64,000 bases of DNA from Verrucomicrobiota bacterium (lineage in GTDB: Bacteria > Verrucomicrobiota > Verrucomicrobiia > Limisphaerales > UBA1096): assembly GCA_030749225.1 (NCBI GenBank), contig JASMKO010000013.1, forward strand, positions 1-64,000, in the 5' to 3' direction. The notes under the pieces were generated by a model. That model worked only from the letters and a program-made list of their open reading frames with translations, was not told the origin of the DNA and searched no databases. Made by a program: the position numbers and the translations under genes. This document shows, one piece after another, positions 1 through 64,000 of this stretch (the stretch's first letter is position 1; each line of letters begins with the position of its first letter).

Positions 1-43
1 ATTTAACTGTTGCGGGATTTTCAACCCGCATGATGATTAGAGA

Positions 44-307
44 ATGAAAGCTGAAAAGCGTTTCAGAGAACTGAAGATCGAGCGCAAGGCGATTGATGAG
101 GAATCGCGGACGGTTGAGTTGGCGTTCTCCAGCGAGGAGCCATACGAGCGCAGCTTCGGTGTCGAGGTGCTAGATCACGCAGATGGCAGTGCGGACCGCT
201 GCAGCAAATCCAAGCTAGTCAGGACATATTCCGCGACGTGCAAGATCAAGTTACCGGGAGAATTAATCGAACTTAAACCAAGGACTTTATTGCTTCGCTT
301 CGGTTAA
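44..307 (+). pseudogene. Truncated phage prohead protease (HK97-type) fragment
   Basis: The first 50 or so residues (ELAFSSEEPYERSFGVEVLD) match the conserved N-terminus of the HK97-family prohead protease (peptidase U35), which matures tailed-phage capsids. A whole protease is roughly 180-250 residues; here the similarity stops near nt 190. The rest of the 87-codon frame is unlike the family and runs 20 bp into the convergent gene at 287. Another frame (codons from nt 184) stays open to a TAA at 274-276, so the locus may be a deletion joint or a frameshifted relic. No terminase, portal or capsid gene follows. I read it as the edge of a decayed prophage lying mostly upstream of the window. 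Family assignment rests on about 45 residues, so it is moderate. Confidence 0.5.
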
Positions 308-1330
308 CTCGTTGCATTCAGTCAGGGCGAGTAGGGCGAAGGTGGTGCCGGCGTGGGTGATGAAGTGATGCTTGTCGTTGTAGGTGGAGCGGGTGAACCA
401 CCGGCCGCTTTCTCGCTGGTTGGCCTTGAGCCATAGGACGCCCCGGCGAATGGCAGGGTGGTCTGGCGCGAGGCCGGATTTGCGGAGGGCAAAAACAACA
501 AAACCAGTGCCGTAGCCGTCGCTGCGATTGCGGACCTGCTCGGTGCCATCAGCTCGCTTCCAGTCGCCCAGCGTGGCGATAGCCCAGCCGCCGTCGGCCT
601 GTTGAAGTGCCAACAGGTTTTTTTGCCAGTTTGATTTGTCCTCGGATGAAACGGCGTCCGGTGTGGTTTGGCTGAGCCAGAGCATCATGCCTTTCTGGTG
701 AGCCAGCTTGGGCCGATTTTTTTTTAGCCACGAAAGGAGTTTTTTGTAGCCAGTGGCGGCATCCTTTGAAGCGGCATAGTTTTCAGGGGCACTGGCCACA
801 GCAATGGCGGCGAGGGTGACACCGTAGTGGTCGTCGGATTCGTACGGGCCCCAGCCGCACTTCAGCCAGTCCCACGAGCCATCCTCTCGCTGGGTTTTCC
901 ATGCCTCGGCGAAGGCGTTGCGGGTGGCCGGTGAAAGTTTGCCCTTGGCTGAGTCGTCCAGCGCCAGTGCGGCAGCGGTGGCCACAACGATATACGGGTC
1001 CGGTTTTTTCTCGGACCAACCGCTGACGTATTGCTCGAAGAATTGGCGGACGGCGACATGGGGCGCGGGGTCGGCCTGCAGCCGTGCCCGGCCGAGAAGG
1101 TAGGCGCCGTTGGTGTGGCAGGTGACGCATTCCCGGGAGCGTTGCCAGTGCAGCGAAGCGCGGTCGATGAAGTCCACCGCCTTGGCCGCGGAGAAGCGCT
1201 TGGCCAAGGGCTCGTCGGGAGAGTTAGCAGCAGGTTTCTCCAACTTGGCCAAGCTAGGCTGGCCAAAAGCAACCCCGCTGCCGTTGAATAGCATCGCACC
1301 GATAAAGCCTATTGATCGCAGTGTTGTCAT
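287..1330 (-). CDS. Secreted squalene-cyclase-repeat protein with a CxxCH haem motif
   Basis: A signal peptide (starting MTTLRSIGFIGAMLF) precedes a haem-binding-type CVTCH motif and an alpha/alpha-toroid of the prenyltransferase/squalene-hopene cyclase repeat kind. QW-like motifs are visible (QREDGSWDW, QQADGGWAIATLGDW, NQRESGRWF). The DxDD motif of true cyclases is not seen, so I infer a periplasmic haem protein built on the toroid fold rather than a hopanoid synthase. I chose the ATG at 1330; an in-frame TTG at 1366 lies inside a CTTGGCCAAG palindrome and gives a poor leader. Two further palindrome copies (1199, 1244) sit in the sequence just after the signal peptide and are read as Leu-Ala-Lys. 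It is convergent with the phage fragment. Confidence 0.7.
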   Translation of the reverse strand: MTTLRSIGFIGAMLFNGSGVAFGQPSLAKLEKPAANSPDEPLAKRFSAAKAVDFIDRASLHWQRSRECVTCHTNGAYLLGRARLQADPAPHVAVRQFFEQYVSGWSEKKPDPYIVVATAAALALDDSAKGKLSPATRNAFAEAWKTQREDGSWDWLKCGWGPYESDDHYGVTLAAIAVASAPENYAASKDAATGYKKLLSWLKKNRPKLAHQKGMMLWLSQTTPDAVSSEDKSNWQKNLLALQQADGGWAIATLGDWKRADGTEQVRNRSDGYGTGFVVFALRKSGLAPDHPAIRRGVLWLKANQRESGRWFTRSTYNDKHHFITHAGTTFALLALTECNELTEAKQ

Positions 1331-1375
1331 GGCGAGAAGCCTGCCATCCCTGCGCTGCTTGGCCAAGCGCTTGGT

Positions 1376-2266
1376 CTAGAAATCCAGTCCGGTGACGCGG
1401 GTGTAGGCCTCGATGTATTTATCGCTGGTTTTCTGCACGATATCCTCCGGCAACTCGGGGCCGGGATAAGTCTTGTCCCAGTCGAGTGTTTCAAGGTAGT
1501 CACGCACGAACTGCTTGTCGAAGCTTGGCTGGCTCTTGCCCGGCTCATAAAGGTCCGCCGGCCAGAAGCGGGATGAGTCGGGTGTCAGAACCTCATCGAT
1601 CAAGATCAGTTCGTCCTCGTAGATTCCGAACTCAAACTTGGTGTCGGCGATGATGATACCCTTGGTGGCAGCATGGTTGCGACCGCGCTTGTAAATCTCG
1701 ATGCTGAGGTCGCGCGCCTTTTCGGCGATGTCGCTGCCAACGATGTTGACGGCCTCCTCGAAGCTGATGTTCTCATCGTGACCCTCTTCGGCCTTGGTGG
1801 CCGGGGTGAAGATTGGCTCCGGCAGCTTGGAGGAGTTGTCGAGACCGTTCGGCAGCGCGATGCCGCAGACTGTGCCCTGTTTCTGGTACTCCTTCCAACC
1901 TGAGCCGGCGAGGTAGCCGCGCACGACGCACTCGATGGCAAGCGGTTGGGCTTTCTTTACAACCATCGCGCGGCGGCCGATCTGCTCAGCGTATTCGCGG
2001 ACGGCCTCGGGTAGCGGGTCGTTCGACCCCGCGAGGAGGTGGTTGGGAACAATGTCGATGAATTGATCGAACCAAAAGTGCGAGAACATCGTAAGGACTT
2101 CGCCCTTTTGCGGGATACCGTTGGGTAGCACGACGTCATAGGCGCTGATGCGGTCACTGGCCAGCATCAGAAGGCTGTCACCGAGATCGAACATTTCACG
2201 GACCTTGCCGCTGCGGACCTTGGGGATACCGGGGAGATCAAGTTGAAGCAGAGTGTTGCTCGACAT
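1376..2266 (-). CDS. purC: Phosphoribosylaminoimidazole-succinocarboxamide synthase (SAICAR synthetase)
   Basis: Joins aspartate to CAIR with ATP in de novo purine synthesis, in the cytoplasm. Family hallmarks are all present in order: SGKVREMF near the N-terminus, ASDRISAYDVVL, PIFTPATKAEEGHDENI, DTKFEFG, and LIDEVLTPDSSRFW. The length (296 aa) is that of the longer SAICAR synthetase type found in yeast and many bacteria, rather than the about 240-aa E. coli type. The ATG at 2266 starts directly before the conserved region; a GTG at 2317 in the same frame would add 17 unrelated residues. It lies just downstream of rsfS on the same strand, 81 bp away, and may be co-transcribed with it. No other purine genes are nearby. 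Confidence 0.95.
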   Translation of the reverse strand: MSSNTLLQLDLPGIPKVRSGKVREMFDLGDSLLMLASDRISAYDVVLPNGIPQKGEVLTMFSHFWFDQFIDIVPNHLLAGSNDPLPEAVREYAEQIGRRAMVVKKAQPLAIECVVRGYLAGSGWKEYQKQGTVCGIALPNGLDNSSKLPEPIFTPATKAEEGHDENISFEEAVNIVGSDIAEKARDLSIEIYKRGRNHAATKGIIIADTKFEFGIYEDELILIDEVLTPDSSRFWPADLYEPGKSQPSFDKQFVRDYLETLDWDKTYPGPELPEDIVQKTSDKYIEAYTRVTGLDF

Positions 2267-2347
2267 GCGGGCAGATGATGCTAGCCCAGCGGAAGTTTTC
2301 AAGACGATGTTATTCACAGCGCCCGTATCGCGCTTGGCGAAACGGGA

Positions 2348-2722
2348 TCAGGCTTGGGCAGCGACCGGTGAAGGTTCCTGTTCGAAGTCGATCCGCTTGG
2401 CATCCCCCCAGAGTCCCTCGAGGTCGTAAAGCTCGCGGAATTTGTCGTTCATCACATGGACGAGGACGTCGGTGAAATCGAGCACGACCCACGGCGTCAC
2501 GCGGGCGCCTTCGGCCGAGAAGGGGCGGATGCTGTGTTGTTCCCTCAGTTTCTCAGTGATTTCATCGACGATGGCGCGGAGGTGCGGTTCATTGGTGCCG
2601 GTGACGATGACAAAATAGTCGGCGACGGAGGAGAGTTCCCGGAGATCCAGCAGGGTGATGTTCTCGGCTTTTTTATTGTCGGCCAGCCGGGCGCAGGTGA
2701 GTGCGAGCTCTTTGGATTCCAT
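2348..2722 (-). CDS. rsfS: Ribosomal silencing factor RsfS (Iojap family)
   Basis: Binds ribosomal protein uL14 and blocks subunit joining when nutrients are scarce. The 124-residue protein shows the family motifs: VADYFVIVTGTNEPHLRAI in the first half, WVVLDFTDVLVHVM and YDLEGLWGDAK in the second. The chosen ATG (MESKELAL) at 2722 fits the usual family N-terminus; an upstream in-frame GTG/TTG-type start would translate the palindrome at 2750 and adds sequence foreign to the family. It often sits with nadD elsewhere; here it is followed by purC. Confidence 0.93.
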   Translation of the reverse strand: MESKELALTCARLADNKKAENITLLDLRELSSVADYFVIVTGTNEPHLRAIVDEITEKLREQHSIRPFSAEGARVTPWVVLDFTDVLVHVMNDKFRELYDLEGLWGDAKRIDFEQEPSPVAAQA

Positions 2723-2846
2723 AAACACGGAGTGGCGGAACCAAGTTCGCTTGGCCAAGGGCCGCCACACGGCCGGAGGCTAAACCAAGACCGGTTTTTG
2801 TAAACCGCAAACTGGCCAAGCGACAACGTTGCTGGGTGTTTTCAGC

Positions 2847-3404
2847 TTAATTGCCCTCTACTTTCAACTCTTGACCCGTTTTGCCACCTTGTTGGCGTAG
2901 CATGTTGGCGATGTTGTCATTCAATGTGACATCAAGAGGTGTGTTGCCAAACTTGTCCCTAATGTTGACGTTGGCTCCTTGGCTCAGAAGCAACGATACA
3001 GTTTCCTTTCGATCATTGTGTGCAGCACGATATAAGGCGGTCAGTCCTTCCTTGTCTGTTACATCGACGTCCATTCCATCCGCTAGCAGTTGCTTGATTA
3101 GTTCGGTGTTACCACGCGTTGCTGCATCCCAATTTCCCTGTGTTGCCGCCTTCCATTTGGCTTCCACTTCTTCCGGGGTTGCAACAGGTTCATTCGGTTC
3201 GTCAGGTTGCGATTCCGGCAGAGTGGCGGGTTTGGCCGGTGATGAATTCTTGTCCTGCTGCGCGTCGGTGTGGACTTTTGGCGCAGCCAATTCGAGCTCG
3301 GCAGATTCGGTGGCTTGGTCTGGTTTGGCCGATTCCTGAACAGGTTGCGTGCCACATCCCACAATCAGCACAGCTACAGCCGTTGAGACAAAGGTTGTTT
3401 TCAT
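2847..3404 (-). CDS. Ankyrin-repeat lipoprotein
   Basis: A lipoprotein signal peptide ends in the lipobox VGCG (Cys at residue 17). A low-complexity linker rich in Pro, Glu and Gln follows to about residue 95, then two to three ankyrin repeats (GNTELIKQLLADGMDVDVTD, KEGLTALYRAAHNDRKETVS, FGNTPLDVTLNDN). The tail LRQQGGKTGQELKVEGN is shared in diverged form with three other proteins in this window (30206, 31446, 42789). Likely anchored in the outer or inner membrane facing the periplasm; the binding partner is unknown. It stands between rsfS and the Gfo/Idh/MocA gene without overlap, so any operon is uncertain. Confidence 0.85.
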   Translation of the reverse strand: MKTTFVSTAVAVLIVGCGTQPVQESAKPDQATESAELELAAPKVHTDAQQDKNSSPAKPATLPESQPDEPNEPVATPEEVEAKWKAATQGNWDAATRGNTELIKQLLADGMDVDVTDKEGLTALYRAAHNDRKETVSLLLSQGANVNIRDKFGNTPLDVTLNDNIANMLRQQGGKTGQELKVEGN

Positions 3405-3474
3405 GGCGCGGCCACGATGGTTCCGTTGCAGGCTGGCATCAAGTTGTTTTGGCGTCGAAAAAGACGAGGGCGGC

Positions 3475-4554
3475 CTAGCAAATTTCCGTCAACTCGACCG
3501 CGCGGTGTTCCTCGGCGCTGCGATAGGCAGCCTCGACAAGAGCCATGGTTTTGAGGTTGTCACGCGCTGCGATGGCCGGTTCCCCGCCGGTCTCGAGAGC
3601 GATCAGCAATTGCGCCATGGTACCAATGAAGGCGTCAGGGAACCAACTCTCCGGCCAGGTGGGCGTATGGAATTCAGCATCGCCCTTGGACGCGTAGGTG
3701 ATTGTTGATGGTGTGGTGTAGGGATCGTGGCACCAGCCGATGTTGCCCTTGGCCAAGCCGTCGAGCCCCTCTATGCGCCACTCGATACCAATGTCGGCCG
3801 GTGCCCCTTCGCGGGCTGGGCCGGTCCAGGTGTCGTCAATGGCGATGGCTCGGAGGCCGCTGGCGTATTCGAGGATGTAGCTGGCGATGCCGTCGGTGTG
3901 CGGAAACTGGGTGCGCGGGTCGGTGCGTACGGTGCAGTAGATACGCTCGGGATCGCCGAACCAGTAGCGGAAGGTATCCATGTGGTGGATCGACATGATG
4001 CGCAGGGTGACCCAGCCCTGGCGTTCCTGCCACGGCATCCAGTGCGGGATGCCGCGCATGTCGATGGTGGCCAAGACCGGCTCCCCGATGGTGCCGTTGG
4101 TCAGGAGAGTCTTGCCGGCACGGACGGATTGGTCGTAGCGCATGTTTTGGTTCACGGCCAATATGATGCCGGCTTGCTCGCAAGCCTCAACCGCGGCGAC
4201 CGCCTCCGCGTAATTTGCGCCCAAAGGCTTCTGCGCGAGGATACCCTTAACAGTCCCGCGTTTGCAGGCAGCCTTGATGATGCTGAGTTGGTTGTCTGGA
4301 GGAACGGCGACGTCGAGCACCTCGATGGACTCGTCGTCGAGCAACTGGTCGATGGATTCGTGAACGGTCGCGATGGCGTGTTGCTCGGCGCACTTGGCGG
4401 CATTGTCCCGGGTTCGGGAGGCGATGGCGACCGGGTTAAAGCTGACCTTGTCGTAAGCCACGAGGTGGCAGTCGCTCATGATGAAGCCGCTGCCGATGCA
4501 GCCGATGCGCCAATCCAACCGGGTTGGAAGCGGTGAATGGATGTTCAGTTCCAT
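3475..4554 (-). CDS. Gfo/Idh/MocA-family NAD(P)-dependent oxidoreductase
   Basis: The N-terminal Rossmann fold carries the dinucleotide motif GCIGSGFI at about residues 18-25. The catalytic-type lysine lies in LAQKPLG, where most relatives have EKP; here Gln replaces Glu. The C-terminal domain has the family's sheet with HH in SIHHMDTFRYWFGDP. Such enzymes oxidise or epimerise sugars and cyclitols; the substrate cannot be told. The start is the ATG at 4554, preceded by GAGG about 9 bases upstream, and not the upstream start that would overlap the dioxygenase gene. It follows the PhyH gene by 14 bp, so the two are almost certainly one operon. No signal peptide, so cytoplasmic. Confidence 0.9.
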   Translation of the reverse strand: MELNIHSPLPTRLDWRIGCIGSGFIMSDCHLVAYDKVSFNPVAIASRTRDNAAKCAEQHAIATVHESIDQLLDDESIEVLDVAVPPDNQLSIIKAACKRGTVKGILAQKPLGANYAEAVAAVEACEQAGIILAVNQNMRYDQSVRAGKTLLTNGTIGEPVLATIDMRGIPHWMPWQERQGWVTLRIMSIHHMDTFRYWFGDPERIYCTVRTDPRTQFPHTDGIASYILEYASGLRAIAIDDTWTGPAREGAPADIGIEWRIEGLDGLAKGNIGWCHDPYTTPSTITYASKGDAEFHTPTWPESWFPDAFIGTMAQLLIALETGGEPAIAARDNLKTMALVEAAYRSAEEHRAVELTEIC

Positions 4555-4568
4555 CGTCTGCCTCTGTT

Positions 4569-5396
4569 TTACCCTTTGCCAGTGCCTACTGTTTGGTCCT
4601 TCGCGGGATCCCAAAAGTCTGTCTCGGCTTCAAACAATTTCGATCCCATCTCGCGAATTGCACTGTCAGGGAGTTTTTCGAGCGGCTCATAAAATGGATG
4701 GTGAGATGCCTTGTAGGGATTGTTGTGCCGTGTGTTGTAGCAGCAGATCAGCGACCATCGGGGTTTGTCGGAGGTGTTTTGGTCAGAGCGATGCAGGGTG
4801 TTACTATGAAAGAAGAGCGTGTCGCCCGGCTCAATCTCCACGTAGACCAGTTCCATGGTTTTCATGGCCGCCTCGACTCGTTCGGGATCCGCGCCGGTCT
4901 GGTCGCCGAACCGTCCATGCTCGACTCGTCCCATCCTGTGCGAGCCCTTGAGCACCTGCATGCAGCCGTTAGCCTTTGTATTCTGGTCGACAGCGATGAA
5001 GGCCGAGGCCATGTCGGGGTAAAGGCAGCCGTTTTGGTACCAGTACCCATAGTCTTGATGCCAACTCCAGGCCCCGCCAATGCGCGGTTGCTTGATGCTC
5101 ATCTTGCTGTGGTAATGATATACCTCGTCCGCGAGCAATGTTTCCATGGCGCTGACGATGCGCTCGCATCGGGCGATGGCGCCCCAGAGATCCTCGCCTG
5201 CCTTGTTCCAGAGCACTAGGTTTGCCGTGCCGCCTTCGCCGTCCTCAAGGTCGTAGGCGTGTCGTTCGAACGCCTTGTCTGCCTTGGCAGCGGTACGGAA
5301 AATCCTTGCTTCTTCGGCGTCAAACAGACCGGGCACGATGAGGTAGCCGTCTTCTTGGAACGCGTTGATTTGTTCGGTCGACAGATGAGCGGACAT
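4569..5396 (-). CDS. Phytanoyl-CoA dioxygenase (PhyH) family protein
   Basis: An Fe(II)/2-oxoglutarate-dependent dioxygenase of the PhyH family. The metal-binding HxD is in WSWHQDYGYW and the distal His and 2-oxoglutarate-binding Arg are in LHRSDQNTSDKPRWS. 276 residues is normal for the family. The start is ATG 5396 (MSAHLSTEQ); an upstream in-frame start adds 16 residues with no family resemblance. It forms a tight two-gene unit with the sugar-type dehydrogenase at 3475. In PVC bacteria such pairs are common in catabolic islands, so a shared small-molecule substrate is likely, but neither sequence reveals it. Confidence 0.9.
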   Translation of the reverse strand: MSAHLSTEQINAFQEDGYLIVPGLFDAEEARIFRTAAKADKAFERHAYDLEDGEGGTANLVLWNKAGEDLWGAIARCERIVSAMETLLADEVYHYHSKMSIKQPRIGGAWSWHQDYGYWYQNGCLYPDMASAFIAVDQNTKANGCMQVLKGSHRMGRVEHGRFGDQTGADPERVEAAMKTMELVYVEIEPGDTLFFHSNTLHRSDQNTSDKPRWSLICCYNTRHNNPYKASHHPFYEPLEKLPDSAIREMGSKLFEAETDFWDPAKDQTVGTGKG

Positions 5397-5489
5397 GGGG
5401 AACTCGGTTGAGGGGAGTGTTGCAACCGAAATCCTGCAAGTCAAAGCTGGAATGCGCGGATGATTGGCGGGCGATTTGCCGCTAGCGCG

Positions 5490-6917
5490 TCAGTTGTGGG
5501 GCTTCGTGGAGACCGGCTTGCGGCTGCCCCGTTGGTATGTTGCGGAACTGCCGCTTGGTTTGGCCGGTGGAGGAACCGGCTTGTTGTACAGGTATTGGAG
5601 CAGGTTTGTGACGGACTGTGGGCCGCGATCCACGTGTACTTCAACGACGGGTCGTGGCAATTGGCCCGTGCTAATGTGAAATTTGTGCAGCGCATCGGCT
5701 TGTGAACTGGGTCGCTCGGCTTCCATCGATTCCTTGATGTAATCCTCGAAGAACTGCTGCAGTGGATCAAGCTCCTTCGGCTCGACGGGCGTGTGCTCTG
5801 TCTCGAGCGGTTTCACATAGTCTGGCAGCCGTACCGTGCTTGCGGCCACTGCTTGGTTGAACTCCGGCTCCGGGTCGCCGGTGATGGAGATGGGCGGCAG
5901 CGGGCGTATTCTCGGCTTGTGCGGCCGCGTGATGCGAAAGGCCGTGTTTCGGCTGTCGGCCATCTTGCGGATGTATTGTGTCGCATCCGCGATCTCCCCG
6001 GCGGAAAGCTCCGACGCAGCCTGGTCCAGTTCCACGACGGAGCGGTGTATATCGCGCGTCTCGGATTTGCTTCCGGTCACCAGAATGATGTTAGTTTGTT
6101 TCACCGGAACGATTCGCACATTGGTCTCGCCGTAAAGTGCTTGCAACTGGGTGGCCATTTCCCCGGCGTCGGCATGGTCCAGCTTGATGGCGGTATGGCC
6201 GCGCGTCACGGCGGTTGGCTTGCGCTCGATGGCACTGCGTTTTTTTGATGCCTGCAGCCGCTCACCGGGAGCTTGCCGGGGAGGTCTTGTCGGCGTGTCG
6301 CGGGGTTTGTCTTTGCCAAACCAATTCATCGGGTTGACCCGCTCTTTCCAACTTCTCTTCTGTGTAACGGGCTCCCTCCTACTCAACCAGCTCATTGGGT
6401 TCACGCGTTGCCGCCAGTTTGATTTTTCCTCCCCCACTTGCTTCTCCGCGTTTTTTCTGGCCTCGGTGTAAAAGCTGTCAGGCAGGTCGGCTTCGAGTTC
6501 CTCCTCGCTCACAATGCCGTCGGGGAGAATTGTCTTGTTAGCGATCAGGTATTCGCGATCATTCGGATCAGCTTGGGCGAGCAATTCGCGGATGCCGTCG
6601 ATTTCGCTCTTCGGGCCGATCACCACGACCCCCTTGGCCAAGCGGCTTGGTTCCACCACGCGGAAGGCATGGTCACGGCCGTAGGCGTCGTCCAGCATCC
6701 GCGACACATCGCCCGCGGTCAGCCGGTTGAGCGGGATTACCACTTGTCCTACCGGCGTTTGGATTTCGGACGGTGTCGGCTCCTCGGTGGTGGCCTTGCT
6801 GCGTTTTAGGATCCGCGGGAGGTACCCCTTCCGGGCCTGCGTCCCGACGGTCGAGCCAAGGATCAACAGTCCCACCAAGGTGGTTCGGATCATCGTTTGA
6901 GGGTGGATCAGCTTCAT
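5490..6917 (-). CDS. Secreted secretin-N-domain-like protein without a secretin barrel
   Basis: A signal peptide (MKLIHPQTMIRTTLVGLLIL) is followed by two secretin N1/N2-like modules: VVIPLNRLTAGDVSRMLDDA to about residue 125, and AIKLDHADAGEMATQLQALY to about residue 305. In type II/III secretins and PilQ these small alpha/beta modules precede the outer-membrane barrel; here no barrel follows, and the last 150 residues are Pro-rich. Between the modules lie two copies of a basic motif (WRQRVNPMSWLSRREP and WKERVNPMNWFGKDKP). It could be a periplasmic ring or adaptor partner for a dispersed type II/pilus-like system (see prepilins at 32994 and 40741, GspC-like protein at 48665). It stands alone on its strand. 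Confidence 0.65.
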   Translation of the reverse strand: MKLIHPQTMIRTTLVGLLILGSTVGTQARKGYLPRILKRSKATTEEPTPSEIQTPVGQVVIPLNRLTAGDVSRMLDDAYGRDHAFRVVEPSRLAKGVVVIGPKSEIDGIRELLAQADPNDREYLIANKTILPDGIVSEEELEADLPDSFYTEARKNAEKQVGEEKSNWRQRVNPMSWLSRREPVTQKRSWKERVNPMNWFGKDKPRDTPTRPPRQAPGERLQASKKRSAIERKPTAVTRGHTAIKLDHADAGEMATQLQALYGETNVRIVPVKQTNIILVTGSKSETRDIHRSVVELDQAASELSAGEIADATQYIRKMADSRNTAFRITRPHKPRIRPLPPISITGDPEPEFNQAVAASTVRLPDYVKPLETEHTPVEPKELDPLQQFFEDYIKESMEAERPSSQADALHKFHISTGQLPRPVVEVHVDRGPQSVTNLLQYLYNKPVPPPAKPSGSSATYQRGSRKPVSTKPHN

Positions 6918-7119
6918 TTCACATCGTCAGTGCCTTCAGTCTATTATCGGTCCCGCGATTGTCAAACCGCCGAGCCGATTCTTCAGCACCTTGTTTCGGC
7001 ACAAAAACCGCGTTTTCCTGAGCAATCGCCATGCCAACGCCCGGTCAAGCGGGAGTTGAGCTTGCGCAAGCTGAGATGTGACACATCCCGCTTTTTTTGG
7101 CACGATCGCTCTCGCGCGA

Positions 7120-9369
7120 ATGTTCTGCATGATTTCCGAAAAACGGTTCCGAATCGTCCCGTTGCTTGTGATCATCCCCACCGTCCAGTTGGCGGGTGCC
7201 GGTGAGATTCAGTTCAACCGGGATATCCGTCCGATTCTCTCCGACCATTGTTTTGCCTGCCACGGGCCGGACGCCAACCATCGCAAGTCCGGTCTCCGGC
7301 TGGACATCCATGAAGGGGCAGTGGCCGATCTTGACGGCTACTCGGCGGTGGTTCCCGGCGCGCCAGCCAAGAGCGAGTTGCTCGCCCGCATCACCACTGT
7401 CCATGAGGAGGACTTGATGCCTCCGCTGGAAACCGGCAAGCCGCTAACCGACGGGGAGAAAAAACTGTTGCACGACTGGATTGCCCAAGGCGCCGAATAC
7501 GAGGCGCACTGGGCCTACCTCCCGCCCAACCGCCCGGCTTTGCCGAGCGCCGATGACCGCGCTTGGGCAAGCGGAGCGATTGACCGCTTCATCATGGCAC
7601 GGCTCGAGAGAGCGAACCTGCTGCCGTCGCCCCCTGCGGACGCAGCAACACTTGCCCGTCGCCTGCACTTTGACCTCACCGGCTTGCCTCCATCGCCGCG
7701 CTTGGCCAAGCGCCTGGCCGAGTCGTCGCAGGCCTACACGGAGGTCGTGGACGAATTGCTGGCATCGCCGCAATTTGGCGAGCGTCTGGCCAGTTACTGG
7801 CTCGATCTTGTCCGTTACGCAGACACGGTCGGGTATCACGGCGATCAGGATCACTCGATCACGCCTTACCGCGACTGGGTCATCAAGGCGTTCAACGACA
7901 ACCTGCCGTTCGACCAGTTCACTGCCGAGCAACTCGCCGGCGATCTGCTCCCCGGGGCCACGGTGAACCAGAAAATCGCCAGCGGCTACAATCGTCTGCT
8001 GCAGACCTCGCACGAGGGCGGCGTGCAAAAAAAGGAGTACCTCGCCAAGTACTCGGCCGACCGCGTGCGCAACGTTTCCAACGTCTGGCTCGGGGCGACG
8101 ATGGGTTGCGCCGAGTGCCATGAACATAAATACGATCCGTTCACGCAACGGGATTTTTACAGCCTGGCCGCGTTTTTCGCCGACGTGAACGATGACAAGA
8201 CATTTAAAGGCACCAACACGCTTCCGACCAAGCGCGAGCCGGAATTGCTTGTCGCCTCGCCGCTGACCGTGTCACCTGCCAAACTGACGCGAACGATGGT
8301 AACCGGGCGCATCCAGCCGCGCCCGATTCGCATTTTGCTGCGCGGCAACTGGATGGACAACTCGGGCGAAATCGTCGCCCCGGCGGTGCCGCATTTTCTC
8401 CCGTCGATCAACGCAGCTGGCCGCGCAAACCGGCTTCACTTGGCCCGGTGGTTGACGGCCGCCAACAACCCGCTGACCGCGCGCGTGTTTGTGAACCGGC
8501 TTTGGTACCTGTTTTTCGGTTCAGGCCTGACGCGTTCGCTTGACGATACCGGCTCGCAGGGCCAATGGCCGACGCATCCGGCGTTGCTCGACTGGCTCGC
8601 GGTCGAGTTCATCGAGAGCCGGTGGGACATCAAGCACATCGTCCGACTCATTGTCACCTCGAGCACCTACCGCCAATCGTCACTTGTCACCCAGCAACTG
8701 ATCAAACTTGATCCGGAGAACCGCCTGTATACGCGGCAGGGGCGCTTCCGGTTTCCCGCCGAGACGATCCGCGACAACGCGTTGGCACTCGGTGGCTTGT
8801 TGAACGACCAAATGGGGGGGGCGGTCGCCAAGCCTTATCAGCCGGCCGGCTACTACGCGCCGCTCAACTTTCCCAAGCGCGCCTACAAGGCCGACGTGAA
8901 CGCCAACCAGTACCGGCGCGCCGTCTATGTGCATTGGCAGCGGCAGTTCCTTCACCCGATGTTCCGTGCGTTCGACGCGCCGACTCGGGAGGAGTGCACC
9001 GCGCAACGCCCGGTCAGCAACACACCGCTGGCCGCACTCACTCTGATGAACGACCCGACCTTCATTGAGGCGGCCAAAGGCTTTGCGGTTCGCATTCTCA
9101 CCCAAGCCGGGCCGGCCGATCACGAGCGGCTGGCGTGGGCGTGGCGCACCGGGCTTGGCCGTGAACCGGGGCGGGACGAGCTCGCCGTGGCCGGGTCGTT
9201 CCTAGTTGAAACCCGCCGGCGCTATGCGACCGACCCCAACGCCGCCAACGAGTTGCTTGCTGTGGGCATGCTTCAACTGCCCCGCGGCTTGGTGAAGCAG
9301 GAGGCCGCTGTGTGGACGGTTCTTGCTCAGGCGCTGCTGAACCTCAGTGAAACCATCACGCGAAACTGA
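7120..9369 (+). CDS. PSCyt1/DUF1549/DUF1553 secreted cytochrome-type protein
   Basis: A signal peptide is followed by INFNRDIRP-type sequence (IQFNRDIRPILSD) and the haem motif CFACHGPD, the planctomycete cytochrome c signature. DUF1549 follows (DRFIMARLERANLLPSP, then YWLDLVRYADTVGYHGD) with a second paired-Cys motif GCAECHEHKYDP, and DUF1553 begins at LARWLTAANNPLTARVFVNR. At about 750 residues it is shorter than many relatives because the segment between the two DUFs is short. The ATG at 7120 is preferred to the GTG at 7078; ATG 7129 is also possible. It is followed after 24 bp by a DUF1501 gene, the standard pairing. The pair is abundant in PVC bacteria and is thought to act in extracellular oxidative metabolism; biochemical function is not established. 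Confidence 0.92.
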   Translation: MFCMISEKRFRIVPLLVIIPTVQLAGAGEIQFNRDIRPILSDHCFACHGPDANHRKSGLRLDIHEGAVADLDGYSAVVPGAPAKSELLARITTVHEEDLMPPLETGKPLTDGEKKLLHDWIAQGAEYEAHWAYLPPNRPALPSADDRAWASGAIDRFIMARLERANLLPSPPADAATLARRLHFDLTGLPPSPRLAKRLAESSQAYTEVVDELLASPQFGERLASYWLDLVRYADTVGYHGDQDHSITPYRDWVIKAFNDNLPFDQFTAEQLAGDLLPGATVNQKIASGYNRLLQTSHEGGVQKKEYLAKYSADRVRNVSNVWLGATMGCAECHEHKYDPFTQRDFYSLAAFFADVNDDKTFKGTNTLPTKREPELLVASPLTVSPAKLTRTMVTGRIQPRPIRILLRGNWMDNSGEIVAPAVPHFLPSINAAGRANRLHLARWLTAANNPLTARVFVNRLWYLFFGSGLTRSLDDTGSQGQWPTHPALLDWLAVEFIESRWDIKHIVRLIVTSSTYRQSSLVTQQLIKLDPENRLYTRQGRFRFPAETIRDNALALGGLLNDQMGGAVAKPYQPAGYYAPLNFPKRAYKADVNANQYRRAVYVHWQRQFLHPMFRAFDAPTREECTAQRPVSNTPLAALTLMNDPTFIEAAKGFAVRILTQAGPADHERLAWAWRTGLGREPGRDELAVAGSFLVETRRRYATDPNAANELLAVGMLQLPRGLVKQEAAVWTVLAQALLNLSETITRN

Positions 9370-9393
9370 CATACAACTCTCTCGTTGCATCAA

Positions 9394-10812
9394 ATGGATA
9401 CGCTCACAAACCGACGCTCGTTCCTGGGCCGGGCATCGCTTGGCCTAGGGGCGACCGCACTGGCTACCTTGGCCAAGCCGGGGCTTCTCTTCGGCCAAGG
9501 TGCTGCCGACGCGTCGTTCGGGCTGCCACACCATGCGCCCAAGGCCAAGCGGGTGATTTTCCTCTGCATGGCTGGTGGCCCGTCGCATTTGGAGACGTTT
9601 GATCACAAGCCGGAATTGGCAAAGCTGAACGGCCAGCCGATGCCGGAGTCGTTCACCAAGGGACAGCCGATCGCGCAACTGCAAAACCAGCAGCTAAAGT
9701 GCCTCGGCCCATTGTTTCCGTTTCGGCGGCACGGTCAGTCGGGGCAACACATCTCCGACATCCTGCCCGGCATCGCCGGCATTGCCGATGACATCGCAAT
9801 CGTGCGTTCGATGCACACCGACCAGATCAACCATGACCCGGCGCACACGGTGATGAACACCGGCACCTCCATTTCCGGCCGGCCGAGCATGGGTGCCTGG
9901 GTGACGTATGGGCTTGGCTCGATGAACGATGATCTCCCCGGATTCGTGGTGCTGACCAGCGAGGGTGGCCGCAATCCGCAGCCGATCTCCTCGCGCCAAT
10001 GGGGTGCCGGCTTTTTGCCGAGCCGCCACCAAGGAGTCCAGTTTTTCTCGCAGGGCGACCCGGTGCATTATGTCCGCTCCGCGCCTGGCGTGAACCGGAC
10101 ACAGCAGCGCCGCCTTGTGGATACGGTCGGCCGACTCAACCGCCTGCGCAGCGAGCAGGTGGCCAACCCGGAGATCGACACTCGCATTGCACAGTACGAG
10201 CTGGCGTTCCGCATGCAGACCAGTGTGCCGGAGTTGATGGACTTTTCCGGCGAACCACAGCACGTGCTGGAAGCCTACGGAGTCGACGGCATGGACGGTT
10301 CGTTCGCCGCGAACTGCCTGCTGGCTCGTCGTCTGGCCGAGCGCGGTACGCGCTTCATTCACTTGTACCACCGGGGCTGGGATCACCACGGCGACCTTGA
10401 GCGGTACATGAAGATTTGCTGCGGCCTGTGCGACCATCCCAGTGCGACACTGGTGAAGGATCTGAAGGCGCGCGGGATGCTCGACGACACGCTGGTGATC
10501 TGGGGCGGCGAGTTCGGGCGAACCCCGATGTTTCAAGGCAAAGGCTCCACGGCCGGGCGTGACCACCATATTCGGGCGTTCTCGATGTGGTTGGCCGGTG
10601 GCGGGATCAAGGGGGGAATCACCCACGGCGAGACGGACGAGTTGGGCTATCACGCCACCACGGATCGGATACATGTGCGTGATCTTCACGCAACCATGCT
10701 TCATCTGCTTGGTATTGATTCCCAGCGGTTTACGTATCGTTTTCAAGGATTGGACGCCCGGTTGACGGGGGTTGAGGAAGAGGCTCATGTCGTCAACTTC
10801 ATCCTTGGCTGA
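9394..10812 (+). CDS. DUF1501 (sulfatase-fold) exported protein
   Basis: The N-terminus carries a Tat-type signal (NRRSFLGRASLGLGATAL), so export as a folded protein is likely. The body belongs to DUF1501, related to the alkaline phosphatase/sulfatase superfamily: FLCMAGGPSHLETFDHKPEL, a central RRLAERGTRFIHLYHRGWDHH, and LVIWGGEFGRTPM followed by RDHHIRAFSMWLAGGG. His/Asp-rich motifs are where metal ligands would lie. The ATG at 9394 is used; a TTG at 9385 is in frame. It is the partner of the cytochrome gene just upstream, and a second such pair is at 44690-48537. A palindrome copy at 9468 encodes Leu-Ala-Lys within the signal region. Confidence 0.93.
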   Translation: MDTLTNRRSFLGRASLGLGATALATLAKPGLLFGQGAADASFGLPHHAPKAKRVIFLCMAGGPSHLETFDHKPELAKLNGQPMPESFTKGQPIAQLQNQQLKCLGPLFPFRRHGQSGQHISDILPGIAGIADDIAIVRSMHTDQINHDPAHTVMNTGTSISGRPSMGAWVTYGLGSMNDDLPGFVVLTSEGGRNPQPISSRQWGAGFLPSRHQGVQFFSQGDPVHYVRSAPGVNRTQQRRLVDTVGRLNRLRSEQVANPEIDTRIAQYELAFRMQTSVPELMDFSGEPQHVLEAYGVDGMDGSFAANCLLARRLAERGTRFIHLYHRGWDHHGDLERYMKICCGLCDHPSATLVKDLKARGMLDDTLVIWGGEFGRTPMFQGKGSTAGRDHHIRAFSMWLAGGGIKGGITHGETDELGYHATTDRIHVRDLHATMLHLLGIDSQRFTYRFQGLDARLTGVEEEAHVVNFILG

Positions 10813-10954
10813 TCGGAAAAAATAGCCAAACGCTTCGCAAGGTGCGAATTAGCGCCTTTCGCGGGACTATTTTTACCAAAAAGCGGCTTGACTCATCGAC
10901 GCCGTGGGCGTACGCCTCGCGTCTCAGCGAACGATCGGCTTAACCCACCGAAAG

Positions 10955-11311
10955 ATGAATGCGGCCAACAAAGACAAAAGCACCGTAACGAAGAGGGACT
11001 TGGCCACCCGGGTGCGTCTTTCTCTCAAGCCGGAAGTAAAGCTTCAGCAGGCGCAGGTTACGGATGTTATTACCCACACGCTGGATGCCATTCGTGATGC
11101 CCTCGTTAATGGCGATACGGTGGAGTTGCGCAATTTCGGCGTCTTCAAGATTGAGATTCGAAAGGAACGCATTGGCCGCAATCCCAAGGATCCGAGTGTC
11201 GATATTCAGATACCAGCGCGAAAGGTAGTTAAGTTCCGTTCCGGTAAAGAGATGAGGAATCAACTCGATTCGGCTCCCTTCCATTCACCCGAATACCCTC
11301 CTGCCCCTTAG
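10955..11311 (+). CDS. HU/IHF-family DNA-binding protein
   Basis: A nucleoid-associated DNA-bending protein. The fold is recognised by TKRDLATRV at the start, ALVNGDTVELRNFGVFKI in the middle (the GF of the beta arm base), ERIGRNPKDPSVDIQIPARK (the DNA-intercalating arm, with Pro in NPKD) and VVKFRSGKEMR at the C-terminus. At 118 residues it has a short lysine-rich leader and a Pro-rich tail compared with the usual 90. The ATG 10955 is chosen because upstream codons are unlike the family. The gene stands alone; its stop is 33 bp from the convergent uup stop. Confidence 0.9.
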   Translation: MNAANKDKSTVTKRDLATRVRLSLKPEVKLQQAQVTDVITHTLDAIRDALVNGDTVELRNFGVFKIEIRKERIGRNPKDPSVDIQIPARKVVKFRSGKEMRNQLDSAPFHSPEYPPAP

Positions 11312-11344
11312 GAGGGCGGTGTCGGCATCGAAGCTGAGTGAGGC

Positions 11345-13246
11345 TCAGGGCTGTTCGCTCGCGGCACGGATTCCCTCGAGTTCCTCCCACCGGATGTAAA
11401 GCGAGGTAGCTTGTTGCCTCGCAGCATCCAATTCCCTGGTCAGTTCCCCGGCTCGCGCACCGTGGTTTGAGTGAAACTCCGGGTCGGCGAACAGGCTCTC
11501 GATGCGGGCCACCTCCTCCTCGGCATTGAGGATGGAGGCCTCCATGCCTTCGAACTCTTTGCGCTCCTTCCAAGTCAATTTTCGTGGCTTGGGCTTGCTG
11601 CCTTGGCTTGGCTTGTTTCCGGATCGGTTGGCTTCGGGCCGCTTGGCCATTTGCGTCGTCCGCTCGGCGAGTTTTTCGCGGTAATAGTCGTAGTCGCCCT
11701 CGTTGTAGACGACCTGCCGGTTACCCTGGAACGCAACGATTCCCGTGCAGACCCGGTTCAGGAAATAACGGTCGTGACTGACCACTAGCACGCAGCCGGT
11801 GAATGCGAGCAACGCCTCCTCCAGCAGGCGCAACGTCGGGAGGTCGAGGTCGTTGGTGGGCTCGTCCATGAGCAGGAAGTTCCCGCCGTGTTTCAGAATG
11901 CGCGCCAGCAGAAGCCGGCTTTTCTCGCCGCCTGACAGGCTCTTGACCCGCATGTTGATCCGCTTTGGATCAAATCCGAACCGTTGCAGGTAGGCGCGAA
12001 TCGCCAGCTTGCCGTTGCCAAACGGGATCGAGTCCGCATCCTCGGCGACTTCCTCCAGCAATGTTTTTTCCGGGTCAAGCTGAATACGCTCCTGGTCCAC
12101 GTAATTAAACTGTGTGAGCACACCGGCCTTGCGGCTGCCGGCGGTCGGGATCAGTTGGCCAAGCACGATTTTAAGTAGGCTCGTCTTGCCAAGGCCGTTG
12201 CGTCCGCAGACGCCGATCCGCATTCCGGCCTTGAACTTGAAATCGAACCCGTCTATCAGCCGCTTGCCGCCCAGTTCCAGCCCAACGTTGATGAGGTCGA
12301 CCACGCGGTTGGCCAATTGCCGCGGCGGCGGGATGATCAGGTCCATCGACAGCTCCCCGTCGGGGGGCTGGGTGCTCTTGATCGAGTGAAATTTCTCCAC
12401 GCGAAACTTGGCCTTGGTTGTGCGTGCCTTTGGACCGCGGCGAATCCAGTCGAGTTCGCGCCGTAGATAACGCTTTCGCTTCAACTCGATCGCCTGCTCG
12501 TTCTGCATCCGGGCGAGGCTGGACTCGAGGTAGTCGGAGTAGTTGCCCTTGTGCCTGAAAATCCGTCCCGCTTGCAACTCGGTGATGTGGTTGCAGATGG
12601 CGTCGAGGAAGTACCGGTCGTGCGTCGCGACGAGGAACGCCCCGTGAAACTTGGTTAGGTACTCCGCCATCCACTCAATCGAGTCGGTGTCGAGATGGTT
12701 GGTTGGCTCGTCGAGCAGCAACAAGTCTGGATTGGCTACGATGGCGCGACAGAGGGCGACCCGCCGTTTTTCGCCCCCGGACAATGTGCCCATCAACCGG
12801 TCCGCGCAGGGCGCATTCAGGTGCGTCATCGCCGTTTCGATTCGCGTCTCTACGTTCCACGCATCCGCGGTGGCGATCTGCTGTTCCAATTCGCTCTGCC
12901 GGCCCGAGTCAGCAGAAAGCGTCTCGTACTCGTTGAGCAGTTCGTACTGGTGCGCGGCCCCGGCGCGGATCGTCTCAATTACCGAGGCGGCGTCCGGCGT
13001 GTCGAGATCCTGCGGCAGATACCCGGTAACCAGACCGGCGCGTGTGGTGACCCGGCCAGCGTTTGGTTCTGTCTTGCCGGCCACGATTTTGAGGAATGTC
13101 GACTTGCCGCAGCCGTTTCGCCCCACCATCCCCAGGTGATCCCCGCTCCGGATTGTCAGTGATGCTGCCTTTAGCACATCATGTTCGTTGTAGCGTACCT
13201 TCAACTCCGAGGCGTCCAGCAGCGTGATGTTCGAATCTTGGGGCAC
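11345..13246 (-). CDS. uup: ABC-F family ATPase, Uup-like
   Basis: Two ABC cassettes in one soluble chain without membrane segments. Walker A motifs are GRNGCGKST (about residue 43) and GRNGLGKTS (about 350); signatures are LSGGEKRR and LSGGEKSR; Walker B LLLLDEPTNHLD and FLLMDEPTNDLD. A basic linker rich in Arg/Lys separates them, as in translation-associated ABC-F proteins. A C-terminal coiled coil (LTWKERKEFEGMEASILNAE onward) is the mark of the Uup branch, which binds branched DNA and/or ribosomes. The start is GTG at 13246. It is followed upstream by prfC on the same strand (43 bp), so a translation-related operon prfC-uup is plausible. Confidence 0.9.
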   Translation of the reverse strand: MPQDSNITLLDASELKVRYNEHDVLKAASLTIRSGDHLGMVGRNGCGKSTFLKIVAGKTEPNAGRVTTRAGLVTGYLPQDLDTPDAASVIETIRAGAAHQYELLNEYETLSADSGRQSELEQQIATADAWNVETRIETAMTHLNAPCADRLMGTLSGGEKRRVALCRAIVANPDLLLLDEPTNHLDTDSIEWMAEYLTKFHGAFLVATHDRYFLDAICNHITELQAGRIFRHKGNYSDYLESSLARMQNEQAIELKRKRYLRRELDWIRRGPKARTTKAKFRVEKFHSIKSTQPPDGELSMDLIIPPPRQLANRVVDLINVGLELGGKRLIDGFDFKFKAGMRIGVCGRNGLGKTSLLKIVLGQLIPTAGSRKAGVLTQFNYVDQERIQLDPEKTLLEEVAEDADSIPFGNGKLAIRAYLQRFGFDPKRINMRVKSLSGGEKSRLLLARILKHGGNFLLMDEPTNDLDLPTLRLLEEALLAFTGCVLVVSHDRYFLNRVCTGIVAFQGNRQVVYNEGDYDYYREKLAERTTQMAKRPEANRSGNKPSQGSKPKPRKLTWKERKEFEGMEASILNAEEEVARIESLFADPEFHSNHGARAGELTRELDAARQQATSLYIRWEELEGIRAASEQP

Positions 13247-13288
13247 GGGAGATAGCGCGGCGCGCTTGGCCTAGTGGAATGCGGCGAG

Positions 13289-14884
13289 TCAGGTGCCGTT
13301 TCGGCTGGGCGGCACGTTCGTGAGTTGCAGTGACTCGTTGTTTTGCTCGAAATACCCGGCGGCCCAGTCGCTTGCGAAAAGCAGCACCGGATTGTCATCG
13401 GAATCCCACCCAAACCGTGACCCGGTCGGGGGCGAGAGCCGGTCCATCTCCTCCTCGCCGAATCCTTCTGGTAGCCAGCGCACGACCTGCCACGGGGCGG
13501 GCTCAAGCCGCGAGGCTGCGTTGTACTCGCTCTCAAGTCGGAACTGCACCACGTCAAACTGCAGCGGGCCAACCGCCGCCAACACCGGCGCCGTCACAGC
13601 GCCACCCTTGAGCCGCAGACATTGAATTGCACCCTCCTGCAGCAGTTGCTCCAGCCCCTGTCGGAACTGCTTGAACTTGCCGGTGTCGGTGTTGTGCAGG
13701 AACGAGAAGCTCTCCGGCGTGAAACGCGGAATCTCGTGAAATTCCAAGTTTTTTTTTGTGGTAAGCGTGTCACCGATTCCAAAGTCGGAGTGGCCCACCA
13801 GCCCGATAATGTCCCCGGCATAAGCCTCGTTGACCGTTTCGCGCTCCTTGCCAAACAGCCGGTGCGAGCTGGCTAGGCGCACCTTTTTTCCCGTGCGCGA
13901 ATGGTACACCGTCATGTCGCGCTCGAACCTGCCGGAGCAGATACGAATGTACGCGATGCGATCGCGGTGCTTCGGGTCCATGTTCGCCTGGATCTTGAAG
14001 ATAAACCCGGAAAACGCCCCATCGCTCGGCTGGATCAGTTCGCCGTCGACTTCGCGGCCTTGCGGTGGCGGCGCGTGGTGAAGGAATCCCTTGAGGATCA
14101 GCTCGACGCCGAAATTGTTCATTGCGCTCCCGAAGAATACCGGCGTTGTGTTCCCGGCAAGAATCTCCGCGCTGTCAAACTCCGCGCCGGCCATCTCCAG
14201 CATCTCCAGTTCCTCCGTGACCTTGGCCAAGGTGTCCCCCGGCACGCGCTCGCTGACAAAGTCGTCCGAGATTCCACCGACCTCGACCGGGGCCATGTAT
14301 GCGCCGCCGGTCGTGCGCTCGAACAAATGCACCTGCTTGGCCAAGCGATCAAACACGCCCTTGAAATCCGCACCGTCGCCGATCGGCCAGTTTACCGGGA
14401 AAGGCTTGAGATGAAGCACGCTCTCGATTTCATCCAGCAACTCGATCGCCCCCTTCGACGGCCGGTCACATTTGTTGATAAACGTGAAGATCGGTACGCC
14501 CCGCTGGCGGCAAACCTCGAACAACTTCTGCGTCTGCACCTCGATGCCCTTGGCGGCGTCGAGCACCATCACCACCGCGTCCACGGCGGTGAGCACTCGG
14601 TACGTGTCCTCGGAGAAGTCTTTGTGTCCCGGGGTGTCAAGCAGGTTGATCTGATATCCTTGGTAGTCGAACTGTAGCACTGTCGAGCTGACCGAGATGC
14701 CGCGTTTGCGTTCCAGTTCCATCCAGTCCGATGTCGTTGCTCGCTGGTTTTTGCGGGAACGCACCGATCCGGCCAACTGCACCGCGCCACCGTAAAGAAG
14801 CATTTTCTCGGTGAGGGTGGTTTTGCCGGCGTCCGGGTGCGAAATGATGGCGAACGTACGCCGTCGGCTGATCTCTTTCTGCAT
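13289..14884 (-). CDS. prfC: Peptide chain release factor 3
   Basis: A GTPase that recycles RF1/RF2 from the ribosome after termination. G-domain motifs are clear: SHPDAGKTTLTEK (G1), ISVSST (G2), LLDTPGHKDFSED (G3) and INKCDR (G4). The family-specific SRKNQRATTSDWMELERKRG and the C-terminal AAVGPLQFDVVQFRLESEYN separate it from EF-G and EF-Tu. 531 residues is normal. The ATG at 14884 (MQKEISRRRTFAII) is the canonical N-terminus; upstream codons are not. Two CTTGGCCAAG copies (14222, 14336) lie within it, read as Leu-Ala-Lys. Confidence 0.97.
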   Translation of the reverse strand: MQKEISRRRTFAIISHPDAGKTTLTEKMLLYGGAVQLAGSVRSRKNQRATTSDWMELERKRGISVSSTVLQFDYQGYQINLLDTPGHKDFSEDTYRVLTAVDAVVMVLDAAKGIEVQTQKLFEVCRQRGVPIFTFINKCDRPSKGAIELLDEIESVLHLKPFPVNWPIGDGADFKGVFDRLAKQVHLFERTTGGAYMAPVEVGGISDDFVSERVPGDTLAKVTEELEMLEMAGAEFDSAEILAGNTTPVFFGSAMNNFGVELILKGFLHHAPPPQGREVDGELIQPSDGAFSGFIFKIQANMDPKHRDRIAYIRICSGRFERDMTVYHSRTGKKVRLASSHRLFGKERETVNEAYAGDIIGLVGHSDFGIGDTLTTKKNLEFHEIPRFTPESFSFLHNTDTGKFKQFRQGLEQLLQEGAIQCLRLKGGAVTAPVLAAVGPLQFDVVQFRLESEYNAASRLEPAPWQVVRWLPEGFGEEEMDRLSPPTGSRFGWDSDDNPVLLFASDWAAGYFEQNNESLQLTNVPPSRNGT

Positions 14885-15215
14885 GGTCAGAAAACCAAAA
14901 GGGCGCGGACTGTAACAAAAGCCCAAAGAGCAACAAGAACAATGCCCGACGACGCGAGGCCAATTAGCGCTTTAAGCGTACAACCCGCTTCGAGTTGTTT
15001 TTTGGAAACCGCGAATGAACACAAATCAACGCAAATTTGAGATCTTCGACTCAAATCGATGAACAATTCGATCAAAACAACCATTCCTAGTAGCAGAGAG
15101 GTAATGAGAGGGAGAAAACAAGCTGCATTTAATGAACAAAAAAGTATTAAAAAGTATTTTAATGTATTATATTGACATTTAATTTCATTTTATGGCTTTT
15201 TCTTTGTGCTGAGTA
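14885..15215. other. Non-coding region with repeat-like and AT-rich segments
   Basis: No gene is seen in these 331 bases. Around 15005-15045 lies a block (GCGAATGAACACAAATCAACGC) of a kind I recall as common between genes of many environmental genomes, where it is often mis-annotated as short hypothetical proteins; I cannot confirm its copy number here. From about 15120 the sequence becomes very AT-rich, with two direct copies of AAAAAGTATT at about 15138-15158, a TATTAT at 15165 and a TTGACA at 15172, just upstream of the HTH gene. These could be its promoter and operator, but no well-spaced -10 follows the TTGACA. Confidence 0.4.
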
Positions 15216-15458
15216 ATGATTGAAGTGGATGATTTTAAGGCATTTGACGCGCACGAAGTGGCGGCGATGTTGTGTCTCAAGTACCGCACGGTGACGCGCT
15301 ACATCCAAGCCGGCAAAATCCGAGCCCGGAAAATCGGCAAAAAGTATTTCGTCACCGAACAGGATGTGAAAGCCTTCATTCTGGCGCAGGAAACGACTGT
15401 TAAGTCAGTCGAAACGCAGGAAAAAGACCTTTATAGCGGTGTAATTCGCGAAGATTAA
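15216..15458 (+). CDS. Small excisionase-type helix-turn-helix protein
   Basis: 80 residues with a MerR/excisionase-like (HTH_17) domain: FDAHEVAAMLCLKYRTVTRY, then IQAGKIRARKIGKKYFVTEQ and DVKAFI. Such proteins serve as phage or integrative-element excisionases, recombination directionality factors, or small regulators of the BldC type. It stands alone behind a strongly AT-rich leader that contains direct repeats, which could be its own operator. No integrase is adjacent, so a regulator is as likely as an excisionase. It overlaps nothing and ends 8 bp from the convergent cutA stop. Confidence 0.8.
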   Translation: MIEVDDFKAFDAHEVAAMLCLKYRTVTRYIQAGKIRARKIGKKYFVTEQDVKAFILAQETTVKSVETQEKDLYSGVIRED

Positions 15459-15466
15459 CGATAAAG

Positions 15467-15799
15467 TTATTCTCGTTCCGTGTTATCGGCGAGCCAAGCG
15501 AGGTATTTTCGGCTTCCGGCGGTTAGGGGGAGGGAGATGAACTCCGGGGTGTCGTAGGTGTGAATTTCCCGAATGGCTCGCTCCAGATTGGGAAGCAGTG
15601 ACTGTCGTGTCTTGAGCAGCAGAAGCAGTTCATCGCTGCTTTCGAGTTTGCCCTCCCACCAGTAGTGGGACTCGACAGCCGGGACAATGTTGGCGCAGGC
15701 GGCCAGTTTGGCTTCGAGCGCAGCCTTGGCTAAGCGCCGGGCCAAGTCCTTATTCGGCGCGGTGACCATCACAACAGCAAAATCATCTGGAACAGTCAT
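15467..15799 (-). CDS. cutA: Divalent-cation tolerance protein CutA
   Basis: A 110-residue member of the trimeric CutA1 family, linked to divalent metal tolerance in E. coli. The hallmark segments are VVMVTAPNKDLARRLAKAAL, AACANIVPAVESHYWWEGKL and HTYDTPEFISLPLTAGSRKY. The family fold is ferredoxin-like. The ATG at 15799 gives the normal length. Single-gene unit, divergent from the PQQ-propeller gene. Confidence 0.95.
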   Translation of the reverse strand: MTVPDDFAVVMVTAPNKDLARRLAKAALEAKLAACANIVPAVESHYWWEGKLESSDELLLLLKTRQSLLPNLERAIREIHTYDTPEFISLPLTAGSRKYLAWLADNTERE

Positions 15800-15886
15800 G
15801 CGCTCCAGCTAACTTGGCCTAGCGCTGCAGGTCAATTTCCTTGACCGGCAAAGCGACTAGCCAAAAGCTCCCCGCGCACCGTTCTC

Positions 15887-17221
15887 ATGAAAAAAATCGT
15901 CCCTTTAATTGCCTGCACCGTTGCGCTTGGCCAAGCGGTGGCAGAGGAGAATTGGCCGGCGTTTCGCGGTCCGGAAGCACGGGGTGTGTCCGCCAACCCC
16001 CATTTGCCGCTTGAGTGGAGCGACACCAAAAACGTCGAGTGGAAGGCCGCTGTTCCGGGGTTGGGCTGGTCCGGACCAGTGGTGCACAGCGGGCGCGTCT
16101 ACCTGACCACGGCGGTTAGTGACGGCGAGATTGAGAAGCGCAAGCCCGGGCTTTATTTTGGCGGTGATCGGAAGGAGCCTATTCCGCACCTGCACCACTT
16201 TCTTGTGCTCTGTCTTGACATCAAGAGCGGCGAGTATCTCTGGCAGAAGGAAGTGCTGGTGACTCGGCCTCTCACGCCGATTCATGTCAAGAACAGTTAC
16301 GCCGCCGAGACGCCGGTGACCGACGGTGAACGGGTATACGCCTACTTCGGCAGCCATGGCCTTTACTGCCTGGATAAAACCGGGAAGGTGCTATGGGAAA
16401 AAATGTTCAAGCCGTACAAGATGCGTAACGGGTGGGGCACCGGTGCATCCCCGATTCTTGACCGAGACAAATTGATTATCGTGAATGACAACATGGAGCA
16501 AAGTTGGCTGGCTGTGTACGATAAGGTCACGGGCGATCAACTCTGGAAAATCGAACGTGAAGAACCGAGCAACTGGTCCACTCCCTATGTCTGGAACTAT
16601 AACGGGGCGAAGGAACTGGTTTTGACCGGCCGCAATCGTACCAGGGCCTATGACCTCTCAGGGAAAGAGCTTTGGAGCCTAAAGTGGAATACGCGCACGT
16701 CGATCGTGATCCCGACTCCGTACGAGGCGCACGGGTTGCTTTACATTGCGTCCGGTTACGTGGGCGATCGCGAGAAGCATGTTTATGCCATCCGGCCCGG
16801 TGGCCGGGGCGACATTTCTCTGAAGGGCGGTGAACGAAGCAATGCACACATCGCGTGGTACGACAAACGTGCCGCGCCGTACAATCCTTCGACGCTGGTT
16901 TACGGCGACGAATTTTACACGCTGTTTGATTTTGGATTCCTCGCCTGCCGCGATGCCCGAACCGGCAGGGTCCACTACGACAAGCAGCGCATCAACGCGG
17001 ACAAGCCGGTCGGGTTCACTGCATCGCCCTGGGCATATCGCGGCCATCTGTTTGCGTTGAATGAAGCCGGCGACACGTATGTTTTTGCGGCTGGCAAAAA
17101 ATACGGCTTGGTGCGCGTGAACAAAACCGGCGGCATGAGCATGGCCAACCCGGCGTTGGCAGGTGACCGGTTGCTTATTCGCAATCAAACCCACCTCTTC
17201 AGCATCCGGGAAAAACGATAA
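15887..17221 (+). CDS. Secreted PQQ-like beta-propeller protein
   Basis: The signal peptide MKKIVPLIACTVALGQAVA ends before EENWPAFRGP, the usual mature N-terminus of PVC outer-membrane-assembly-type PQQ propellers. Several PQQ-like blades follow (KSGEYLWQKEVL, GKVLWEKMF, GDQLWKIE, GKELWSLKW). There are no residues that prove PQQ binding; many such proteins are BamB-like scaffolds or sugar-binding propellers. A palindrome copy (15926) encodes the Leu-Gly-Gln at the end of the signal peptide. It stands alone, and another palindrome follows directly after the stop at 17224. Confidence 0.88.
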   Translation: MKKIVPLIACTVALGQAVAEENWPAFRGPEARGVSANPHLPLEWSDTKNVEWKAAVPGLGWSGPVVHSGRVYLTTAVSDGEIEKRKPGLYFGGDRKEPIPHLHHFLVLCLDIKSGEYLWQKEVLVTRPLTPIHVKNSYAAETPVTDGERVYAYFGSHGLYCLDKTGKVLWEKMFKPYKMRNGWGTGASPILDRDKLIIVNDNMEQSWLAVYDKVTGDQLWKIEREEPSNWSTPYVWNYNGAKELVLTGRNRTRAYDLSGKELWSLKWNTRTSIVIPTPYEAHGLLYIASGYVGDREKHVYAIRPGGRGDISLKGGERSNAHIAWYDKRAAPYNPSTLVYGDEFYTLFDFGFLACRDARTGRVHYDKQRINADKPVGFTASPWAYRGHLFALNEAGDTYVFAAGKKYGLVRVNKTGGMSMANPALAGDRLLIRNQTHLFSIREKR

Positions 17222-17525
17222 CGCTTGGCCAAGCGCTTGACTGCCTTCGCTTGGCTGCGGTTTGGCTAACCGGGTTGACTGGCAGATTTCCGAGGTGTAG
17301 TTTGCAGGGCTGTCACCCAGTCCGATGAAAGCTGCCTTCTTCCTCAATAGCCCCTTTTCCCTCAAGTTTTTAGCGTTATTGCCGATGTGAGTCGTGGTGG
17401 AGTGTTATTAATCGGGGGCATTTAGCGGGATTGATCTGGCGTGGGATTAAGTAATTTTGACAGTTGAAAGCGAGAATCGACGCCATCCGAAGGCCTCAGC
17501 AGCGCGAGACGTTGAACGGAGCAGA
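17222..17525. other. Leader region of the giant Ig-repeat gene
   Basis: About 300 bases without a credible gene. It begins with a 14-bp perfect palindrome CGCTTGGCCAAGCG (17222-17235) right after the PQQ gene's stop. A promoter-like pair, TTGACT and TAGTTT 17 bp apart, lies at 17275-17303. A 21-codon open frame beginning at the ATG near 17325 has a hydrophobic look but no other support. No T-rich terminator was found. Confidence 0.35.
17275..17303 (+). promoter_or_regulatory. Possible sigma-70-type promoter for the giant secreted protein
   Basis: TTGACT (17275-17280) and TAGTTT (17298-17303) are separated by exactly 17 bp and point toward the gene starting at 17526. The -35 matches the consensus at five of six bases and the -10 at four of six. 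No other evidence. Confidence 0.3.
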
Positions 17526-20500
17526 ATGAATCCCCGGAATCATTTTTTTGTGATGACTCTCGTGGTGGGGTGCGCCTTGTTCTGTCCCGATGCGGTGGCC
17601 GGGCCGGATTATGATAAAGTGGGTCTCCTGTTGCCATTTGACGAGTCGCACGGTGCAACGTCCGCCACGGATATTAGCAGAAGCGGCCACGTCCCGGTTT
17701 TCAACGGGAACACTAAGATTTCGGCGGGACGCTCCAAGTATGGGGGAACCAGTTGTTACTTCGACGGCAAGGGGGATTATTTGACGATTGCGGAGAGTGA
17801 GGACTGGAACCTTGGGACGGGTGATTTCACGATCGAGTTTTGGGTGCTGAGAACCGGGGTAAGCCAATATGAGGGTATCCTCGGCGAGAATGCCAAGAGC
17901 TGGAATAGTGGCGTGCCGGTGATAGTGATTTACAACACCAAGATCTTGATCACCGAGGGGAAGATTGGAAACAAGACGCAGGCATCAACTTCGTTTGTTG
18001 CCAACACCTGGTATCACGTCGCTTTTTCCCGTGGGGGTGGTTACATGCGGTTGTTCGTAAACGGGAAACTGGAGGACTTCAAGGAGGACACCCATGCCTA
18101 CGATTTCAACGAGTTGAGGATTGGGCGCTACAATGTTGGATCCGATTACGACTTCGGTGGCTATCTTGACGACTTGAGGATCACCAAGGGCTTGGCTCGT
18201 TATTCGTCAAACTTTGAGCTTCCCGAAGCAATGAAGGGCGATGCCTTGCCGAACATCGCCCTGTTGACTGAACCAACGACCGTTGCCGAGGGGGCGAGCG
18301 TTGAATTGTTGGTTACGGCGGTGGGTGCGCCTCCGATTTCCTATCAGTGGAGCAAGGGCGGGGTTGAAATCAGCGGGGCGACCCAGTCGATCTTGAACCT
18401 GACTGACGTGGCGTTGTCGACTGCGGGTGATTACCGGGTGGCGGTCAGCAACGGTTTGGGTGAGGCGGTGTCGGAGGCCATCACGGTGACAGTGCTTCAA
18501 CCTGCGGGCATTGATGTCCAGCCGGTAGGCGGAGGCGCCAATCGCGGCGGCTCCTTAACATTGGAAGTGGTTGCGTCCGGCTCGGAACCAATAAGCTATC
18601 AATGGCATCATGGGGGCGTGCCGATTGACGGCGCGACAGGAAGCACCCTGCGCCTGACCAACCTGAAGACCAGGGACATGGGGGGGTACCATGTGGTGGT
18701 CTCCAACCCGGTTGGCGAGCAAACCAGCGAAACAGTCAACCTTTCGATGGTCCCCACCATAACAAAATTGACAGAATCAATGAACCCGGTTAGGGGGACG
18801 AACGTTGAATTGTCGGTCGGCGCGACTGGCACCGAGCCGATGAATTATCAATGGTATCACGCGGGTACATTGATTGAGGATGCAACGGCCACCACCCTGT
18901 TTCTGAATGATTTTCAGGCCAATGAGACGGGGGATTATCATGTGACGGTCTCCAATGCGGGTGGCACGGTGACCAGTGACATGGTGACTCTTTTGATGCC
19001 TCCAGCCATCACGCGATTGACTGACGACATTTACGTGATTGAGGGGGACACATTAAAATTAAATGTCACACCAGTCGGCACGCCGCCATTCACCTACTTT
19101 TGGAGCCATAACGAGTCCTCTCTGGAGAACGACATTCAAAACTCCGAGTTGATGGTGGAAGGGGTAAAGCCGTCGGACGCCGGCACTTATTCAGTGGTAG
19201 TAGAAGGACAAGTTGGCGAACCCGTAACCGTTAACATCACGGTAGCTGTTTTACAGCCGGCGAGCATTATAACACAGCCGATCGGGGGAGAGCCGGTTTT
19301 TGGGGAGTCCTTTTCATTTGAAGTCATCGCTACAGGCACCGAGCCGATCATCTATGAATGGTATCACGGCGGGGCGTTGCTTGAGGAGGTCACGGGGAGT
19401 ACCCTGCAATTGACCGATCTGGAGTCGGCTGATTCCGGGGAGTATTACGTTGTGGTCTCGAACGAGAGGACAACAGACTCCGGTGAGACGGTGTCGTTGG
19501 GCAAGGAGACGAGCGACACGGTCTCACTGACTGTTGTGGTGCCCCCGGAAAATGTGCAGATCGCGGGCAGTATGGAGAGCGGGCTTAATCAATTGTCTGC
19601 CACTGCGGAGGTCACGGCCGACGAGGAGGAGCCGAAAACCTACTCATGGAGTGAGAGCGGAGTCTTGGCTGAGGGGGACACCATGGTGCTGACTGCCACT
19701 GCGGCCGGCACCGAGCCGTTTGTTTACGCATGGAATCATGACGGCAGGAAGTTCGACGGTGAATCGACTGAGTCCCTACGCTTGGCCAAGGTGGATGACT
19801 CCGTGTCCGGGGAGTATCAGGTTGAAGTTGCCAATGATGCTGGCGTGGAAACCAGTGATCCGATGATGCTCGAGGTCAAACCCGCAGGGACGATTGTAGA
19901 ACTGGCCGGAGCGATCGGTATGGCTGAGGGGGGCAACGTCGAATTGAGCGTTACCGCAGTGGGTGCTGGGACATTGAGCTACCAGTGGAGCAAGGACGGG
20001 GCAACGATCGATGGGGCGACGAATCCCGGATATGCAGTGGAAAATGTGGATCAGGCGGCTGTGGGTGAGTACAAGCTGACGGTAAAACGCGATCAGACCC
20101 TGCTTGGTACCGCCGAGATCACTGTCGATTTGCTCGAGCCGCCGGTTATCGTGACACAGCCAGTCGGTGGCCGCGCGGATATGGGTGGCACCTTTACGTT
20201 TGAGGTGATTGCGACCGGCACCGAGCCAATGAGCTATGAATGGTATTTTGATGGGGAAGCAGTCGAGGGCGGCACCGGCAGCACGTTGAATTTAACCGAT
20301 TTGGAGGAGGCGAATGCGGGCGACTATTACGTGACTGTCTCCAACGCCGTCGGCACCAAGACCAGCGACACGGTAACCTTGGGGGTGAACATTTCGCCGT
20401 CGATCGCTGCTTTGGCCAAGTTGGTCGATGGCGCTGCCATCGGGTTGTCCGTAGCGGCCGTGATAACGGGGGATGAGGAGGAGCCGACAACCACCCGTTG

Positions 20501-23500
20501 GGAAGAAGAGGCCGCGATACTGGTGGGAGACAATGTTGGACTGACCGTGACTGCGACCGGCACCGAGCCGATCACTTATCAATGGCATTACGGGGAAGAG
20601 GTCGTCGAGGATGTTACGGGAGGCACATTGCGCTTGGCTGATGTTCAGGTCGCGGACTCCGGGTATTATCATGTGGTCGCATCCAACCGACTCGGCGAGG
20701 CAATCAGTGAAGTCATTACCCTTTCTGTGGTGACCCCGCCGGCGATCACGGAGGTGATCGGGACGATATCCGTTTTGGGAGGGAACAGTGTCGAGTTGTC
20801 CGTCGCGGCAACCGACGCCAATGAAGCCCCATCAGACATAGTCAACTATTTTGATAACGATCTAGTTGCCTATTATCCACTCGAAGATGGCAATGGACTC
20901 ACAGTATCGGATGTCAAAGGTGAAAACGATGGGACTCTTAATGGCAATGTCACATGGTCAATTGGTAAATTCAACGGAGGATTGGAGTTTAACCGTACTG
21001 CTGCCGACGGCTCCCTTACTGGGCCAACCTATGAGAACGGCTGGGTTTCTGTTGATGGTTTGCTCGACGGCATCGGTGCAAGCGGGTTACTTAACGACAA
21101 TGATTCTTATACCTTTTCAGCTTGGGCAAAGTGGGCACCGCCGGCAGGTGGAAGTGCTACTTGGGGCTATGTAATTTGGGGTTCCAATACTACACCTAGC
21201 GAGGCGGGCAATGTAATGCGAGTTGGCGTGAATAATGACGCTAAAACATTATTTACACATGGAAATCGTGATCTTGGCGCATTCGATTGGACGGACCAAG
21301 ATTGGCATCTCTATACGATTACATTTGGACCTGATGGCAAGGCTGATTTCTATGTCGATGGAAATATCCTGATAAGTAAAGACGATGACCCTGATGTCGA
21401 TCGAGAGAGACCATGGAGTTCGGCGGGTCTCTTCCAATTTGGCATGGAGTTGGAACGAAACTTAGCCACCGACGGGTGGAGCGGTAAGCTGGACGAATTA
21501 GCTATATGGAAAAGAGAACTATCCAGCCAAGACATCAGTAAACTATTTAATAACGGTTCCGGAATCCAGTTGGGGAGCTTTGGCTACCAGTGGAGTAGGA
21601 ATGGGGAGTTGATCGACGGGGCAACGGCTCCCACATTGGACTTGGGCGTGGTGGGGGACTCAGTTCAAGATGAATACAAGGTCGAAGTGACCAAAGCCGG
21701 GGAACTTGTGGGGCTGGCAGTCATTAATGTAACCACGGCCGAGCCGGTGATTATCGTGACACAGCCGGGAGGAGGTTCAGCCGATGGGGTGACTGTTTAC
21801 TACGAGACATTTGACGATGTTAAGCTAGGCCCGAATGTGGATGAACGCCTTTCCCGTAAGAAAGCCTGGACCCGCACGGGGCCAAAAGGGTGGTTGGTCG
21901 ATCGTTCCGGTGTGCCGGGCAACAGCGAAGATCACGTGGGGTACGTCGCGGACAAGGATGAGGATGGCTACCCGGACAACGATGGCGTCTCCGAGTGGGC
22001 CGGCTGGAGTTTTGCGAACTACAAATGGTGGGTTAAGACCGCCGGCGACCAGACACGTTCCCAGTTCACACTCGCCAAGAATGTGGTGGCGGTCGCCGAT
22101 CCTGACGAGTGGGATGACAAGCCGCACGCCAGAAGCGCAGCCAATGGTTGGTACAAGACCTTATTGAAAACACCTAAAATCGATGTTTCTGGCATCATCG
22201 CGGGGACATTGTCTGCGAGGTTTCACTCGAGCTGGCGTCCAGAGTTCGATGGCAACTACCATCAGGAAGGTTACATCTTGGCAAGCTACGACGGGGCGGA
22301 GCCGGTCGAGATTTTGACCTGGGTGTCGGATCGGGGGTCCCCGAACTACCACGGCAATAACCAGAATGAGGTTGTGACATTGCCGCTGAATAACCCGGAC
22401 GGCGCAAAAAATCTCCAGTTAAGCTTTGGCATGCGCGAGGCCGGTAACGACTGGTGGTGGGCAATTGATAATCTTGTCGTTTTTGGCGGTGCGATTGCAA
22501 GTGCAAGTGCGGATCTTGGCGGTTCCATAAGCTTTGAAGTGGTGGCAGATGGTACTGAGCCGATCAGTTATCAATGGTATCGCGATGGTGCAGCGATTGA
22601 GGGGGGAACGGGAAGCATACTGGCATTGACCGATTTGGAGGCAGGGGATGCGGGGAATTACTATGTCGATGTATCCAATGCTGCCAATAAGGTAACCAGT
22701 GAAATGGTCTCCCTGACAGTGCACTTGCCGCCGACCATCACGGGGTTGTTTGAATCGGCCGGGGGCGGTATCGACTTGATTGCGATGGCGGTGGTTGGAG
22801 ATGGGGATGGGGATGAGCCGACGATCCAACAGTGGAGCCAGAATGGAACCTGGGTTGCGGGAGACCACTTTGAATTGGCTGCCACGGTGACGGGAGCTGA
22901 GCCTATAAGTTATCAATGGTATTTTGATGGCCAGCCTAAGCTTGGGCAAACGGATAACCCACTGCGTTTGCCTGCACTCAGTGTTGAAGACTCGGGAGAG
23001 TACCATGTTGTTGCATCTAACCGACTTGGCCGCGATACCAGCGAGATGTTTAACCTTATACTTACAGCGACCCGGACGGTCACCGAGGTGACCGGGTCGA
23101 TAGATGTGATTGAGGGGGAAAGTGTCGAATTGTCTGTCACGGCGTTTGGCGGTGGGGCGTTGGCTTACCAGTGGAGCAGGGACAATGTGGTGTTGGAGGG
23201 TGCAACCAGCCCGACATATAACCTGGGCAATTTTAAATCAACGGCTGCGGGTAATTACACTTTGGCGGTGAGCGAGGGCCCCGTGCTTGTGGGTTCGGCT
23301 GAGATCGCGGTTGCCATGGTCGAGCCGGTGACCATCGTGAAGCAGCCGGGAGATAAAAGTGATTACCCGGTCAGCACGCTTGCGGGAAGTGGGTTTAAAG
23401 GAAGCATCGATGGCAATGGGGTCGAAGCTCAGTTTGACGGGCTACGTGACATTGCACTGGATAGTTCCGGAAATGTTTACGTGGCAGATGTGGGTAATCA

Positions 23501-26500
23501 CAAGATTCGGAAGATCACCCCGGAAGGTGTGGTGAGCACGCTTGCGGGAAGTGGGTCCAAAGGAAGCATCGATGGCCCTGGGGCAGATGCCCAGTTTTCT
23601 ATGCCGAATGGCATTGCATTGGATAGTTCCGGAAATATTTATGTGACAGATTTGATTAATCACAAGATTCGGAAGATCACCCCGGAAGGTGTGGTGAGCA
23701 CGCTTGCGGGAAGTGGGGCTTCAGGAAGTGCCGATGGTCCCGGGGCCGATGCCCAGTTTTACTGGCCGCGTGGCATTGCATTGGATAGTTCCGGAAATGT
23801 TTATGTGGCAGATATGCATAATAACAAGATTCGGAAGATCACCCCGGAGGGATTGGTGAGTACGTTGGCGGGAAGCGGGTCTGCAGGAAGTGCCGATGGC
23901 TTAGGGGCCGATGCCCAGTTTTCGGTTCCGTTGGGCATGGCATTAGATAGTTCTGAAAATGTTTATGTGGCAGATGCGATTAATAACAAGATTCGGAAGA
24001 TCACCCCGGAGGGATTGGTGAGTACGTTGGCGGGAAGTGGGGCTGCAGGAAGTGCCGATGGCTTAGGGGCTGATGCCCAGTTTTCGTTCCCGTGGGGCGT
24101 GACGTTAGATAGTTTTGAAAATGTTTATGTGGCAGATGTGGGTAATCACAAGATTCGGAAGATCACCCCGGAAGGTGTAGTCACCACGCTGGCGGGAAGT
24201 GGGTCCAAAGGAAGTGCCGATGGTCCAGGGGGCGATGCTCAGTTTGCCTACCCCAGTGGCATTGCATTGGATAGTTCAGGAAATATTTATGTAGCAGATA
24301 CGATTAATAACAAGATTCGGAAAATAATTCCCGGGGGCCGAAGTGCGAGCGCGGACCTTGGCACGACCATTAGCATCGAAGTGGTTGCCACGGGTGCTGA
24401 GCCGATTAGTTATGAATGGTATCATATGGGAGTCTTGGTTGCCGGTGCCAATGGGAGCACCCTGCAATTAACCAATCTGGAGGAGGAAGATGCGGGGGGA
24501 TACCACGTGGTGGTATCCAACATCGCGGGATCGGTGACCAGTGACACGGCAGTATTGAAAGTGGAGTTGCCACCGACCATCACGCAGTTGAATACATCGT
24601 CAAATGCAGACCGGCTGGATTTGGCTGCCACGGCGGAGGTGACCGGAGAGGAGCTATTGACGTATGAATGGGGCCAGAACGGTCCTATCTTGGCGGGAGG
24701 CGACATCGAGCTGACTCCTACGGTGGCGGGAGCTGAGCCGATGGATTACCAATGGTATTTTAATGGCGAGATTGAGGTTGGAAAAATAGATAATCCCCTA
24801 CGCTTGCCCAAGGTGGGGGTTGAGGTGTCTGGAGAGTATTACGTTGTGGCCAAAAATCGGCTTGGCGAGTACACCAGCGAAACGATCACCCTTGAAGTGA
24901 AGCCGTCCACGACAATCACGGAACTCGCCGGCTCTCTTTCCGTGTACGAAGGGGAAACGATCGAGCTGTCTGTCACGGCGTCCGGCATGACCCCTCTGTC
25001 CTACCAATGGAGCTTTGGCGGGATGGAGATCGATGGCGCAACCAGTGCAGCATTAAGCTTGAACGGTATTGAGGCCGATGCCGCTGGGGACTACAAGCTG
25101 GCGATCAGCCATGACGGCCGGCTCGTGGGTGAGGCCGTGATTACAATCGTAATCCCTGCTGCAAGGATTAAGGAACAGCCGGTTGACGTTAGCAAGTTTG
25201 AGGGTCAGCACCATACATTTTCAGTGGTTGCAGAAGGCACAGAGCCGATCACATATAAATGGTATCACAGCGATTCACTCATCGAGGAGGTCACGGGTAG
25301 CACGCTTGAGTTGAAAAACCTGACGGCCGAGGAAGCAGGGAGCTATCATGTTATTGTGTCCAATGAAGAGCTGCCGTGGGGTGGCGAGGAAACCAGCAAC
25401 CCAGTTATGTTGACAGTGCTGATCGATATCGAGATCGAGCTGGCAAAATCCAAGCTGCCGGAGACTGTGGAGGGGAATTGGCAATGGGCACTGGAGGGGG
25501 GAAGCGTCAATTTGTCTGCCACCGCAGTAGGCACACCACCACTCACCTACCAGTGGAAGAAGGATGGCGAAGCCATACTGGGTGGCACCACGCCGACCAT
25601 CACCCTGGACAACATCGAGCCGGCCGATGCCGGTAAATATAAGGTGACGGTCACAAGCACTTCTCCTGCACATATTCAGAGTGATTTCGAAGTGCAAAAA
25701 GAGAGCGAGGTTCCGATCGAGGTCATGGTGATCACGCCGACGACTGCCCAGCCCGCCAAAATTATTTTGCAGCCGGAAGCTGTCAGCTTGACGATCGGAG
25801 AGACCGCGGAATTGAGCGTGTCTGTTGAAGGCTCCGCCCCGATCAGCTACCAATGGTATTATGCAGACGAGCTGATCGAGGACGGGACCGAAAGAATCCT
25901 GTCCATTCCCGACGTGCAGAAGGCGAATGCCGGCGAGTACCACGTCGTGGTTTCCAACGAAGGATTTCCATGGGGCGCAACAGAGACCAGCGACACGGCC
26001 ACCCTCACGATCACCGCTCCACCGGTGATCATGAAGCTGACGGAGTCGATGATCTTGTCGAAGGGTGACACCATAGAGTTGTCCGTCACGGCAATCGGTG
26101 ATGAGCCGCTGAGCTATCAATGGAGCCTGGGCGGCGTGGCTATCGAGGGGGCCACCAGTGTGGTGCTGACCCTGGCCGACGCGACCCAGTCGGATGTGGG
26201 CGACTACACGGTCACGGTCAGCAATGCCGTTAGTGAGGTGGTTTCCAATGTCGTCTCGGTAACCATGCCCGAGCCGGTTAGGATCGTGACACAGCCGCAG
26301 GACGTGTTCGTGGTCGCCGGCGCGTCGGCGACCATGACAGTGGTCGTGGAAGGATCCGAGCCGATCGAATATTATTGGATGCACGACGCCAAATGGGTCG
26401 ATGGCGGAAGGGGGAGCACGCTGAGCCTGAGCAACCTGCAGGCTGCGGATTTCGGGGCGTACAATGTTCTGGTAAGGAATTCAACCGGCATCGAGATCAG

Positions 26501-29500
26501 CAAGCCGGCGATCTTGTCTGTGATGTCGCCCCCGGAGATCACGCAGTTGAGCCAGTCGCTTACCCTCATCGAGGGGGAAAGTGTCGAGTTGACCGTCACG
26601 GCAGATGGCAGTGAGCCGTTGGCCTACCAGTGGAGCAAGGGCGGCGAAGCGATCGACGGAGCCACCGGCCCGAGGCTGGCCCTCGCTGACGTGACTGCTT
26701 CTGATGCGGGTGATTTTACGGTAGCAGTGAGCAACGCTGCCGGCGAGGCAGAGTCGGAGGTCGTGACGGTCAAGGTGATCGAGCCGATCAGGATCGTGAC
26801 GCAGCCGGAGGGAGGCAGCGCCATTGTCGGCGATACCGTGACGCTGGAGGTGGTGGTCGAGGGCACTGAACCAATCAGTTATTATTGGTATCATGATGGC
26901 GAGTTGGTTGAGGGCGCCACGGAGAGCATCCTGCGCTTGGCCAAGTCACAGGAAGCAGACTCGGGAAGTTACAATGTTATCGTGCAAAACCGAGGCGGCA
27001 CGGCGATTAGTGACATTGCCGAACTGATAGTGCTGGTGCCACCGCAGATCACACAGTTGACAGAATCGCTGACGGTGATCGAGGGGGAGGGTGTCGAGTT
27101 GAGTGTCACGGTGGTTGGCAGCGAGCCGTTGGCCTACCAGTGGAGCAAGGGCGACGATGTGATCGAAGGGGCGACTGCTCCGGCACTACGCTTGGCCAAG
27201 GCGACACCGACAGATGCGGGGGGGTACTCGGTGATGGTGACCAACTCCGCCGGCCAAGCAGAGTCGGAGGTCGTGACGGTCAAGGTGATCGAGCCGCTGA
27301 GGATTGTGACGCAGCCAGAGAGCGCCACCGCTATCCTCGGGGAAACCTTGACCCTGCAGGTGGTGGTTAGGGGCACCGAACCGATCACCTACGCCTGGTA
27401 TCACGACGGCGAACCGGTCGAGGGCGGCACGGAGGGGATATTGCGCTTGGCAAATGTTCAGGCTGCGGACGCGGGCGGGTATCACCTTGTTGCATCCAAT
27501 TCTGCCGGCACCGCTAAAAGCAGGATCGCCGGGTTGGTGGTGCTGCTGCCGCCGAAGATCACGCAGTTGACTGAGTCACTGTCCGTGATGGAACGGGACA
27601 GCGTTGAGCTGAGTGTCACGACGGTTGGCAGTGAGCCGTTGACCTATCAATGGAGCAAGGACGGCAGTGAACTGGAGGGGGCAACCTCCCCGGTACTCCC
27701 ATTGGTCAGGGTGGCACCCGCCGCCGCGGGGGATTATTCAGTAGCCGTCAGCAACGCTGCCGGCGAGGCGGTGTCTGATGCCATATCAGTGAACGTTATT
27801 GAGCCGGTACAGATCATGATCCAGCCGGAGGGAACGACCACCACTCTCGGGGAGACCGTCACCCTGCAGATCGTTGCGGAGGGTACCGAGCCGATCAACT
27901 ATTTTTGGCTGCACAACGGAAAACCGGTCGAAGGCGGCAAACATAACACTTTGGAACTGACGGAACTTGAGGCCGAGGACTCTGGACAATATGTTGTGAT
28001 GGTCAGCAACATCGGTGGCCAGGTAACGAGCAAGTCGGCGTTGCTTTCTGTGGAACTGCCCGAGGGAGCTTATTTGGTCGAAGATTTTGATCAGTTAACA
28101 CTGGGTCCGTGGGTTTCGGACAGTCAATCGGGTGATGGCACAGACTGGACTGCAGCACCTCCAACCGACTGGATGATGGTGCGTGGCGAGGATCATGGGC
28201 CTACCAGTGGCACTGATAACGGTGTGGTAGAATTTGACGGCTGGACATTTTTGGATCCGGTTTCATGGCAGAAGACCGCCGGCCCGGAACGGGATCAGTT
28301 TACTAAAGGCAGCGGCTTGATTGCTGTCGCCGACTCGGAACAGTATGCAGAAAATATTGAAGCTAATTTTAATGCATCGTTGAAAACTCCGGTGATTGAC
28401 ATCGCCGATGCACAGGCCGGTTCACTCGTCCTGACCTACGACTCCAGTTGGCGGCAAATGCAGCGGAAGCGGGTACTTGCATCGTTCGAGGAGGACTTCG
28501 AAGGGGACGACGTGGGCGAAGGGGTCACCATTGCCGGCTCGGCCGTCCAGGCCATGCAGTTTATGAGAACGGGGGGCGCTTGGCCGTGGCTGAAACTCTT
28601 CGGCATCCTCAAGATTACAGAAGATGTTTATTCGCAGAGCGGCGGTATGTTGATTGGTGATTTTTCGAATGGCGCAGCGTTTAACGAATTCGAAATCAGC
28701 TTTCGGTTGTTCATGGGCAGGGGCACCCGACGCCCGGCGGACGGTTTGAGTGTGAGCATCGGAAATAACCTGCCGACTTTGGCTTATCCGGCGGAGGAGG
28801 GTGCTCCCGATGCGGCCTTCCGGGTTTGCTTTGATGCCTGGGACTCGGGCGGAGGCGAGGCACCTGCAATCGAGATTTTTAACGGTAAAAAATCCATTGC
28901 CATTCAGAAGTTTCACGGGCAATCCGGCGCTTCCGACAGTGAGAAATTTGTCAAGGAAGACGGTGAATTTCTGATGATGTGGCACAACTCGCAATGGACT
29001 GATGTCAACATCCGGGTTGCGGATGGATTGGCGACTGTCAACTTCCGTGGCTATGACGTGATCAAGAACGCGCCAATCGACCTGTCCCCAATTGAGGCTG
29101 CACAGTTCCTGTTTGCCGCACGCACTGGTGGCGCCCACCAGAAACATTATATCGATGATATAAAGATCAAGCTGTTTGACTCGTCCAGTTCACGGGTCAC
29201 TGTGGCTTATGATGGCGGCGAGCCGGTCACCCTGCTCGAGCTCAATTCACAGACTCCAACTTTTTATAATGAAACTATCTCGTTGAAACTGAACAACCCT
29301 GTGGGGGCGAAGTCAGCCGTCGTGGCTTGGGATTACGAGGGTTATGACAACTGGTGGGCAGTCGATAATATTACCGTGGCTGCTGACATTGAGCCGGAGC
29401 CGACCCTTTCCGGCTTGGCCACGGACAAGGATCGCTATCTCATCGGTGAACCGGTCACGGTGAATTTCAGCGATGGCCCCGGCAATCCACGGGATTGGAT

Positions 29501-30176
29501 CGGTATCTATCGCTTGGACATGAATCCCGGCGAGCAGGGCAGCTTGGCCTGGGTGTATGTCAACGGAAGCAGCACGGCAGGCGAAGGTTTTTCCGACGGC
29601 TCCTTGACCTTCACCAACAGGCTGCCGGCGGGGGATTACGTGGCGCGCTACTTCAAGAACGACGGCTACAACCAGCTTTCCAATGCGGCGGCTTTCATGG
29701 TGGTTCATCCTCCTGGGGTGGCCACCAGCAAGCTGAACTACGACCCGGGAGAAGCCATCACAGTCAATTTTAGCAATGGCTCCGGAAACCCGGGTGACTG
29801 GATCAGCCTCATGCCACGCGGTGAGACCAGCAGCATCGACTGGGCATACGTTGGTGGGACCCGAACCCCCAGTGACGGCTTGGCAAACGGCAGCGTGACC
29901 TTTGCTGCCGGGCTGCTTGCGGGTCAATACCGCGTGCAGTTTCTTTCGAAAGATGGCTACCGATCACTGGCATCGACCGAATTCACTGTCGCTGGACAGG
30001 TCACGCCTCCTCCGCTTGGCTTCGGCAACAACGGAGACGGTACGATCACACTCACCTTTGAGGGCCGCCTGCAAACCGCACCGACCATCCACGGCCCGTG
30101 GCAGGATATGGACGCCAAAAGCCCGGTCACACTGCGCACCAACCAGAAGAAGTTGTTCACCCGCTCGGTGAAGTAA
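17526..30176 (+). CDS. Giant secreted multi-Ig protein with LamG, NHL-propeller and jelly-roll modules
   Basis: 4216 residues from the ATG at 17526 (signal peptide MNPRNHFFVMTLVVGCALFC); a TTG at 17457 is less likely. Order: LamG-type domain (about 29-239); cysteine-poor Ig-like repeats marked by a YxW core (27 counted, such as SYQWSKGG and SYEWYH) and DAGxYxVxVSN; a second LamG (about 1104-1349); a jelly-roll ending DWWWAIDNLVVF (about 1422-1655); six 54-residue NHL blades (about 1949-2268); more Ig repeats; a second jelly-roll interrupted by a legume-lectin-like domain (about 3514-3955); two domains with GNPRDWIGIY/GNPGDWISLM; and a C-terminal module (TAPTIHGPWQDM to KKLFTRSVK). The middle modules are inserted inside Ig repeats. 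Probably a surface or extracellular adhesin/glycan-binding protein; target unknown. Confidence 0.9.
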   Translation: MNPRNHFFVMTLVVGCALFCPDAVAGPDYDKVGLLLPFDESHGATSATDISRSGHVPVFNGNTKISAGRSKYGGTSCYFDGKGDYLTIAESEDWNLGTGDFTIEFWVLRTGVSQYEGILGENAKSWNSGVPVIVIYNTKILITEGKIGNKTQASTSFVANTWYHVAFSRGGGYMRLFVNGKLEDFKEDTHAYDFNELRIGRYNVGSDYDFGGYLDDLRITKGLARYSSNFELPEAMKGDALPNIALLTEPTTVAEGASVELLVTAVGAPPISYQWSKGGVEISGATQSILNLTDVALSTAGDYRVAVSNGLGEAVSEAITVTVLQPAGIDVQPVGGGANRGGSLTLEVVASGSEPISYQWHHGGVPIDGATGSTLRLTNLKTRDMGGYHVVVSNPVGEQTSETVNLSMVPTITKLTESMNPVRGTNVELSVGATGTEPMNYQWYHAGTLIEDATATTLFLNDFQANETGDYHVTVSNAGGTVTSDMVTLLMPPAITRLTDDIYVIEGDTLKLNVTPVGTPPFTYFWSHNESSLENDIQNSELMVEGVKPSDAGTYSVVVEGQVGEPVTVNITVAVLQPASIITQPIGGEPVFGESFSFEVIATGTEPIIYEWYHGGALLEEVTGSTLQLTDLESADSGEYYVVVSNERTTDSGETVSLGKETSDTVSLTVVVPPENVQIAGSMESGLNQLSATAEVTADEEEPKTYSWSESGVLAEGDTMVLTATAAGTEPFVYAWNHDGRKFDGESTESLRLAKVDDSVSGEYQVEVANDAGVETSDPMMLEVKPAGTIVELAGAIGMAEGGNVELSVTAVGAGTLSYQWSKDGATIDGATNPGYAVENVDQAAVGEYKLTVKRDQTLLGTAEITVDLLEPPVIVTQPVGGRADMGGTFTFEVIATGTEPMSYEWYFDGEAVEGGTGSTLNLTDLEEANAGDYYVTVSNAVGTKTSDTVTLGVNISPSIAALAKLVDGAAIGLSVAAVITGDEEEPTTTRWEEEAAILVGDNVGLTVTATGTEPITYQWHYGEEVVEDVTGGTLRLADVQVADSGYYHVVASNRLGEAISEVITLSVVTPPAITEVIGTISVLGGNSVELSVAATDANEAPSDIVNYFDNDLVAYYPLEDGNGLTVSDVKGENDGTLNGNVTWSIGKFNGGLEFNRTAADGSLTGPTYENGWVSVDGLLDGIGASGLLNDNDSYTFSAWAKWAPPAGGSATWGYVIWGSNTTPSEAGNVMRVGVNNDAKTLFTHGNRDLGAFDWTDQDWHLYTITFGPDGKADFYVDGNILISKDDDPDVDRERPWSSAGLFQFGMELERNLATDGWSGKLDELAIWKRELSSQDISKLFNNGSGIQLGSFGYQWSRNGELIDGATAPTLDLGVVGDSVQDEYKVEVTKAGELVGLAVINVTTAEPVIIVTQPGGGSADGVTVYYETFDDVKLGPNVDERLSRKKAWTRTGPKGWLVDRSGVPGNSEDHVGYVADKDEDGYPDNDGVSEWAGWSFANYKWWVKTAGDQTRSQFTLAKNVVAVADPDEWDDKPHARSAANGWYKTLLKTPKIDVSGIIAGTLSARFHSSWRPEFDGNYHQEGYILASYDGAEPVEILTWVSDRGSPNYHGNNQNEVVTLPLNNPDGAKNLQLSFGMREAGNDWWWAIDNLVVFGGAIASASADLGGSISFEVVADGTEPISYQWYRDGAAIEGGTGSILALTDLEAGDAGNYYVDVSNAANKVTSEMVSLTVHLPPTITGLFESAGGGIDLIAMAVVGDGDGDEPTIQQWSQNGTWVAGDHFELAATVTGAEPISYQWYFDGQPKLGQTDNPLRLPALSVEDSGEYHVVASNRLGRDTSEMFNLILTATRTVTEVTGSIDVIEGESVELSVTAFGGGALAYQWSRDNVVLEGATSPTYNLGNFKSTAAGNYTLAVSEGPVLVGSAEIAVAMVEPVTIVKQPGDKSDYPVSTLAGSGFKGSIDGNGVEAQFDGLRDIALDSSGNVYVADVGNHKIRKITPEGVVSTLAGSGSKGSIDGPGADAQFSMPNGIALDSSGNIYVTDLINHKIRKITPEGVVSTLAGSGASGSADGPGADAQFYWPRGIALDSSGNVYVADMHNNKIRKITPEGLVSTLAGSGSAGSADGLGADAQFSVPLGMALDSSENVYVADAINNKIRKITPEGLVSTLAGSGAAGSADGLGADAQFSFPWGVTLDSFENVYVADVGNHKIRKITPEGVVTTLAGSGSKGSADGPGGDAQFAYPSGIALDSSGNIYVADTINNKIRKIIPGGRSASADLGTTISIEVVATGAEPISYEWYHMGVLVAGANGSTLQLTNLEEEDAGGYHVVVSNIAGSVTSDTAVLKVELPPTITQLNTSSNADRLDLAATAEVTGEELLTYEWGQNGPILAGGDIELTPTVAGAEPMDYQWYFNGEIEVGKIDNPLRLPKVGVEVSGEYYVVAKNRLGEYTSETITLEVKPSTTITELAGSLSVYEGETIELSVTASGMTPLSYQWSFGGMEIDGATSAALSLNGIEADAAGDYKLAISHDGRLVGEAVITIVIPAARIKEQPVDVSKFEGQHHTFSVVAEGTEPITYKWYHSDSLIEEVTGSTLELKNLTAEEAGSYHVIVSNEELPWGGEETSNPVMLTVLIDIEIELAKSKLPETVEGNWQWALEGGSVNLSATAVGTPPLTYQWKKDGEAILGGTTPTITLDNIEPADAGKYKVTVTSTSPAHIQSDFEVQKESEVPIEVMVITPTTAQPAKIILQPEAVSLTIGETAELSVSVEGSAPISYQWYYADELIEDGTERILSIPDVQKANAGEYHVVVSNEGFPWGATETSDTATLTITAPPVIMKLTESMILSKGDTIELSVTAIGDEPLSYQWSLGGVAIEGATSVVLTLADATQSDVGDYTVTVSNAVSEVVSNVVSVTMPEPVRIVTQPQDVFVVAGASATMTVVVEGSEPIEYYWMHDAKWVDGGRGSTLSLSNLQAADFGAYNVLVRNSTGIEISKPAILSVMSPPEITQLSQSLTLIEGESVELTVTADGSEPLAYQWSKGGEAIDGATGPRLALADVTASDAGDFTVAVSNAAGEAESEVVTVKVIEPIRIVTQPEGGSAIVGDTVTLEVVVEGTEPISYYWYHDGELVEGATESILRLAKSQEADSGSYNVIVQNRGGTAISDIAELIVLVPPQITQLTESLTVIEGEGVELSVTVVGSEPLAYQWSKGDDVIEGATAPALRLAKATPTDAGGYSVMVTNSAGQAESEVVTVKVIEPLRIVTQPESATAILGETLTLQVVVRGTEPITYAWYHDGEPVEGGTEGILRLANVQAADAGGYHLVASNSAGTAKSRIAGLVVLLPPKITQLTESLSVMERDSVELSVTTVGSEPLTYQWSKDGSELEGATSPVLPLVRVAPAAAGDYSVAVSNAAGEAVSDAISVNVIEPVQIMIQPEGTTTTLGETVTLQIVAEGTEPINYFWLHNGKPVEGGKHNTLELTELEAEDSGQYVVMVSNIGGQVTSKSALLSVELPEGAYLVEDFDQLTLGPWVSDSQSGDGTDWTAAPPTDWMMVRGEDHGPTSGTDNGVVEFDGWTFLDPVSWQKTAGPERDQFTKGSGLIAVADSEQYAENIEANFNASLKTPVIDIADAQAGSLVLTYDSSWRQMQRKRVLASFEEDFEGDDVGEGVTIAGSAVQAMQFMRTGGAWPWLKLFGILKITEDVYSQSGGMLIGDFSNGAAFNEFEISFRLFMGRGTRRPADGLSVSIGNNLPTLAYPAEEGAPDAAFRVCFDAWDSGGGEAPAIEIFNGKKSIAIQKFHGQSGASDSEKFVKEDGEFLMMWHNSQWTDVNIRVADGLATVNFRGYDVIKNAPIDLSPIEAAQFLFAARTGGAHQKHYIDDIKIKLFDSSSSRVTVAYDGGEPVTLLELNSQTPTFYNETISLKLNNPVGAKSAVVAWDYEGYDNWWAVDNITVAADIEPEPTLSGLATDKDRYLIGEPVTVNFSDGPGNPRDWIGIYRLDMNPGEQGSLAWVYVNGSSTAGEGFSDGSLTFTNRLPAGDYVARYFKNDGYNQLSNAAAFMVVHPPGVATSKLNYDPGEAITVNFSNGSGNPGDWISLMPRGETSSIDWAYVGGTRTPSDGLANGSVTFAAGLLAGQYRVQFLSKDGYRSLASTEFTVAGQVTPPPLGFGNNGDGTITLTFEGRLQTAPTIHGPWQDMDAKSPVTLRTNQKKLFTRSVK
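23370..24329 (+). repeat. Six tandem 162-bp NHL-blade repeats
   Basis: Six direct repeats of about 162 bp, each encoding a blade beginning VSTLAGSG and ending HKIRKITPEG. The copies are very similar as DNA: units 4 and 5 share long identical runs (for example both have GCCGATGGCTTAGGGGC). Together they would close one six-bladed propeller. The similarity at silent positions implies recent duplication or gene conversion. Confidence 0.85.
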
Positions 30177-30189
30177 TCCCAGCCAGTTT

Positions 30190-30205
30190 GGCCAAGCGCT
30201 TGGCC
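30190..30205. terminator. Inverted repeat between convergent genes, possible bidirectional terminator
   Basis: GGCCAAGCGCTTGGCC is a perfect 16-bp inverted repeat lying between the stop of the giant gene (30176) and that of the ankyrin lipoprotein (30206). It is followed on the plus strand by TTATTT. It is built from two half-sites of the CTTGGCCAAG motif in outward order, so it may be motif-derived. Function as a terminator is inferred. Confidence 0.35.
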
Positions 30206-30727
30206 TTATTTGCCTTCAGCCTTTAATTCCCCGCCCGTCTTTGCACCGTGTTTGCGGAGGGTGTTGGCGGCCTCGGTGCGGTTCCAGGAGACTGCCCAGT
30301 CGAGTGGGGTGTCCCCTTTTTCATCCGGGACGTCGGTGTCCGCGCCATTAGTGAGCAGCAGCTTGATGACATAGGCGTGGTTGTTCGCGGTTGCAAGGTG
30401 CAACGCGGTTTGGCCAAGGTTGTCCTTGGCGTTCAGTTTCGTTCCGGTGGCGATGTGCAGTTCGATTTCCTTTCGGTCCCCCTTGGCTGCCGCGGTCCAG
30501 AGGCTCATGGAAGGCGGCAGGGCGACCGCAGCCGGAGCGTTGGCATCGGGGGTGGGGGCAGCTAACTCAAGCTCGGTCAACCGGGACTCCAGATTGGACA
30601 CCCTCGTTTTGAGTTCATCAACCTCCGGCTGAAGATTCGGGGTGGTCGGTTCATCGTGAGTGTGTGTTCTACCGCTGCACCCGATCAAGAGTGCCACAGC
30701 CAGTGTTGCGGACAGGATGTTTTTCAT
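30206..30727 (-). CDS. Ankyrin-repeat lipoprotein
   Basis: The signal peptide MKNILSATLAVALLIGCSGR has a lipobox (IGCS). A short coiled-coil-like stretch (VDELKTRVSNLESRLTELEL) precedes three ankyrin repeats (MSLWTAAAKGDRKEIELHIA, GQTALHLATANNHAYVIKLL, KGDTPLDWAVSWN). The tail LRKHGAKTGGELKAEGK is the family signature shared with 2847, 31446 and 42789. The ATG at 30727 overlaps the DUF1080 stop by 4 bp (ATGA, 30724-30727), so translation is probably coupled; the much longer upstream reading of the same frame is not credible. Likely a membrane-anchored binding protein; partner unknown. Confidence 0.88.
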   Translation of the reverse strand: MKNILSATLAVALLIGCSGRTHTHDEPTTPNLQPEVDELKTRVSNLESRLTELELAAPTPDANAPAAVALPPSMSLWTAAAKGDRKEIELHIATGTKLNAKDNLGQTALHLATANNHAYVIKLLLTNGADTDVPDEKGDTPLDWAVSWNRTEAANTLRKHGAKTGGELKAEGK

Positions 30728-31449
30728 TTTTCTTTTATGCTTTTTTTCGTGTTGCCTTTTGGCAGGTCGGCTTTTTTCCAGGTCGGCGCGTTGGGTGTGG
30801 GGGGCAGCGTCTGGATGGTGACATCCTTGAATTGCACCACCGTTTTGCCATTGCCGTGGACCTGCAGGCCAATCTGGCCGTCCTGCGGGATGTCCGGCTC
30901 CGACTCGGTGTAGTCGAGGGCCGCCACGCCGTTGATCCACGATCGGATGCGCCCGCCCTCGGCGCGGATGCGGTAGTCGTTCCAGCCGTCCGGCTTGACG
31001 GCGCGGCGGACGGCCTCCGCATCGATCAGTTCGCCAATCACCTTTCGGCGGCGCGACTCGTCATACAGCTTGCCCCACCAGTCCCGGCCGGCATCCGCCT
31101 GGTAGCCGATCATCTCGTGGCTGCCGGGAATCCGCACGCTACGAATCTGGATGCCGGAATTGACGAATCCCTCAGTCCCAGTGATGCGAATTTTCAGCCG
31201 CAACTCGAAATTGTGGAACGACTGCCTCGAGGCGAGGAAGGAATTGTGCGGCACCTTCTCCGTCAGCGAGCCGGCGGTGATGGCCCCGTCCTCCACCCGC
31301 CAAAGCCGCTGCTCACCCTCGAGCACCTCCCATCCTTCAAGTGATTTGCCGTCAAAAAGCGGCTTGTGCGAATCGTTGCCGTTCGCCACCGGGGCAGCGA
31401 GCCACCCCAGCGCAACGGTACCTATGGTTGCAGTTAGTAGTTTTTTCAT
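30724..31449 (-). CDS. Secreted DUF1080 (3-keto-disaccharide hydrolase-like) protein
   Basis: A signal peptide (MKKLLTATIGTVALGWLAAP) precedes a single concanavalin-like DUF1080 domain: KPLFDGKSLEGWEV, LWRVEDGAITAGS, FELRLKIRITG, NSGIQIRS, DGWNDYRIRAEGGRIRSWIN and GQIGLQVHG. Some family members have been described as hydrolysing 3-keto-glycosides, so a role after sugar oxidation is possible. 241 residues is the single-domain length. It overlaps ankyrin genes at both ends by 4 bp (31446-31449 and 30724-30727), so the three genes form one translationally coupled unit. The C-terminus is Lys-rich. Confidence 0.92.
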   Translation of the reverse strand: MKKLLTATIGTVALGWLAAPVANGNDSHKPLFDGKSLEGWEVLEGEQRLWRVEDGAITAGSLTEKVPHNSFLASRQSFHNFELRLKIRITGTEGFVNSGIQIRSVRIPGSHEMIGYQADAGRDWWGKLYDESRRRKVIGELIDAEAVRRAVKPDGWNDYRIRAEGGRIRSWINGVAALDYTESEPDIPQDGQIGLQVHGNGKTVVQFKDVTIQTLPPTPNAPTWKKADLPKGNTKKSIKEK

Positions 31450-31958
31450 TTGCCTTCAGCCTTCAATTCTTCACTCGTCTTGCCGCCGTGTTTGCGGAGA
31501 AGAACAATAGTCTCATTATTATTTGAGCTTCCATTAGATATAGCGAAATCAATGGGGGTTTCTTCATTTTCATCTCTAATACTTAATTTCGCCCCTTTTT
31601 TGATTAGCACTTCGCAGGTTTCCAATTTGGAATTCAAAGCGGCCCAGTGCAATGCAGTTCTGCCTTGATTGTTTAACGCATTCAAATCTGCCCCATTACT
31701 GATGAGAATCTCAACTGTGCCTTTATGACCATATTCAGCTGCCCACTGTAAAGCAGTCGCATTATATTGAATATCTCGCTCATCTATATCATTACCTTCG
31801 GCAAGAAGAACAATGACTTCCCCAGCATTCCCGACTCTGGCTGCTTCAGCCAAAGGGGATGAAGCTTGCATTATCATGTCACCTTTTATGCCCCCGTCAT
31901 TACTGGCGCAGCCCACCAACAGCATGGCTGCGATTGTTGTGATCGACGATCTACCCAT
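31446..31958 (-). CDS. Ankyrin-repeat lipoprotein (AT-rich gene)
   Basis: Signal peptide MGRSSITTIAAMLLVGCAS with lipobox VGCA. Three to four ankyrin repeats follow (SPLAEAARVGNAGEVIVLLA, ATALQWAAEYGHKGTVEILI, GRTALHWAALNSKLETCEVL, EETPIDFAISNGSSNN), then the shared tail LRKHGGKTSEELKAEGK. Start ATG 31958; the 32 codons upstream in frame lack coding character. The gene is clearly richer in A+T (about 36 % GC over 31501-31620) than the DUF1080 gene it overlaps, suggesting separate or recent origin. Part of the DNA coding the signal peptide is identical to that of the unrelated lipoprotein at 32192. First gene of a coupled trio. Confidence 0.88.
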   Translation of the reverse strand: MGRSSITTIAAMLLVGCASNDGGIKGDMIMQASSPLAEAARVGNAGEVIVLLAEGNDIDERDIQYNATALQWAAEYGHKGTVEILISNGADLNALNNQGRTALHWAALNSKLETCEVLIKKGAKLSIRDENEETPIDFAISNGSSNNNETIVLLRKHGGKTSEELKAEGK

Positions 31959-32191
31959 AAGTCTGAATGCCGCCAGACGGTAGCCGCCCGGTGCAGGCCA
32001 GGCAACGTCACATTTCCCCACACTGGCGGCAGCGGCTAGAGTCCGTCTTGCCAATCATCCCCGCTTGGCCAAGCGGGCGGCCCGAGGTTGAGGCAGCATG
32101 GGCCGTTTTTCACGCCGGAGGCGTGACAGCCATTAGCCGGTGGTTGAGCGTCAGTGACACCAGCGGTTCGCGGTCAAACGGGGAAAATCCT
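31959..32191. other. Intergenic region with palindrome and GC-rich hairpin
   Basis: 233 bases without a gene. It holds a 14-bp palindrome CGCTTGGCCAAGCG around 32064-32073, and a short perfect hairpin CACGCCGGAGGCGTG at 32111-32125 embedded in a GC-rich block (about 32095-32175) that looks like an intergenic repeat of PVC genomes. No promoter or terminator could be assigned with confidence. Confidence 0.4.
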
Positions 32192-32977
32192 TCACTCGAG
32201 TTCCATCTTGAGTTTGATGAATTCCAGTGTTTGGGCGTCTCGATGATTCACCAAAAGGGTTTCGGCGTTGAGCTGGGCCAAATCTTGCAATTCAAATTCC
32301 GCTTGGCCTGTGATTAACGAGTCACGCTCGAAGTGGCTATTGATCCGATAGAACGTCTTGCCGTGAGAATGGACTTGGAACTGGTCGGTGGTAGGCAGGT
32401 ATTCCAGGCCTTGGATTCCAAACGGAGATTTGAAGTCAATGGCATGGGTTTTGATGTGCCGAAAGGATGAGTCGAACTCCACGACTCGATCGAGATGTTC
32501 ATCGTCAAAAAAGGACTCTGCCACAAAAAAGTGACCTTCTCGGTGTGCAATTCCACCAGCGCAAACGGTGAAGTGTGGCCCCAGGTCGTGTTGCTCGATT
32601 AATGCGAGTGACTGGGCATCATAAACATGCACGTGATGTTGGGTTGAACCCGTCGGTTCACAACTGCTGACAGCTGCGTAAACACGGCCATTGACATAAA
32701 CGATACCTCCGTGATGCAACTCCAGTTTGGGCCCAGCTTTAACGAGTGTGCCGTCCAGTTGGTATTTGAACAATTGCTGCGTATTTTGAACGTAGGCATG
32801 TTTTCCATCCGTCGCGACTCCCTGCTGGCCATCGTCGCTTGGTATCTCCAATCGACTGGTGATCTGGAATCGAAGCGGTTCTTTCGCATGACTATTCGGC
32901 GGTGATACGGGTCGCTGCGTTATCGAACACCCCAACGACGCGATGGCTGCGATTGTTGTGATGAGGAGGCTTTTCAT
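32192..32977 (-). CDS. Lipoprotein with a propeller-like domain
   Basis: Signal peptide MKSLLITTIAAIASLGCS with lipobox LGCS; the ATG at 32977 avoids overlap with the upstream prepilin stop. The mature part (about 245 aa) has repeating hydrophobic strands with GVATDGKHAYVQNTQQLFKY, GGIVYVNGRVYAAVSSCEP, GGIAHREGHFFVAESF and QGLEYLPTTDQFQVHSHGKT, the pattern of a small beta-propeller of the NHL/YncE kind. I do not recognise a named family. Last gene of the likely operon running from the sulfatase at 36680. Substrate or ligand unknown. Confidence 0.7.
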   Translation of the reverse strand: MKSLLITTIAAIASLGCSITQRPVSPPNSHAKEPLRFQITSRLEIPSDDGQQGVATDGKHAYVQNTQQLFKYQLDGTLVKAGPKLELHHGGIVYVNGRVYAAVSSCEPTGSTQHHVHVYDAQSLALIEQHDLGPHFTVCAGGIAHREGHFFVAESFFDDEHLDRVVEFDSSFRHIKTHAIDFKSPFGIQGLEYLPTTDQFQVHSHGKTFYRINSHFERDSLITGQAEFELQDLAQLNAETLLVNHRDAQTLEFIKLKMELE

Positions 32978-32993
32978 GGGGCGATCAGTATCA

Positions 32994-33779
32994 TCAATCC
33001 CCATATTTTTGATGCCATTTTAACGACCAAAGATCATTCAATTGGATGAGTTGAGCATGGCCGTCTGAAAACACGACGTTGATGGCGCCGGGCAATTTTC
33101 GGTTTTTACTTGTTGCTCGAAACTCCTCCCCTGGCGAGACGCTTCCATGTCTGGTGAGGGTGATTCTGGAAAACCCCACATTTTCTGTGCTGCCTCTGGA
33201 CAGGCTTGAAGCCGGACTCTGTTTGACCATGGGCCATTGGTTGCGCCACATGGCATCACAAAATAGTGGCGTGCGCGAGGAAGTCAGAACATCGCTGTCC
33301 TTGAGGAAGGCCAAATCTCTGGCCATCCCGTGCTGTGTTACCCAGCTTTGAGGCCAATCCCCGGCATAAGTCCATCCATTCAACCCATAGCTCCCGGCCC
33401 AAGGTTTGCCCGTGCGCCCGTTTATACCCTTGTTCGACCACGCCCTTGTCGCGGTTCCCTCTGTTCCGAGTTTCGACGGATCGACGGGAGCCACGGGGCA
33501 AATTCGTATCTCGTCCACCTTGGAGTAGTTTTTGCTTAACTGATCCAGCCAGACGTATTGGCGGGTGGGTGATTCAAACGGCAGCATACTTCCCGTATCA
33601 TTGGTGTATAATTTGTGAGCCAGGCCAAGCTGCTTGAGATTGGAGACACATTTGATTCCCTTGACCTTTAGCTTCGCGCGACTCAGGGCTGGCAATAACA
33701 GGGAAGCCAGAATCGCAATGATGGCGATCACGACCAATAGTTCAATAAGAGTAAACCCTAGGCTTGGTTTTGTTTTCAT
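32994..33779 (-). CDS. Prepilin-type protein (type II secretion G-like, H-X9-DG group)
   Basis: The start [20 protein letters not shown] carries the type IV prepilin cleavage/methylation motif (cut after Gly, Glu at +5) followed by a long hydrophobic helix. The globular part contains [18 protein letters not shown] and ends with the PVC-type [15 protein letters not shown]. Such proteins are present in dozens per PVC genome, usually without an adjacent secretion system; pseudopilin function is assumed, not proven. Start ATG 33779 overlaps the upstream phosphatase-like gene by 4 bp (33776-33779). The earlier in-frame start lacks coding character. Confidence 0.93.
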
Positions 33780-34897
33780 TTCCCGAAGATTCGGGCGATC
33801 GGTTTGCCAGCTTTTGGGTTTTGCTCGCTGTAATCGAGTCCCAAGAAGTGGCAGAGGGTGGCGGCGATTTGATCCATCACGACCGGCTCTCCATCGGTCC
33901 ACTCGCCGCGCAGCGGACTGTCTGGGCTGATGACAGCCAGCCAGGTATTTTTGGCGTCCTTGATCTGTGCATTGTGGCTGTGCCAGTTCAGAGAAATATC
34001 GCCTCTGCCGTGGTCGGTGGTGATCATCAGGGTGGTCTTGTTCCGGTATTGTGCCTCATTCTGAAGCCAATTCCATAGTTCCTTGAAGAAGATGTCGAAC
34101 CGGGCGATGGCGGCAAGAACACGATCGTACCGTTTGTCGTGCGCCCAGTCATCGGTCTCGCCGAGGCTGAGATACAACACCCGAGGCCGGTGGGTCTTGA
34201 GGTGCGCCATGGCAAGCCGGAAGGTGATCTCGTCATGCCGCACCGTGTCCCACGGCGTAAGCATCTCGAACTGTAGCCGGCTTATGGACCGGATAACCGG
34301 ATCAGCGTGCGTGTAGGCCTCGTATCCGGTGTTGGTGAAAACCGCGCCTGCCTTGTGCTGCACTGCCACTCCAATCACGTCCCACGAGGCAAACGCGGCG
34401 ACCTGTTGTTGCGGCAAACCCAATTTGCGCCGGAGAAACTCGAGCACGGTGGGGTTGGGGTTCAGGACCTTGTCATTGCTGGTTATCAGGTCGTCCCGCG
34501 CCTGACCAGTGAGGATCTCCGAATAGCCGGGATAGGAAAAAAGCAGCCGATTGGCAAGGCGCACGGAGCTTCCTTTTTGCGGGTTGCCGGCAACGGAACC
34601 GTGCTGCTGCATCCATTCGCGCCAGAAGAACGGCATGAGTTTTTCGCGGCGCGCTATCGGTGTGTCGGCCCAAAAGCGGTTGTGGGTTTTGGTGCCTCCC
34701 GGTTTGCCGTCCTTGGTCGTTGCCTTGAGAACCTCAAGGTCGAGCCCCCCAAACAGTTCCTGATGCCGCAAACCGTCGAGCGTAATCAGAATCAGGTTTT
34801 CCGTCTTGCGTTCGGCGGCCAAGCCGCTGTTGAGCAGTAACGCGCCGGTCAGGACAGCCAGGCACTTGGCCAAGTGGAAGGGTTTTTTTTTTGTCAT
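33776..34897 (-). CDS. Secreted alkaline-phosphatase-superfamily protein
   Basis: Signal peptide starting [20 protein letters not shown]. The fold is that of the alkaline phosphatase/phosphodiesterase/sulfatase superfamily: [19 protein letters not shown] (metal-binding Asp), YSEILTG (the nucleophile region), [10 protein letters not shown], and [17 protein letters not shown] (metal-binding Asp-His). The CxPxR sulfatase motif is absent, so phosphatase, phosphodiesterase or phosphoglycerate-mutase-like activity is more likely. It lies one base downstream of the sulfatase gene and overlaps the prepilin gene by 4 bp. A palindrome copy (34865) encodes Leu-Ala-Lys at the start of the signal peptide. 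Confidence 0.88.
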
Positions 34898-34898
34898 G

Positions 34899-36680
34899 TC
34901 AGAGTCGTTTCACGTAGACGTAGTAGGCACCGCAAATGGGATTCGATCGGCCCTCGGCTAACCAGGTGTGCAGGCGAACTTGGCCAAGCGGGAGGGTCAC
35001 GGTGAACGTTGCGGCCTTGTCGCCTGGCTTTACCGGCTGGATTGCCAATTCGCGGTTCACAAACAACCGCGCTTCGGTAATCGGCAGCGCGCCCTGGCCA
35101 TTGTATGCTGCCCCTAGCGGAAGGTCGGCCTCGCGCGGCCAACGGCGCAGCTCGAACTCGTACCGGCCGGCTTGGGCGACGTTGAGTTCCCAGTAGCCGT
35201 TTTTCTGGTCGCCACGCCGGATCTGCCCCTGCTGGTCGATGAACACGTCGAGCCACTCGCAGGCGGTGATCATCATCGGGTTTTCGGCGTCGTGGCCGAT
35301 GATCACCCGCTGCGGTTCGTTGGCGGTGTCGCGAACGGAGGTCCACCAGTCGTTTAGGTGCGCCCGCATTTTCGCGGCCACGTCGGGGTGTCTATCGATC
35401 ACGTTTTTTTTATGAAGCGGATCGGTCTCGAGGTTGTACAGTTCGCTGTCGCGCAGCATGCGCCACCGTTTCCAAAGCACAGCACCGCTTTCACGCCTCA
35501 GGATGGAGGGTGAGTCTGGCGTGGGAAAATCGAGGCTGCCGGGCATGCGACTGTAGTTGATGACCAGCATGCGTTCAGCAGGCAACTCGGCTTCGCCGCG
35601 AAGGGCTGAGGCCAGGCTCATACCATCGAATTTGTGAGTGGCTTCGATGTCGCAAAGGTCGAGCAGCGTCGGGAGCAGATCCTGTGTCTGAGTCAGGCCA
35701 CCTATGTCGCGCGGCTTGCCGAGGCTACCGCCAGGCCAGCGGATGAAACAAGGCACACGGTGGCCGCCTTCCCAGAGTTGGGTTTTGCGGCCGCGCATGC
35801 CGGCGGGATAATAGGCGTGGCCGAAGGTGCTGCCGTTATCGGTCATGAAAAGCAGGATGGTGTTTTCCGCCAGGCCGGCCTCGTCGAGAAATGCCATAAG
35901 TCGGCCCATGTTGGTGTCGACATTGCGGATCATCGCGAGGTAGCGCACGAGGTTGCTTTTACTACGGGGTGTCATGCGTGGCAGCTTGGCGTTGGCCGCC
36001 ATTTCCTCCATTACCTCGATGTCCTCGTCCGGCGCGTAAAACGGCCCGTGCGGTGTGTTGGTTGGCAGGTAGGCAAAGAACGGTTCCCCGGTAGCGGCGC
36101 TGCGCTTGATCCAGTCGATGGCGTGATCGAAGAAAATATCGGTGCAGTAGCCGGTGAATTTTTTGCGTTTGCCGTTCCATCGGTAGGTGTCGTCGAAGTA
36201 GTTGTTGCCCCATTGATCCGGCACGGAGCCGATGTGTGAGGAGGGGAACCACAACGTCTCGTCGAAGCCGCGATCCTTCGGACGGTACGGATAATTGTCG
36301 CCGAGGTGCCACTTGCCGAAGATGCCAGTGCGGTAGCCTTGTTCGCGTAGCAGGCCGGCCATCGTTGGGAGGTTCTTCCTAAGGAGCGTGCGGCCGCTGC
36401 TCACGTTGATTGCCCCGTGGCGCGCCGGGTCGAGTCCAGTCATGAGTGAGCCGCGTGTCGGTGTGCACATCGGCGAGGCGTGATAGTCGGTGAGTCGCAC
36501 ACTCTGCCCGTGCAGCTTATCGAGAAACGGTGTGTTGAGCACCGGGTTGCCGTGCACGGAGAGTTCGGGATACCCCTGATCATCCGTCATTACGAGGATC
36601 ACGTTCGGCCGGGCCGCTTGGCCAAGCGGAAGGGCTGTCGCCATCGACACTGACAGGAAAAAGGCAGGGAGAAATCGCAT
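34899..36680 (-). CDS. Secreted type I sulfatase
   Basis: A formylglycine-dependent sulfatase. The modification motif CTPTRGS follows the metal-binding VILVMTDDQGYPELS; GIFGKWHLGD and the distal LLFMTDNGS (Asp-Asn) complete the active site. The signal peptide (MRFLPAFFLSVSMATALPLG) starts at ATG 36680; the in-frame TTG upstream lies in a palindrome (36732). The C-terminal 130 residues after the sulfatase core form a beta-rich extension. First gene of a tight run with the phosphatase-like, prepilin and lipoprotein genes. Its anaerobic/oxygenic maturase is not in the window. Substrate (sulfated polysaccharide or small ester) cannot be decided. Confidence 0.95.
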   Translation of the reverse strand: MRFLPAFFLSVSMATALPLGQAARPNVILVMTDDQGYPELSVHGNPVLNTPFLDKLHGQSVRLTDYHASPMCTPTRGSLMTGLDPARHGAINVSSGRTLLRKNLPTMAGLLREQGYRTGIFGKWHLGDNYPYRPKDRGFDETLWFPSSHIGSVPDQWGNNYFDDTYRWNGKRKKFTGYCTDIFFDHAIDWIKRSAATGEPFFAYLPTNTPHGPFYAPDEDIEVMEEMAANAKLPRMTPRSKSNLVRYLAMIRNVDTNMGRLMAFLDEAGLAENTILLFMTDNGSTFGHAYYPAGMRGRKTQLWEGGHRVPCFIRWPGGSLGKPRDIGGLTQTQDLLPTLLDLCDIEATHKFDGMSLASALRGEAELPAERMLVINYSRMPGSLDFPTPDSPSILRRESGAVLWKRWRMLRDSELYNLETDPLHKKNVIDRHPDVAAKMRAHLNDWWTSVRDTANEPQRVIIGHDAENPMMITACEWLDVFIDQQGQIRRGDQKNGYWELNVAQAGRYEFELRRWPREADLPLGAAYNGQGALPITEARLFVNRELAIQPVKPGDKAATFTVTLPLGQVRLHTWLAEGRSNPICGAYYVYVKRL

Positions 36681-36769
36681 GGGTGGATTGTAGCGGCAGG
36701 CAACACCGTTGCGCAACCCGCTAGTGTGCCACTTGGCCAAGCTTGCTGGTCAATGGGTTTTGTGAGTTG

Positions 36770-38356
36770 ATGGCTGCCCCCGGAATGACGCAGTTTGGCA
36801 CATGGCAACCGAAGATTCGTGGCAGACTGTTTTACAACTGGCCGTGCGGCACGTGCGAGGAAGCACTGCGTTTCATTAGTCCGGTTCAGCTTGGCTCCAA
36901 GCCTTACGATGTCGCTATCGTCGGCGCGGGTGTGGTCGGCTGTGCATTGGCGTACCGGCTGTCGATGTACGACTTGCGTGTGCTTTTGGTCGAACGCCTG
37001 CATGATGTTGGCGAAGGCACCAGCAAGGCCAACAGCGCGCTCATCCATACTGGCTATGATGCCAAGCCGGGCACACTCGAGTCGGAATTGCTCCGCGAGG
37101 CTGCGGCTTACTGGCCGGATCTGGCCGCGCGGTTGAAAATCCCGCTCGATCCGATCGGTGGCATCATGATGGCAGTGACCGACGAGCAGGAACGCCAGCT
37201 CGAGGTCGCTAAAAAAAATGCCTACGCCAACCGTGCTACGGACGTGAGCATCCTCAGCGCTGCAGAGGTTCGCGAACGCGAGCCCAATGCCTCGTCCGAC
37301 GTGTGCGGCGGGTTGCTTGTACCACGCGAGTCGATGATCGATCCGTTCATGGCATCGATTGCCTACGCTGAGGTGGCCTTGGTCAACGGCATTGATCTTT
37401 TGCTCGGCGTGGACATCGCCGGCGTGGAATTGGGCCAAGCACTGCATCACCTCATCACCGCCGACGGCCACCGACTGCCGGCATGTCGCATCGTCAATGC
37501 CGCCGGGCTAGGCAGCCGCCGGTTGGCGGACGGCTACGGTGGCGGCGCCTTTGACATCAATCCGCGCCGCGGCCAGTTCGTGTTGTTCGACCAATCCGCC
37601 CGATCGCTTGTGCGGCACATCCTGCTGCCGGTGCCCACAGTGAATACCAAGGGCGTGCTGGTCTCGCCGACCATTTTCGGGAATCTGCTCGTCGGGCCGA
37701 CCGCCGAGGATTTGCCACTCGATGATCCAGAGGCTGCGCATACCACCCTCGAGGGTATACGTAGGGTCATCGAGGGCGGCTCGTGTTTGGTCAGCGGCCT
37801 GACTGAGCAGCCGGTCGTCGCCACTTATGCCGGAGCACGATGTGCCTGCAACCAGGGAAGTTACGTGATTCGCTACAACGACGGCGCCCCTGGTCTGGTT
37901 ACGCTCACCGGCGTGCGCTCCACCGGGCTGACCGCCTCGATTTCGCTGGCGCGTCACTTGATCGATGGGATGCAAAAAGAGCTTGGCCTTGAGCTTTCAC
38001 CTGACATCGAAGCGTTGGATACCAGACCTGAGAGCGCTTGGCCCGGTTGGTGGCGGCGACCGTTCGCAAACGACACAGTCGATGCCCGTGTCGATCACGG
38101 CTGCGTCGTTTGTTTTTGCGAAGTTATCAGTGAAGGTGAAATCCGTGACGCGCTCGATTCGCCACTCAAGCCCCGCACGATGGATGCGCTCAAGCGGCGA
38201 ACGAGGTCGATGATGGGGCGCTGTCAAGGATTCGACTGCCAGGTGCCGCTGGCGGAAATCATGTCCAGTCACACCGGCATCACCATTTCGCAACTCACCA
38301 AGAATGGTCCTGGCAGCGAGTTGGTCGCACCTAGCCAAAGGGCGTTTACTGCATGA
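36770..38356 (+). CDS. FAD-dependent GlpA-like dehydrogenase with [2Fe-2S] BFD domain
   Basis: The Rossmann motif YDVAIVGAGVVGCALAYRLS with LLVERLHDVGEGTSKANSAL marks the glycerol-3-phosphate-dehydrogenase-like (DAO fold) family. The C-terminus has a bacterioferritin-associated-ferredoxin-like cluster domain: CFCEVISEGEI and, 30 residues later, CQGFDC. This layout is known from GlpA-like enzymes of anaerobes, where the partner is a second flavoprotein as found directly downstream. Start uncertain: ATG 36770 or 36785; the 40 residues before the FAD motif are not family-typical. It overlaps the next gene by 4 bp (ATGA). Divergent from the sulfatase over about 90 bp that hold a palindrome at 36732. 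Confidence 0.88.
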   Translation: MAAPGMTQFGTWQPKIRGRLFYNWPCGTCEEALRFISPVQLGSKPYDVAIVGAGVVGCALAYRLSMYDLRVLLVERLHDVGEGTSKANSALIHTGYDAKPGTLESELLREAAAYWPDLAARLKIPLDPIGGIMMAVTDEQERQLEVAKKNAYANRATDVSILSAAEVREREPNASSDVCGGLLVPRESMIDPFMASIAYAEVALVNGIDLLLGVDIAGVELGQALHHLITADGHRLPACRIVNAAGLGSRRLADGYGGGAFDINPRRGQFVLFDQSARSLVRHILLPVPTVNTKGVLVSPTIFGNLLVGPTAEDLPLDDPEAAHTTLEGIRRVIEGGSCLVSGLTEQPVVATYAGARCACNQGSYVIRYNDGAPGLVTLTGVRSTGLTASISLARHLIDGMQKELGLELSPDIEALDTRPESAWPGWWRRPFANDTVDARVDHGCVVCFCEVISEGEIRDALDSPLKPRTMDALKRRTRSMMGRCQGFDCQVPLAEIMSSHTGITISQLTKNGPGSELVAPSQRAFTA

Positions 38357-39312
38357 GCAACGCGCAACATTTTAAAGTGGCGATCATTGGCGGTGGGCCG
38401 GCCGGCATCGGCGTGGCTGTCGGCTTGGCCAAGCGCGGTGTTGGGCCGGTCGTGTTGATTGAACGCCGCACTGAGATCGGTGGCACACCGATGGGTTATC
38501 GCAAAAAACCGGGCGGTGTGCCGACCTTTGTTGAGTGGACGCGTGGTCGGGTGGTGTTCGGCGAAGAACTGGCTGGGCGATTGGCTAAGCGTCTGGCTCT
38601 TACCGACACCGCGATTCGGTTGAGCACGCAGGTGACAAAAATTGATCCCGCTGAAAAACGACTGACTCTGCTTGGGCAGGAAGGTGTTTGCGACATCACC
38701 GCCGATGCCGTCGTGTTGACAGCCGGTGCGCGCGAACAGACACCCGCCGAGAAGGGTTGGCTCGCCGGTGCGCGAACGTCGCGGGTCGGTTTCACGCGCC
38801 ACCTGACTGGCTGGCTGGATGGTCACGGGTTGCTCCCCGCACGCAAGCCGGTCGTCGTTGGCTCGGACCTGATCGCCTACTCGGCGGCGGCGAAGATGCG
38901 TGATGCGGGCAGTGACGAGCCGGTGATGATCGACCAGCGACGTGGCCCCAGTGCTGGGTTGTTTGAGCGGTTTTTTTTCCGTCGCTGGACACGCCCTGAT
39001 TGGCCGGGTGGCGTGACGGCTGTTGAGATAAAGGGTGACCGCTACTTTGTCGGTATAAAGTCAAACGATGGGAAAGAGTGGCCCGGGGACGGCGTGATTA
39101 TTTGTGGGGAACTGGTGCCTAACACCGAGCTGGCGCTACTGGGTGGTCTGGCCGTCGAGCTACCATCTCGACAACTGCAATTGGCACGTGGTCAAGCGCT
39201 CTCACAGCCGGGTTGGTTTGCCGCTGGCAACGTGCTTGGTGGGTTCCATGGCGCGCAGTGGTGCTACTTCAACGGCCGCCGCGTGGCCCGTACAGTCTCG
39301 CATTTTCTCTAG
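38353..39312 (+). CDS. FAD/NAD(P)-dependent oxidoreductase, partner of the GlpA-like protein
   Basis: The nucleotide-binding motif AIIGGGPAGIGVAVGLAKRG begins at residue 10; a second NAD-binding region and the terminal AAGNVLGG (the FAD-contact motif with GN instead of GD) complete the fold. It resembles the HcnB/GlpB-side subunits that pair with GlpA-like proteins carrying BFD domains. 319 aa is shorter than typical two-dinucleotide-binding flavoproteins (about 400). The 4-bp overlap with the upstream gene suggests coupled translation and a two-subunit complex. The usual third partner (DUF1667) is absent. Physiological substrate unknown. Confidence 0.87.
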   Translation: MSNAQHFKVAIIGGGPAGIGVAVGLAKRGVGPVVLIERRTEIGGTPMGYRKKPGGVPTFVEWTRGRVVFGEELAGRLAKRLALTDTAIRLSTQVTKIDPAEKRLTLLGQEGVCDITADAVVLTAGAREQTPAEKGWLAGARTSRVGFTRHLTGWLDGHGLLPARKPVVVGSDLIAYSAAAKMRDAGSDEPVMIDQRRGPSAGLFERFFFRRWTRPDWPGGVTAVEIKGDRYFVGIKSNDGKEWPGDGVIICGELVPNTELALLGGLAVELPSRQLQLARGQALSQPGWFAAGNVLGGFHGAQWCYFNGRRVARTVSHFL

Positions 39313-39329
39313 GATGTTGATTGGAAAAT

Positions 39330-40610
39330 ATGTCCCATGATAGTTTTTCTCGCATAAGATTCAAAGGGCTGATGAACAGGACTTTTGACGTGATTATCAT
39401 TGGTGGTGGCGCATCGGGTTGCAGCACCGCAATGCAGCTTTCGCTTCAGGGCAGGAGTGTCCTTGTATTGGACAAGGCCCAGTTTGGTTCCGGATCAACC
39501 GGACAGGCAGCTGGTTTGGGAGCTCAGTTGCGGAGCAACCCGATCGAAACACGGCTTCTCATGGAGGGCATTGAGGTGGTTGGCGAAATGGAGAGGAAAC
39601 TCAACGAGAAAATCTTTACTAGGACGGGATCGCTTCACGTCGCCGCCACCGAGGATCGTGCAGAGGAATTGAGGGACTTTGTTGAATCTGGAAAGACCAT
39701 CGGTTTCGATATCGATCTTGTGGACATGGAGTTCGCCAAAAGTCGGCTGCCTTGCATGCGAACTGACGATCTGATTGAGTTTTGCTACTGTCCGACCGAC
39801 GGGCATTTCGCGCCCAGCGAACTGTTGAACGGCTACATCAGGATAGCGCGGGATGCCGGGGCCACTTTCTTGTCCCAGACACGCGTGGAGGACATCATGA
39901 TGTCGGGGGGTAGGGTCAAGGGCGTCCAAACAGCCAGTGCATCCTTTTTTGCTCCAGTTGTGGTTAACGCGGCCGGTCCGTGGTCCTATCTGGTTGCGGA
40001 GTTGACGCAGACTCCCATGGCGACCGCGACGCTGGGGCATTACTATCTGGTGACGGAGCCGGTTCAGGGGGTGGAGATTTCTCCAACGGATGCGGCCATT
40101 AGGGACAGGGCCAACCGCATTTATTCGAGACCCGAGATGGGTGGGCTACTGGTTGGGTCGTACGAAGAGGAGCCTGTTGAATACAGCATGGAAGCACTGC
40201 CCGAGGATTTCCAAATGTCGGAAATTCGGATTCAAAGGGACAACCTCAATGTTGCTTTGCTGATCGAGGCCGCATCGCAGCGATTCCCATTCATCAACGA
40301 ACGAACACCCATGAGTGTCACAACGGGCATCATGACTTTCACCCCCGATGGGCATGCGCTCTGCGGTCCGGTGCACGATGTCGAGGGGCTTTACTACTGC
40401 ACCGGGTTCAACGGCCGTGGTGTATTCCAGAGCACCTCGGTAGGTCTTCTCCTGTCTGACATCATATGCAAAGGACACAGTCGCTACCAAATGGGACATC
40501 TCGACGTGGACCGGTTTTCAGGTGAGCCATGGCTTGGCGACCGTGAATCCATAAGGACTCGCTGTCGAGACCGCTACGCGAATCATTACTTGATTGCCTC
40601 CAAGAGCTGA
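39330..40610 (+). CDS. FAD-dependent amino-acid/sarcosine-oxidase-like (DAO) protein
   Basis: FDVIIIGGGASGCSTAMQLS is the FAD motif; GSTGQAAGLGAQLRSNP and the C-terminal TFTPDGHALCGPVHDVEGLY with CTGFNGRGVFQSTSVG match the DadA/SoxB (DAO) family. The last motif (GFNGRG) is where D-amino-acid and sarcosine oxidases contact the flavin. It follows the two flavoprotein genes by under 20 bp and is probably co-transcribed, giving a three-flavoprotein operon. The start is ATG 39330 or ATG 39372 (MNRTFDV); the latter sits closer to the FAD motif. Substrate (amine, amino acid, hydroxy acid) cannot be inferred from sequence. Confidence 0.88.
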   Translation: MSHDSFSRIRFKGLMNRTFDVIIIGGGASGCSTAMQLSLQGRSVLVLDKAQFGSGSTGQAAGLGAQLRSNPIETRLLMEGIEVVGEMERKLNEKIFTRTGSLHVAATEDRAEELRDFVESGKTIGFDIDLVDMEFAKSRLPCMRTDDLIEFCYCPTDGHFAPSELLNGYIRIARDAGATFLSQTRVEDIMMSGGRVKGVQTASASFFAPVVVNAAGPWSYLVAELTQTPMATATLGHYYLVTEPVQGVEISPTDAAIRDRANRIYSRPEMGGLLVGSYEEEPVEYSMEALPEDFQMSEIRIQRDNLNVALLIEAASQRFPFINERTPMSVTTGIMTFTPDGHALCGPVHDVEGLYYCTGFNGRGVFQSTSVGLLLSDIICKGHSRYQMGHLDVDRFSGEPWLGDRESIRTRCRDRYANHYLIASKS

Positions 40611-40740
40611 TCTTGAAGTTCAACCGGGTAGTTCCGTTGGAAAAAAGGCTCACCATGCTCGGGTCGGCCGTTTGTGAACTGCCTCCGGCAGCTAAGCGCT
40701 AGGCCAAGTGGAGAGGAAATATCGCTTGGCATACTCACCG

Positions 40741-41496
40741 TCAATATCCGAAGGCAGGCTTATAGCAGGCATTATCGGGTGCGGATTGAGTGTCTTCAGC
40801 TCGTCCTGACGGGCCGTCCGTCAGACCGAAGTGTTTGGCGCGAAGTGCGGATGCCTTGCGATACTCAGCATGGCCGTCGGACATGACGAGGTTCCCGCCC
40901 TTGAAATGCACGGAGGCGTACCAGTCTGATTTGGGACCTCTTGAGTGATGCCAGTAGGTGTACATGCCCTTGCCGCAGCCACCGAATGATGGGCCGTAGG
41001 AGGGGCGCAATGCCGTGTAGCTCACAAGACGAACGGTTTCCTGAATGATCGCCACCTCCGAAGGGTTGAGTACGCGGTCCATCGACATGTCCATTACGAC
41101 GCCGTTGGGCAGGTAACTGGTGGCACTGGTTTTGGTGGCGTCCGAGGCGTCACCCGGTTTTTTCGCATCCGGGCACGTGTATACCTCGGTGCTGGGTCGA
41201 TCTTGTTTTTGGAGATAGGGCGCGATGGCGTATAGGCAGTTGTTGCGCCAGTAGGAGTTGCGCTTGTTCATGAAGTCCGGCACCTGCGACGCCTTGGGCG
41301 GGTATTTCTCGAAGTCGTTCTCGTAAAGCACCAGTGCGATGCCGATCTGTTTCATGTTGCCGAGGCACTGGGTCTGCCTGGCCTTTCCCTTCGCCTTGGC
41401 CAGAGCCGGCAGCAGCAACGCCGCAAGGATGGCAATGATGGCAATGACCACCAAAAGTTCAATCAGCGTGAATGCCCGGTTTGATTTTGGTTTCAT
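40741..41496 (-). CDS. Prepilin-type protein (type II secretion G-like)
   Basis: [20 protein letters not shown] with a long hydrophobic helix and [20 protein letters not shown] is the PVC prepilin N-terminus. The C-terminal part has the marker [17 protein letters not shown]. Start ATG 41496; the 28 codons upstream are not part of the family. 251 residues. It is the second such gene of the window (other at 32994) and again lies beside a secreted carbohydrate enzyme, the GH99 gene 100 bp upstream on the same strand. Confidence 0.92.
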
Positions 41497-41595
41497 TTTG
41501 AGGTGCGAGTTGTCGGGCGAATGTACCAACTCGCTCAATGCTGTCAAACGGTAATGGGCAATGGACGTGATCTTGGGCAAGTGCTTCGCCTTTCA

Positions 41596-42657
41596 CTAAA
41601 ACCGTCCCACCCAATGCGCGGTTCGCTCGAGGTACCAGTTGGGATTCCGGGGTAGGTAATTCTCGTATTTGTAGACATCAATCCGTTTGGGTATCGCTGG
41701 TTCAATTTGTGTTCCCTCATGCCATTCGTTGAATGAGGTGATTCCGATCACATCGGGCTCAACCTTGATGGCTGCTTCAAATCCGCGATCGTAATACGAG
41801 CCATTCTCTCGGCCCCTCGTATTGCGTCCGTTCCAGGGTCGGATCCGGGTGTCATCGTAGCCGGGCGCTACGCAGGGGATAAACAGTTTGTCATTTTTTT
41901 TCGCCCAAGAGGCCAAGGATTTCCAGTTGGACGGAGTCGAGCCGTAGGTGAATCCATCTATGGCAAAGTAGGTGTAAAAACCGTCAAAATGTCCCTTCAA
42001 AAAAAATTCACCCTCCTTTTCCTTAACCCATAGGCCGATGATGATTGAATCGTACTGAGTTCCCCGAATCGTTTGCGCTCCGTTGGGAGAAAAAACCGTG
42101 GCCCAGTCGTTGGGCTTCGTCAGGTAGGAATCATAGAGATAAAACATGGTGCGATTCCCTTGCCTGCTGTCCCGGTAAAGGGCGGGATGGGAGCCGTGAC
42201 GGTCCAACAGGTAGGTGATGGCTTCACGGACTGTGCCCGGGTTGCGGCCGCCTGGGCCAATGTGGGGTTCTATGTGAAAATTAATCCGGATGCCTTCCTT
42301 TTGCGCCGCATCGAAAAGTGCAGGCAGCGTGCGGTCCGTGAACGAATTTTTCCCCCACCAGGACACGCAGATGGTTCCGACCCCTGCCTGTCTAAGCTGT
42401 CCCATGTGTTTCCGGAGCGTGGCAGGGTCATTCACGCTGTAACAACCTAGGTCGGGATAGAAATTGGCCCCGATGTCCTCACCGCCTGGGTACGATTTGG
42501 GGGGACCACTCCGTGTGGAGACGGCATGATTCCAGTGATCGTAAGCGCCATCGGTTTCTGGATTCCCAAACCAAGGATAGTAAAAGGCGTGAACCCTTCG
42601 GTTTATCGGGGTGGCTCGTGGTTCGGCTTTGGCATTATCCGGGGGCCGCTTGGCCAA
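41596..42657 (-). CDS. GH99 endo-alpha-mannosidase-like enzyme, cut off from its signal peptide by a TAG
   Basis: The sequence is strikingly like eukaryotic endo-alpha-mannosidase (MANEA) and bacterial GH99: FYYPWFGNPETDGAYDHWNH, INFHIEPH, FYLYDSYLTKP, FDGFYTYFAIDGFTYGS, and ITSFNEWHEGTQIEPAIPKR. The acid/base and nucleophile-side glutamates (in HIEPH and SFNEWHEGTQIE) are intact. GH99 enzymes cleave within alpha-mannan or Glc/Man-alpha-1,3-Man chains. The open frame has only a TTG start (42657) within a near-palindrome and lacks a leader. In the same frame, a signal-peptide-like segment begins at an ATG at 42792 that overlaps the upstream ankyrin gene's stop (ATGA), but a TAG at 42694-42696 interrupts it. 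Either a nonsense mutation, a sequencing error, or readthrough. Confidence 0.88.
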   Translation of the reverse strand: MAKRPPDNAKAEPRATPINRRVHAFYYPWFGNPETDGAYDHWNHAVSTRSGPPKSYPGGEDIGANFYPDLGCYSVNDPATLRKHMGQLRQAGVGTICVSWWGKNSFTDRTLPALFDAAQKEGIRINFHIEPHIGPGGRNPGTVREAITYLLDRHGSHPALYRDSRQGNRTMFYLYDSYLTKPNDWATVFSPNGAQTIRGTQYDSIIIGLWVKEKEGEFFLKGHFDGFYTYFAIDGFTYGSTPSNWKSLASWAKKNDKLFIPCVAPGYDDTRIRPWNGRNTRGRENGSYYDRGFEAAIKVEPDVIGITSFNEWHEGTQIEPAIPKRIDVYKYENYLPRNPNWYLERTAHWVGRF

Positions 42658-42693
42658 TTTCCCCCCATCGACAATTGCAGGTGAACCGGTTTG

Positions 42694-42792
42694 CTACGTT
42701 GCAGAGAATTGCGCCGTGACACCTTGAAAAATACCAATCAACAGGATTGCCCTGAGTGCCGCGCTACAAGGAAACGTCAGGCCATCATTCAT
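42694..42792 (-). pseudogene. Detached signal peptide of the GH99 gene (ends at in-frame TAG)
   Basis: Codons from ATG 42792 read MNDGLTFPCSAALRAILLIG and on to VTAQFSAT before TAG (42694-42696); the frame then continues, stop-free, through 12 codons into the GH99 domain. The segment has a basic/polar start, a hydrophobic core and an Ala-x-Ala-like cleavage site, so it looks like the proper leader of the enzyme. The ATG overlaps the upstream ankyrin-lipoprotein stop as ATGA, the coupling seen elsewhere in the window. That makes chance unlikely. Confidence 0.65.
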
Positions 42793-43184
42793 TTTGATTT
42801 TTCATCCCTTAATTCTGCAGCTGTTTTGCCGCCATGCTTGCGGAGGAGAGCGATGATTTCGTTTTGGGAGAAGTTTTCCGCGCAATCGAGTGGCGTTTCG
42901 CCGTCGGAGTTCACCGCGTTCACGTTTGCTTTGGTTGCGATGAGTAGTTCCACGATATCCGAGTGGCCGCACCACGCCGCCCAATGCAGGGACGATGCGC
43001 CGTACTGTCCGTCCCTGGTGTTCGCATCGGTACCAGCAACCAGGTGCCGCCGGACGACTTCCCTGTTCCCTGCCTCGGCAGCAGCCCAAATGGGTGTCCC
43101 GGGCGTTAGAATGGCTGCTGGCTCTGGAGTTGCACATCCTGCCAGCAACACAGCTAAGGTGGTTGTTAGTAGGAGTGACTTCAT
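42789..43184 (-). CDS. Small ankyrin-repeat lipoprotein
   Basis: Signal peptide MKSLLLTTTLAVLLAGCATP with lipobox AGCA. Two to three ankyrin repeats (TPIWAAAEAGNREVVRRHLV, ASSLHWAAWCGHSDIVELLI, GETPLDCAENFSQNEIIALL) end in LRKHGGKTAAELRDEKSK, the tail of the family also at 2847, 30206 and 31446. At 131 residues it is the shortest member. It lies upstream of, and overlaps by 4 bp, the original start of the GH99 gene, just as the 31446 member overlaps a DUF1080 gene. This suggests that these lipoproteins accompany secreted carbohydrate enzymes. Confidence 0.9.
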   Translation of the reverse strand: MKSLLLTTTLAVLLAGCATPEPAAILTPGTPIWAAAEAGNREVVRRHLVAGTDANTRDGQYGASSLHWAAWCGHSDIVELLIATKANVNAVNSDGETPLDCAENFSQNEIIALLRKHGGKTAAELRDEKSK

Positions 43185-43357
43185 AAGACTACTGGCTGGG
43201 AAACCTAGAAAAATGGTTGAAAATTAACAAACCCAATCCTTCAAAAACAAGTTCGGCAGGCAAGAGGCGGTTGGATGGACGAGCCCGGGAGTCCGTTATT
43301 TAGCCAAGCGTTTTCTTGATTGTCTAGAAGTGTTGAGGACACAATCTCTCGCGTTCA

Positions 43358-44608
43358 ATGTATCTCTCAAGCAAACTCCATCAGCAACACCTCAACGTGA
43401 CGCGGCGTTACTTCTTGCAACTGGGTGCGGTTGGTTTTGCCGCGCTGAAGCCTCTGCAGGCTTGGGCGTATTCCGACCAAGCCCTTCTCGATGAGGCAAC
43501 GGCTGACTTGGGATATTTCACGCCTCAGGATGATTTCGACACGGTTGAGCGTGGCGATCCCCTGCCGTACACACTGCCTTTGGCCAAGCGCCTTGAGGTC
43601 GGCTTGGAACGGGAAACCTGGAAGCTCGATGTTGTGCCGGATCCCGAGAGCAATCCGCAGATGGGCAACCCGCTCTCGAGGGCGAAGGGCAACGCGCTGG
43701 ATTTCAACGGGCTCATGAAGCTCGCCGGGCAACATGCGGTGCGGTTTCTCAAGGTCATGACCTGCAACAATATGAGTGAATTTCTAGGCATGGGCTTGTG
43801 GGAGGGGGTGCCGCTGCGCGATGTTATTTGGGCCACCAAACCAACGGTGAACATCCGGCGTGTGTTTTACTACGGCCATCACAACGAGGATCCCAAGCAG
43901 ATGTTCCGGAGTTCACTGCCGATCGGCCGCGTGCTTGAGGATCCGCCGGGCGACAACCCGGTGATCCTCTGTTACAAGCTCAATGGTCAATGGCTCACTG
44001 GCAAACGAGGTGGCCCAGTGCGAATGCTGGTACCCGATGCCTACGGCTTCAAGTCAGTCAAGTGGCTTAAGAGCGTTGTGCTTACCAACAATTATCAGGC
44101 CAATGATACCTATGCCGGTGGCAACAACGACATCGACAGCTGGATGAAAACCATGAGCCGGTTTCACTTTAAGCCGGAAAAGGCCAAGGCTGGGGAGCCG
44201 ATCCCGGTGACCGGATGGGCACAGGTTGGCGTGGGCGGTCTTAGCAAGGTGCAGATTTGGATCAATCCGAAGGAGAACGAGTGGCCTGAGGACGATCCAT
44301 ACTTTAACAGGGCACCTTGGCGAGATGCGACGATCCTGCCGCCACCCAGCCGATGGGGTGGTGACCTGCCCGACGGCAGGCTGCCGGACAACGTGCAGTT
44401 CTTTGGTAGAAACGGCCAACCGGAACATTGGCCCATGCGCTACACCCTTGCACACTGGGCCACGTTGCTGAAGGGGATCGAGCCCGGCAATTACGATGTG
44501 CGCTGTCGGACCATTGACCTCAACGGCATCGCCCAGCCGATGCCACGCCCGTTCCGTAAGTCCGGTCGCAACACCATCCAGAAATTCTCGCTGACGGTTG
44601 AGGCTTAA
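43358..44608 (+). CDS. Sulfite-oxidase-type molybdopterin oxidoreductase, Tat-exported
   Basis: A Tat-like signal (TRRYFLQLGAVGFAAL) precedes the molybdopterin-binding fold of the sulfite oxidase family. The Mo-ligating Cys is in LKVMTCNNMSEFLGMGLWEG, followed by GVPLRDVIW; KRGGPVRMLVPDAYGFKSVK and WLKSVVLTNN are the family's second block. A C-terminal Ig-like dimerisation-type domain is present (AGEPIPVTGWAQVGVGGLSK). It probably works in the periplasm on sulfite or another oxo-acceptor, with a cytochrome as electron acceptor; the haem-rich neighbour at 44690 is a possible but unproven partner. Stands at the head of the plus-strand run. Confidence 0.9.
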   Translation: MYLSSKLHQQHLNVTRRYFLQLGAVGFAALKPLQAWAYSDQALLDEATADLGYFTPQDDFDTVERGDPLPYTLPLAKRLEVGLERETWKLDVVPDPESNPQMGNPLSRAKGNALDFNGLMKLAGQHAVRFLKVMTCNNMSEFLGMGLWEGVPLRDVIWATKPTVNIRRVFYYGHHNEDPKQMFRSSLPIGRVLEDPPGDNPVILCYKLNGQWLTGKRGGPVRMLVPDAYGFKSVKWLKSVVLTNNYQANDTYAGGNNDIDSWMKTMSRFHFKPEKAKAGEPIPVTGWAQVGVGGLSKVQIWINPKENEWPEDDPYFNRAPWRDATILPPPSRWGGDLPDGRLPDNVQFFGRNGQPEHWPMRYTLAHWATLLKGIEPGNYDVRCRTIDLNGIAQPMPRPFRKSGRNTIQKFSLTVEA

Positions 44609-44689
44609 GCATTTTTCAAATCTCTTCACTTGAGGTTTGAAGTGCGGCCTCATCGGGAAGGTCGCCCCGCCAAATTAGGCTTGCCTGGT

Positions 44690-47074
44690 ATGTCGCTGGG
44701 TTGGAGGATTCGTGTCGTCTTTATTTTGAGTCCATTCATTCCGTTGAATTATCGCCGCTTGGCCAAGGCGACCGGCTTGGCCGCCGCATTGGCTGTCGGC
44801 TTGGCCAGGCCGGGGGCGGCGGAGATCGATTTCAACCGGGATATCCGGCCGGTGCTTTCTCGGAACTGTTTCCAATGCCACGGGCCGGATGCTGCCAAGC
44901 GCAAGGCCGGGCTTCGGCTCGACACGCGCGAGGGTGCGACCGAGGCGCGCGACGGCGTGCGGGCGATCGATCCGGCAGGTTTGGCCAAGAGCGAGTTGCT
45001 GGCACGCATCGCGGCCGCCGACCCCGACACGCGAATGCCGCCGCCGGAGGCGAACCGTCAACTGACCGCGGGGCAGGTGAAGTTGTTGGCTGAGTGGGTC
45101 AAGGCTGGTGGCGATTACGATCGGCATTGGGCGTTCAAGCAACCGGTTCGCCGGCCGCTGCCAGGCCTGGCTCCTGAGCGGCGCGCCTGGGCGAAAAACA
45201 CGGTCGATGTTTTTGTCGCGGCAAAGCTGGCAGAGGCCGGCGTTGATCCATCGCCGGAAGCGGCCAAGGCGACCCTGTTGCGCCGCGTGAGCCTCGACCT
45301 GGTTGGTCTGCCGCCGTCGCCGGAGCAGATTGCTGCGTTTGTGAATGATGCAAGCGCCGATGCATTCGAAAAGGTGGTGGATAATTTGCTGCAATCGCCG
45401 TACTACGGCGAGCGTTGGGGACGCCATTGGCTGGACGCTGCGCGTTATGCCGACTCCGACGGCTACAGCCACGATGCCGCACGCTCGATGTGGCCGTACC
45501 GAGACTGGGTCATTTCTGCGGTGAACAGCGACCTGGCCTTTGACCAGTTTATCGTCGAGCAACTTGCCGGCGATTTGTTGCCGGACGCCACGTTGGCCCA
45601 GCGTGTGGCCACCGGGTTTCACCGCAACACGCAGATCAACACCGAGGGCGGGGTGGACAAGGAGCAGTTTCGCATCGACTCGATCTTCGATCGCCTTGTT
45701 ACCACCGGCGAGGTGATGTTTGGGTTGACCCTTGGCTGCGCCCAATGCCATGAGCACAAGTATGATCCGGTTTCACAGACAGAATACTACCAGCTGTTTG
45801 CCTTTTTTAACAATGCGGACGAGCCGCGCATCGAAGCGCCGACGCCCGTGGTCACGGCTAGGCGCGGCGAGCACGGTGCCCGCGTGAGGCAGCTTGAGGC
45901 CAAGCTGAAATCGTTGACCAAGGAGGATGCCGGGCGCAAGTCGGTCGAAGTCAGCTTGGCCAAGCTGAGAAAGGCGCGGCCAAGCGCGGCGACAACATTG
46001 GTGATGGCTAGGCGCAAGGAGCCCCGCACCACTCGGCGGTTCGTGCAGGGAGACTTCACACGGCCGGCGGAGACCGTGCAGCCTGGCACGCCCGCGTCGC
46101 TGCATCCCCTGGACAAGCCGACGCCGGACCGGCTCGATTTTGCCCGCTGGGTCGCCGACCGCGACAACCCGCTGTTGGCTCGCGTGACGGTGAACCGCAC
46201 TTGGCAGCACCTGTTCGGGCGAGGCATCGTGGAGACGGAAAACGATTTTGGTTCGCAAGGCATCCCGCCGACGCACCCGAAGCTGCTCGACTGGTTGGCG
46301 GTCGAATTTATGGAGAACGGATGGAGCCTGAAGCAGATTCACCGGTTGATCGTGACTTCGGCGACGTACCGACAGGCATCCTCCGTGCGCCGTTCCGATC
46401 TTGATCAGCTTGATCCGCACAACAGACTTCTGGCCAGGCAGTCGCGTTTTCGGCTGGATGCTGAGGTGGTGCGTGATTTGGCCTTGGCCTCAAGCGGGTT
46501 GCTCAGCGAGAAGATGGGCGGGCCAGGGGTTTTCCCGCCGCAGCCGGACGGCTGCATGGACCTTGGCCAGCACCGCAAAACGTGGAAGGTCAGCAGCGGT
46601 GAGGACCGGTTCCGCCGGGCTGCCTATACGTATCGCTGGCGCAACACGCCGCACCCAGCACTGAAGGTGTTTGACGCCCCGGACGGTCTCGCCACTTGCA
46701 CGCGCCGTATTCGCTCGAACACGCCGCTGCAGGCGCTGACGCTGATGAACGACCCGGCGTTCGTAGAGTTGGCGGTCGGCTTGGCTAGGCGGCTGATGAC
46801 GGAGGAGGAAAGTTCAGCGAACCGCATTCGGCTTGGCTTTCAGCTTTGTCTGGGTCGTGAACCAGATGCTGAGGAATTGAGACTGCTTACTGAGTTGGTT
46901 GCAGTCCAGCAAACTGAATTTGCGGCACAAGCTGCTGAGGCCAAGGCAGTAGTGTCCAAGGCGTCTTCGCTTGGCCAAGTGGGAAAGCAGGTCGGCAGCG
47001 ATGCGGCGCTGGCGGCGTGGACGATGGCCTCGCGTGTATTGCTCAACCTCGACGAAACGATCACCCGCGAATGA
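44690..47074 (+). CDS. PSCyt1/DUF1549/DUF1553 secreted cytochrome-type protein (second copy)
   Basis: Signal region followed by IDFNRDIRPVLSRNCFQCHG (haem motif CFQCH), then DUF1549 (VDVFVAAKLAEAGVDPSPEA, HWLDAARYADSDGYSHD, GCAQCHEHKYDP) and DUF1553 (LARVTVNRTWQHLFGRG to LTLMNDPAFVELAVGL). Between the DUFs lies a Lys-rich helical stretch. The ATG at 44690 is chosen over a TTG at 44630. The stop overlaps the start of the DUF1501 gene (ATGA, 47071-47074). It shares the order, but not close sequence, with the pair at 7120-10812. Three exact palindromes (44758, 45955, 46970) lie inside it. Confidence 0.92.
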   Translation: MSLGWRIRVVFILSPFIPLNYRRLAKATGLAAALAVGLARPGAAEIDFNRDIRPVLSRNCFQCHGPDAAKRKAGLRLDTREGATEARDGVRAIDPAGLAKSELLARIAAADPDTRMPPPEANRQLTAGQVKLLAEWVKAGGDYDRHWAFKQPVRRPLPGLAPERRAWAKNTVDVFVAAKLAEAGVDPSPEAAKATLLRRVSLDLVGLPPSPEQIAAFVNDASADAFEKVVDNLLQSPYYGERWGRHWLDAARYADSDGYSHDAARSMWPYRDWVISAVNSDLAFDQFIVEQLAGDLLPDATLAQRVATGFHRNTQINTEGGVDKEQFRIDSIFDRLVTTGEVMFGLTLGCAQCHEHKYDPVSQTEYYQLFAFFNNADEPRIEAPTPVVTARRGEHGARVRQLEAKLKSLTKEDAGRKSVEVSLAKLRKARPSAATTLVMARRKEPRTTRRFVQGDFTRPAETVQPGTPASLHPLDKPTPDRLDFARWVADRDNPLLARVTVNRTWQHLFGRGIVETENDFGSQGIPPTHPKLLDWLAVEFMENGWSLKQIHRLIVTSATYRQASSVRRSDLDQLDPHNRLLARQSRFRLDAEVVRDLALASSGLLSEKMGGPGVFPPQPDGCMDLGQHRKTWKVSSGEDRFRRAAYTYRWRNTPHPALKVFDAPDGLATCTRRIRSNTPLQALTLMNDPAFVELAVGLARRLMTEEESSANRIRLGFQLCLGREPDAEELRLLTELVAVQQTEFAAQAAEAKAVVSKASSLGQVGKQVGSDAALAAWTMASRVLLNLDETITRE

Positions 47075-48537
47075 TGAACGCTTTGAAGGACAGCCAAGTG
47101 CGGCAGGCGATGGATTTACAGCAGCTTACCCGGCGGCATTTCTTCAGCCACTGCTCGATGGGCCTGGGTTCGATCGCGCTCGGTTCGCTGCTGGGCGACG
47201 GCTTGGCGAAGGCGGCTGGCGAGAACCCGTTTCAGCCCGGCAAACCGCATTTCACGCCGAGGGCGAAGAACGTCATTTACATGTTCATGGCTGGCGGTCC
47301 GTCGCAGTTGGAACTGTTCGATTGGAAGCCGGAACTGGCCCGGCGCACCGGTGGCGACATTCCCGAGGAGTTCATCAAAGGCAAGCGATTTGCCTTCATG
47401 GATAGCAGTTTCAAGGATCAAAAAAAACTGCTCGGACCGGTGAAAAAATTTGATCAGCACGGCCAGAGCGGCATGTGGTTCAGCGAGAACATCCCACACA
47501 TCGGCGGCATCGCCGACGAGATGACAATGTTTCGCACGTGCAAAACGAATCTGTTCAACCATGCGCCAGCCAAGCTGTTCATGAACACCGGCACCGGGGT
47601 TTTTGGTCGGCCCAGCATGGGATCGTGGGTGACCTACGGTATCGGCAGCGAGTCGCAGAGTTTGCCGGGGTTCGTGGTGCTGCACTCCGGCCCGCGCGGT
47701 CCACGTGGCGGGGCATCCAACTGGGGGAGCGGCTTTTTGCCGACCACTTACCAGGGGGTGCCGCTGCGGGGTTCCGGAGATCCGATTCTGAACCTGGCCA
47801 ACCCGGCCGGCGTCACCACCGGACGCCAGCGAGCCTCGATCGATCTCATCAACAAGCTTAACCTGAAGCGCCTGGTGGCGACAGGTGATCCGGAGATCAA
47901 CACGCGCATCGCCTCGTACGAGATGGCATACCGCATGCAGGCCAGCGCGCCTGAGTTGATTGATATTTCCGGCGAATCAAAGGCGACCCTTGACCTTTAT
48001 GGCATCGAGCGGGGCAAACCGAGTTTTGCAAACAACTGCCTCCTGGCTCGCCGGTTGGTGCAGCGTGGCACGCGTTTCGTGCAGTTGTACCACACAAACT
48101 GGGACAGCCACGGCGGTCCGGGCGAGACGTTGAACAAGGATTTCGACAAGGTGACCCACGACGTCGACCGGGCCAGCGCGGCATTGGTGAAGGATCTCAA
48201 GGTGCACGGAATGCTCGATGACACGCTGGTGATCTGGGGTGGTGAGTTTGGGCGGACACCGATGAGTGAGGCGCGGCAAACGGCAGGGCGCAACCATCAC
48301 ATCGACGCATTCACCATGTGGATGGCCGGAGGCGGCATCAAGCCCGGCAACATTGTCGGCGAGACGGATGAGTTTGGGTTTGGTGCGATCGATCAGGAGT
48401 GCCATGTGCACGACCTGCACGCGACGGTGCTGCACCTACTCGGTCTCGATCACGAGCGATTGACTTTTCGCACCCAGGGCCGCGATTACCGCCTCACGGA
48501 TATCCACGGCAACGTGATTGAGGATGCGCTGGGATAG
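47071..48537 (+). CDS. DUF1501 exported protein (second copy)
   Basis: Twin-arginine-like start (LTRRHFFSHCSMGLGSIALG), then VIYMFMAGGPSQLELFDWKP, RRLVQRGTRFVQLYHTNWDS, LVIWGGEFGRTPM and RNHHIDAFTMWMAGGGIKPG, the same blocks as in the DUF1501 protein at 9394. The start ATG 47071 overlaps the previous stop by 4 bp, so translation is coupled with the cytochrome-type partner. Its role is presumed to be hydrolytic or binding in the periplasm; activity is not known for the family. Confidence 0.93.
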   Translation: MMNALKDSQVRQAMDLQQLTRRHFFSHCSMGLGSIALGSLLGDGLAKAAGENPFQPGKPHFTPRAKNVIYMFMAGGPSQLELFDWKPELARRTGGDIPEEFIKGKRFAFMDSSFKDQKKLLGPVKKFDQHGQSGMWFSENIPHIGGIADEMTMFRTCKTNLFNHAPAKLFMNTGTGVFGRPSMGSWVTYGIGSESQSLPGFVVLHSGPRGPRGGASNWGSGFLPTTYQGVPLRGSGDPILNLANPAGVTTGRQRASIDLINKLNLKRLVATGDPEINTRIASYEMAYRMQASAPELIDISGESKATLDLYGIERGKPSFANNCLLARRLVQRGTRFVQLYHTNWDSHGGPGETLNKDFDKVTHDVDRASAALVKDLKVHGMLDDTLVIWGGEFGRTPMSEARQTAGRNHHIDAFTMWMAGGGIKPGNIVGETDEFGFGAIDQECHVHDLHATVLHLLGLDHERLTFRTQGRDYRLTDIHGNVIEDALG

Positions 48538-48664
48538 GGGACAGTGCCAAAAGATCCAACGACCAATTCGTGATTTTTTGTAACCATTTTGCTCGAAATT
48601 GCGTTTGTTTCACGTTGGGGTTGACTGCTTGGGCTTGGCCTGTGACCTTGGCGAGAGTGAAATC

Positions 48665-49384
48665 GTGAAAAACGGAGGAAAGTTGGTGTTGGCGGTGGCT
48701 GTCTTCGGCATTTTTATATTGTCTGTCGAGACCGTGCGGTCGATCGAAAACCCGTCTCGAACCATCAGCAACCGCAATGCGTTTGATCTCACCGGTGAGC
48801 CGCCCCCCGCACCAAAGGCCGCCCCCGAGCCGCTCAAAAGCGAGGATGTCAAGCTGACCGGGATTTACCGCCGGGAGGGTGTGGAGCGCGCGGCATTGGC
48901 ATTGGTCGATTCCAAGAAAAAGAGCGAGCCTCCCAAGTACCTGCAACTGGCTGCCGGCGAAAAAAAGGACGGTATCGAGATCGTTTCTATCGACAAACCA
49001 ACGGGCAAGGTCACCATTCGGGAGTTCGGTGAACTGCGCAGCCTGACCTTCAAGGAGGATGCCTTCAAGACCTCTGTGTCCAAGGCGCCCCGAACCTCCT
49101 CGAGAAGTTCCTCCTCAAAGTCGTCCAGTTCCAGTGCGAATGCCAAGAAGGCGGCTGAACTTAAGGCCTCTATCGAGAAGAAACGTGCCGAGGAGGCGGC
49201 CAAGCGTTCTCGGGACAGCGGATCATCATCGCGGGCGGATGAATGGCGGCAGCGGCTTTCCAATATGTCGGACGCAGACCGGCAGCGTGTCGAACAGCAG
49301 ATTCGCGAGCGGTTCAGCAGCCGGGGCGGGAGCGATGGGAGAGGGGACCGTGCGGGGGACGGACGTCGCGGGCGCGGACGGTAG
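48665..49384 (+). CDS. GspC/PilP-like inner-membrane-anchored periplasmic protein
   Basis: From GTG 48665: a single N-terminal membrane helix (KLVLAVAVFGIFILSVETV), then NRNAFDLTGEPPPAPKAAPE with a Pro-rich linker, and an HR-domain-like beta module (VKLTGIYRREGVERAALALV, KYLQLAAGEKKDGIEIVSID, LRSLTF) as in GspC or PilP. A Ser-rich, then Arg/Gly-rich, tail of about 100 residues makes up the rest and has a helical segment (KAAELKASIEKKRAEEAAKR). By analogy, it would link an inner-membrane platform to a secretin. No other gsp/pil genes are adjacent. A TTG at 48599 would add 22 residues ahead of the helix. Confidence 0.6.
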   Translation: MKNGGKLVLAVAVFGIFILSVETVRSIENPSRTISNRNAFDLTGEPPPAPKAAPEPLKSEDVKLTGIYRREGVERAALALVDSKKKSEPPKYLQLAAGEKKDGIEIVSIDKPTGKVTIREFGELRSLTFKEDAFKTSVSKAPRTSSRSSSSKSSSSSANAKKAAELKASIEKKRAEEAAKRSRDSGSSSRADEWRQRLSNMSDADRQRVEQQIRERFSSRGGSDGRGDRAGDGRRGRGR

Positions 49385-49430
49385 TCCTCCATTTAACGTT
49401 CCATCGTCCAAGCGCGTTTGGCCAAGTGAC

Positions 49431-49457
49431 AAAAAAAGCGGAGCCATCTGGCTCCGC
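49431..49457 (-). terminator. Rho-independent terminator of hsp20
   Basis: On the minus strand, GCGGAGCC-AGAT-GGCTCCGC (stem 8 bp, 49438-49457) is followed by seven T (49431-49437). It lies 30 bp beyond the hsp20 stop and also just after the GspC-like gene on the other strand. Confidence 0.85.
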
Positions 49458-49486
49458 CTTGCGCAGGTCGTGGTCCTTAATGCAAA

Positions 49487-49930
49487 TTATTCTGCGATGG
49501 AAACCTCGAACGGTTTGCTGGCCTCGACCTTTGGCAACTCGACCTTGAGTAGTCCGTTCTTGAACTCGGCCTTGATCTTTCCGTTCTCCACTCCGCTGCC
49601 CAGTTCGAACGAGCGGCTGAACTTGCCATAAGCCCGCTCGTAGCGGTGGCCAAATTCCTTACTTTCGCTGTGCTCGCTCTTGCGCTCGCCGGTCAGCGTC
49701 AGCACGCCATCTTCCAACGTCAGGTTGATGTCGTCCTTGGTCAGGCCGGGCAGATCGGCGGTCAGTGTATAGGCGTCGGTCGACTCGACAATATCCACCG
49801 GCGGGTTCCACGCACCGGCTTGGGCGGCCTTGGCCAAGCTCCCGATTGAGTCGTTGAACAGGGTGCCGAACACATCCTCAAACACATTCAGCGGATTCGC
49901 ATTTCGTTTCGTGCATGTCATCATACTCAT
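49487..49930 (-). CDS. Hsp20/alpha-crystallin small heat-shock protein
   Basis: An ATP-independent holdase. The alpha-crystallin domain spans about residues 43-140: PPVDIVESTDAYTLTADLPG, INLTLEDGVLTLTGERK, and GKFSRSFELGSGVENGKIKA with NGLLKVELPK. The C-terminal IxI motif is not seen, ending FEVSIAE. 147 residues. The ATG 49930 follows AGGAAA and overlaps the stop of a 35-codon open frame as ATGA. Expressed as a unit with its terminator at 49431. A palindrome (49829) encodes Leu-Ala-Lys in the N-terminal arm. Confidence 0.95.
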   Translation of the reverse strand: MSMMTCTKRNANPLNVFEDVFGTLFNDSIGSLAKAAQAGAWNPPVDIVESTDAYTLTADLPGLTKDDINLTLEDGVLTLTGERKSEHSESKEFGHRYERAYGKFSRSFELGSGVENGKIKAEFKNGLLKVELPKVEASKPFEVSIAE

Positions 49931-50034
49931 TTTCCTTTCTTTTCAGGGTTAAAGGTTTCTCTCAAACCAACTGCCGTACTTAATGCAAACCACATGCCAA
50001 GGACAAACATCCAAAAAAAGGCGAAAAACTGCAT
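49927..50034 (-). CDS. Putative 35-residue membrane micro-protein coupled to hsp20
   Basis: From ATG 50034 the frame reads MQFFAFFWMFVLGMWFALST and then a short polar tail (NPEKKGK) before TGA. It would be one transmembrane helix with a basic cytoplasmic end. Its stop overlaps the hsp20 ATG as ATGA, and its last Lys-Lys-Gly-Lys codons supply the AGGAAA that would serve hsp20 as a ribosome-binding site. No strong ribosome-binding site is seen upstream of its own ATG. It may be a coupling leader or a real small protein; the amino-acid pattern favours translation. Confidence 0.4.
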   Translation of the reverse strand: MQFFAFFWMFVLGMWFALSTAVGLRETFNPEKKGK

Positions 50035-50187
50035 AAATTTGACTGAAAAACGCTTAACAGGGACATAGTGACACATCTTTTCAGTGGCGATTGTCGGGAC
50101 AAATTGACACAAGTTACCCGCTTGGTCATGCCATTTCCATGTCCTGATCTTTACAGTATCGCGGGTGCATGGGCATGGTTTCGCGCG

Positions 50188-51156
50188 GTGAGCTTGGCCT
50201 ATTTTTTGAGGCGCGTGGTGATGCTGGTGCCGTTGGTGCTGACGATCAGTTTTCTCGCGTTTTGTCTTGTGCGCGTTGCGCCGGGCGGGCCGTTTGACAA
50301 GGAACGAGCGCCGGCCTCGCCGGACATCGAGCGCAACTTGAAGGCCAAGTACCACCTCGACGAGCCGCTGTGGCAGCAATATCTGCGGTTCGTTGGCATT
50401 GGCTTCGAGAAACGGGACGGCGAGTGGCGGGCGTTCGAGGGCGGTCTCGTGCGGGGCGACTTTGGGCCGTCGCTCAAGTACCGCAACCACTCGGTCAACG
50501 ATATCATAGCGCAAGGTCTGCCAGTGTCGCTGTCGTTGGGGATGCTGTCGTTCTGCTTCGCGCTGGGTATCGGGATACCACTTGGGGTCTGGACGGCGAT
50601 TCGGCGTGGGCGCTGGCAGGATCATGTCGGCAGCTTTGTTTCCATTCTCGCGGTGTGCATCCCGGCGTTTGTGCTGGGACCGGTATTGATCGTGTTGCTG
50701 GGTATCCGGTGGCCGCTGTTCCCGGTTGGGCTTTGGGGCGGGCCGTGGCATGTGATCCTGCCGGCGATCACGCTCGGCACCTATTTTGCCGGCAAGGTGT
50801 CGCGGCTGGCCCGCGAGGGGATGAGCCAGGCGCTGCAGTCGGACTTCATTACCACGGCGCGTGCCAAGGGGGTGAGTGAACGATCGATCATCCTGCGGCA
50901 CGCGCTGCGCGAGGGGTTGTTGCCGGTGGTGACGTACAGCGGTCCGCTGCTGGCCGACCTGCTGGTGGGATCGTTCGTGGTGGAGAATCTTTTTCAGATT
51001 CCCGGCATCGGGGTGTTCCTCGTGAGCAGTTCGATCAACCGCGACTACACGATGGTGGTGGGGCTGGTGATCCTGTACTCGGTGATGTTGCTGACGCTCA
51101 ATCTCATGGTCGATGTCGTTTACGGTCTGCTGGACAAGCGGGTGAAGTATGCCTGA
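50188..51156 (+). CDS. Peptide-type ABC transporter permease (DppB/OppB family)
   Basis: Six predicted membrane segments in the usual BPD_transp_1 order, starting YFLRRVVMLVPLVLTISFLA. Family motifs: LVRVAPGGPFDKE after the first helix, LDEPLWQQYLRFVG, and the EAA loop DFITTARAKGVSERSIILRH. The start GTG 50188 gives the typical N-terminus (SLAYFLRR); an upstream GTG at 50068 would add 40 foreign residues. It overlaps the partner permease by 8 bp. The binding protein and the two ATPases that normally accompany it are not in the window, so the transporter is split or uses shared subunits. Confidence 0.93.
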   Translation: MSLAYFLRRVVMLVPLVLTISFLAFCLVRVAPGGPFDKERAPASPDIERNLKAKYHLDEPLWQQYLRFVGIGFEKRDGEWRAFEGGLVRGDFGPSLKYRNHSVNDIIAQGLPVSLSLGMLSFCFALGIGIPLGVWTAIRRGRWQDHVGSFVSILAVCIPAFVLGPVLIVLLGIRWPLFPVGLWGGPWHVILPAITLGTYFAGKVSRLAREGMSQALQSDFITTARAKGVSERSIILRHALREGLLPVVTYSGPLLADLLVGSFVVENLFQIPGIGVFLVSSSINRDYTMVVGLVILYSVMLLTLNLMVDVVYGLLDKRVKYA

Positions 51157-52105
51157 GGCAGTGCACCAACCCGGCCAGGCGTTTGGCCAAGTGATTGAGC
51201 TGGGCGAGTCGCCCAACCGCAGCGCCTGGCTGCGGTTCCGCAGCAATCGGCCGGCGGTGGTGGCGACGGTGTTCCTGCTTGGCCTGATTGTTCTGGCGCT
51301 GGCCTGGCCGTTGATCTCGAGCCAGGGCGACGTGCACAGCGAGGCGCAGTTTGCCGCCCCGAGCGGAGGCCATTGGTTTGGCACCGACGTACACGGGCGC
51401 GACCTTTTCGGGCGCGTGATGGCTGGTACGCGGATTTCGCTGATGGTCGGCTTCGTCGGCGCGCTGGTGAGCCTAGTGATCGGCGTGCTGTGGGGTGCGA
51501 CGGCCGGCTTCCTCGGGCGCTGGGACAACCTGCTAATGCGCACTGTGGATGTACTGTACTCGCTGCCGTCGATCATTTTCGTGATCGTGATCATCACGAC
51601 GCTGGAGGAGATTTTGCAGCGTTGGCTGCAATCAACCTTGGGCGGTGACGGCGGCGAGACGGCGCGGATGCTCCTGCTCTTCGCTGGTTTGGGCGCGGTG
51701 TCATGGTTGACGATGGCGCGCATCGTTCGGGGACAGGTGCTGGCACTGCGCGAGCGGCAATTTGTCGAGGCTGCTCGGTCGCTTGGCCTCGGCACGGGGA
51801 CAATCCTGCGGCGGCACATTCTGCCGAACGTCTTTGGCGTGGTGATCGTTTACCTGACGCTGACGCTCCCGGCGGTGATACTGTACGAGTCGTTTCTGAG
51901 CTACCTCGGGCTGGGTATCCACCCGCCGAGGGCGAGCCTCGGTTCGCTGATCGCCGAGGGCGCGGCGCAGATCAATCCGATTCGTGTTTATTGGTGGATT
52001 ATTGTGTACCCGGCCGGCTGCTTGGCCGCGCTGCTGATGGCGCTCAACTTCCTGGGCGACGGTTTGCGCGACGTCTTCGACCCCAAGGCAGACAATGAAC
52101 ACTGA
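51149..52105 (+). CDS. Peptide-type ABC transporter permease (DppC/OppC family)
   Basis: Starts with a cytosolic arm and a first helix, then the family motif HWFGTDVHGRDLFGRVMAGT, several membrane segments, and the EAA loop FVEAARSLGLGTGTILRRHI. The end NFLGDGLRDVFDPK is characteristic of DppC/OppC. 318 residues. Forms a coupled pair with the DppB-like gene. An inserted stretch EEILQRWLQSTLGGDGGETA lies between two membrane segments and is not usual in the family. Confidence 0.93.
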   Translation: MPEAVHQPGQAFGQVIELGESPNRSAWLRFRSNRPAVVATVFLLGLIVLALAWPLISSQGDVHSEAQFAAPSGGHWFGTDVHGRDLFGRVMAGTRISLMVGFVGALVSLVIGVLWGATAGFLGRWDNLLMRTVDVLYSLPSIIFVIVIITTLEEILQRWLQSTLGGDGGETARMLLLFAGLGAVSWLTMARIVRGQVLALRERQFVEAARSLGLGTGTILRRHILPNVFGVVIVYLTLTLPAVILYESFLSYLGLGIHPPRASLGSLIAEGAAQINPIRVYWWIIVYPAGCLAALLMALNFLGDGLRDVFDPKADNEH

Positions 52106-52188
52106 CCCACCAATCGTTTGGTCAAGTGGATTTTTTTGGAGTGCGGTGGCAAGCGAAGCGCGACACCCCTTTGGTTAATGCTTGGTTT

Positions 52189-52662
52189 TTAGTTTTCTCC
52201 CGTCTCACGCTTCAGTTCTTCTGAATGGAGGAATTGTATTTTCAAACGCCCTCCCTCCTTTACAAAGTAGGCATTCTCCAGCCAATGAATATTCAAAACC
52301 GCCTCCTTCCCTTCCGCAGTTTTTGAAACAAAAGTCCCCACATTTTTGTAGCTGATATGAGCAGAATGTCGATCGGTGGCGATTCTAAAATCCGAAAGCA
52401 GCCAATCATTAGAGATTGACGCATCAGAATGTGTGCTTTCGATAAAATCAAAAAATTCGCTTCGGGACATATGCTTTCCTGCCTCATAGATGTGAAAATC
52501 GTCCGTGACCATGGCTCGAAAAGTGTCCCTCTCATATCGTTTAAAATCCAGATTGTGAAAGAATTCATGCAACACACGCTTCACATCTTGTTTTGCCATA
52601 TGCTGCGTGGAAGCACACCCCACCAACACTATAGCTGCGATTGTTGTTAGTATGTGTTTCAT
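52189..52662 (-). CDS. Lipoprotein with an NTF2-like (SnoaL-type) domain
   Basis: Signal peptide MKHILTTIAAIVLVGCAS with lipobox VGCA (ATG 52662). The mature part (about 138 aa) reads as an NTF2-like cone fold: VKRVLHEFFHNLDFKRYERD, FRAMVTDDFHIYEAGKHMSR, VLNIHWLENAYFVKEGGRLK. The gene is AT-rich for the window. The DNA of its signal peptide resembles that of the unrelated lipoproteins at 31446 and 32192. Ligand or activity unknown. Confidence 0.78.
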   Translation of the reverse strand: MKHILTTIAAIVLVGCASTQHMAKQDVKRVLHEFFHNLDFKRYERDTFRAMVTDDFHIYEAGKHMSRSEFFDFIESTHSDASISNDWLLSDFRIATDRHSAHISYKNVGTFVSKTAEGKEAVLNIHWLENAYFVKEGGRLKIQFLHSEELKRETGEN

Positions 52663-52843
52663 GTCGCCCAAAGTTTAGCTTTTGTGATTATTTTTTCAAT
52701 CATTATTAAATCATAATACCCACTCAAAATGAGTTGTAAAATCGACACAGTAATTGACACGGTAGCAAGTTTTTTGGACTTAATCTGTACACAGTTCACT
52801 CACCTTGAGTTAGTAAAAGTAGGTAAACGTTAGGAAAAATGAA

Positions 52844-52920
52844 TGGTCGGGACGGCGGGATTTGAACCCGCGACCTCCTAGTCCCGAACCAGGCGCGCTA
52901 CCAAGCTGCGCCACGTCCCG
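52844..52920 (-). tRNA. tRNA-Pro (anticodon CGG)
   Basis: A 77-base cloverleaf on the minus strand. Acceptor arms CGGGACG and CGTCCCG pair fully; the D arm holds GCGCAGCTTGGTAGCGC; the anticodon loop is TTCGGGA (anticodon CGG, reading CCG Pro); the T arm is GCGGGTTCAAATCCCGC. CCA is encoded (complement at 52844-52846). The region downstream of its 3' end (52700-52843) is AT-rich and without a gene. Confidence 0.95.
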
Positions 52921-53047
52921 ACCAAAGGGCCAGACAGTCTGCCGATGCCGTGGGTGCTTTGCAATCTGTTTTTCGTGGACGCTCATCCGGCCTTTTTTTT
53001 CATCGAAAGCGTGCGGTCGTTGACCCGGGATGGCAAAGGGGGTAAAG

Positions 53048-53794
53048 ATGACCGGCCTGATGAACGAGGCAATCAGCCAACTTTTGGTTTTACAAGATCG
53101 CGATTCGAAGGCCACCCGGCTTGAGACCGAGTTGGAGTCGATCGATCCCGAGCGGGAGAAAACCAAGCGGGAGAGCCTCCAGGCTCAACAGGTGCTGGAG
53201 CAGGCCAAGCAGGCCCAGATGCAACTGGAGGTGCGCCGAAAGGATCTGGAAAACGAGGTGGAGGCCAAGAAGGAACAGATCCGGAAATATTCCCAACAGC
53301 AACTCGAGACCAAGAAGAACGAGGAGTATCAGGCGCTGGCCCGGGAGATCGAGCACGTCGACCAGGCGATCTCGGAACTCGAGGACCGGGAACTGGAGTT
53401 GATGGAGGAGCAGGAGGCCTTCAAGGCGAAGCTCGCGGAGGCCAGCCAAGTGGCCGAGGCGGCCAAGGCGTCCGAGGCCCAGTTGCTCTCCGAACTCGAC
53501 GAGCGCGAAAAGAACCTTGGTCAGGAACTCGAAGAACTGGACGAGGAACGCGAAACACTCGCTGAGGCGATCGACAAAAAAACGCTCTCGCACTACGAGC
53601 GGTTGCTCGACACGAAGGGGGGCAAGGTGGTCGTCGGCATCGACCACGGCAGTTGCGGTGGTTGCCACATGAAGCTACAGGCACAGGAGATCGTCAACGC
53701 AAAGAGTGGGCGGGAGAGGGTCGCCTGCACGAACTGTGGCCGGCTGCTATACTACACGCGCGAGATGATTCTGGCCAACGAGCTAGAGGATTGA
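53048..53794 (+). CDS. Coiled-coil protein with C-terminal zinc ribbon (zf-RING_7/CT398 family)
   Basis: About 180 residues of charged heptads (LETELESIDPEREKTKRESL to LGQELEELDEERETLAEAID) end in a C4 zinc ribbon: SCGGCHMKLQ and ACTNCGRLLYY. This is the family typified by chlamydial CT398, whose members have been linked to sigma-54/secretion components in Chlamydia; the function in free-living bacteria is unsettled. ATG 53048 follows a GGGGG stretch at good spacing; ATG 53030 is also in frame. Stand-alone gene next to tRNA-Pro. Confidence 0.88.
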   Translation: MTGLMNEAISQLLVLQDRDSKATRLETELESIDPEREKTKRESLQAQQVLEQAKQAQMQLEVRRKDLENEVEAKKEQIRKYSQQQLETKKNEEYQALAREIEHVDQAISELEDRELELMEEQEAFKAKLAEASQVAEAAKASEAQLLSELDEREKNLGQELEELDEERETLAEAIDKKTLSHYERLLDTKGGKVVVGIDHGSCGGCHMKLQAQEIVNAKSGRERVACTNCGRLLYYTREMILANELED

Positions 53795-53883
53795 TAGGCG
53801 GCTGGTAAGAATTTTGTAACCCCGTTGTCTTGGGAACGTTTAGTTGTGTAACCGGTTGCATGGCTGGGATGGGAAAAAGAATC

Positions 53884-54300
53884 ATGAAACTAAACAAGAT
53901 AATTGGAATGACAGCTGCCCTACTGGTTGGGGCGGGAATGACCTCCGTCGTGATGGCGGACAATGACCGCGGGCATCGCGGGGGTAAACGGGGCGAACAC
54001 GCAAAGCGCGGTCAGTCAGGCCCGCCGCAGCAAGTGATTGAGATGTGGAAGAAGCGCCGCGAAGCCGCCCAGCGGGGTGGACGCGGGCCACAGGCCCGTG
54101 GCGGATTCAAGGGATTTGGGGGACCAAGAGGTCCGCAAGCACGCGGTGGCCAGAAAGGTGCGCGCGGTCCGAAGGGCCGCGAAGCCGCCCAGCGGGGTGG
54201 ACGCGGGCCACAGGCCCATGGCGGATTCAAGGGATTTGGGGGACCAAGAGGTCCGCAAGCACGTGGTGGCCAGAAAGGTCCGCGCGGTCCGAAGGGGTAA
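53884..54300 (+). CDS. Small secreted Gly/Arg-rich repeat protein
   Basis: Signal peptide MKLNKIIGMTAALLVGAGMT, then a basic region (GHRGGKRGEHAKRGQSGPPQ), a short helix (QVIEMWKKRREAAQRGG) and two nearly identical 40-residue repeats of the type GPQARGGFKGFGGPRGPQAR. No Cys; no known family. Strongly basic, collagen-like in its G-x-x spacing; it might bind nucleic acid or acidic polysaccharide outside the cell. A GGAAC element at 53833-53837 lies upstream, loosely like an ECF-type -35, with no clear -10. It is followed by a strong terminator. Confidence 0.7.
   Translation: MKLNKIIGMTAALLVGAGMTSVVMADNDRGHRGGKRGEHAKRGQSGPPQQVIEMWKKRREAAQRGGRGPQARGGFKGFGGPRGPQARGGQKGARGPKGREAAQRGGRGPQAHGGFKGFGGPRGPQARGGQKGPRGPKG
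54056..54296 (+). repeat. 120-bp tandem duplication inside the Gly/Arg-rich gene
   Basis: Two directly adjacent copies with exactly 120-bp period (54056-54175 and 54176-54295). They differ at only about three positions: G/A at 54098/54218, C/T at 54144/54264, and G/C at 54160/54280. The period is a multiple of three, so the frame is kept. Confidence 0.95.
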
Positions 54301-54357
54301 TGGTTTGCAGCTTGGCCAAGCGCCCCGAACGCTTCGCCAAGTTTTGATTTACCGGAG

Positions 54358-54389
54358 GGCAGGCATGCTTTAAAGCGTGCCTGCCTTTT
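54358..54389 (+). terminator. Rho-independent terminator
   Basis: GGCAGGCATGCTTT pairs with AAAGCGTGCCTGCC (one G-T pair) and is followed by TTTT at 54386-54389. Ends the transcript of the Gly/Arg-rich repeat gene, 58 bp after its stop. Confidence 0.8.
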
Positions 54390-54411
54390 GGTTGCCGAGA
54401 GGCATTTTGCA

Positions 54412-56523
54412 GTGAAAATTTCAGAAATAATATCACCTCGCTTGGCTCCGCTTTGGCTGGCATTTGGCCTTTTGGCATTTGTCGCGCCGGGTTTGGCCAA
54501 GGCGGAGGAGGGGCCATGGCGCTGGTCCAACCCCCGGCCGCATGGCAACTCCATCCGTGCCATCGCCAACGGCGACGACTTCGCGATTGAGGTCGGCGAC
54601 AACGGCTCGATTCACACCAGCCAAAACAGGGTGCAGTGGTTCCCGCGTGAGAGCGGTGTGGAGCAGACGCTGCGCGCGGTTGTGTTCTTTAAGGAGCAGG
54701 CGGTCGTGGCCGGCGGTGACGGTACGCTGCTGTACAGCAAGGGCGAGGAACAGTTTACGCCGGGCGAACTGGATACGCCGACAGATGAAGCCTTCCGCGC
54801 CCTGGCGGCCTCGGACAAGACGATCGTGGCCGGTGGCAGCAATGGCACGCTCTACACCAGCACTGATGGCCGGAAGTGGCACAAACGAACCTTCCGGTAC
54901 AACAACCACATTCATGCACTAAGTTGGACTGGAAAATATTTTGTTGCCGTGGGCGAGAGCGGTCTAGTGGTTACCAGCACCAACGGCAGTTCGTGGACCA
55001 AGCGCCAGAGCCGTTCGAACCGCGACCTCAATGCGCTGGCCTACGTCAACAAGCGCCTATGGACCGTGGGCAATGACGGCGTTGTGTTGCTCAGTTACAA
55101 CGACGGTGTCTCGTGGCTTGCGGCCAGTTCTGGCACCGACAAAAATCTGAACGCCGTCACCGGCACGCCATCAGAGGTCATCATTGCTGGCGAGAATGTC
55201 GTGCGGAAGGGCATTCTTGATTTTTTCATGTACTGGGTCGACCTGCTCGAGGATGACGAGGGCACCAACCCCTCGCCGCCACCGGACTGGACCTATTACT
55301 GTGCCATCGAGGTGGATGGTAAATACCTGCTCGGCGGCCGCACTGGCATGCTCGTGGACAGCGTGCGCGACGAGGAGGATGACGCCTACCTCTACTGGTT
55401 CAGCGCCGACGACTCGGTGCGTAACTGGCTTTGGGACATCAACCGGGTTGGCGACCTGATGGTCACCGTCGGCGACCATGCCACCGTGTTGACAAGCCGC
55501 GACGGTGTCGCGTGGAATCTTGAGGTCGTGCCCGAGGCGGCGACCCAGTCGATCCTGCTCGGCGTCGGCGGAACAACCAACCTGCTTGTTGCCGTTGGCA
55601 ACCACGGCCAACTGCTGACGAGCCACAATTCCTGGACCAATGTCGTGACAAAAAACGACCTTGGCCAAGCGGAGACAAACAAGGTCAACACCCTGGGCGT
55701 CGTCTGGGAGGCGGTTACACCGAAGCCGACCATCAACGATCTGCAGGGTGTCGCCGCGCTTGGCGGCACATGGGTCGTCACCGGAGGCAAGGGCACGGTG
55801 TTGACAACTCAGGACGGCAAACAATGGGCCGCCCACCAGGCCCCGGCCACCGGCATCCTCACCAGCGTTGAGGCGTTCGGGGAACAGTTCGTGGCCACTG
55901 GCGAGGACGGCGTTATCGTCACTTCGCCCGACGGCGTCGACTGGGCCAAGCGCGACTCAGGCACGGTCCACTGGATTTACCGCGTGCGCGTGTTCGACGG
56001 CCAATTGGTTGCCGTTGGCCAAGCGGGAACGATCCTCACCAGCGGCGACGGCGAGACTTGGGTCAAGCGCGACAGCGGCACCGGTCAATGGCTCAACGAC
56101 GTCACTCGAGTCGGTGGCACGTGGTATGTCGTCGGCGCGAACGGGACGGTGCTGACCAGCTCCGACCTCGTGTCGTGGGAGGCCAAGGGCACGGTCACTG
56201 GGCTGTCGCTTTACGGTGCCCTGGACAACGACGGCCAATTTCTGTCCGTGGGGCTCGAGGGGATAATTCTCCGAAAACAAATTGTGCCGCGCACCAATCC
56301 GATCCTGATACGCTGGGAGCGCAGCGTCACCGCCGATGGCGAGGTCACGAATCAATTCGTCTTTCGCGGCTTCCCTGGCCAGCGATTTTCGCTTGATCGC
56401 AGTCCGGACCTGAAGACATGGGAGTCCGGGCCGGAGTTGGAGTTGCTCGACGGCTCCGGTGTGCTCGAGTACTCCAACACCACCCGCGCTGGAGGCGAGT
56501 TTTACCGCGCAAAACTGCGCTGA
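54412..56523 (+). CDS. Secreted beta-propeller protein with Ycf48/BNR-like repeats and C-terminal module
   Basis: From GTG 54412: a signal peptide (LAPLWLAFGLLAFVAPGLAK), then about ten repeats of the form VGxNGTVLTSxDGxxW (for example GGSNGTLYTSTDGRKW, GQAGTILTSGDGETW, GANGTVLTSSDLVSW). This is the Ycf48/sialidase-like propeller pattern. The last 90 residues carry FRGFPGQRFSLDRSPDLKTW and end GGEFYRAKLR, a module common at the C-terminus of verrucomicrobial exported proteins. Its stop TGA abuts directly on the stop of the convergent immunophilin gene. Likely extracellular; ligand unknown. Confidence 0.85.
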   Translation: MKISEIISPRLAPLWLAFGLLAFVAPGLAKAEEGPWRWSNPRPHGNSIRAIANGDDFAIEVGDNGSIHTSQNRVQWFPRESGVEQTLRAVVFFKEQAVVAGGDGTLLYSKGEEQFTPGELDTPTDEAFRALAASDKTIVAGGSNGTLYTSTDGRKWHKRTFRYNNHIHALSWTGKYFVAVGESGLVVTSTNGSSWTKRQSRSNRDLNALAYVNKRLWTVGNDGVVLLSYNDGVSWLAASSGTDKNLNAVTGTPSEVIIAGENVVRKGILDFFMYWVDLLEDDEGTNPSPPPDWTYYCAIEVDGKYLLGGRTGMLVDSVRDEEDDAYLYWFSADDSVRNWLWDINRVGDLMVTVGDHATVLTSRDGVAWNLEVVPEAATQSILLGVGGTTNLLVAVGNHGQLLTSHNSWTNVVTKNDLGQAETNKVNTLGVVWEAVTPKPTINDLQGVAALGGTWVVTGGKGTVLTTQDGKQWAAHQAPATGILTSVEAFGEQFVATGEDGVIVTSPDGVDWAKRDSGTVHWIYRVRVFDGQLVAVGQAGTILTSGDGETWVKRDSGTGQWLNDVTRVGGTWYVVGANGTVLTSSDLVSWEAKGTVTGLSLYGALDNDGQFLSVGLEGIILRKQIVPRTNPILIRWERSVTADGEVTNQFVFRGFPGQRFSLDRSPDLKTWESGPELELLDGSGVLEYSNTTRAGGEFYRAKLR

Positions 56524-57864
56524 TCACCCGCCGGGTGTCACATCGGTCAGGAGTATTTCCATCAGCACCACTGAGTGCGCCGGGACGCGATTGGCGAACC
56601 AGCCAAGCTTGCCGTAAGCCAGCTCCGGCGGAATGTAAAGCATCGCGTGGCCTCCTTTTTTCATCCGCTTCAGGCCCTCAGCAACGCCCGGCAGCGATTT
56701 CGCCAGATCCTTCATCGAGAGTATGAGTGGAGCGGGTGCCGGATTCACTGAGTCGGCGAATATCCTGCCAAACTCGTTCGCCTCCGAGACCAGTTCCGCA
56801 ATGAAATGAAACGTGACTGTGTCGCTGTCTTTAACCAGCGCACCGCTTCCCGGCTTCAGTTCCTCGTAGATGAGTCCCGACTCGGTCGGCTCGATTTTTA
56901 GCAATTCCTGGATTTCCTCCATCTGCCTCGCGGCGATGTCCTGCTGCATCTGGTCGATCGTTGTCTCGGTGGCCTCGAATGCCTCCGCCTTCTCCCCTAC
57001 GCGCAGGATGCGAATGCTCTCGATGATGACGTCCGTTGTGGGTTTGCTCGGGCCGCTGACATCGACGCCGGCGATCTTATCGACGACATCGAGACCATGG
57101 ATCACGCTACCGAAAACGGAGTGGTTTCCGGCGCGGATGTCGGTGAAGTCCAGCCACGGTGTCGCGGCGTGTGTTATGAAAAACTGGCTGCCGTTCGTGT
57201 GCTCGCCGGAGTTGGCCATCGAGAGGACGCCCGGGCCATCGTGCTTGAGGTCGGGATGAAACTGGTCCGGCAACCAGTAGCCGGGGTTGCCGGTTCCGTT
57301 GCCCTGAGGGCAGCCGCCTTGGATCATGAAGTCTTTGATGACGCGGTGAAAAATTAGCCCGTCAAAGTACGGCTTGCCCTCGGGGTCGGCCGGGAATATC
57401 TGGGTGTCTTTGCTGTAAAACTTTGTGCCCTCTGCCAGCGCGATGAAGTTGGCGACAATGAGCGGCACCTTCTCGTACTCGAGCCGGGCTGTCATCTCAC
57501 CGAGACTAGTCGTGATCTTCGCATAAATGCCGTCTTCCATCACGTCGGATGGGGGTTCCACTTTCAACCGAATAAAAAAGGGCGATTCAGCGGCGGGCCG
57601 TTGGGTCTCCCAGTGAAGGGGCGTTTTCCCGGCGACCTCTTGGCCGAGTGCCTCCCACTGTTTGAGGTCGGGGGACCCTTGGATGAACAGTTTCGAGCCG
57701 GCCTCCGCGTCGCGGATCGTAAGCGCGACTGTTTGGCGTTTGGCATCGCCGTCGACCGGCGTGACATCGATCGACAAAATCGCGTCGGTACCTTGGCCAA
57801 GCGCTGCCGCGCTCAACAGGCAAAGCGCCAGCGCGGCGAGAGTTCGGTAAAAAACATTCAACAT
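56524..57864 (-). CDS. Secreted cyclophilin-FKBP dual peptidyl-prolyl isomerase
   Basis: From ATG 57864: signal peptide (MLNVFYRTLAALALCLLSAA), an N-terminal module (SKLFIQGSPDLKQWEALGQE to SPFFIRLKVE), a cyclophilin domain at about 105-290 (IFHRVIKDFMIQGGCPQGNG, VLSMANSGEHTNGSQFFITH, VFGSVIHGLDVVDKI), and a C-terminal FKBP domain at about 330-446 (LPGVAEGLKRMKKGGHAMLY, IPPELAYG). Active-site residues of both families (Arg, Phe and Gln in FHRVIKDFMIQGG) are kept. Two unrelated isomerase folds in one chain are known from a few organisms (FCBP/CFBP), so this is a rarer arrangement. Probable role: folding of exported proteins. Confidence 0.92.
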   Translation of the reverse strand: MLNVFYRTLAALALCLLSAAALGQGTDAILSIDVTPVDGDAKRQTVALTIRDAEAGSKLFIQGSPDLKQWEALGQEVAGKTPLHWETQRPAAESPFFIRLKVEPPSDVMEDGIYAKITTSLGEMTARLEYEKVPLIVANFIALAEGTKFYSKDTQIFPADPEGKPYFDGLIFHRVIKDFMIQGGCPQGNGTGNPGYWLPDQFHPDLKHDGPGVLSMANSGEHTNGSQFFITHAATPWLDFTDIRAGNHSVFGSVIHGLDVVDKIAGVDVSGPSKPTTDVIIESIRILRVGEKAEAFEATETTIDQMQQDIAARQMEEIQELLKIEPTESGLIYEELKPGSGALVKDSDTVTFHFIAELVSEANEFGRIFADSVNPAPAPLILSMKDLAKSLPGVAEGLKRMKKGGHAMLYIPPELAYGKLGWFANRVPAHSVVLMEILLTDVTPGG

Positions 57865-58038
57865 GACTCTTGGTCGGGGAGTGTTGCTGTTGTGCTGCTG
57901 CGCGGCCATCTTTTTCGGTCTCCCTATCTTGGCCAAGTTAGCCGTCTGCCCAATTATGGTTGCTGTTTTGCGATTGGCCAGTAGCATCGCCGGAGTTGCC
58001 CGACGAAACCCGACCAGATTGTCGTGCGGCTTGTTCTC

Positions 58039-61000
58039 ATGATGAAATATTATTTCGCAACGCTCTCCTTGGCCACTCTTAGCTTGGCCGTCGCGGTGGC
58101 GGCCCCGCTTGAAGCCAGGTTAGATGCCGGCTCCGGCACGATCACCATCCACCGCGAAGGCTTGGCCAAGCCGGTGGTCACCCAGAACGCCGCGCCTGAT
58201 CATCGGCCGTACCTGCACCCGATTATCGGGCCTGACGGAAAGGGTGTATTTACCCAGTACAGCCCCGGGCATCACAAGCATCAGACTGGCATCTACTGGG
58301 GTTTCACCCGCGTGAACGGGCGCGACTATTTCCACCACCCCGCCAGCGATTACTGGAAGCGCAAGGGAGTGAAGGTGCTTGAGGCCAAGGGCGACTCGGT
58401 GAAGTGGGAGACGGTCTACGAACTGCTCGATGCCGACGGCAACGCGGTGCTGACCGAGACGCAGCGATGGACAATGCGTTCCGATACCGGCCGTCACATC
58501 CTCGATCTAGAATGGCGCGGTCAGGCGCGAACCGATGTCACGATAGGCAAGTACGATTACGGCGGGCTGTTTCTCCGCATGCCTTGGGAGAAGGGCATCG
58601 AGGGCGAGGCAGTCAACGCTGCTCGCGATTCCAACCGCCGCGCCGAGGGCAAGCGTGCCATGTGGCTCGATGTCGGCATGGAGATCGAGGGTCGCGACGA
58701 CAGGGGACACATCGCGATTTTTGATCATCACAAAAACACGGGCTATCCGCAGCCATGGCGGGTCGACGGTCAGCTCGGTGTCGGCCCGGTGCGCGCGCGG
58801 CTTGGCGACTGGAAGATTGCCCAAGGCAAGACCGAGACCATCCGCCACCAGATTCAGGTTTACGGTGGCAAGCTCGATGACAAGGAGTTGACCAACCGCT
58901 GGAAAGCCTACACTGGCCAAAGAGGTACGTACGCGCTTTGGCAACTGGCCAAGCGCGCCGGTCGAGAGGCCAAATTTCTCTCCCCACAAGAGGCGGTCGA
59001 TAACTCGACCATCGAGGATGGCTTCACCGTGAACTCATGGGCCAACGAGCCGATGATCACCCAGCCGATGGCGTTTTGCTGGGATGACAAGGGCCGCATG
59101 TGGGTGGCCGAAAACCGCGACTATGAAACCCGCGGCCGGGGCTTCTCTGCCTTTGGCGACAGTCGCATACTGATTCTGGAGGACACCGACCGCGACGGTG
59201 TGGCTGACAAGCGATCGGTTTTTCTCGAAGGTATTCCGTTTCCGTCCGCTGTGGCGGTGGGGTTGGATGGACTGTGGCTCGGTGCTCCACCAAACCTACT
59301 ATTCGTCCCGGATCGCAACAAGGACGACAAGGCCGATGTTGACGACATCGAGGTGCGCCTGACCGGCTGGGGCATCCGCGACCGGCACGAGGTGCTCAAC
59401 AGCCTGCACTGGGGGCCGGACGGCTGGATTTACGGTTGTCAGGGCGTGTTCACCCCGTCGGTGGTCGGCAAGCCAAAGGGGGCTGGAAAGATTTTCAGGC
59501 ATGGCGAGCCATACCCGAAATCGGTCGAGTTTGAGGGTGAAGGCCAGCCGATCAACGGCGGTGTATGGCGTTATCATCCGACCAAGGATGTCTTTGAGAT
59601 TGTCGCGCACGGCTTCAGCAACCCGTGGGGCATCGACTACGACGCCAAGGGGCAGTTGTTCATTAGCGCCTGCGTGATCCCCCACTTGTGGCATGTCATC
59701 CCCGGCGGTGCGTATCATCGCCAGGCCGGTCGTCATTTCAACCCGTACGTCTACAGTGACATCCGCACGATCGCGAACCACCGTCACCGCTCGGCACACG
59801 GCGGTGCGCGCGTCTATCTGTCTGACGCCTATCCGGACGAGTATCAGGGGAAGATTTTCATGGCCAACATCCACGAGCATGCGGTGTTGACCGATGAACT
59901 GGTTCCTACCGGCTCAGGTTATTTGGGCATACATCACAAGGATTTTATGCATGCCAATAACGAGCAATGGATTGGCTTCAGCATGGAGATCGGCCCGGCT
60001 GGCAACGTGTTCGTCCTCGACTGGCACGACGGCGACATCTGCGGCAACGCCGTGCTGCAGAAACACACCGGCCGCATCTTCCGGCTCGCGCCCAAGAAGA
60101 GCCTGGCCAAGGACTGGGAAGGCCGCTACGACGACGTTGAAAAACTTAGCGACGCAAGGCTTGTCGAGTACCAGACTAACGCCAGCTCATGGCACGCCCG
60201 CCGCGCGCGCGTCGTCCTGCAGGGCCGCGCCATCAACGGCAAACTCGCCAAGGGCACGCACCGTACGCTCAAGCAGATGTTCCGCAAAAACAAAAACGCC
60301 GACCACCGCCTTCGCGCGCTCTGGGCGCTTCACGTTATCGGCGGGCTGAGCGAGTCGGACAACATCAAGAATCTCAACGACAAGGACGAACACATCCGTG
60401 CGTGGACGATTCAATTCCTCTGCGAAGACAAGACCCCGTCCAGCCGTGCGCTGAAAAAATTCGCGACCATGGCCGGCAAGGATGCCTCACCTGTGGTGCG
60501 CCTCTATCTCGCCTCCGCGATGCAGCGCATATCGCTCGACAAACGCTGGGAAATTGCCGCCGGCCTGGTTACCCACTCGGAGGATGCTGATGACCACAAT
60601 CTGCCGAAGCTGATCTGGTACGGCATCGAGCCGCTCGTGCCGGAAAACCAGGCGCGCGCCATGAAGCTGGCCCAAGCCAGCCAACTGCCGTTAGTGACCG
60701 AGTACATCGCCCGCCGCGCCGTGGATGCCCGCCAGCTTGAGGCACTCTCTCAGGCACTTGGCCAAGCGGAAGGCAGCGAGACCGTCACCAACATGCTGCG
60801 TGGGTTCGGCGCCGGGCTTAAGGGACTGCGCGACGTTGAGGCACCGGCCAGCTGGGGAGCCACCTATGCCAAGCTGCAGAATCACCCGCTGGCCACGTCG
60901 ATCGCACAGATTCTCGGCGATGCCGGGGCCGTGACTGCCATGCTGGCAACACTCGACAACGCCAAGGCCAAGCCGGTTGACCGCCAGACGGCACTTCGCG

Positions 61001-61824
61001 GCCTCGCCTCGCAGGAGCACGACGCCCTCAAGGGACGCTTGGTTGGCCTGCTCGACGACAAGGCGCTCCGGGTTGATTCCATCCGCGCCATGGCCTCGTA
61101 CGACGAGAAGGTGTTTTCCCGGGAACTGCTCAAGCGCTACGCCAAGCTGAGTGCCGATGACAAAACCGCCGTCGTACAGACGCTCGCTTCGCGGCCGTCC
61201 TACGCGCATCGCCTGACTAACGCCATCAAGTCCGGCAGTGTGCCGCGGCGTGACATCCCGGCCTACATCGTCCGGCAGATGCGCCGCGTCGCCGGGCCGA
61301 ACTTCGTCGATGTCTGGGGCAAGATCGATTCACTCTCAGCGGACAAGGAGGCGGCATTTGCGAAGTACCGCACGCTACTCACCGGCGATGCAATCACCAA
61401 GGGCAACGCCGTTAAGGGACGTGCCATCTACGAACGCACCTGCTCCGCCTGCCACAAGCTCTACGGGGCCGGCGGCGAGATCGGCCCGGACATCACAGGC
61501 TCCAACCGCGCCAATCTCGACTACATCCTCGAGAATATCCTCAACCCAAGCGGCGACATCCCGGAAGGGTATCAAATGTTGTTGGTCACCACCCGTGGTG
61601 GGCAGACCTATGCCGGGACACTGGCCAGCGAGAACGACCGGCAGCTCGTTTTGCGTGTCGTCGGTTTGCCGCCGGTGACCGTGGCCAAGTCGGAGATCCA
61701 GTCGCGCGAAACCATCCCCACCTCCATGATGCCGGAGGGGTTGCTGGCTTCCCTACGGGACAGGGAAGTGATAGACTTGATCAGCTATCTGCGAACCACA
61801 AAGCAGGTGGCCAAGCCTGAGTAA
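58039..61824 (+). CDS. PmoA-like/PVC dehydrogenase/HEAT/cytochrome c fusion protein
   Basis: One secreted chain of about 1260 residues. After the signal peptide (MMKYYFATLSLATLSLAVAV), a DUF6807/PmoA-like domain to about 325 (YLHPIIGPDGKGVFTQYSPG, HKHQTGIYWGF), a PVC-type membrane-bound dehydrogenase propeller to about 700 (MAFCWDDKGRMWVAENRDYE, DTDRDGVADKRSVFLEGIPF, PWGIDYDAKGQLFISACVIP), a HEAT-like helical region, and a C-terminal cytochrome c (RTCSACHKLYGAGGEIGPDI). The start is ATG 58039 or 58042. The propeller is thought to oxidise sugars or alcohols with the haem as electron exit. Fusion of the PmoA-like domain in front is notable. Three exact palindromes or near copies lie in it (58161, 60757 exact). 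Confidence 0.9.
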   Translation: MMKYYFATLSLATLSLAVAVAAPLEARLDAGSGTITIHREGLAKPVVTQNAAPDHRPYLHPIIGPDGKGVFTQYSPGHHKHQTGIYWGFTRVNGRDYFHHPASDYWKRKGVKVLEAKGDSVKWETVYELLDADGNAVLTETQRWTMRSDTGRHILDLEWRGQARTDVTIGKYDYGGLFLRMPWEKGIEGEAVNAARDSNRRAEGKRAMWLDVGMEIEGRDDRGHIAIFDHHKNTGYPQPWRVDGQLGVGPVRARLGDWKIAQGKTETIRHQIQVYGGKLDDKELTNRWKAYTGQRGTYALWQLAKRAGREAKFLSPQEAVDNSTIEDGFTVNSWANEPMITQPMAFCWDDKGRMWVAENRDYETRGRGFSAFGDSRILILEDTDRDGVADKRSVFLEGIPFPSAVAVGLDGLWLGAPPNLLFVPDRNKDDKADVDDIEVRLTGWGIRDRHEVLNSLHWGPDGWIYGCQGVFTPSVVGKPKGAGKIFRHGEPYPKSVEFEGEGQPINGGVWRYHPTKDVFEIVAHGFSNPWGIDYDAKGQLFISACVIPHLWHVIPGGAYHRQAGRHFNPYVYSDIRTIANHRHRSAHGGARVYLSDAYPDEYQGKIFMANIHEHAVLTDELVPTGSGYLGIHHKDFMHANNEQWIGFSMEIGPAGNVFVLDWHDGDICGNAVLQKHTGRIFRLAPKKSLAKDWEGRYDDVEKLSDARLVEYQTNASSWHARRARVVLQGRAINGKLAKGTHRTLKQMFRKNKNADHRLRALWALHVIGGLSESDNIKNLNDKDEHIRAWTIQFLCEDKTPSSRALKKFATMAGKDASPVVRLYLASAMQRISLDKRWEIAAGLVTHSEDADDHNLPKLIWYGIEPLVPENQARAMKLAQASQLPLVTEYIARRAVDARQLEALSQALGQAEGSETVTNMLRGFGAGLKGLRDVEAPASWGATYAKLQNHPLATSIAQILGDAGAVTAMLATLDNAKAKPVDRQTALRGLASQEHDALKGRLVGLLDDKALRVDSIRAMASYDEKVFSRELLKRYAKLSADDKTAVVQTLASRPSYAHRLTNAIKSGSVPRRDIPAYIVRQMRRVAGPNFVDVWGKIDSLSADKEAAFAKYRTLLTGDAITKGNAVKGRAIYERTCSACHKLYGAGGEIGPDITGSNRANLDYILENILNPSGDIPEGYQMLLVTTRGGQTYAGTLASENDRQLVLRVVGLPPVTVAKSEIQSRETIPTSMMPEGLLASLRDREVIDLISYLRTTKQVAKPE

Positions 61825-61836
61825 AACGACCAAATC

Positions 61837-62001
61837 ATGCCTGAAACAACGCCAGAGGAAGCCCAAGCGCCCGCCAAGCGTGCGTCCCAGCCGAAGGACA
61901 AAGCCGCCCGGATACTCGGTTGCTGGATCGTCGCCGGCATCATCGTTGAGACTTCTGCCGACCAGATCATCCACTTTCTCCGGGCCCTTACCTCCACCTG
62001 A
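61837..62001 (+). CDS. 54-residue small protein upstream of larE
   Basis: ATG 61837 opens 54 codons: a polar, Pro/Lys-rich N-terminus (MPETTPEEAQAPAKRASQPK) and a hydrophobic segment (ILGCWIVAGIIVETSAD) with a short tail to TGA. This could be a small single-pass membrane protein. It lies 12 bp after the fusion gene and 8 bp before larE, all on one strand, and has normal codon use for the window. No family recognised. Confidence 0.5.
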   Translation: MPETTPEEAQAPAKRASQPKDKAARILGCWIVAGIIVETSADQIIHFLRALTST

Positions 62002-62009
62002 GCGCTTGC

Positions 62010-62846
62010 ATGGCGACGGAAAAACTCAACTTCCTCCGGGAGATTTTGCATGGGTACGGCTCCTGTTTGGTGGCGTACTCGGGTGGGGTAGATTCGGTGC
62101 TGCTGGCACATGTCGCCCATGAAATGCTTGGCAAACGTATGCTCGCGGTGATCGCCGACTCGTTGAGCTTGCCGCGCCGCGAATTGGCCGAGGCTCGGGA
62201 GATCGCCGAGGCGCACGGCTTCCCGCTACGGATCATCCAGACGCGTGAATTTGCCAACCCGGACTACACCGCCAACCCGTTCAATCGCTGTTACTTTTGC
62301 AAACGCGAGTTGTTCACGCGGCTCGAGCCGATCGCGCTCGAGGGCGGGTTCGCGGTGCTGGCCTACGGCGAAAACGCCAGCGACATAGGCGACCACCGGC
62401 CCGGTGCCGAGGCGGCCAAACAATTTGAAGTGCGCGCCCCGCTTAAGGAGGCCGGCTTGGCCAAGGGCGACATTCGCTCCCTCTCCGCTGTGCTTGGTTT
62501 GCCCACCGCCGACAAGCCGCAAATGCCCTGCCTCAGCTCGCGCATCCCGTACGGCCAAGCGGTCACGCCGGAAAAACTGGCAATGATTGAGCAGGCTGAG
62601 GGCGTGTTACGTGACGCCGGTTTTAGTGAAGTGCGCGTGCGCCACCACAGCCAGCCTGGCGGCGCGCTGGCTCGGCTCGAGCTTGGCCAAGCTGAGATGA
62701 AACGGTTTGTCGCCGAGGGCATGATGGAGACCGTGTCGTCGCAAATCCGCGAGGCCGGTTTCACCGACGTCATCCTTGACACAAAAGGCTACCGGCGCGG
62801 CAGTCTCAACCAGGGCCTTCCGGAAGCGGTCTTTGCCAACGGCTGA
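62010..62846 (+). CDS. larE: ATP-dependent sacrificial sulfur transferase LarE
   Basis: A PP-loop ATPase that sulfurates the nicotinic-acid-derived precursor of the nickel-pincer (NPN) cofactor. The PP-loop is YSGGVDSVLLAHVAHEML at about residue 23; YGENASDIGDHRPGAEAAKQ is the second conserved block, and PCLSSRIPYGQAVTP carries the Cys that corresponds to the sacrificial one. There is also CYFCK near residue 93, so the protein has three conserved-type cysteines; that pattern would fit the [4Fe-4S]-assisted LarE subtype, which is inferred. larA, larB and larC are not in the window. Overlaps the next gene by one base (TGATG). Palindromes at 62456 and 62682. Confidence 0.9.
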   Translation: MATEKLNFLREILHGYGSCLVAYSGGVDSVLLAHVAHEMLGKRMLAVIADSLSLPRRELAEAREIAEAHGFPLRIIQTREFANPDYTANPFNRCYFCKRELFTRLEPIALEGGFAVLAYGENASDIGDHRPGAEAAKQFEVRAPLKEAGLAKGDIRSLSAVLGLPTADKPQMPCLSSRIPYGQAVTPEKLAMIEQAEGVLRDAGFSEVRVRHHSQPGGALARLELGQAEMKRFVAEGMMETVSSQIREAGFTDVILDTKGYRRGSLNQGLPEAVFANG

Positions 62847-63178
62847 TGCGCAAAAAAGTGGCCAGGCTCGACGACTTGCCCGAGGGAGCGACCCGTCAGT
62901 TTTCATTCAAGCGCGACGGCATTCGTGTGGATGCCTTCGTGGCCAACTACAAGGATCAGATTGTTGCATACGAGAACCTCTGCCGCCATCAGCCGCTGAC
63001 CCTCGACTACGGCGACGGTGAGTTTTTTACCAGCGACGGTAGTCTGTTCGTCTGCCAAACGCACGGCGCAATGTACCAACCAAAAACCGGTCTGTGCATC
63101 GAGGGCCCCTGCGCCGGTGCCAGCCTCCACTCGCTGAACATCGAGGTTGAAAACGGCGAGATTCACCTTGTCGATTGA
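62846..63178 (+). CDS. Rieske-type [2Fe-2S] ferredoxin
   Basis: 110 residues with a Rieske cluster site: LCRHQPL (CxH) and VCQTHGAMYQPKTGLCIEGP (CxxH), the CXH-X(about 17)-CXXH pattern. No signal peptide or membrane helix, so a soluble cytoplasmic electron carrier. One-base overlap with larE makes co-expression sure. In some bacteria such small Rieske proteins follow sulfur-transfer or oxygenase genes; a role in providing electrons to a LarE-related step is speculation. Confidence 0.9.
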   Translation: MRKKVARLDDLPEGATRQFSFKRDGIRVDAFVANYKDQIVAYENLCRHQPLTLDYGDGEFFTSDGSLFVCQTHGAMYQPKTGLCIEGPCAGASLHSLNIEVENGEIHLVD

Positions 63179-63276
63179 TTATTTGGCTGCTTTTTCCATG
63201 GCTGGTTGTCACTTTGTGCGCTGCGACGGTGTATCCGTTTATCATTCTTTGGAATAAAACCTAACCCAAATCGTAG

Positions 63277-64000
63277 GTGTACTTGTTAAGTCGTTTTTAC
63301 TCAGTGATTTTTTTTGCCGTGGCGATGTCGCTTGGCCAGGCGCTTGGTCAGGGGGAGAAACCGTCCGCCGGGCCGGAGTTGCTCTTTGGCCTGGACAACG
63401 TCATCGATGTCCATATTCGGATCGAACCGGAGGAATGGGCCAAGCTACAACCACCCAAGGGGACGAAAATGGATTTCGGTGTGGCAATCCAAGGTCTGAT
63501 GGCGGACGCCTTGACCGGTGGGCATTTTCGTAGTGAGAAATCGACACGGCCTGGGCTGGCCGGCTATCTGGGTGTCGATCACCAGTATGGTAAAGCGGAG
63601 ATCACGATCGACGGCGAAACGGTTAAAGGGATCGGTCTACGCTACAAGGGGAACGGGACATTTCTTGAATATGTTGAAGGTGATGTGACAAGGCGATTGT
63701 CGTTCAAGATCGATTTCAACGAATACGATGATGAGCTGGAGTTCCGAGACCTGACCAAGGTAAACCTAAACAATAACAGCACCGACCCGTCCCTGATGCG
63801 TGAGCCGTTGTCGTATGAGCTATTTCGTGAAGCGGGGATTCACTGTTCCCGGGTCGGATACGCGAAGGTCAGCCTGACCATTTCTGGCAAAGTCGATCGT
63901 CAACCTCATGGGCTCTACACGGTGGTTGAGCAGGTGGACAAGCGGTTTCTCAAGGATCGTTATGGCTCGGCGAAGGGATTGTTGATGAAGCCAAGCACCT
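63277..64000 (+). CDS. CotH-like kinase family protein, 5' part (runs off the window)
   Basis: From GTG 63277 (TTG 63283 possible) a signal peptide (LLSRFYSVIFFAVAMSLGQA) precedes a CotH domain: NVIDVHIRIEPEEWAKLQPP, GIGLRYKGNGTFL, LSFKIDFNEYDDELEFRDLT, KVNLNNNSTDPSLMREPLSY, PHGLYTVVEQVDKRFLKDRY. The R(E)xxL..L and G.Y.xVEQVD motifs are the family's kinase-like signature. In Bacillus CotH phosphorylates spore-coat proteins; in PVC bacteria secreted CotH-like proteins are of unknown role. 241 codons are visible and the 3' end is missing. A degenerate palindrome (CTTGGCCAGG) lies in the signal peptide. Confidence 0.88.
   Translation, partial: MYLLSRFYSVIFFAVAMSLGQALGQGEKPSAGPELLFGLDNVIDVHIRIEPEEWAKLQPPKGTKMDFGVAIQGLMADALTGGHFRSEKSTRPGLAGYLGVDHQYGKAEITIDGETVKGIGLRYKGNGTFLEYVEGDVTRRLSFKIDFNEYDDELEFRDLTKVNLNNNSTDPSLMREPLSYELFREAGIHCSRVGYAKVSLTISGKVDRQPHGLYTVVEQVDKRFLKDRYGSAKGLLMKPST

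What the first reader, a model, noticed from the sequence alone, without database searches (positions are those of the whole stretch)
1199..62691. A highly iterated 10-bp palindrome (CTTGGCCAAG) saturates the window
At least 33 exact copies occur in 64 kb (expectation about 0.06 at equal base frequencies, and of the same order at 57 % GC). They are spread over almost every part of the window, in both secreted and housekeeping genes (purC neighbourhood, rsfS leader, prfC, larE) and in gaps. Many copies extend symmetrically to 14 bp (CGCTTGGCCAAGCG at 7699, 15924, 17222, 32062, 36615) and near copies abound. This resembles the HIP1 palindrome of cyanobacteria in density and in ignoring gene boundaries, but I know of no such description for this lineage. 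Possible causes (inference): a DNA methyltransferase target kept by mismatch-type repair or selection, a nucleoid or segregation protein site, an uptake sequence, or invasion by a small palindromic element.
Basis: partly seen in the sequence, partly recalled or inferred. Interest (0 to 1): 0.88.

Follow-up and report, generated by a model that had tools for sequence, protein, structure and literature searches.

The report
Genome-wide palindrome in marine Verrucomicrobia genus
Most sampled members of one genus of uncultured, probably marine bacteria carry hundreds to thousands of copies of the same 10-letter DNA palindrome per genome and keep it at the DNA level strongly enough to change their proteins, while none of the four DNA-methylating enzyme families tested is shared across the genus.

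Summary
CTTGGCCAAG occurs 33 times in the window and 1520 times in the 3.08-Mb genome (reversed control word: 5). It is a genus trait in Limisphaerales/Pedosphaeraceae-type Verrucomicrobiota: 18 of 21 genus genomes carry 427-3274 copies, 77 same-order genomes outside the genus 0-39, and none of 386 other phylum genomes more than 76. GGCC as such is not enriched over synonymous shuffles. The full site is a 14-bp palindrome, (S)CGCTTGGCCAAGCG(S). Sites arise by point substitution, sit in genes and gaps, and are held at the DNA level: fourfold synonymous positions inside sites are 96% conserved between species, 60% outside. The site has written Leu-Ala-Lys and Leu-Gly-Gln into proteins. One low-GC clade appears to have lost most of the DNA motif but keeps a weaker protein imprint. 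It behaves like cyanobacterial HIP1, but no DNA methyltransferase family tested is shared across the genus (C5 1/21, N6/N4 0/21, D12 0/21, N6_Mtase 3/21 borderline). Best reading: a binding site for an unidentified dimeric DNA-binding protein, kept by selection. A DNA-uptake signal, an undetected modification system and a site-specific repair bias remain rivals.

The parts
1199..1208 (.). CTTGGCCAAG in ORF 287-1294(-), LAK frame
1244..1253 (.). CTTGGCCAAG in ORF 287-1294(-), LAK frame
1358..1367 (.). CTTGGCCAAG, intergenic; tandem with a near-copy 12 bp on
2750..2759 (.). CTTGGCCAAG, intergenic, same 10-mer in 6 of 16 aligned relatives
3748..3757 (.). CTTGGCCAAG, LAK frame, same in 9 of 11
6633..6642 (.). 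CTTGGCCAAG, LAK frame, same in 9 of 11
7699..7712 (.). 14-bp form CGCTTGGCCAAGCG, LAK frame, core same in 10 of 15
9468..9477 (.). CTTGGCCAAG, LAK frame, same in 5 of 14
14222..14231 (.). CTTGGCCAAG in prfC, LAK frame, same in 5 of 13
14336..14345 (.). CTTGGCCAAG in prfC, LAK frame, same in 9 of 13
15924..15937 (.). 14-bp form, LGQ frame, core same in 8 of 13
17222..17235 (.). 14-bp form directly after the stop codon at 17221, core same in 4 of 8
19781..19790 (.). CTTGGCCAAG in the giant ORF 17526-30176, LAK frame
26936..26945 (.). CTTGGCCAAG in the giant ORF, LAK frame
27191..27200 (.). CTTGGCCAAG in the giant ORF, LAK frame
32062..32075 (.). 14-bp form, intergenic
34865..34874 (.). CTTGGCCAAG, LAK frame, same in 0 of 2
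34979..34988 (.). CTTGGCCAAG, LGQ frame
36615..36628 (.). 14-bp form, LGQ frame, core same in 1 of 4
36732..36741 (.). CTTGGCCAAG, intergenic, same in 2 of 3
38424..38433 (.). CTTGGCCAAG, LAK frame, same in 4 of 5
44758..44767 (.). CTTGGCCAAG, LAK frame, same in 5 of 11
45955..45964 (.). CTTGGCCAAG, LAK frame, same in 6 of 14
46970..46979 (.). CTTGGCCAAG, LGQ frame, same in 11 of 12
49829..49838 (.). CTTGGCCAAG, LAK frame, same in 1 of 7
54311..54320 (.). CTTGGCCAAG, intergenic
55660..55669 (.). CTTGGCCAAG, LGQ frame, same in 0 of 2
57792..57801 (.). CTTGGCCAAG, LGQ frame
57928..57937 (.). CTTGGCCAAG, intergenic
58161..58170 (.). CTTGGCCAAG, LAK frame, same in 1 of 1
60757..60766 (.). CTTGGCCAAG, LGQ frame, same in 1 of 1
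62456..62465 (.). CTTGGCCAAG, LAK frame, same in 1 of 1
62682..62691 (.). CTTGGCCAAG, LGQ frame, same in 1 of 1

Best explanation
CTTGGCCAAG (full form (S)CGCTTGGCCAAGCG(S)) is a genus-specific, genome-wide double-stranded DNA recognition site of the HIP1 kind. SHOWN: it is present at about 130-830 copies per Mb in 18 of 21 genus genomes, differs between relatives by point substitution, and is kept at the DNA level (synonymous positions inside it hardly change between species) in coding and non-coding DNA. LIKELY, not settled: it is ancestral to the genus and decayed in one low-GC clade. INFERRED: its perfect two-fold symmetry and sharp specificity mean that a homodimeric DNA-binding protein, not yet identified, reads it. 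Cells with a dense set of sites are favoured because the protein serves the chromosome as a whole (organisation, repair or homologous recombination) rather than single genes, so each site is under weak but real selection. DNA methylation is probably not the driver.
For: Genus-wide and genus-restricted abundance. One extended consensus in seven motif-rich species. Coding excess 112 against 7.5 in synonymous shuffles, replicated in G017, G008, G015, G003 (about 17- to 21-fold) and G020 (17 against 0.7). Fourfold-site identity in 75-90% alignments 221/231 inside sites against 25,637/42,518 outside; CTT codons 25/25 against 467/1267. Peptide-matched control at 75-84% identity: LAK written with the site keeps the exact 10-mer in 49% of 90 comparisons, LAK written otherwise in 13% of 71; intergenic sites 48% of 23 against 13% of all intergenic 10-mers. 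LAK 161 against 42.8 expected, LGQ 87 against 25.6, reversed controls KAL 43 against 42.8 and QGL 24 against 25.6. Copies per bin close to Poisson in this genome. The low-motif clade retains LAK 1.89x and AKR 1.88x, against 0.68-1.46x and 0.40-0.90x in four non-genus sets, and lies inside the genus on a MutS tree at 97/94.
Against: No binding protein was found, and gene content could not be compared between motif-rich and motif-poor genomes. Conservation would also follow from a biased, site-specific repair process rather than selection. Only 40 distinct sites carry the peptide-matched result, and species comparisons are not independent. Averaged per site the LGQ contrast is small (0.43 over 11 sites against 0.32 over 11; LAK 0.38 over 24 against 0.02 over 28), and at 84-96% identity LGQ sites show none (50% of 6 against 47% of 15). 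Taken from the relatives' side at 90-96% identity, motif sites are no better kept in this genome (50% of 14) than other 10-mers (47%). LGQ, GQA and RLA are not clearly above all outgroup sets in the low clade, unlike LAK and AKR. None of 14 own sites aligned to the low clade is intact there, 3 are one mismatch off. The AU test does not exclude the motif-rich genomes being one clade (p 0.117). Intergenic sites are denser in divergent (11 in 8.6 kb) and tandem (19 in 24.4 kb) gaps than in convergent ones (3 in 8.0 kb), so a regulatory role for some is not excluded. ComEC in 9 of 18 motif-rich and 0 of 3 motif-poor genomes would also fit an uptake signal.
Confidence: 0.5

Rival explanations
1. 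DNA-uptake (self-recognition) signal: competent cells preferentially import DNA carrying the site, and repeated import plus recombination drives the site through the genome, as DUS/USS do in Neisseriaceae and Pasteurellaceae.
For: ComEC (PF03772) found in 9 of 18 motif-rich and 0 of 3 motif-poor genus genomes, including the 3 of 3 that are at least 90% complete. Mosaic identity between the window and one G017 contig (91-96% for 39-47 kb, 85-87% for 48-52 kb, 74-83% after, 93% at 63 kb, in 1-kb bins) speaks for recombination between species. The mismatch spectrum against base composition (395, 13.8, 2.0, 0.44 relative excess at 0-3 mismatches) is like that printed for a Pasteurellaceae DUES (145, 10.0, 1.1, 0.32) in PMC1939737.
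Against: Known uptake sequences are not palindromes (passage of PMC1939737), and a similar spectrum is printed there for HIP1. The ComEC split is not significant (12 of 21 genomes lack a hit; chance that all three low genomes do is about 0.17), 9 motif-rich genomes lack a hit too, and MAGs are incomplete. One phage-like contig, L297, is itself enriched (4 copies in 13.7 kb), which uptake does not predict.
Confidence: 0.2
2. Methylation- or modification-driven HIP, as modelled by Elhai for cyanobacteria: a MTase modifies the site and a modification-directed repair ratchet creates and fixes it.
For: In cyanobacteria high-frequency palindromes go with cognate MTases (PMC4390886). A GGCC core is a common MTase target (recalled; PMC6604393 passages name a GGCC m4C enzyme in Synechocystis).
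Against: PF00145 in 1 of 21 genomes (G008 only, on a locus with 0 motifs), PF01555 0 of 21, PF02086 0 of 21, PF02384 3 of 21 with about 20-bit borderline hits, one of them in a motif-poor genome. Control genomes rang in 4-13 of 14. GGCC shows no excess and TGGCCA only 383 against 199 in synonymous shuffles.
Confidence: 0.15
3. Pure site-specific mutational or repair bias (Vsr-like or gene-conversion-like) that turns near-sites into sites, without benefit to the cell.
For: Sites differ between relatives by substitution; the one phage-like example suggests that any DNA replicating in the cell may gain sites; tandem sites 12 bp apart are in excess.
Against: The bias must also override amino-acid constraint (LAK and LGQ excess). 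Mechanisms of this kind that I can recall need a modified base, and no shared MTase was found. MutS is present in both motif-rich and motif-poor genomes, so its presence does not explain the difference. Vsr itself was not searched.
Confidence: 0.12
4. Invasion by a small palindromic mobile element.
For: High copy number, some tandem copies.
Against: Own sites aligned to orthologs: 107 identical, 57 one mismatch, 22 two, 17 three or more, only 5 with an indel, of 208; random 10-mers 443 indels of 8040. Flank information dies within 3-4 bp.
Confidence: 0.02

Closest known systems
HIP1 (GCGATCGC) and alternate HIPs of cyanobacteria (Elhai 2015, PMC4390886: abstract, part 1 of 4 of Results and parts 1-2 of 3 of Discussion read)
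   Same: Short GC-rich palindrome; hundreds of copies per Mb (most cyanobacteria 300-2700 per Mb, O/E 55-228 in Table 2 there; here 493 per Mb, O/E 396 on base composition); in genes and gaps; spreads by substitution; lost in some lineages; mismatch spectrum falls off alike.
   Different: Different phylum and sequence, and no cognate DNA methyltransferase family shared in the genus among the four searched. No alternate palindrome stood out in the samples of the motif-poor genomes. The tripeptide imprint on the proteome is shown here; I did not meet it in the parts I read.
DNA uptake sequences (DUS/USS/DUES) of Neisseriaceae and Pasteurellaceae (PMC1939737: passages and section 10 read)
   Same: Copy density, presence in and between genes, clade-wide word, mismatch spectrum.
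   Different: Those are asymmetric, this is a perfect palindrome; uptake untested here.
Palindromic sites of dimeric chromosome proteins (parS, Noc, SlmA, matS; recalled, no call)
   Same: Palindrome, gene-independent placement.
   Different: Those have tens of copies in set chromosome regions (recalled); this has 427-3274 copies per motif-rich genome, placed close to Poisson in the sampled genome.

Membership tests
HIP (highly iterated palindrome) | one GC-rich palindrome hugely over-represented genome-wide | tested here: met
   1520 copies, control 5; O/E 396 by base composition, 68 by order-3 Markov in 335 kb
HIP (highly iterated palindrome) | present in genes and between genes | tested here: met
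   112 in genes, 39 intergenic, 2 at edges of 153; variance/mean 1.00-1.25 in bins of 1-8 kb
HIP (highly iterated palindrome) | propagates by nucleotide substitution | tested here: met
   indels at 5 of 208 ortholog comparisons
HIP (highly iterated palindrome) | cognate DNA methyltransferase(s) in the genome (Elhai) | tested here: not met
   PF00145 1/21, PF01555 0/21, PF02086 0/21, PF02384 3/21 borderline; other families not searched, MAGs 61-93% complete
HIP (highly iterated palindrome) | sites conserved between relatives beyond neutral expectation | tested here: met
   fourfold sites 96% against 60%; weaker or absent in two small subsets
HIP (highly iterated palindrome) | long-range chromosomal periodicity (recalled from Xu et al. 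2018, paper not held) | not tested
   MAG contigs too short
DNA uptake sequence | preferential uptake of DNA with the site | not testable with these tools
   needs a cultured strain
DNA uptake sequence | competence machinery in carriers | tested here: inconclusive
   ComEC in 9 of 18 motif-rich, 0 of 3 motif-poor genomes, MAGs 61-93% complete
DNA uptake sequence | asymmetric, non-palindromic word | tested here: not met
   perfect 10- to 14-bp palindrome
Restriction-modification target | a cognate MTase, usually with site avoidance | tested here: not met
   site is over-, not under-represented; MTases as above
Palindromic mobile element (REP/MITE-like) | copies inserted as units, empty sites lack them | tested here: not met

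The most novel reading that the evidence does not exclude
A methylation-independent HIP outside cyanobacteria: a dimeric DNA-binding protein whose 14-bp site became so dense, and so strongly kept, that it rewrote the proteome (RLAKR and LGQA peptides), and whose loss in a low-GC clade left protein fossils of the vanished DNA motif. It would show that genome-wide palindromes need no methyltransferase and would offer a natural gain/loss experiment to find the protein.
Probability: 0.45. Interest if true: 0.85.

Novelty: new variant of a known kind. Interest (0 to 1): 0.72.

Why it matters
What HIP1 is for was still open in the papers I read (PMC4390886 in part; passages of PMC6604393). A second phylum with the same phenomenon, a motif-poor clade probably inside the genus, and no shared methyltransferase found makes the two leading ideas (methylation/repair ratchet against protein-binding function) separately testable. 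It also shows a DNA-level force strong enough to set the most over-represented tripeptides of a proteome.

Tried and rejected
Mobile palindrome: rejected by gapless ortholog differences. RNA hairpin/terminator: the motif is enriched just after stop codons (16 sites starting within 24 nt in this genome, some of them inside the next gene; G017 23 against 9.3 expected, G008 7 against 2.1, G003 6 against 1.8, but G015 2 against 1.6 and G020 0 against 0.2), but only about 3 of the 18 printed sequences carry a T-run downstream, and 112 of 153 sites are in genes. Alternate palindrome in the motif-poor genomes: none stood out in 142 kb of G001 and 173 kb of G019, nor in the 48-kb G005 sample. MutS as the difference: present in 20 of 21, including all three motif-poor genomes; the miss is G008, motif-rich. 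Regular spacing: none in this genome; pairs 10-190 bp apart are about twice expectation (105 against about 52 in 1.04 Mb of five species); the 12-bp spacing is real (7 against 0.29), the 114-bp spacing (6 against 0.29) may be chance over many distances. Of the 2 dimer and 27 close-pair contigs, L364, L365, L430, L431, L434, L441 and L442 have their copies where a Gly-Gln-rich phage protein is coded (seen directly for L364, L365, L431; L430 and L434 by similarity; L441 and L442 inferred from matching spacing) and were set aside; L435 differs; the rest were only counted. The L297 lead is weakened by its relatives: L367, L368, L369, L370 (80-89% terminase identity) hold 0, 0, 1, 0 exact copies. 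High-order (5-6) Markov tests give O/E of only about 1.9 because the motif's own fragments fill the model, and in the pooled MAG set the 10-mer was not among the five top 10-mer palindromes at order 6; I set these aside in favour of order 3 and codon shuffles. A first MutS tree held a wrong ORF for L403 and its rooting option failed; it was rebuilt without L403. The rows are the longest ORF of each locus; G014 (MutS split over two frames), G008 (no hit) and the outgroup loci L407-L415 were left out. Literature: searches for the 10-mer (40 papers, the 20 listed have unrelated titles and were not opened), highly iterated palindromes (one search listed 15 of 275), uptake plus palindrome and Pedosphaeraceae plus palindrome showed no description of this motif in the listings; the library holds open-licence PMC papers only.

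Full report
OBSERVATION. The window holds exactly 33 CTTGGCCAAG, and the five 14-mers are at the stated places. Expectation is 0.07 at order 0 and 0.42 at order 3. The genome (3,083,908 bases, 120 contigs, 80% complete) holds 1520 copies; the same letters read backwards give 5 (completeness also). In 335 kb of this genome (window plus 20 fetched stretches) the word is 153 against 0-4 in four order-3 Markov simulations. In called genes it is 112 against 7.5 after shuffling synonymous codons within each gene (30 shuffles; 4.8 in 5 more), while GGCC is 2544 against 2679. So the 10-mer, not GGCC, is special. Gene calls are my own codon-model ORF picks, not an annotation.

WHERE IT OCCURS. PurC relatives place the genome with Verrucomicrobiota MAGs labelled Verrucomicrobiales, Limisphaerales or Pedosphaera (one near relative is labelled Deltaproteobacteria); that they are marine is read from isolate names. 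Of 20 other genus genomes, 17 hold 427-3274 copies and 3 hold 41-57; the 77 same-order genomes of other families hold 0-39, where the control word has 0-33. Of 386 other genomes drawn over the phylum the highest count is 76. The three poor genomes (G001, G005, G019) are low in GC (0.40-0.42 against 0.51-0.61 in the rich samples) and keep a small excess (O/E about 10 at order 3, from 1-3 sites in each sample). A MutS tree of 25 rows joins them (100/100) inside the genus (97/94), beside motif-rich genomes. This suggests loss, although holding all 16 motif-rich rows together is not rejected (AU p 0.117). The PurC tree agrees weakly (82/85). Of 14 own sites aligned to motif-poor stretches none is intact and 3 are one mismatch off.

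ANATOMY. Around the 10-mer, G at -1 (0.67), C at -2 (0.57) and G/C at -3 (0.80) extend the palindrome; beyond 4 bp there is hardly any signal. The same extension appears in G000, G014, G020, G008, G003, G015 and G017. Half-sites recur mainly in the full inverted form (153 against 2) and in a 12-bp tandem overlap. Copies per bin are Poisson-like in this genome, with a twofold excess of pairs 10-190 bp apart in a five-species pool. In genes of this genome the frames are TTG GCC AAG (LAK, 69), CTT GGC CAA (LGQ, 41) and TGG CCA (2); 39 copies are intergenic and 2 at gene edges. Intergenic copies are densest in divergent gaps and sparsest in convergent ones (11 in 8.6 kb, 19 in 24.4 kb tandem, 3 in 8.0 kb). 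Copies are in excess just after stop codons in this genome and in G017, G008 and G003, not clearly in G015 or G020.

MAINTENANCE AT DNA LEVEL. Against ortholog stretches from relatives, motif 10-mers of this genome are identical in 52% of 60 pairs at 75-80% identity, 54% of 80 at 80-84%, 67% of 30 at 84-90% and 78% of 9 at 90-96%, against 13, 18, 25 and 47% for all 10-mers. Seen from the relatives' motifs the figures are 51% of 61, 44% of 98, 47% of 43 and, with no excess, 50% of 14. With the peptide held constant, LAK written with the site keeps the 10-mer in 49% of 90 against 13% of 71 written otherwise (75-84% identity), and 74% of 27 against 9% of 23 at 84-96%. LGQ is 73% of 26 against 29% of 35 at 75-84%, but only 50% of 6 against 47% of 15 at 84-96%; averaged per site LAK is 0.38 against 0.02 and LGQ 0.43 against 0.32. 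Fourfold sites inside motifs are identical in 221 of 231, outside in 25,637 of 42,518; for CTT 25/25 against 467/1267, for GCC 101/108 against 2684/3419, for GGC 47/48 against 2955/3794. The peptide-matched figures rest on 40 distinct sites of the 153 (24 LAK, 11 LGQ, 5 intergenic) seen in several related genomes, some of them present twice as named and unnamed copies, so counts are not independent. Sites differ from orthologs by substitution, with indels at 5 of 208.

IMPRINT ON PROTEINS. LAK is the most over-represented tripeptide of this genome's called proteins (161 against 42.8 from amino-acid frequencies), with AKR, LGQ, GQA and RLA among the top six; the reversed tripeptides KAL and QGL are at expectation. 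In G017, G008, G015 and G003 LAK ranks 1-2 and LGQ 1-5; in G020 LGQ ranks 1 and LAK 9. In the motif-poor clade LAK 1.89x and AKR 1.88x remain, against 0.68-1.46x and 0.40-0.90x in four sets from outside the genus; LGQ (1.71x against 0.35-1.57x) and GQA (1.41x against 0.47-1.30x) are less clear, and RLA (1.47x against 0.92-1.69x) is not raised. I read this as a fossil of a lost DNA motif.

MECHANISM. I infer that the palindrome is read as double-stranded DNA: it has two-fold symmetry, lies in genes and gaps, and falls off steeply with mismatches (relative excess 395, 13.8, 2.0, 0.44 at 0-3 mismatches). PMC1939737 (section 10 read) prints 1129, 10.4, 1.3, 0.22 for a HIP1 10-mer and 145, 10.0, 1.1, 0.32 for a Pasteurellaceae uptake sequence, so the spectrum does not separate these two. 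The methylation model of Elhai (PMC4390886, parts read) needs a cognate MTase; PF00145, PF01555, PF02086 and PF02384 gave 1, 0, 0 and 3 (borderline) of 21 genomes. MAG completeness is 61-93%, so single absences mean little, but joint absence from nearly all does. Untested: Eco57I/MmeI-type MTases, Vsr, phosphorothioation, unknown enzymes. ComEC was found in 9 of 18 motif-rich and 0 of 3 motif-poor genomes and the window shows mosaic identity with G017, so recombination or uptake is a live alternative. One phage-like contig (L297: ORFs I read as terminase, portal and DnaB-type by eye, no family search) has 4 exact copies and 8 TTGGCCAA in 13.7 kb (expected 0.015 and 0.20), but four relatives have 0-1 exact copies. 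It may infect this genus, which would favour an intracellular reading, but it is one case.

VERDICT. The feature is real, strong and clade-specific. It works like HIP1. It meets the HIP criteria tested except the cognate methyltransferase, so I call it a variant of that kind, not a plain member. The binding protein is the missing piece.

Noticed in passing
window 38429-64000 against G017 contig C5 (L188, L189): Identity in 1-kb bins steps from 91-96% (39-47 kb) to 85-87% (48-52 kb) to 74-83% and back to 93% at 63 kb: recombination between species of the genus.
   Followed up: partly
window 17457-30176 (+): 4239-aa ORF with a 162-bp tandem repeat array at 23369-24322 (5.9 copies); it may be an NHL-type repeat protein (guess, not searched).
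   Followed up: no
L297 (IMGVR_UViG_3300032087_002358): Phage-like contig with 4 motif copies and 8 TTGGCCAA in 13.7 kb; a candidate phage of this genus.
   Followed up: partly
L435 1918-5321 (IMGVR_UViG_3300025936_000016): Six CTTGGCCAAG in 5.4 kb in another flank context (four of six preceded by cgc), on a 104-kb viral contig; nature unknown.
   Followed up: no
L437 37-238 (IMGVR_UViG_3300031733_000002): Five CTTGGCCAAG at an exact 48-bp period: a tandem repeat, not examined.
   Followed up: no
L005 (G008 contig C53): The only C5-methyltransferase hit of the genus, on a 3.1-kb locus with no motif and lower GC (0.538) than the G008 sample (0.606): perhaps recent arrival or bin contamination.
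   Followed up: no
several genomes of the genus: Motif pairs exactly 114 bp apart: 6 in 1.04 Mb against 0.29 expected; in the window at 1244/1358, 14222/14336, 34865/34979.
   Followed up: partly
L006 (PBKH01000032.1): GC 0.516 relative with 11 TTGGCCAA but only 3 full 10-mers in 20.9 kb: possibly a loosened or shifting site consensus.
   Followed up: no
pooled MAG loci L007-L012, L014-L016, L018, L020: TCCTCGAGGA over-represented (11 against 1.0 at order 6).
   Followed up: no
window 54051-54296: Two-copy 120-bp tandem repeat, 96% matches.
   Followed up: no
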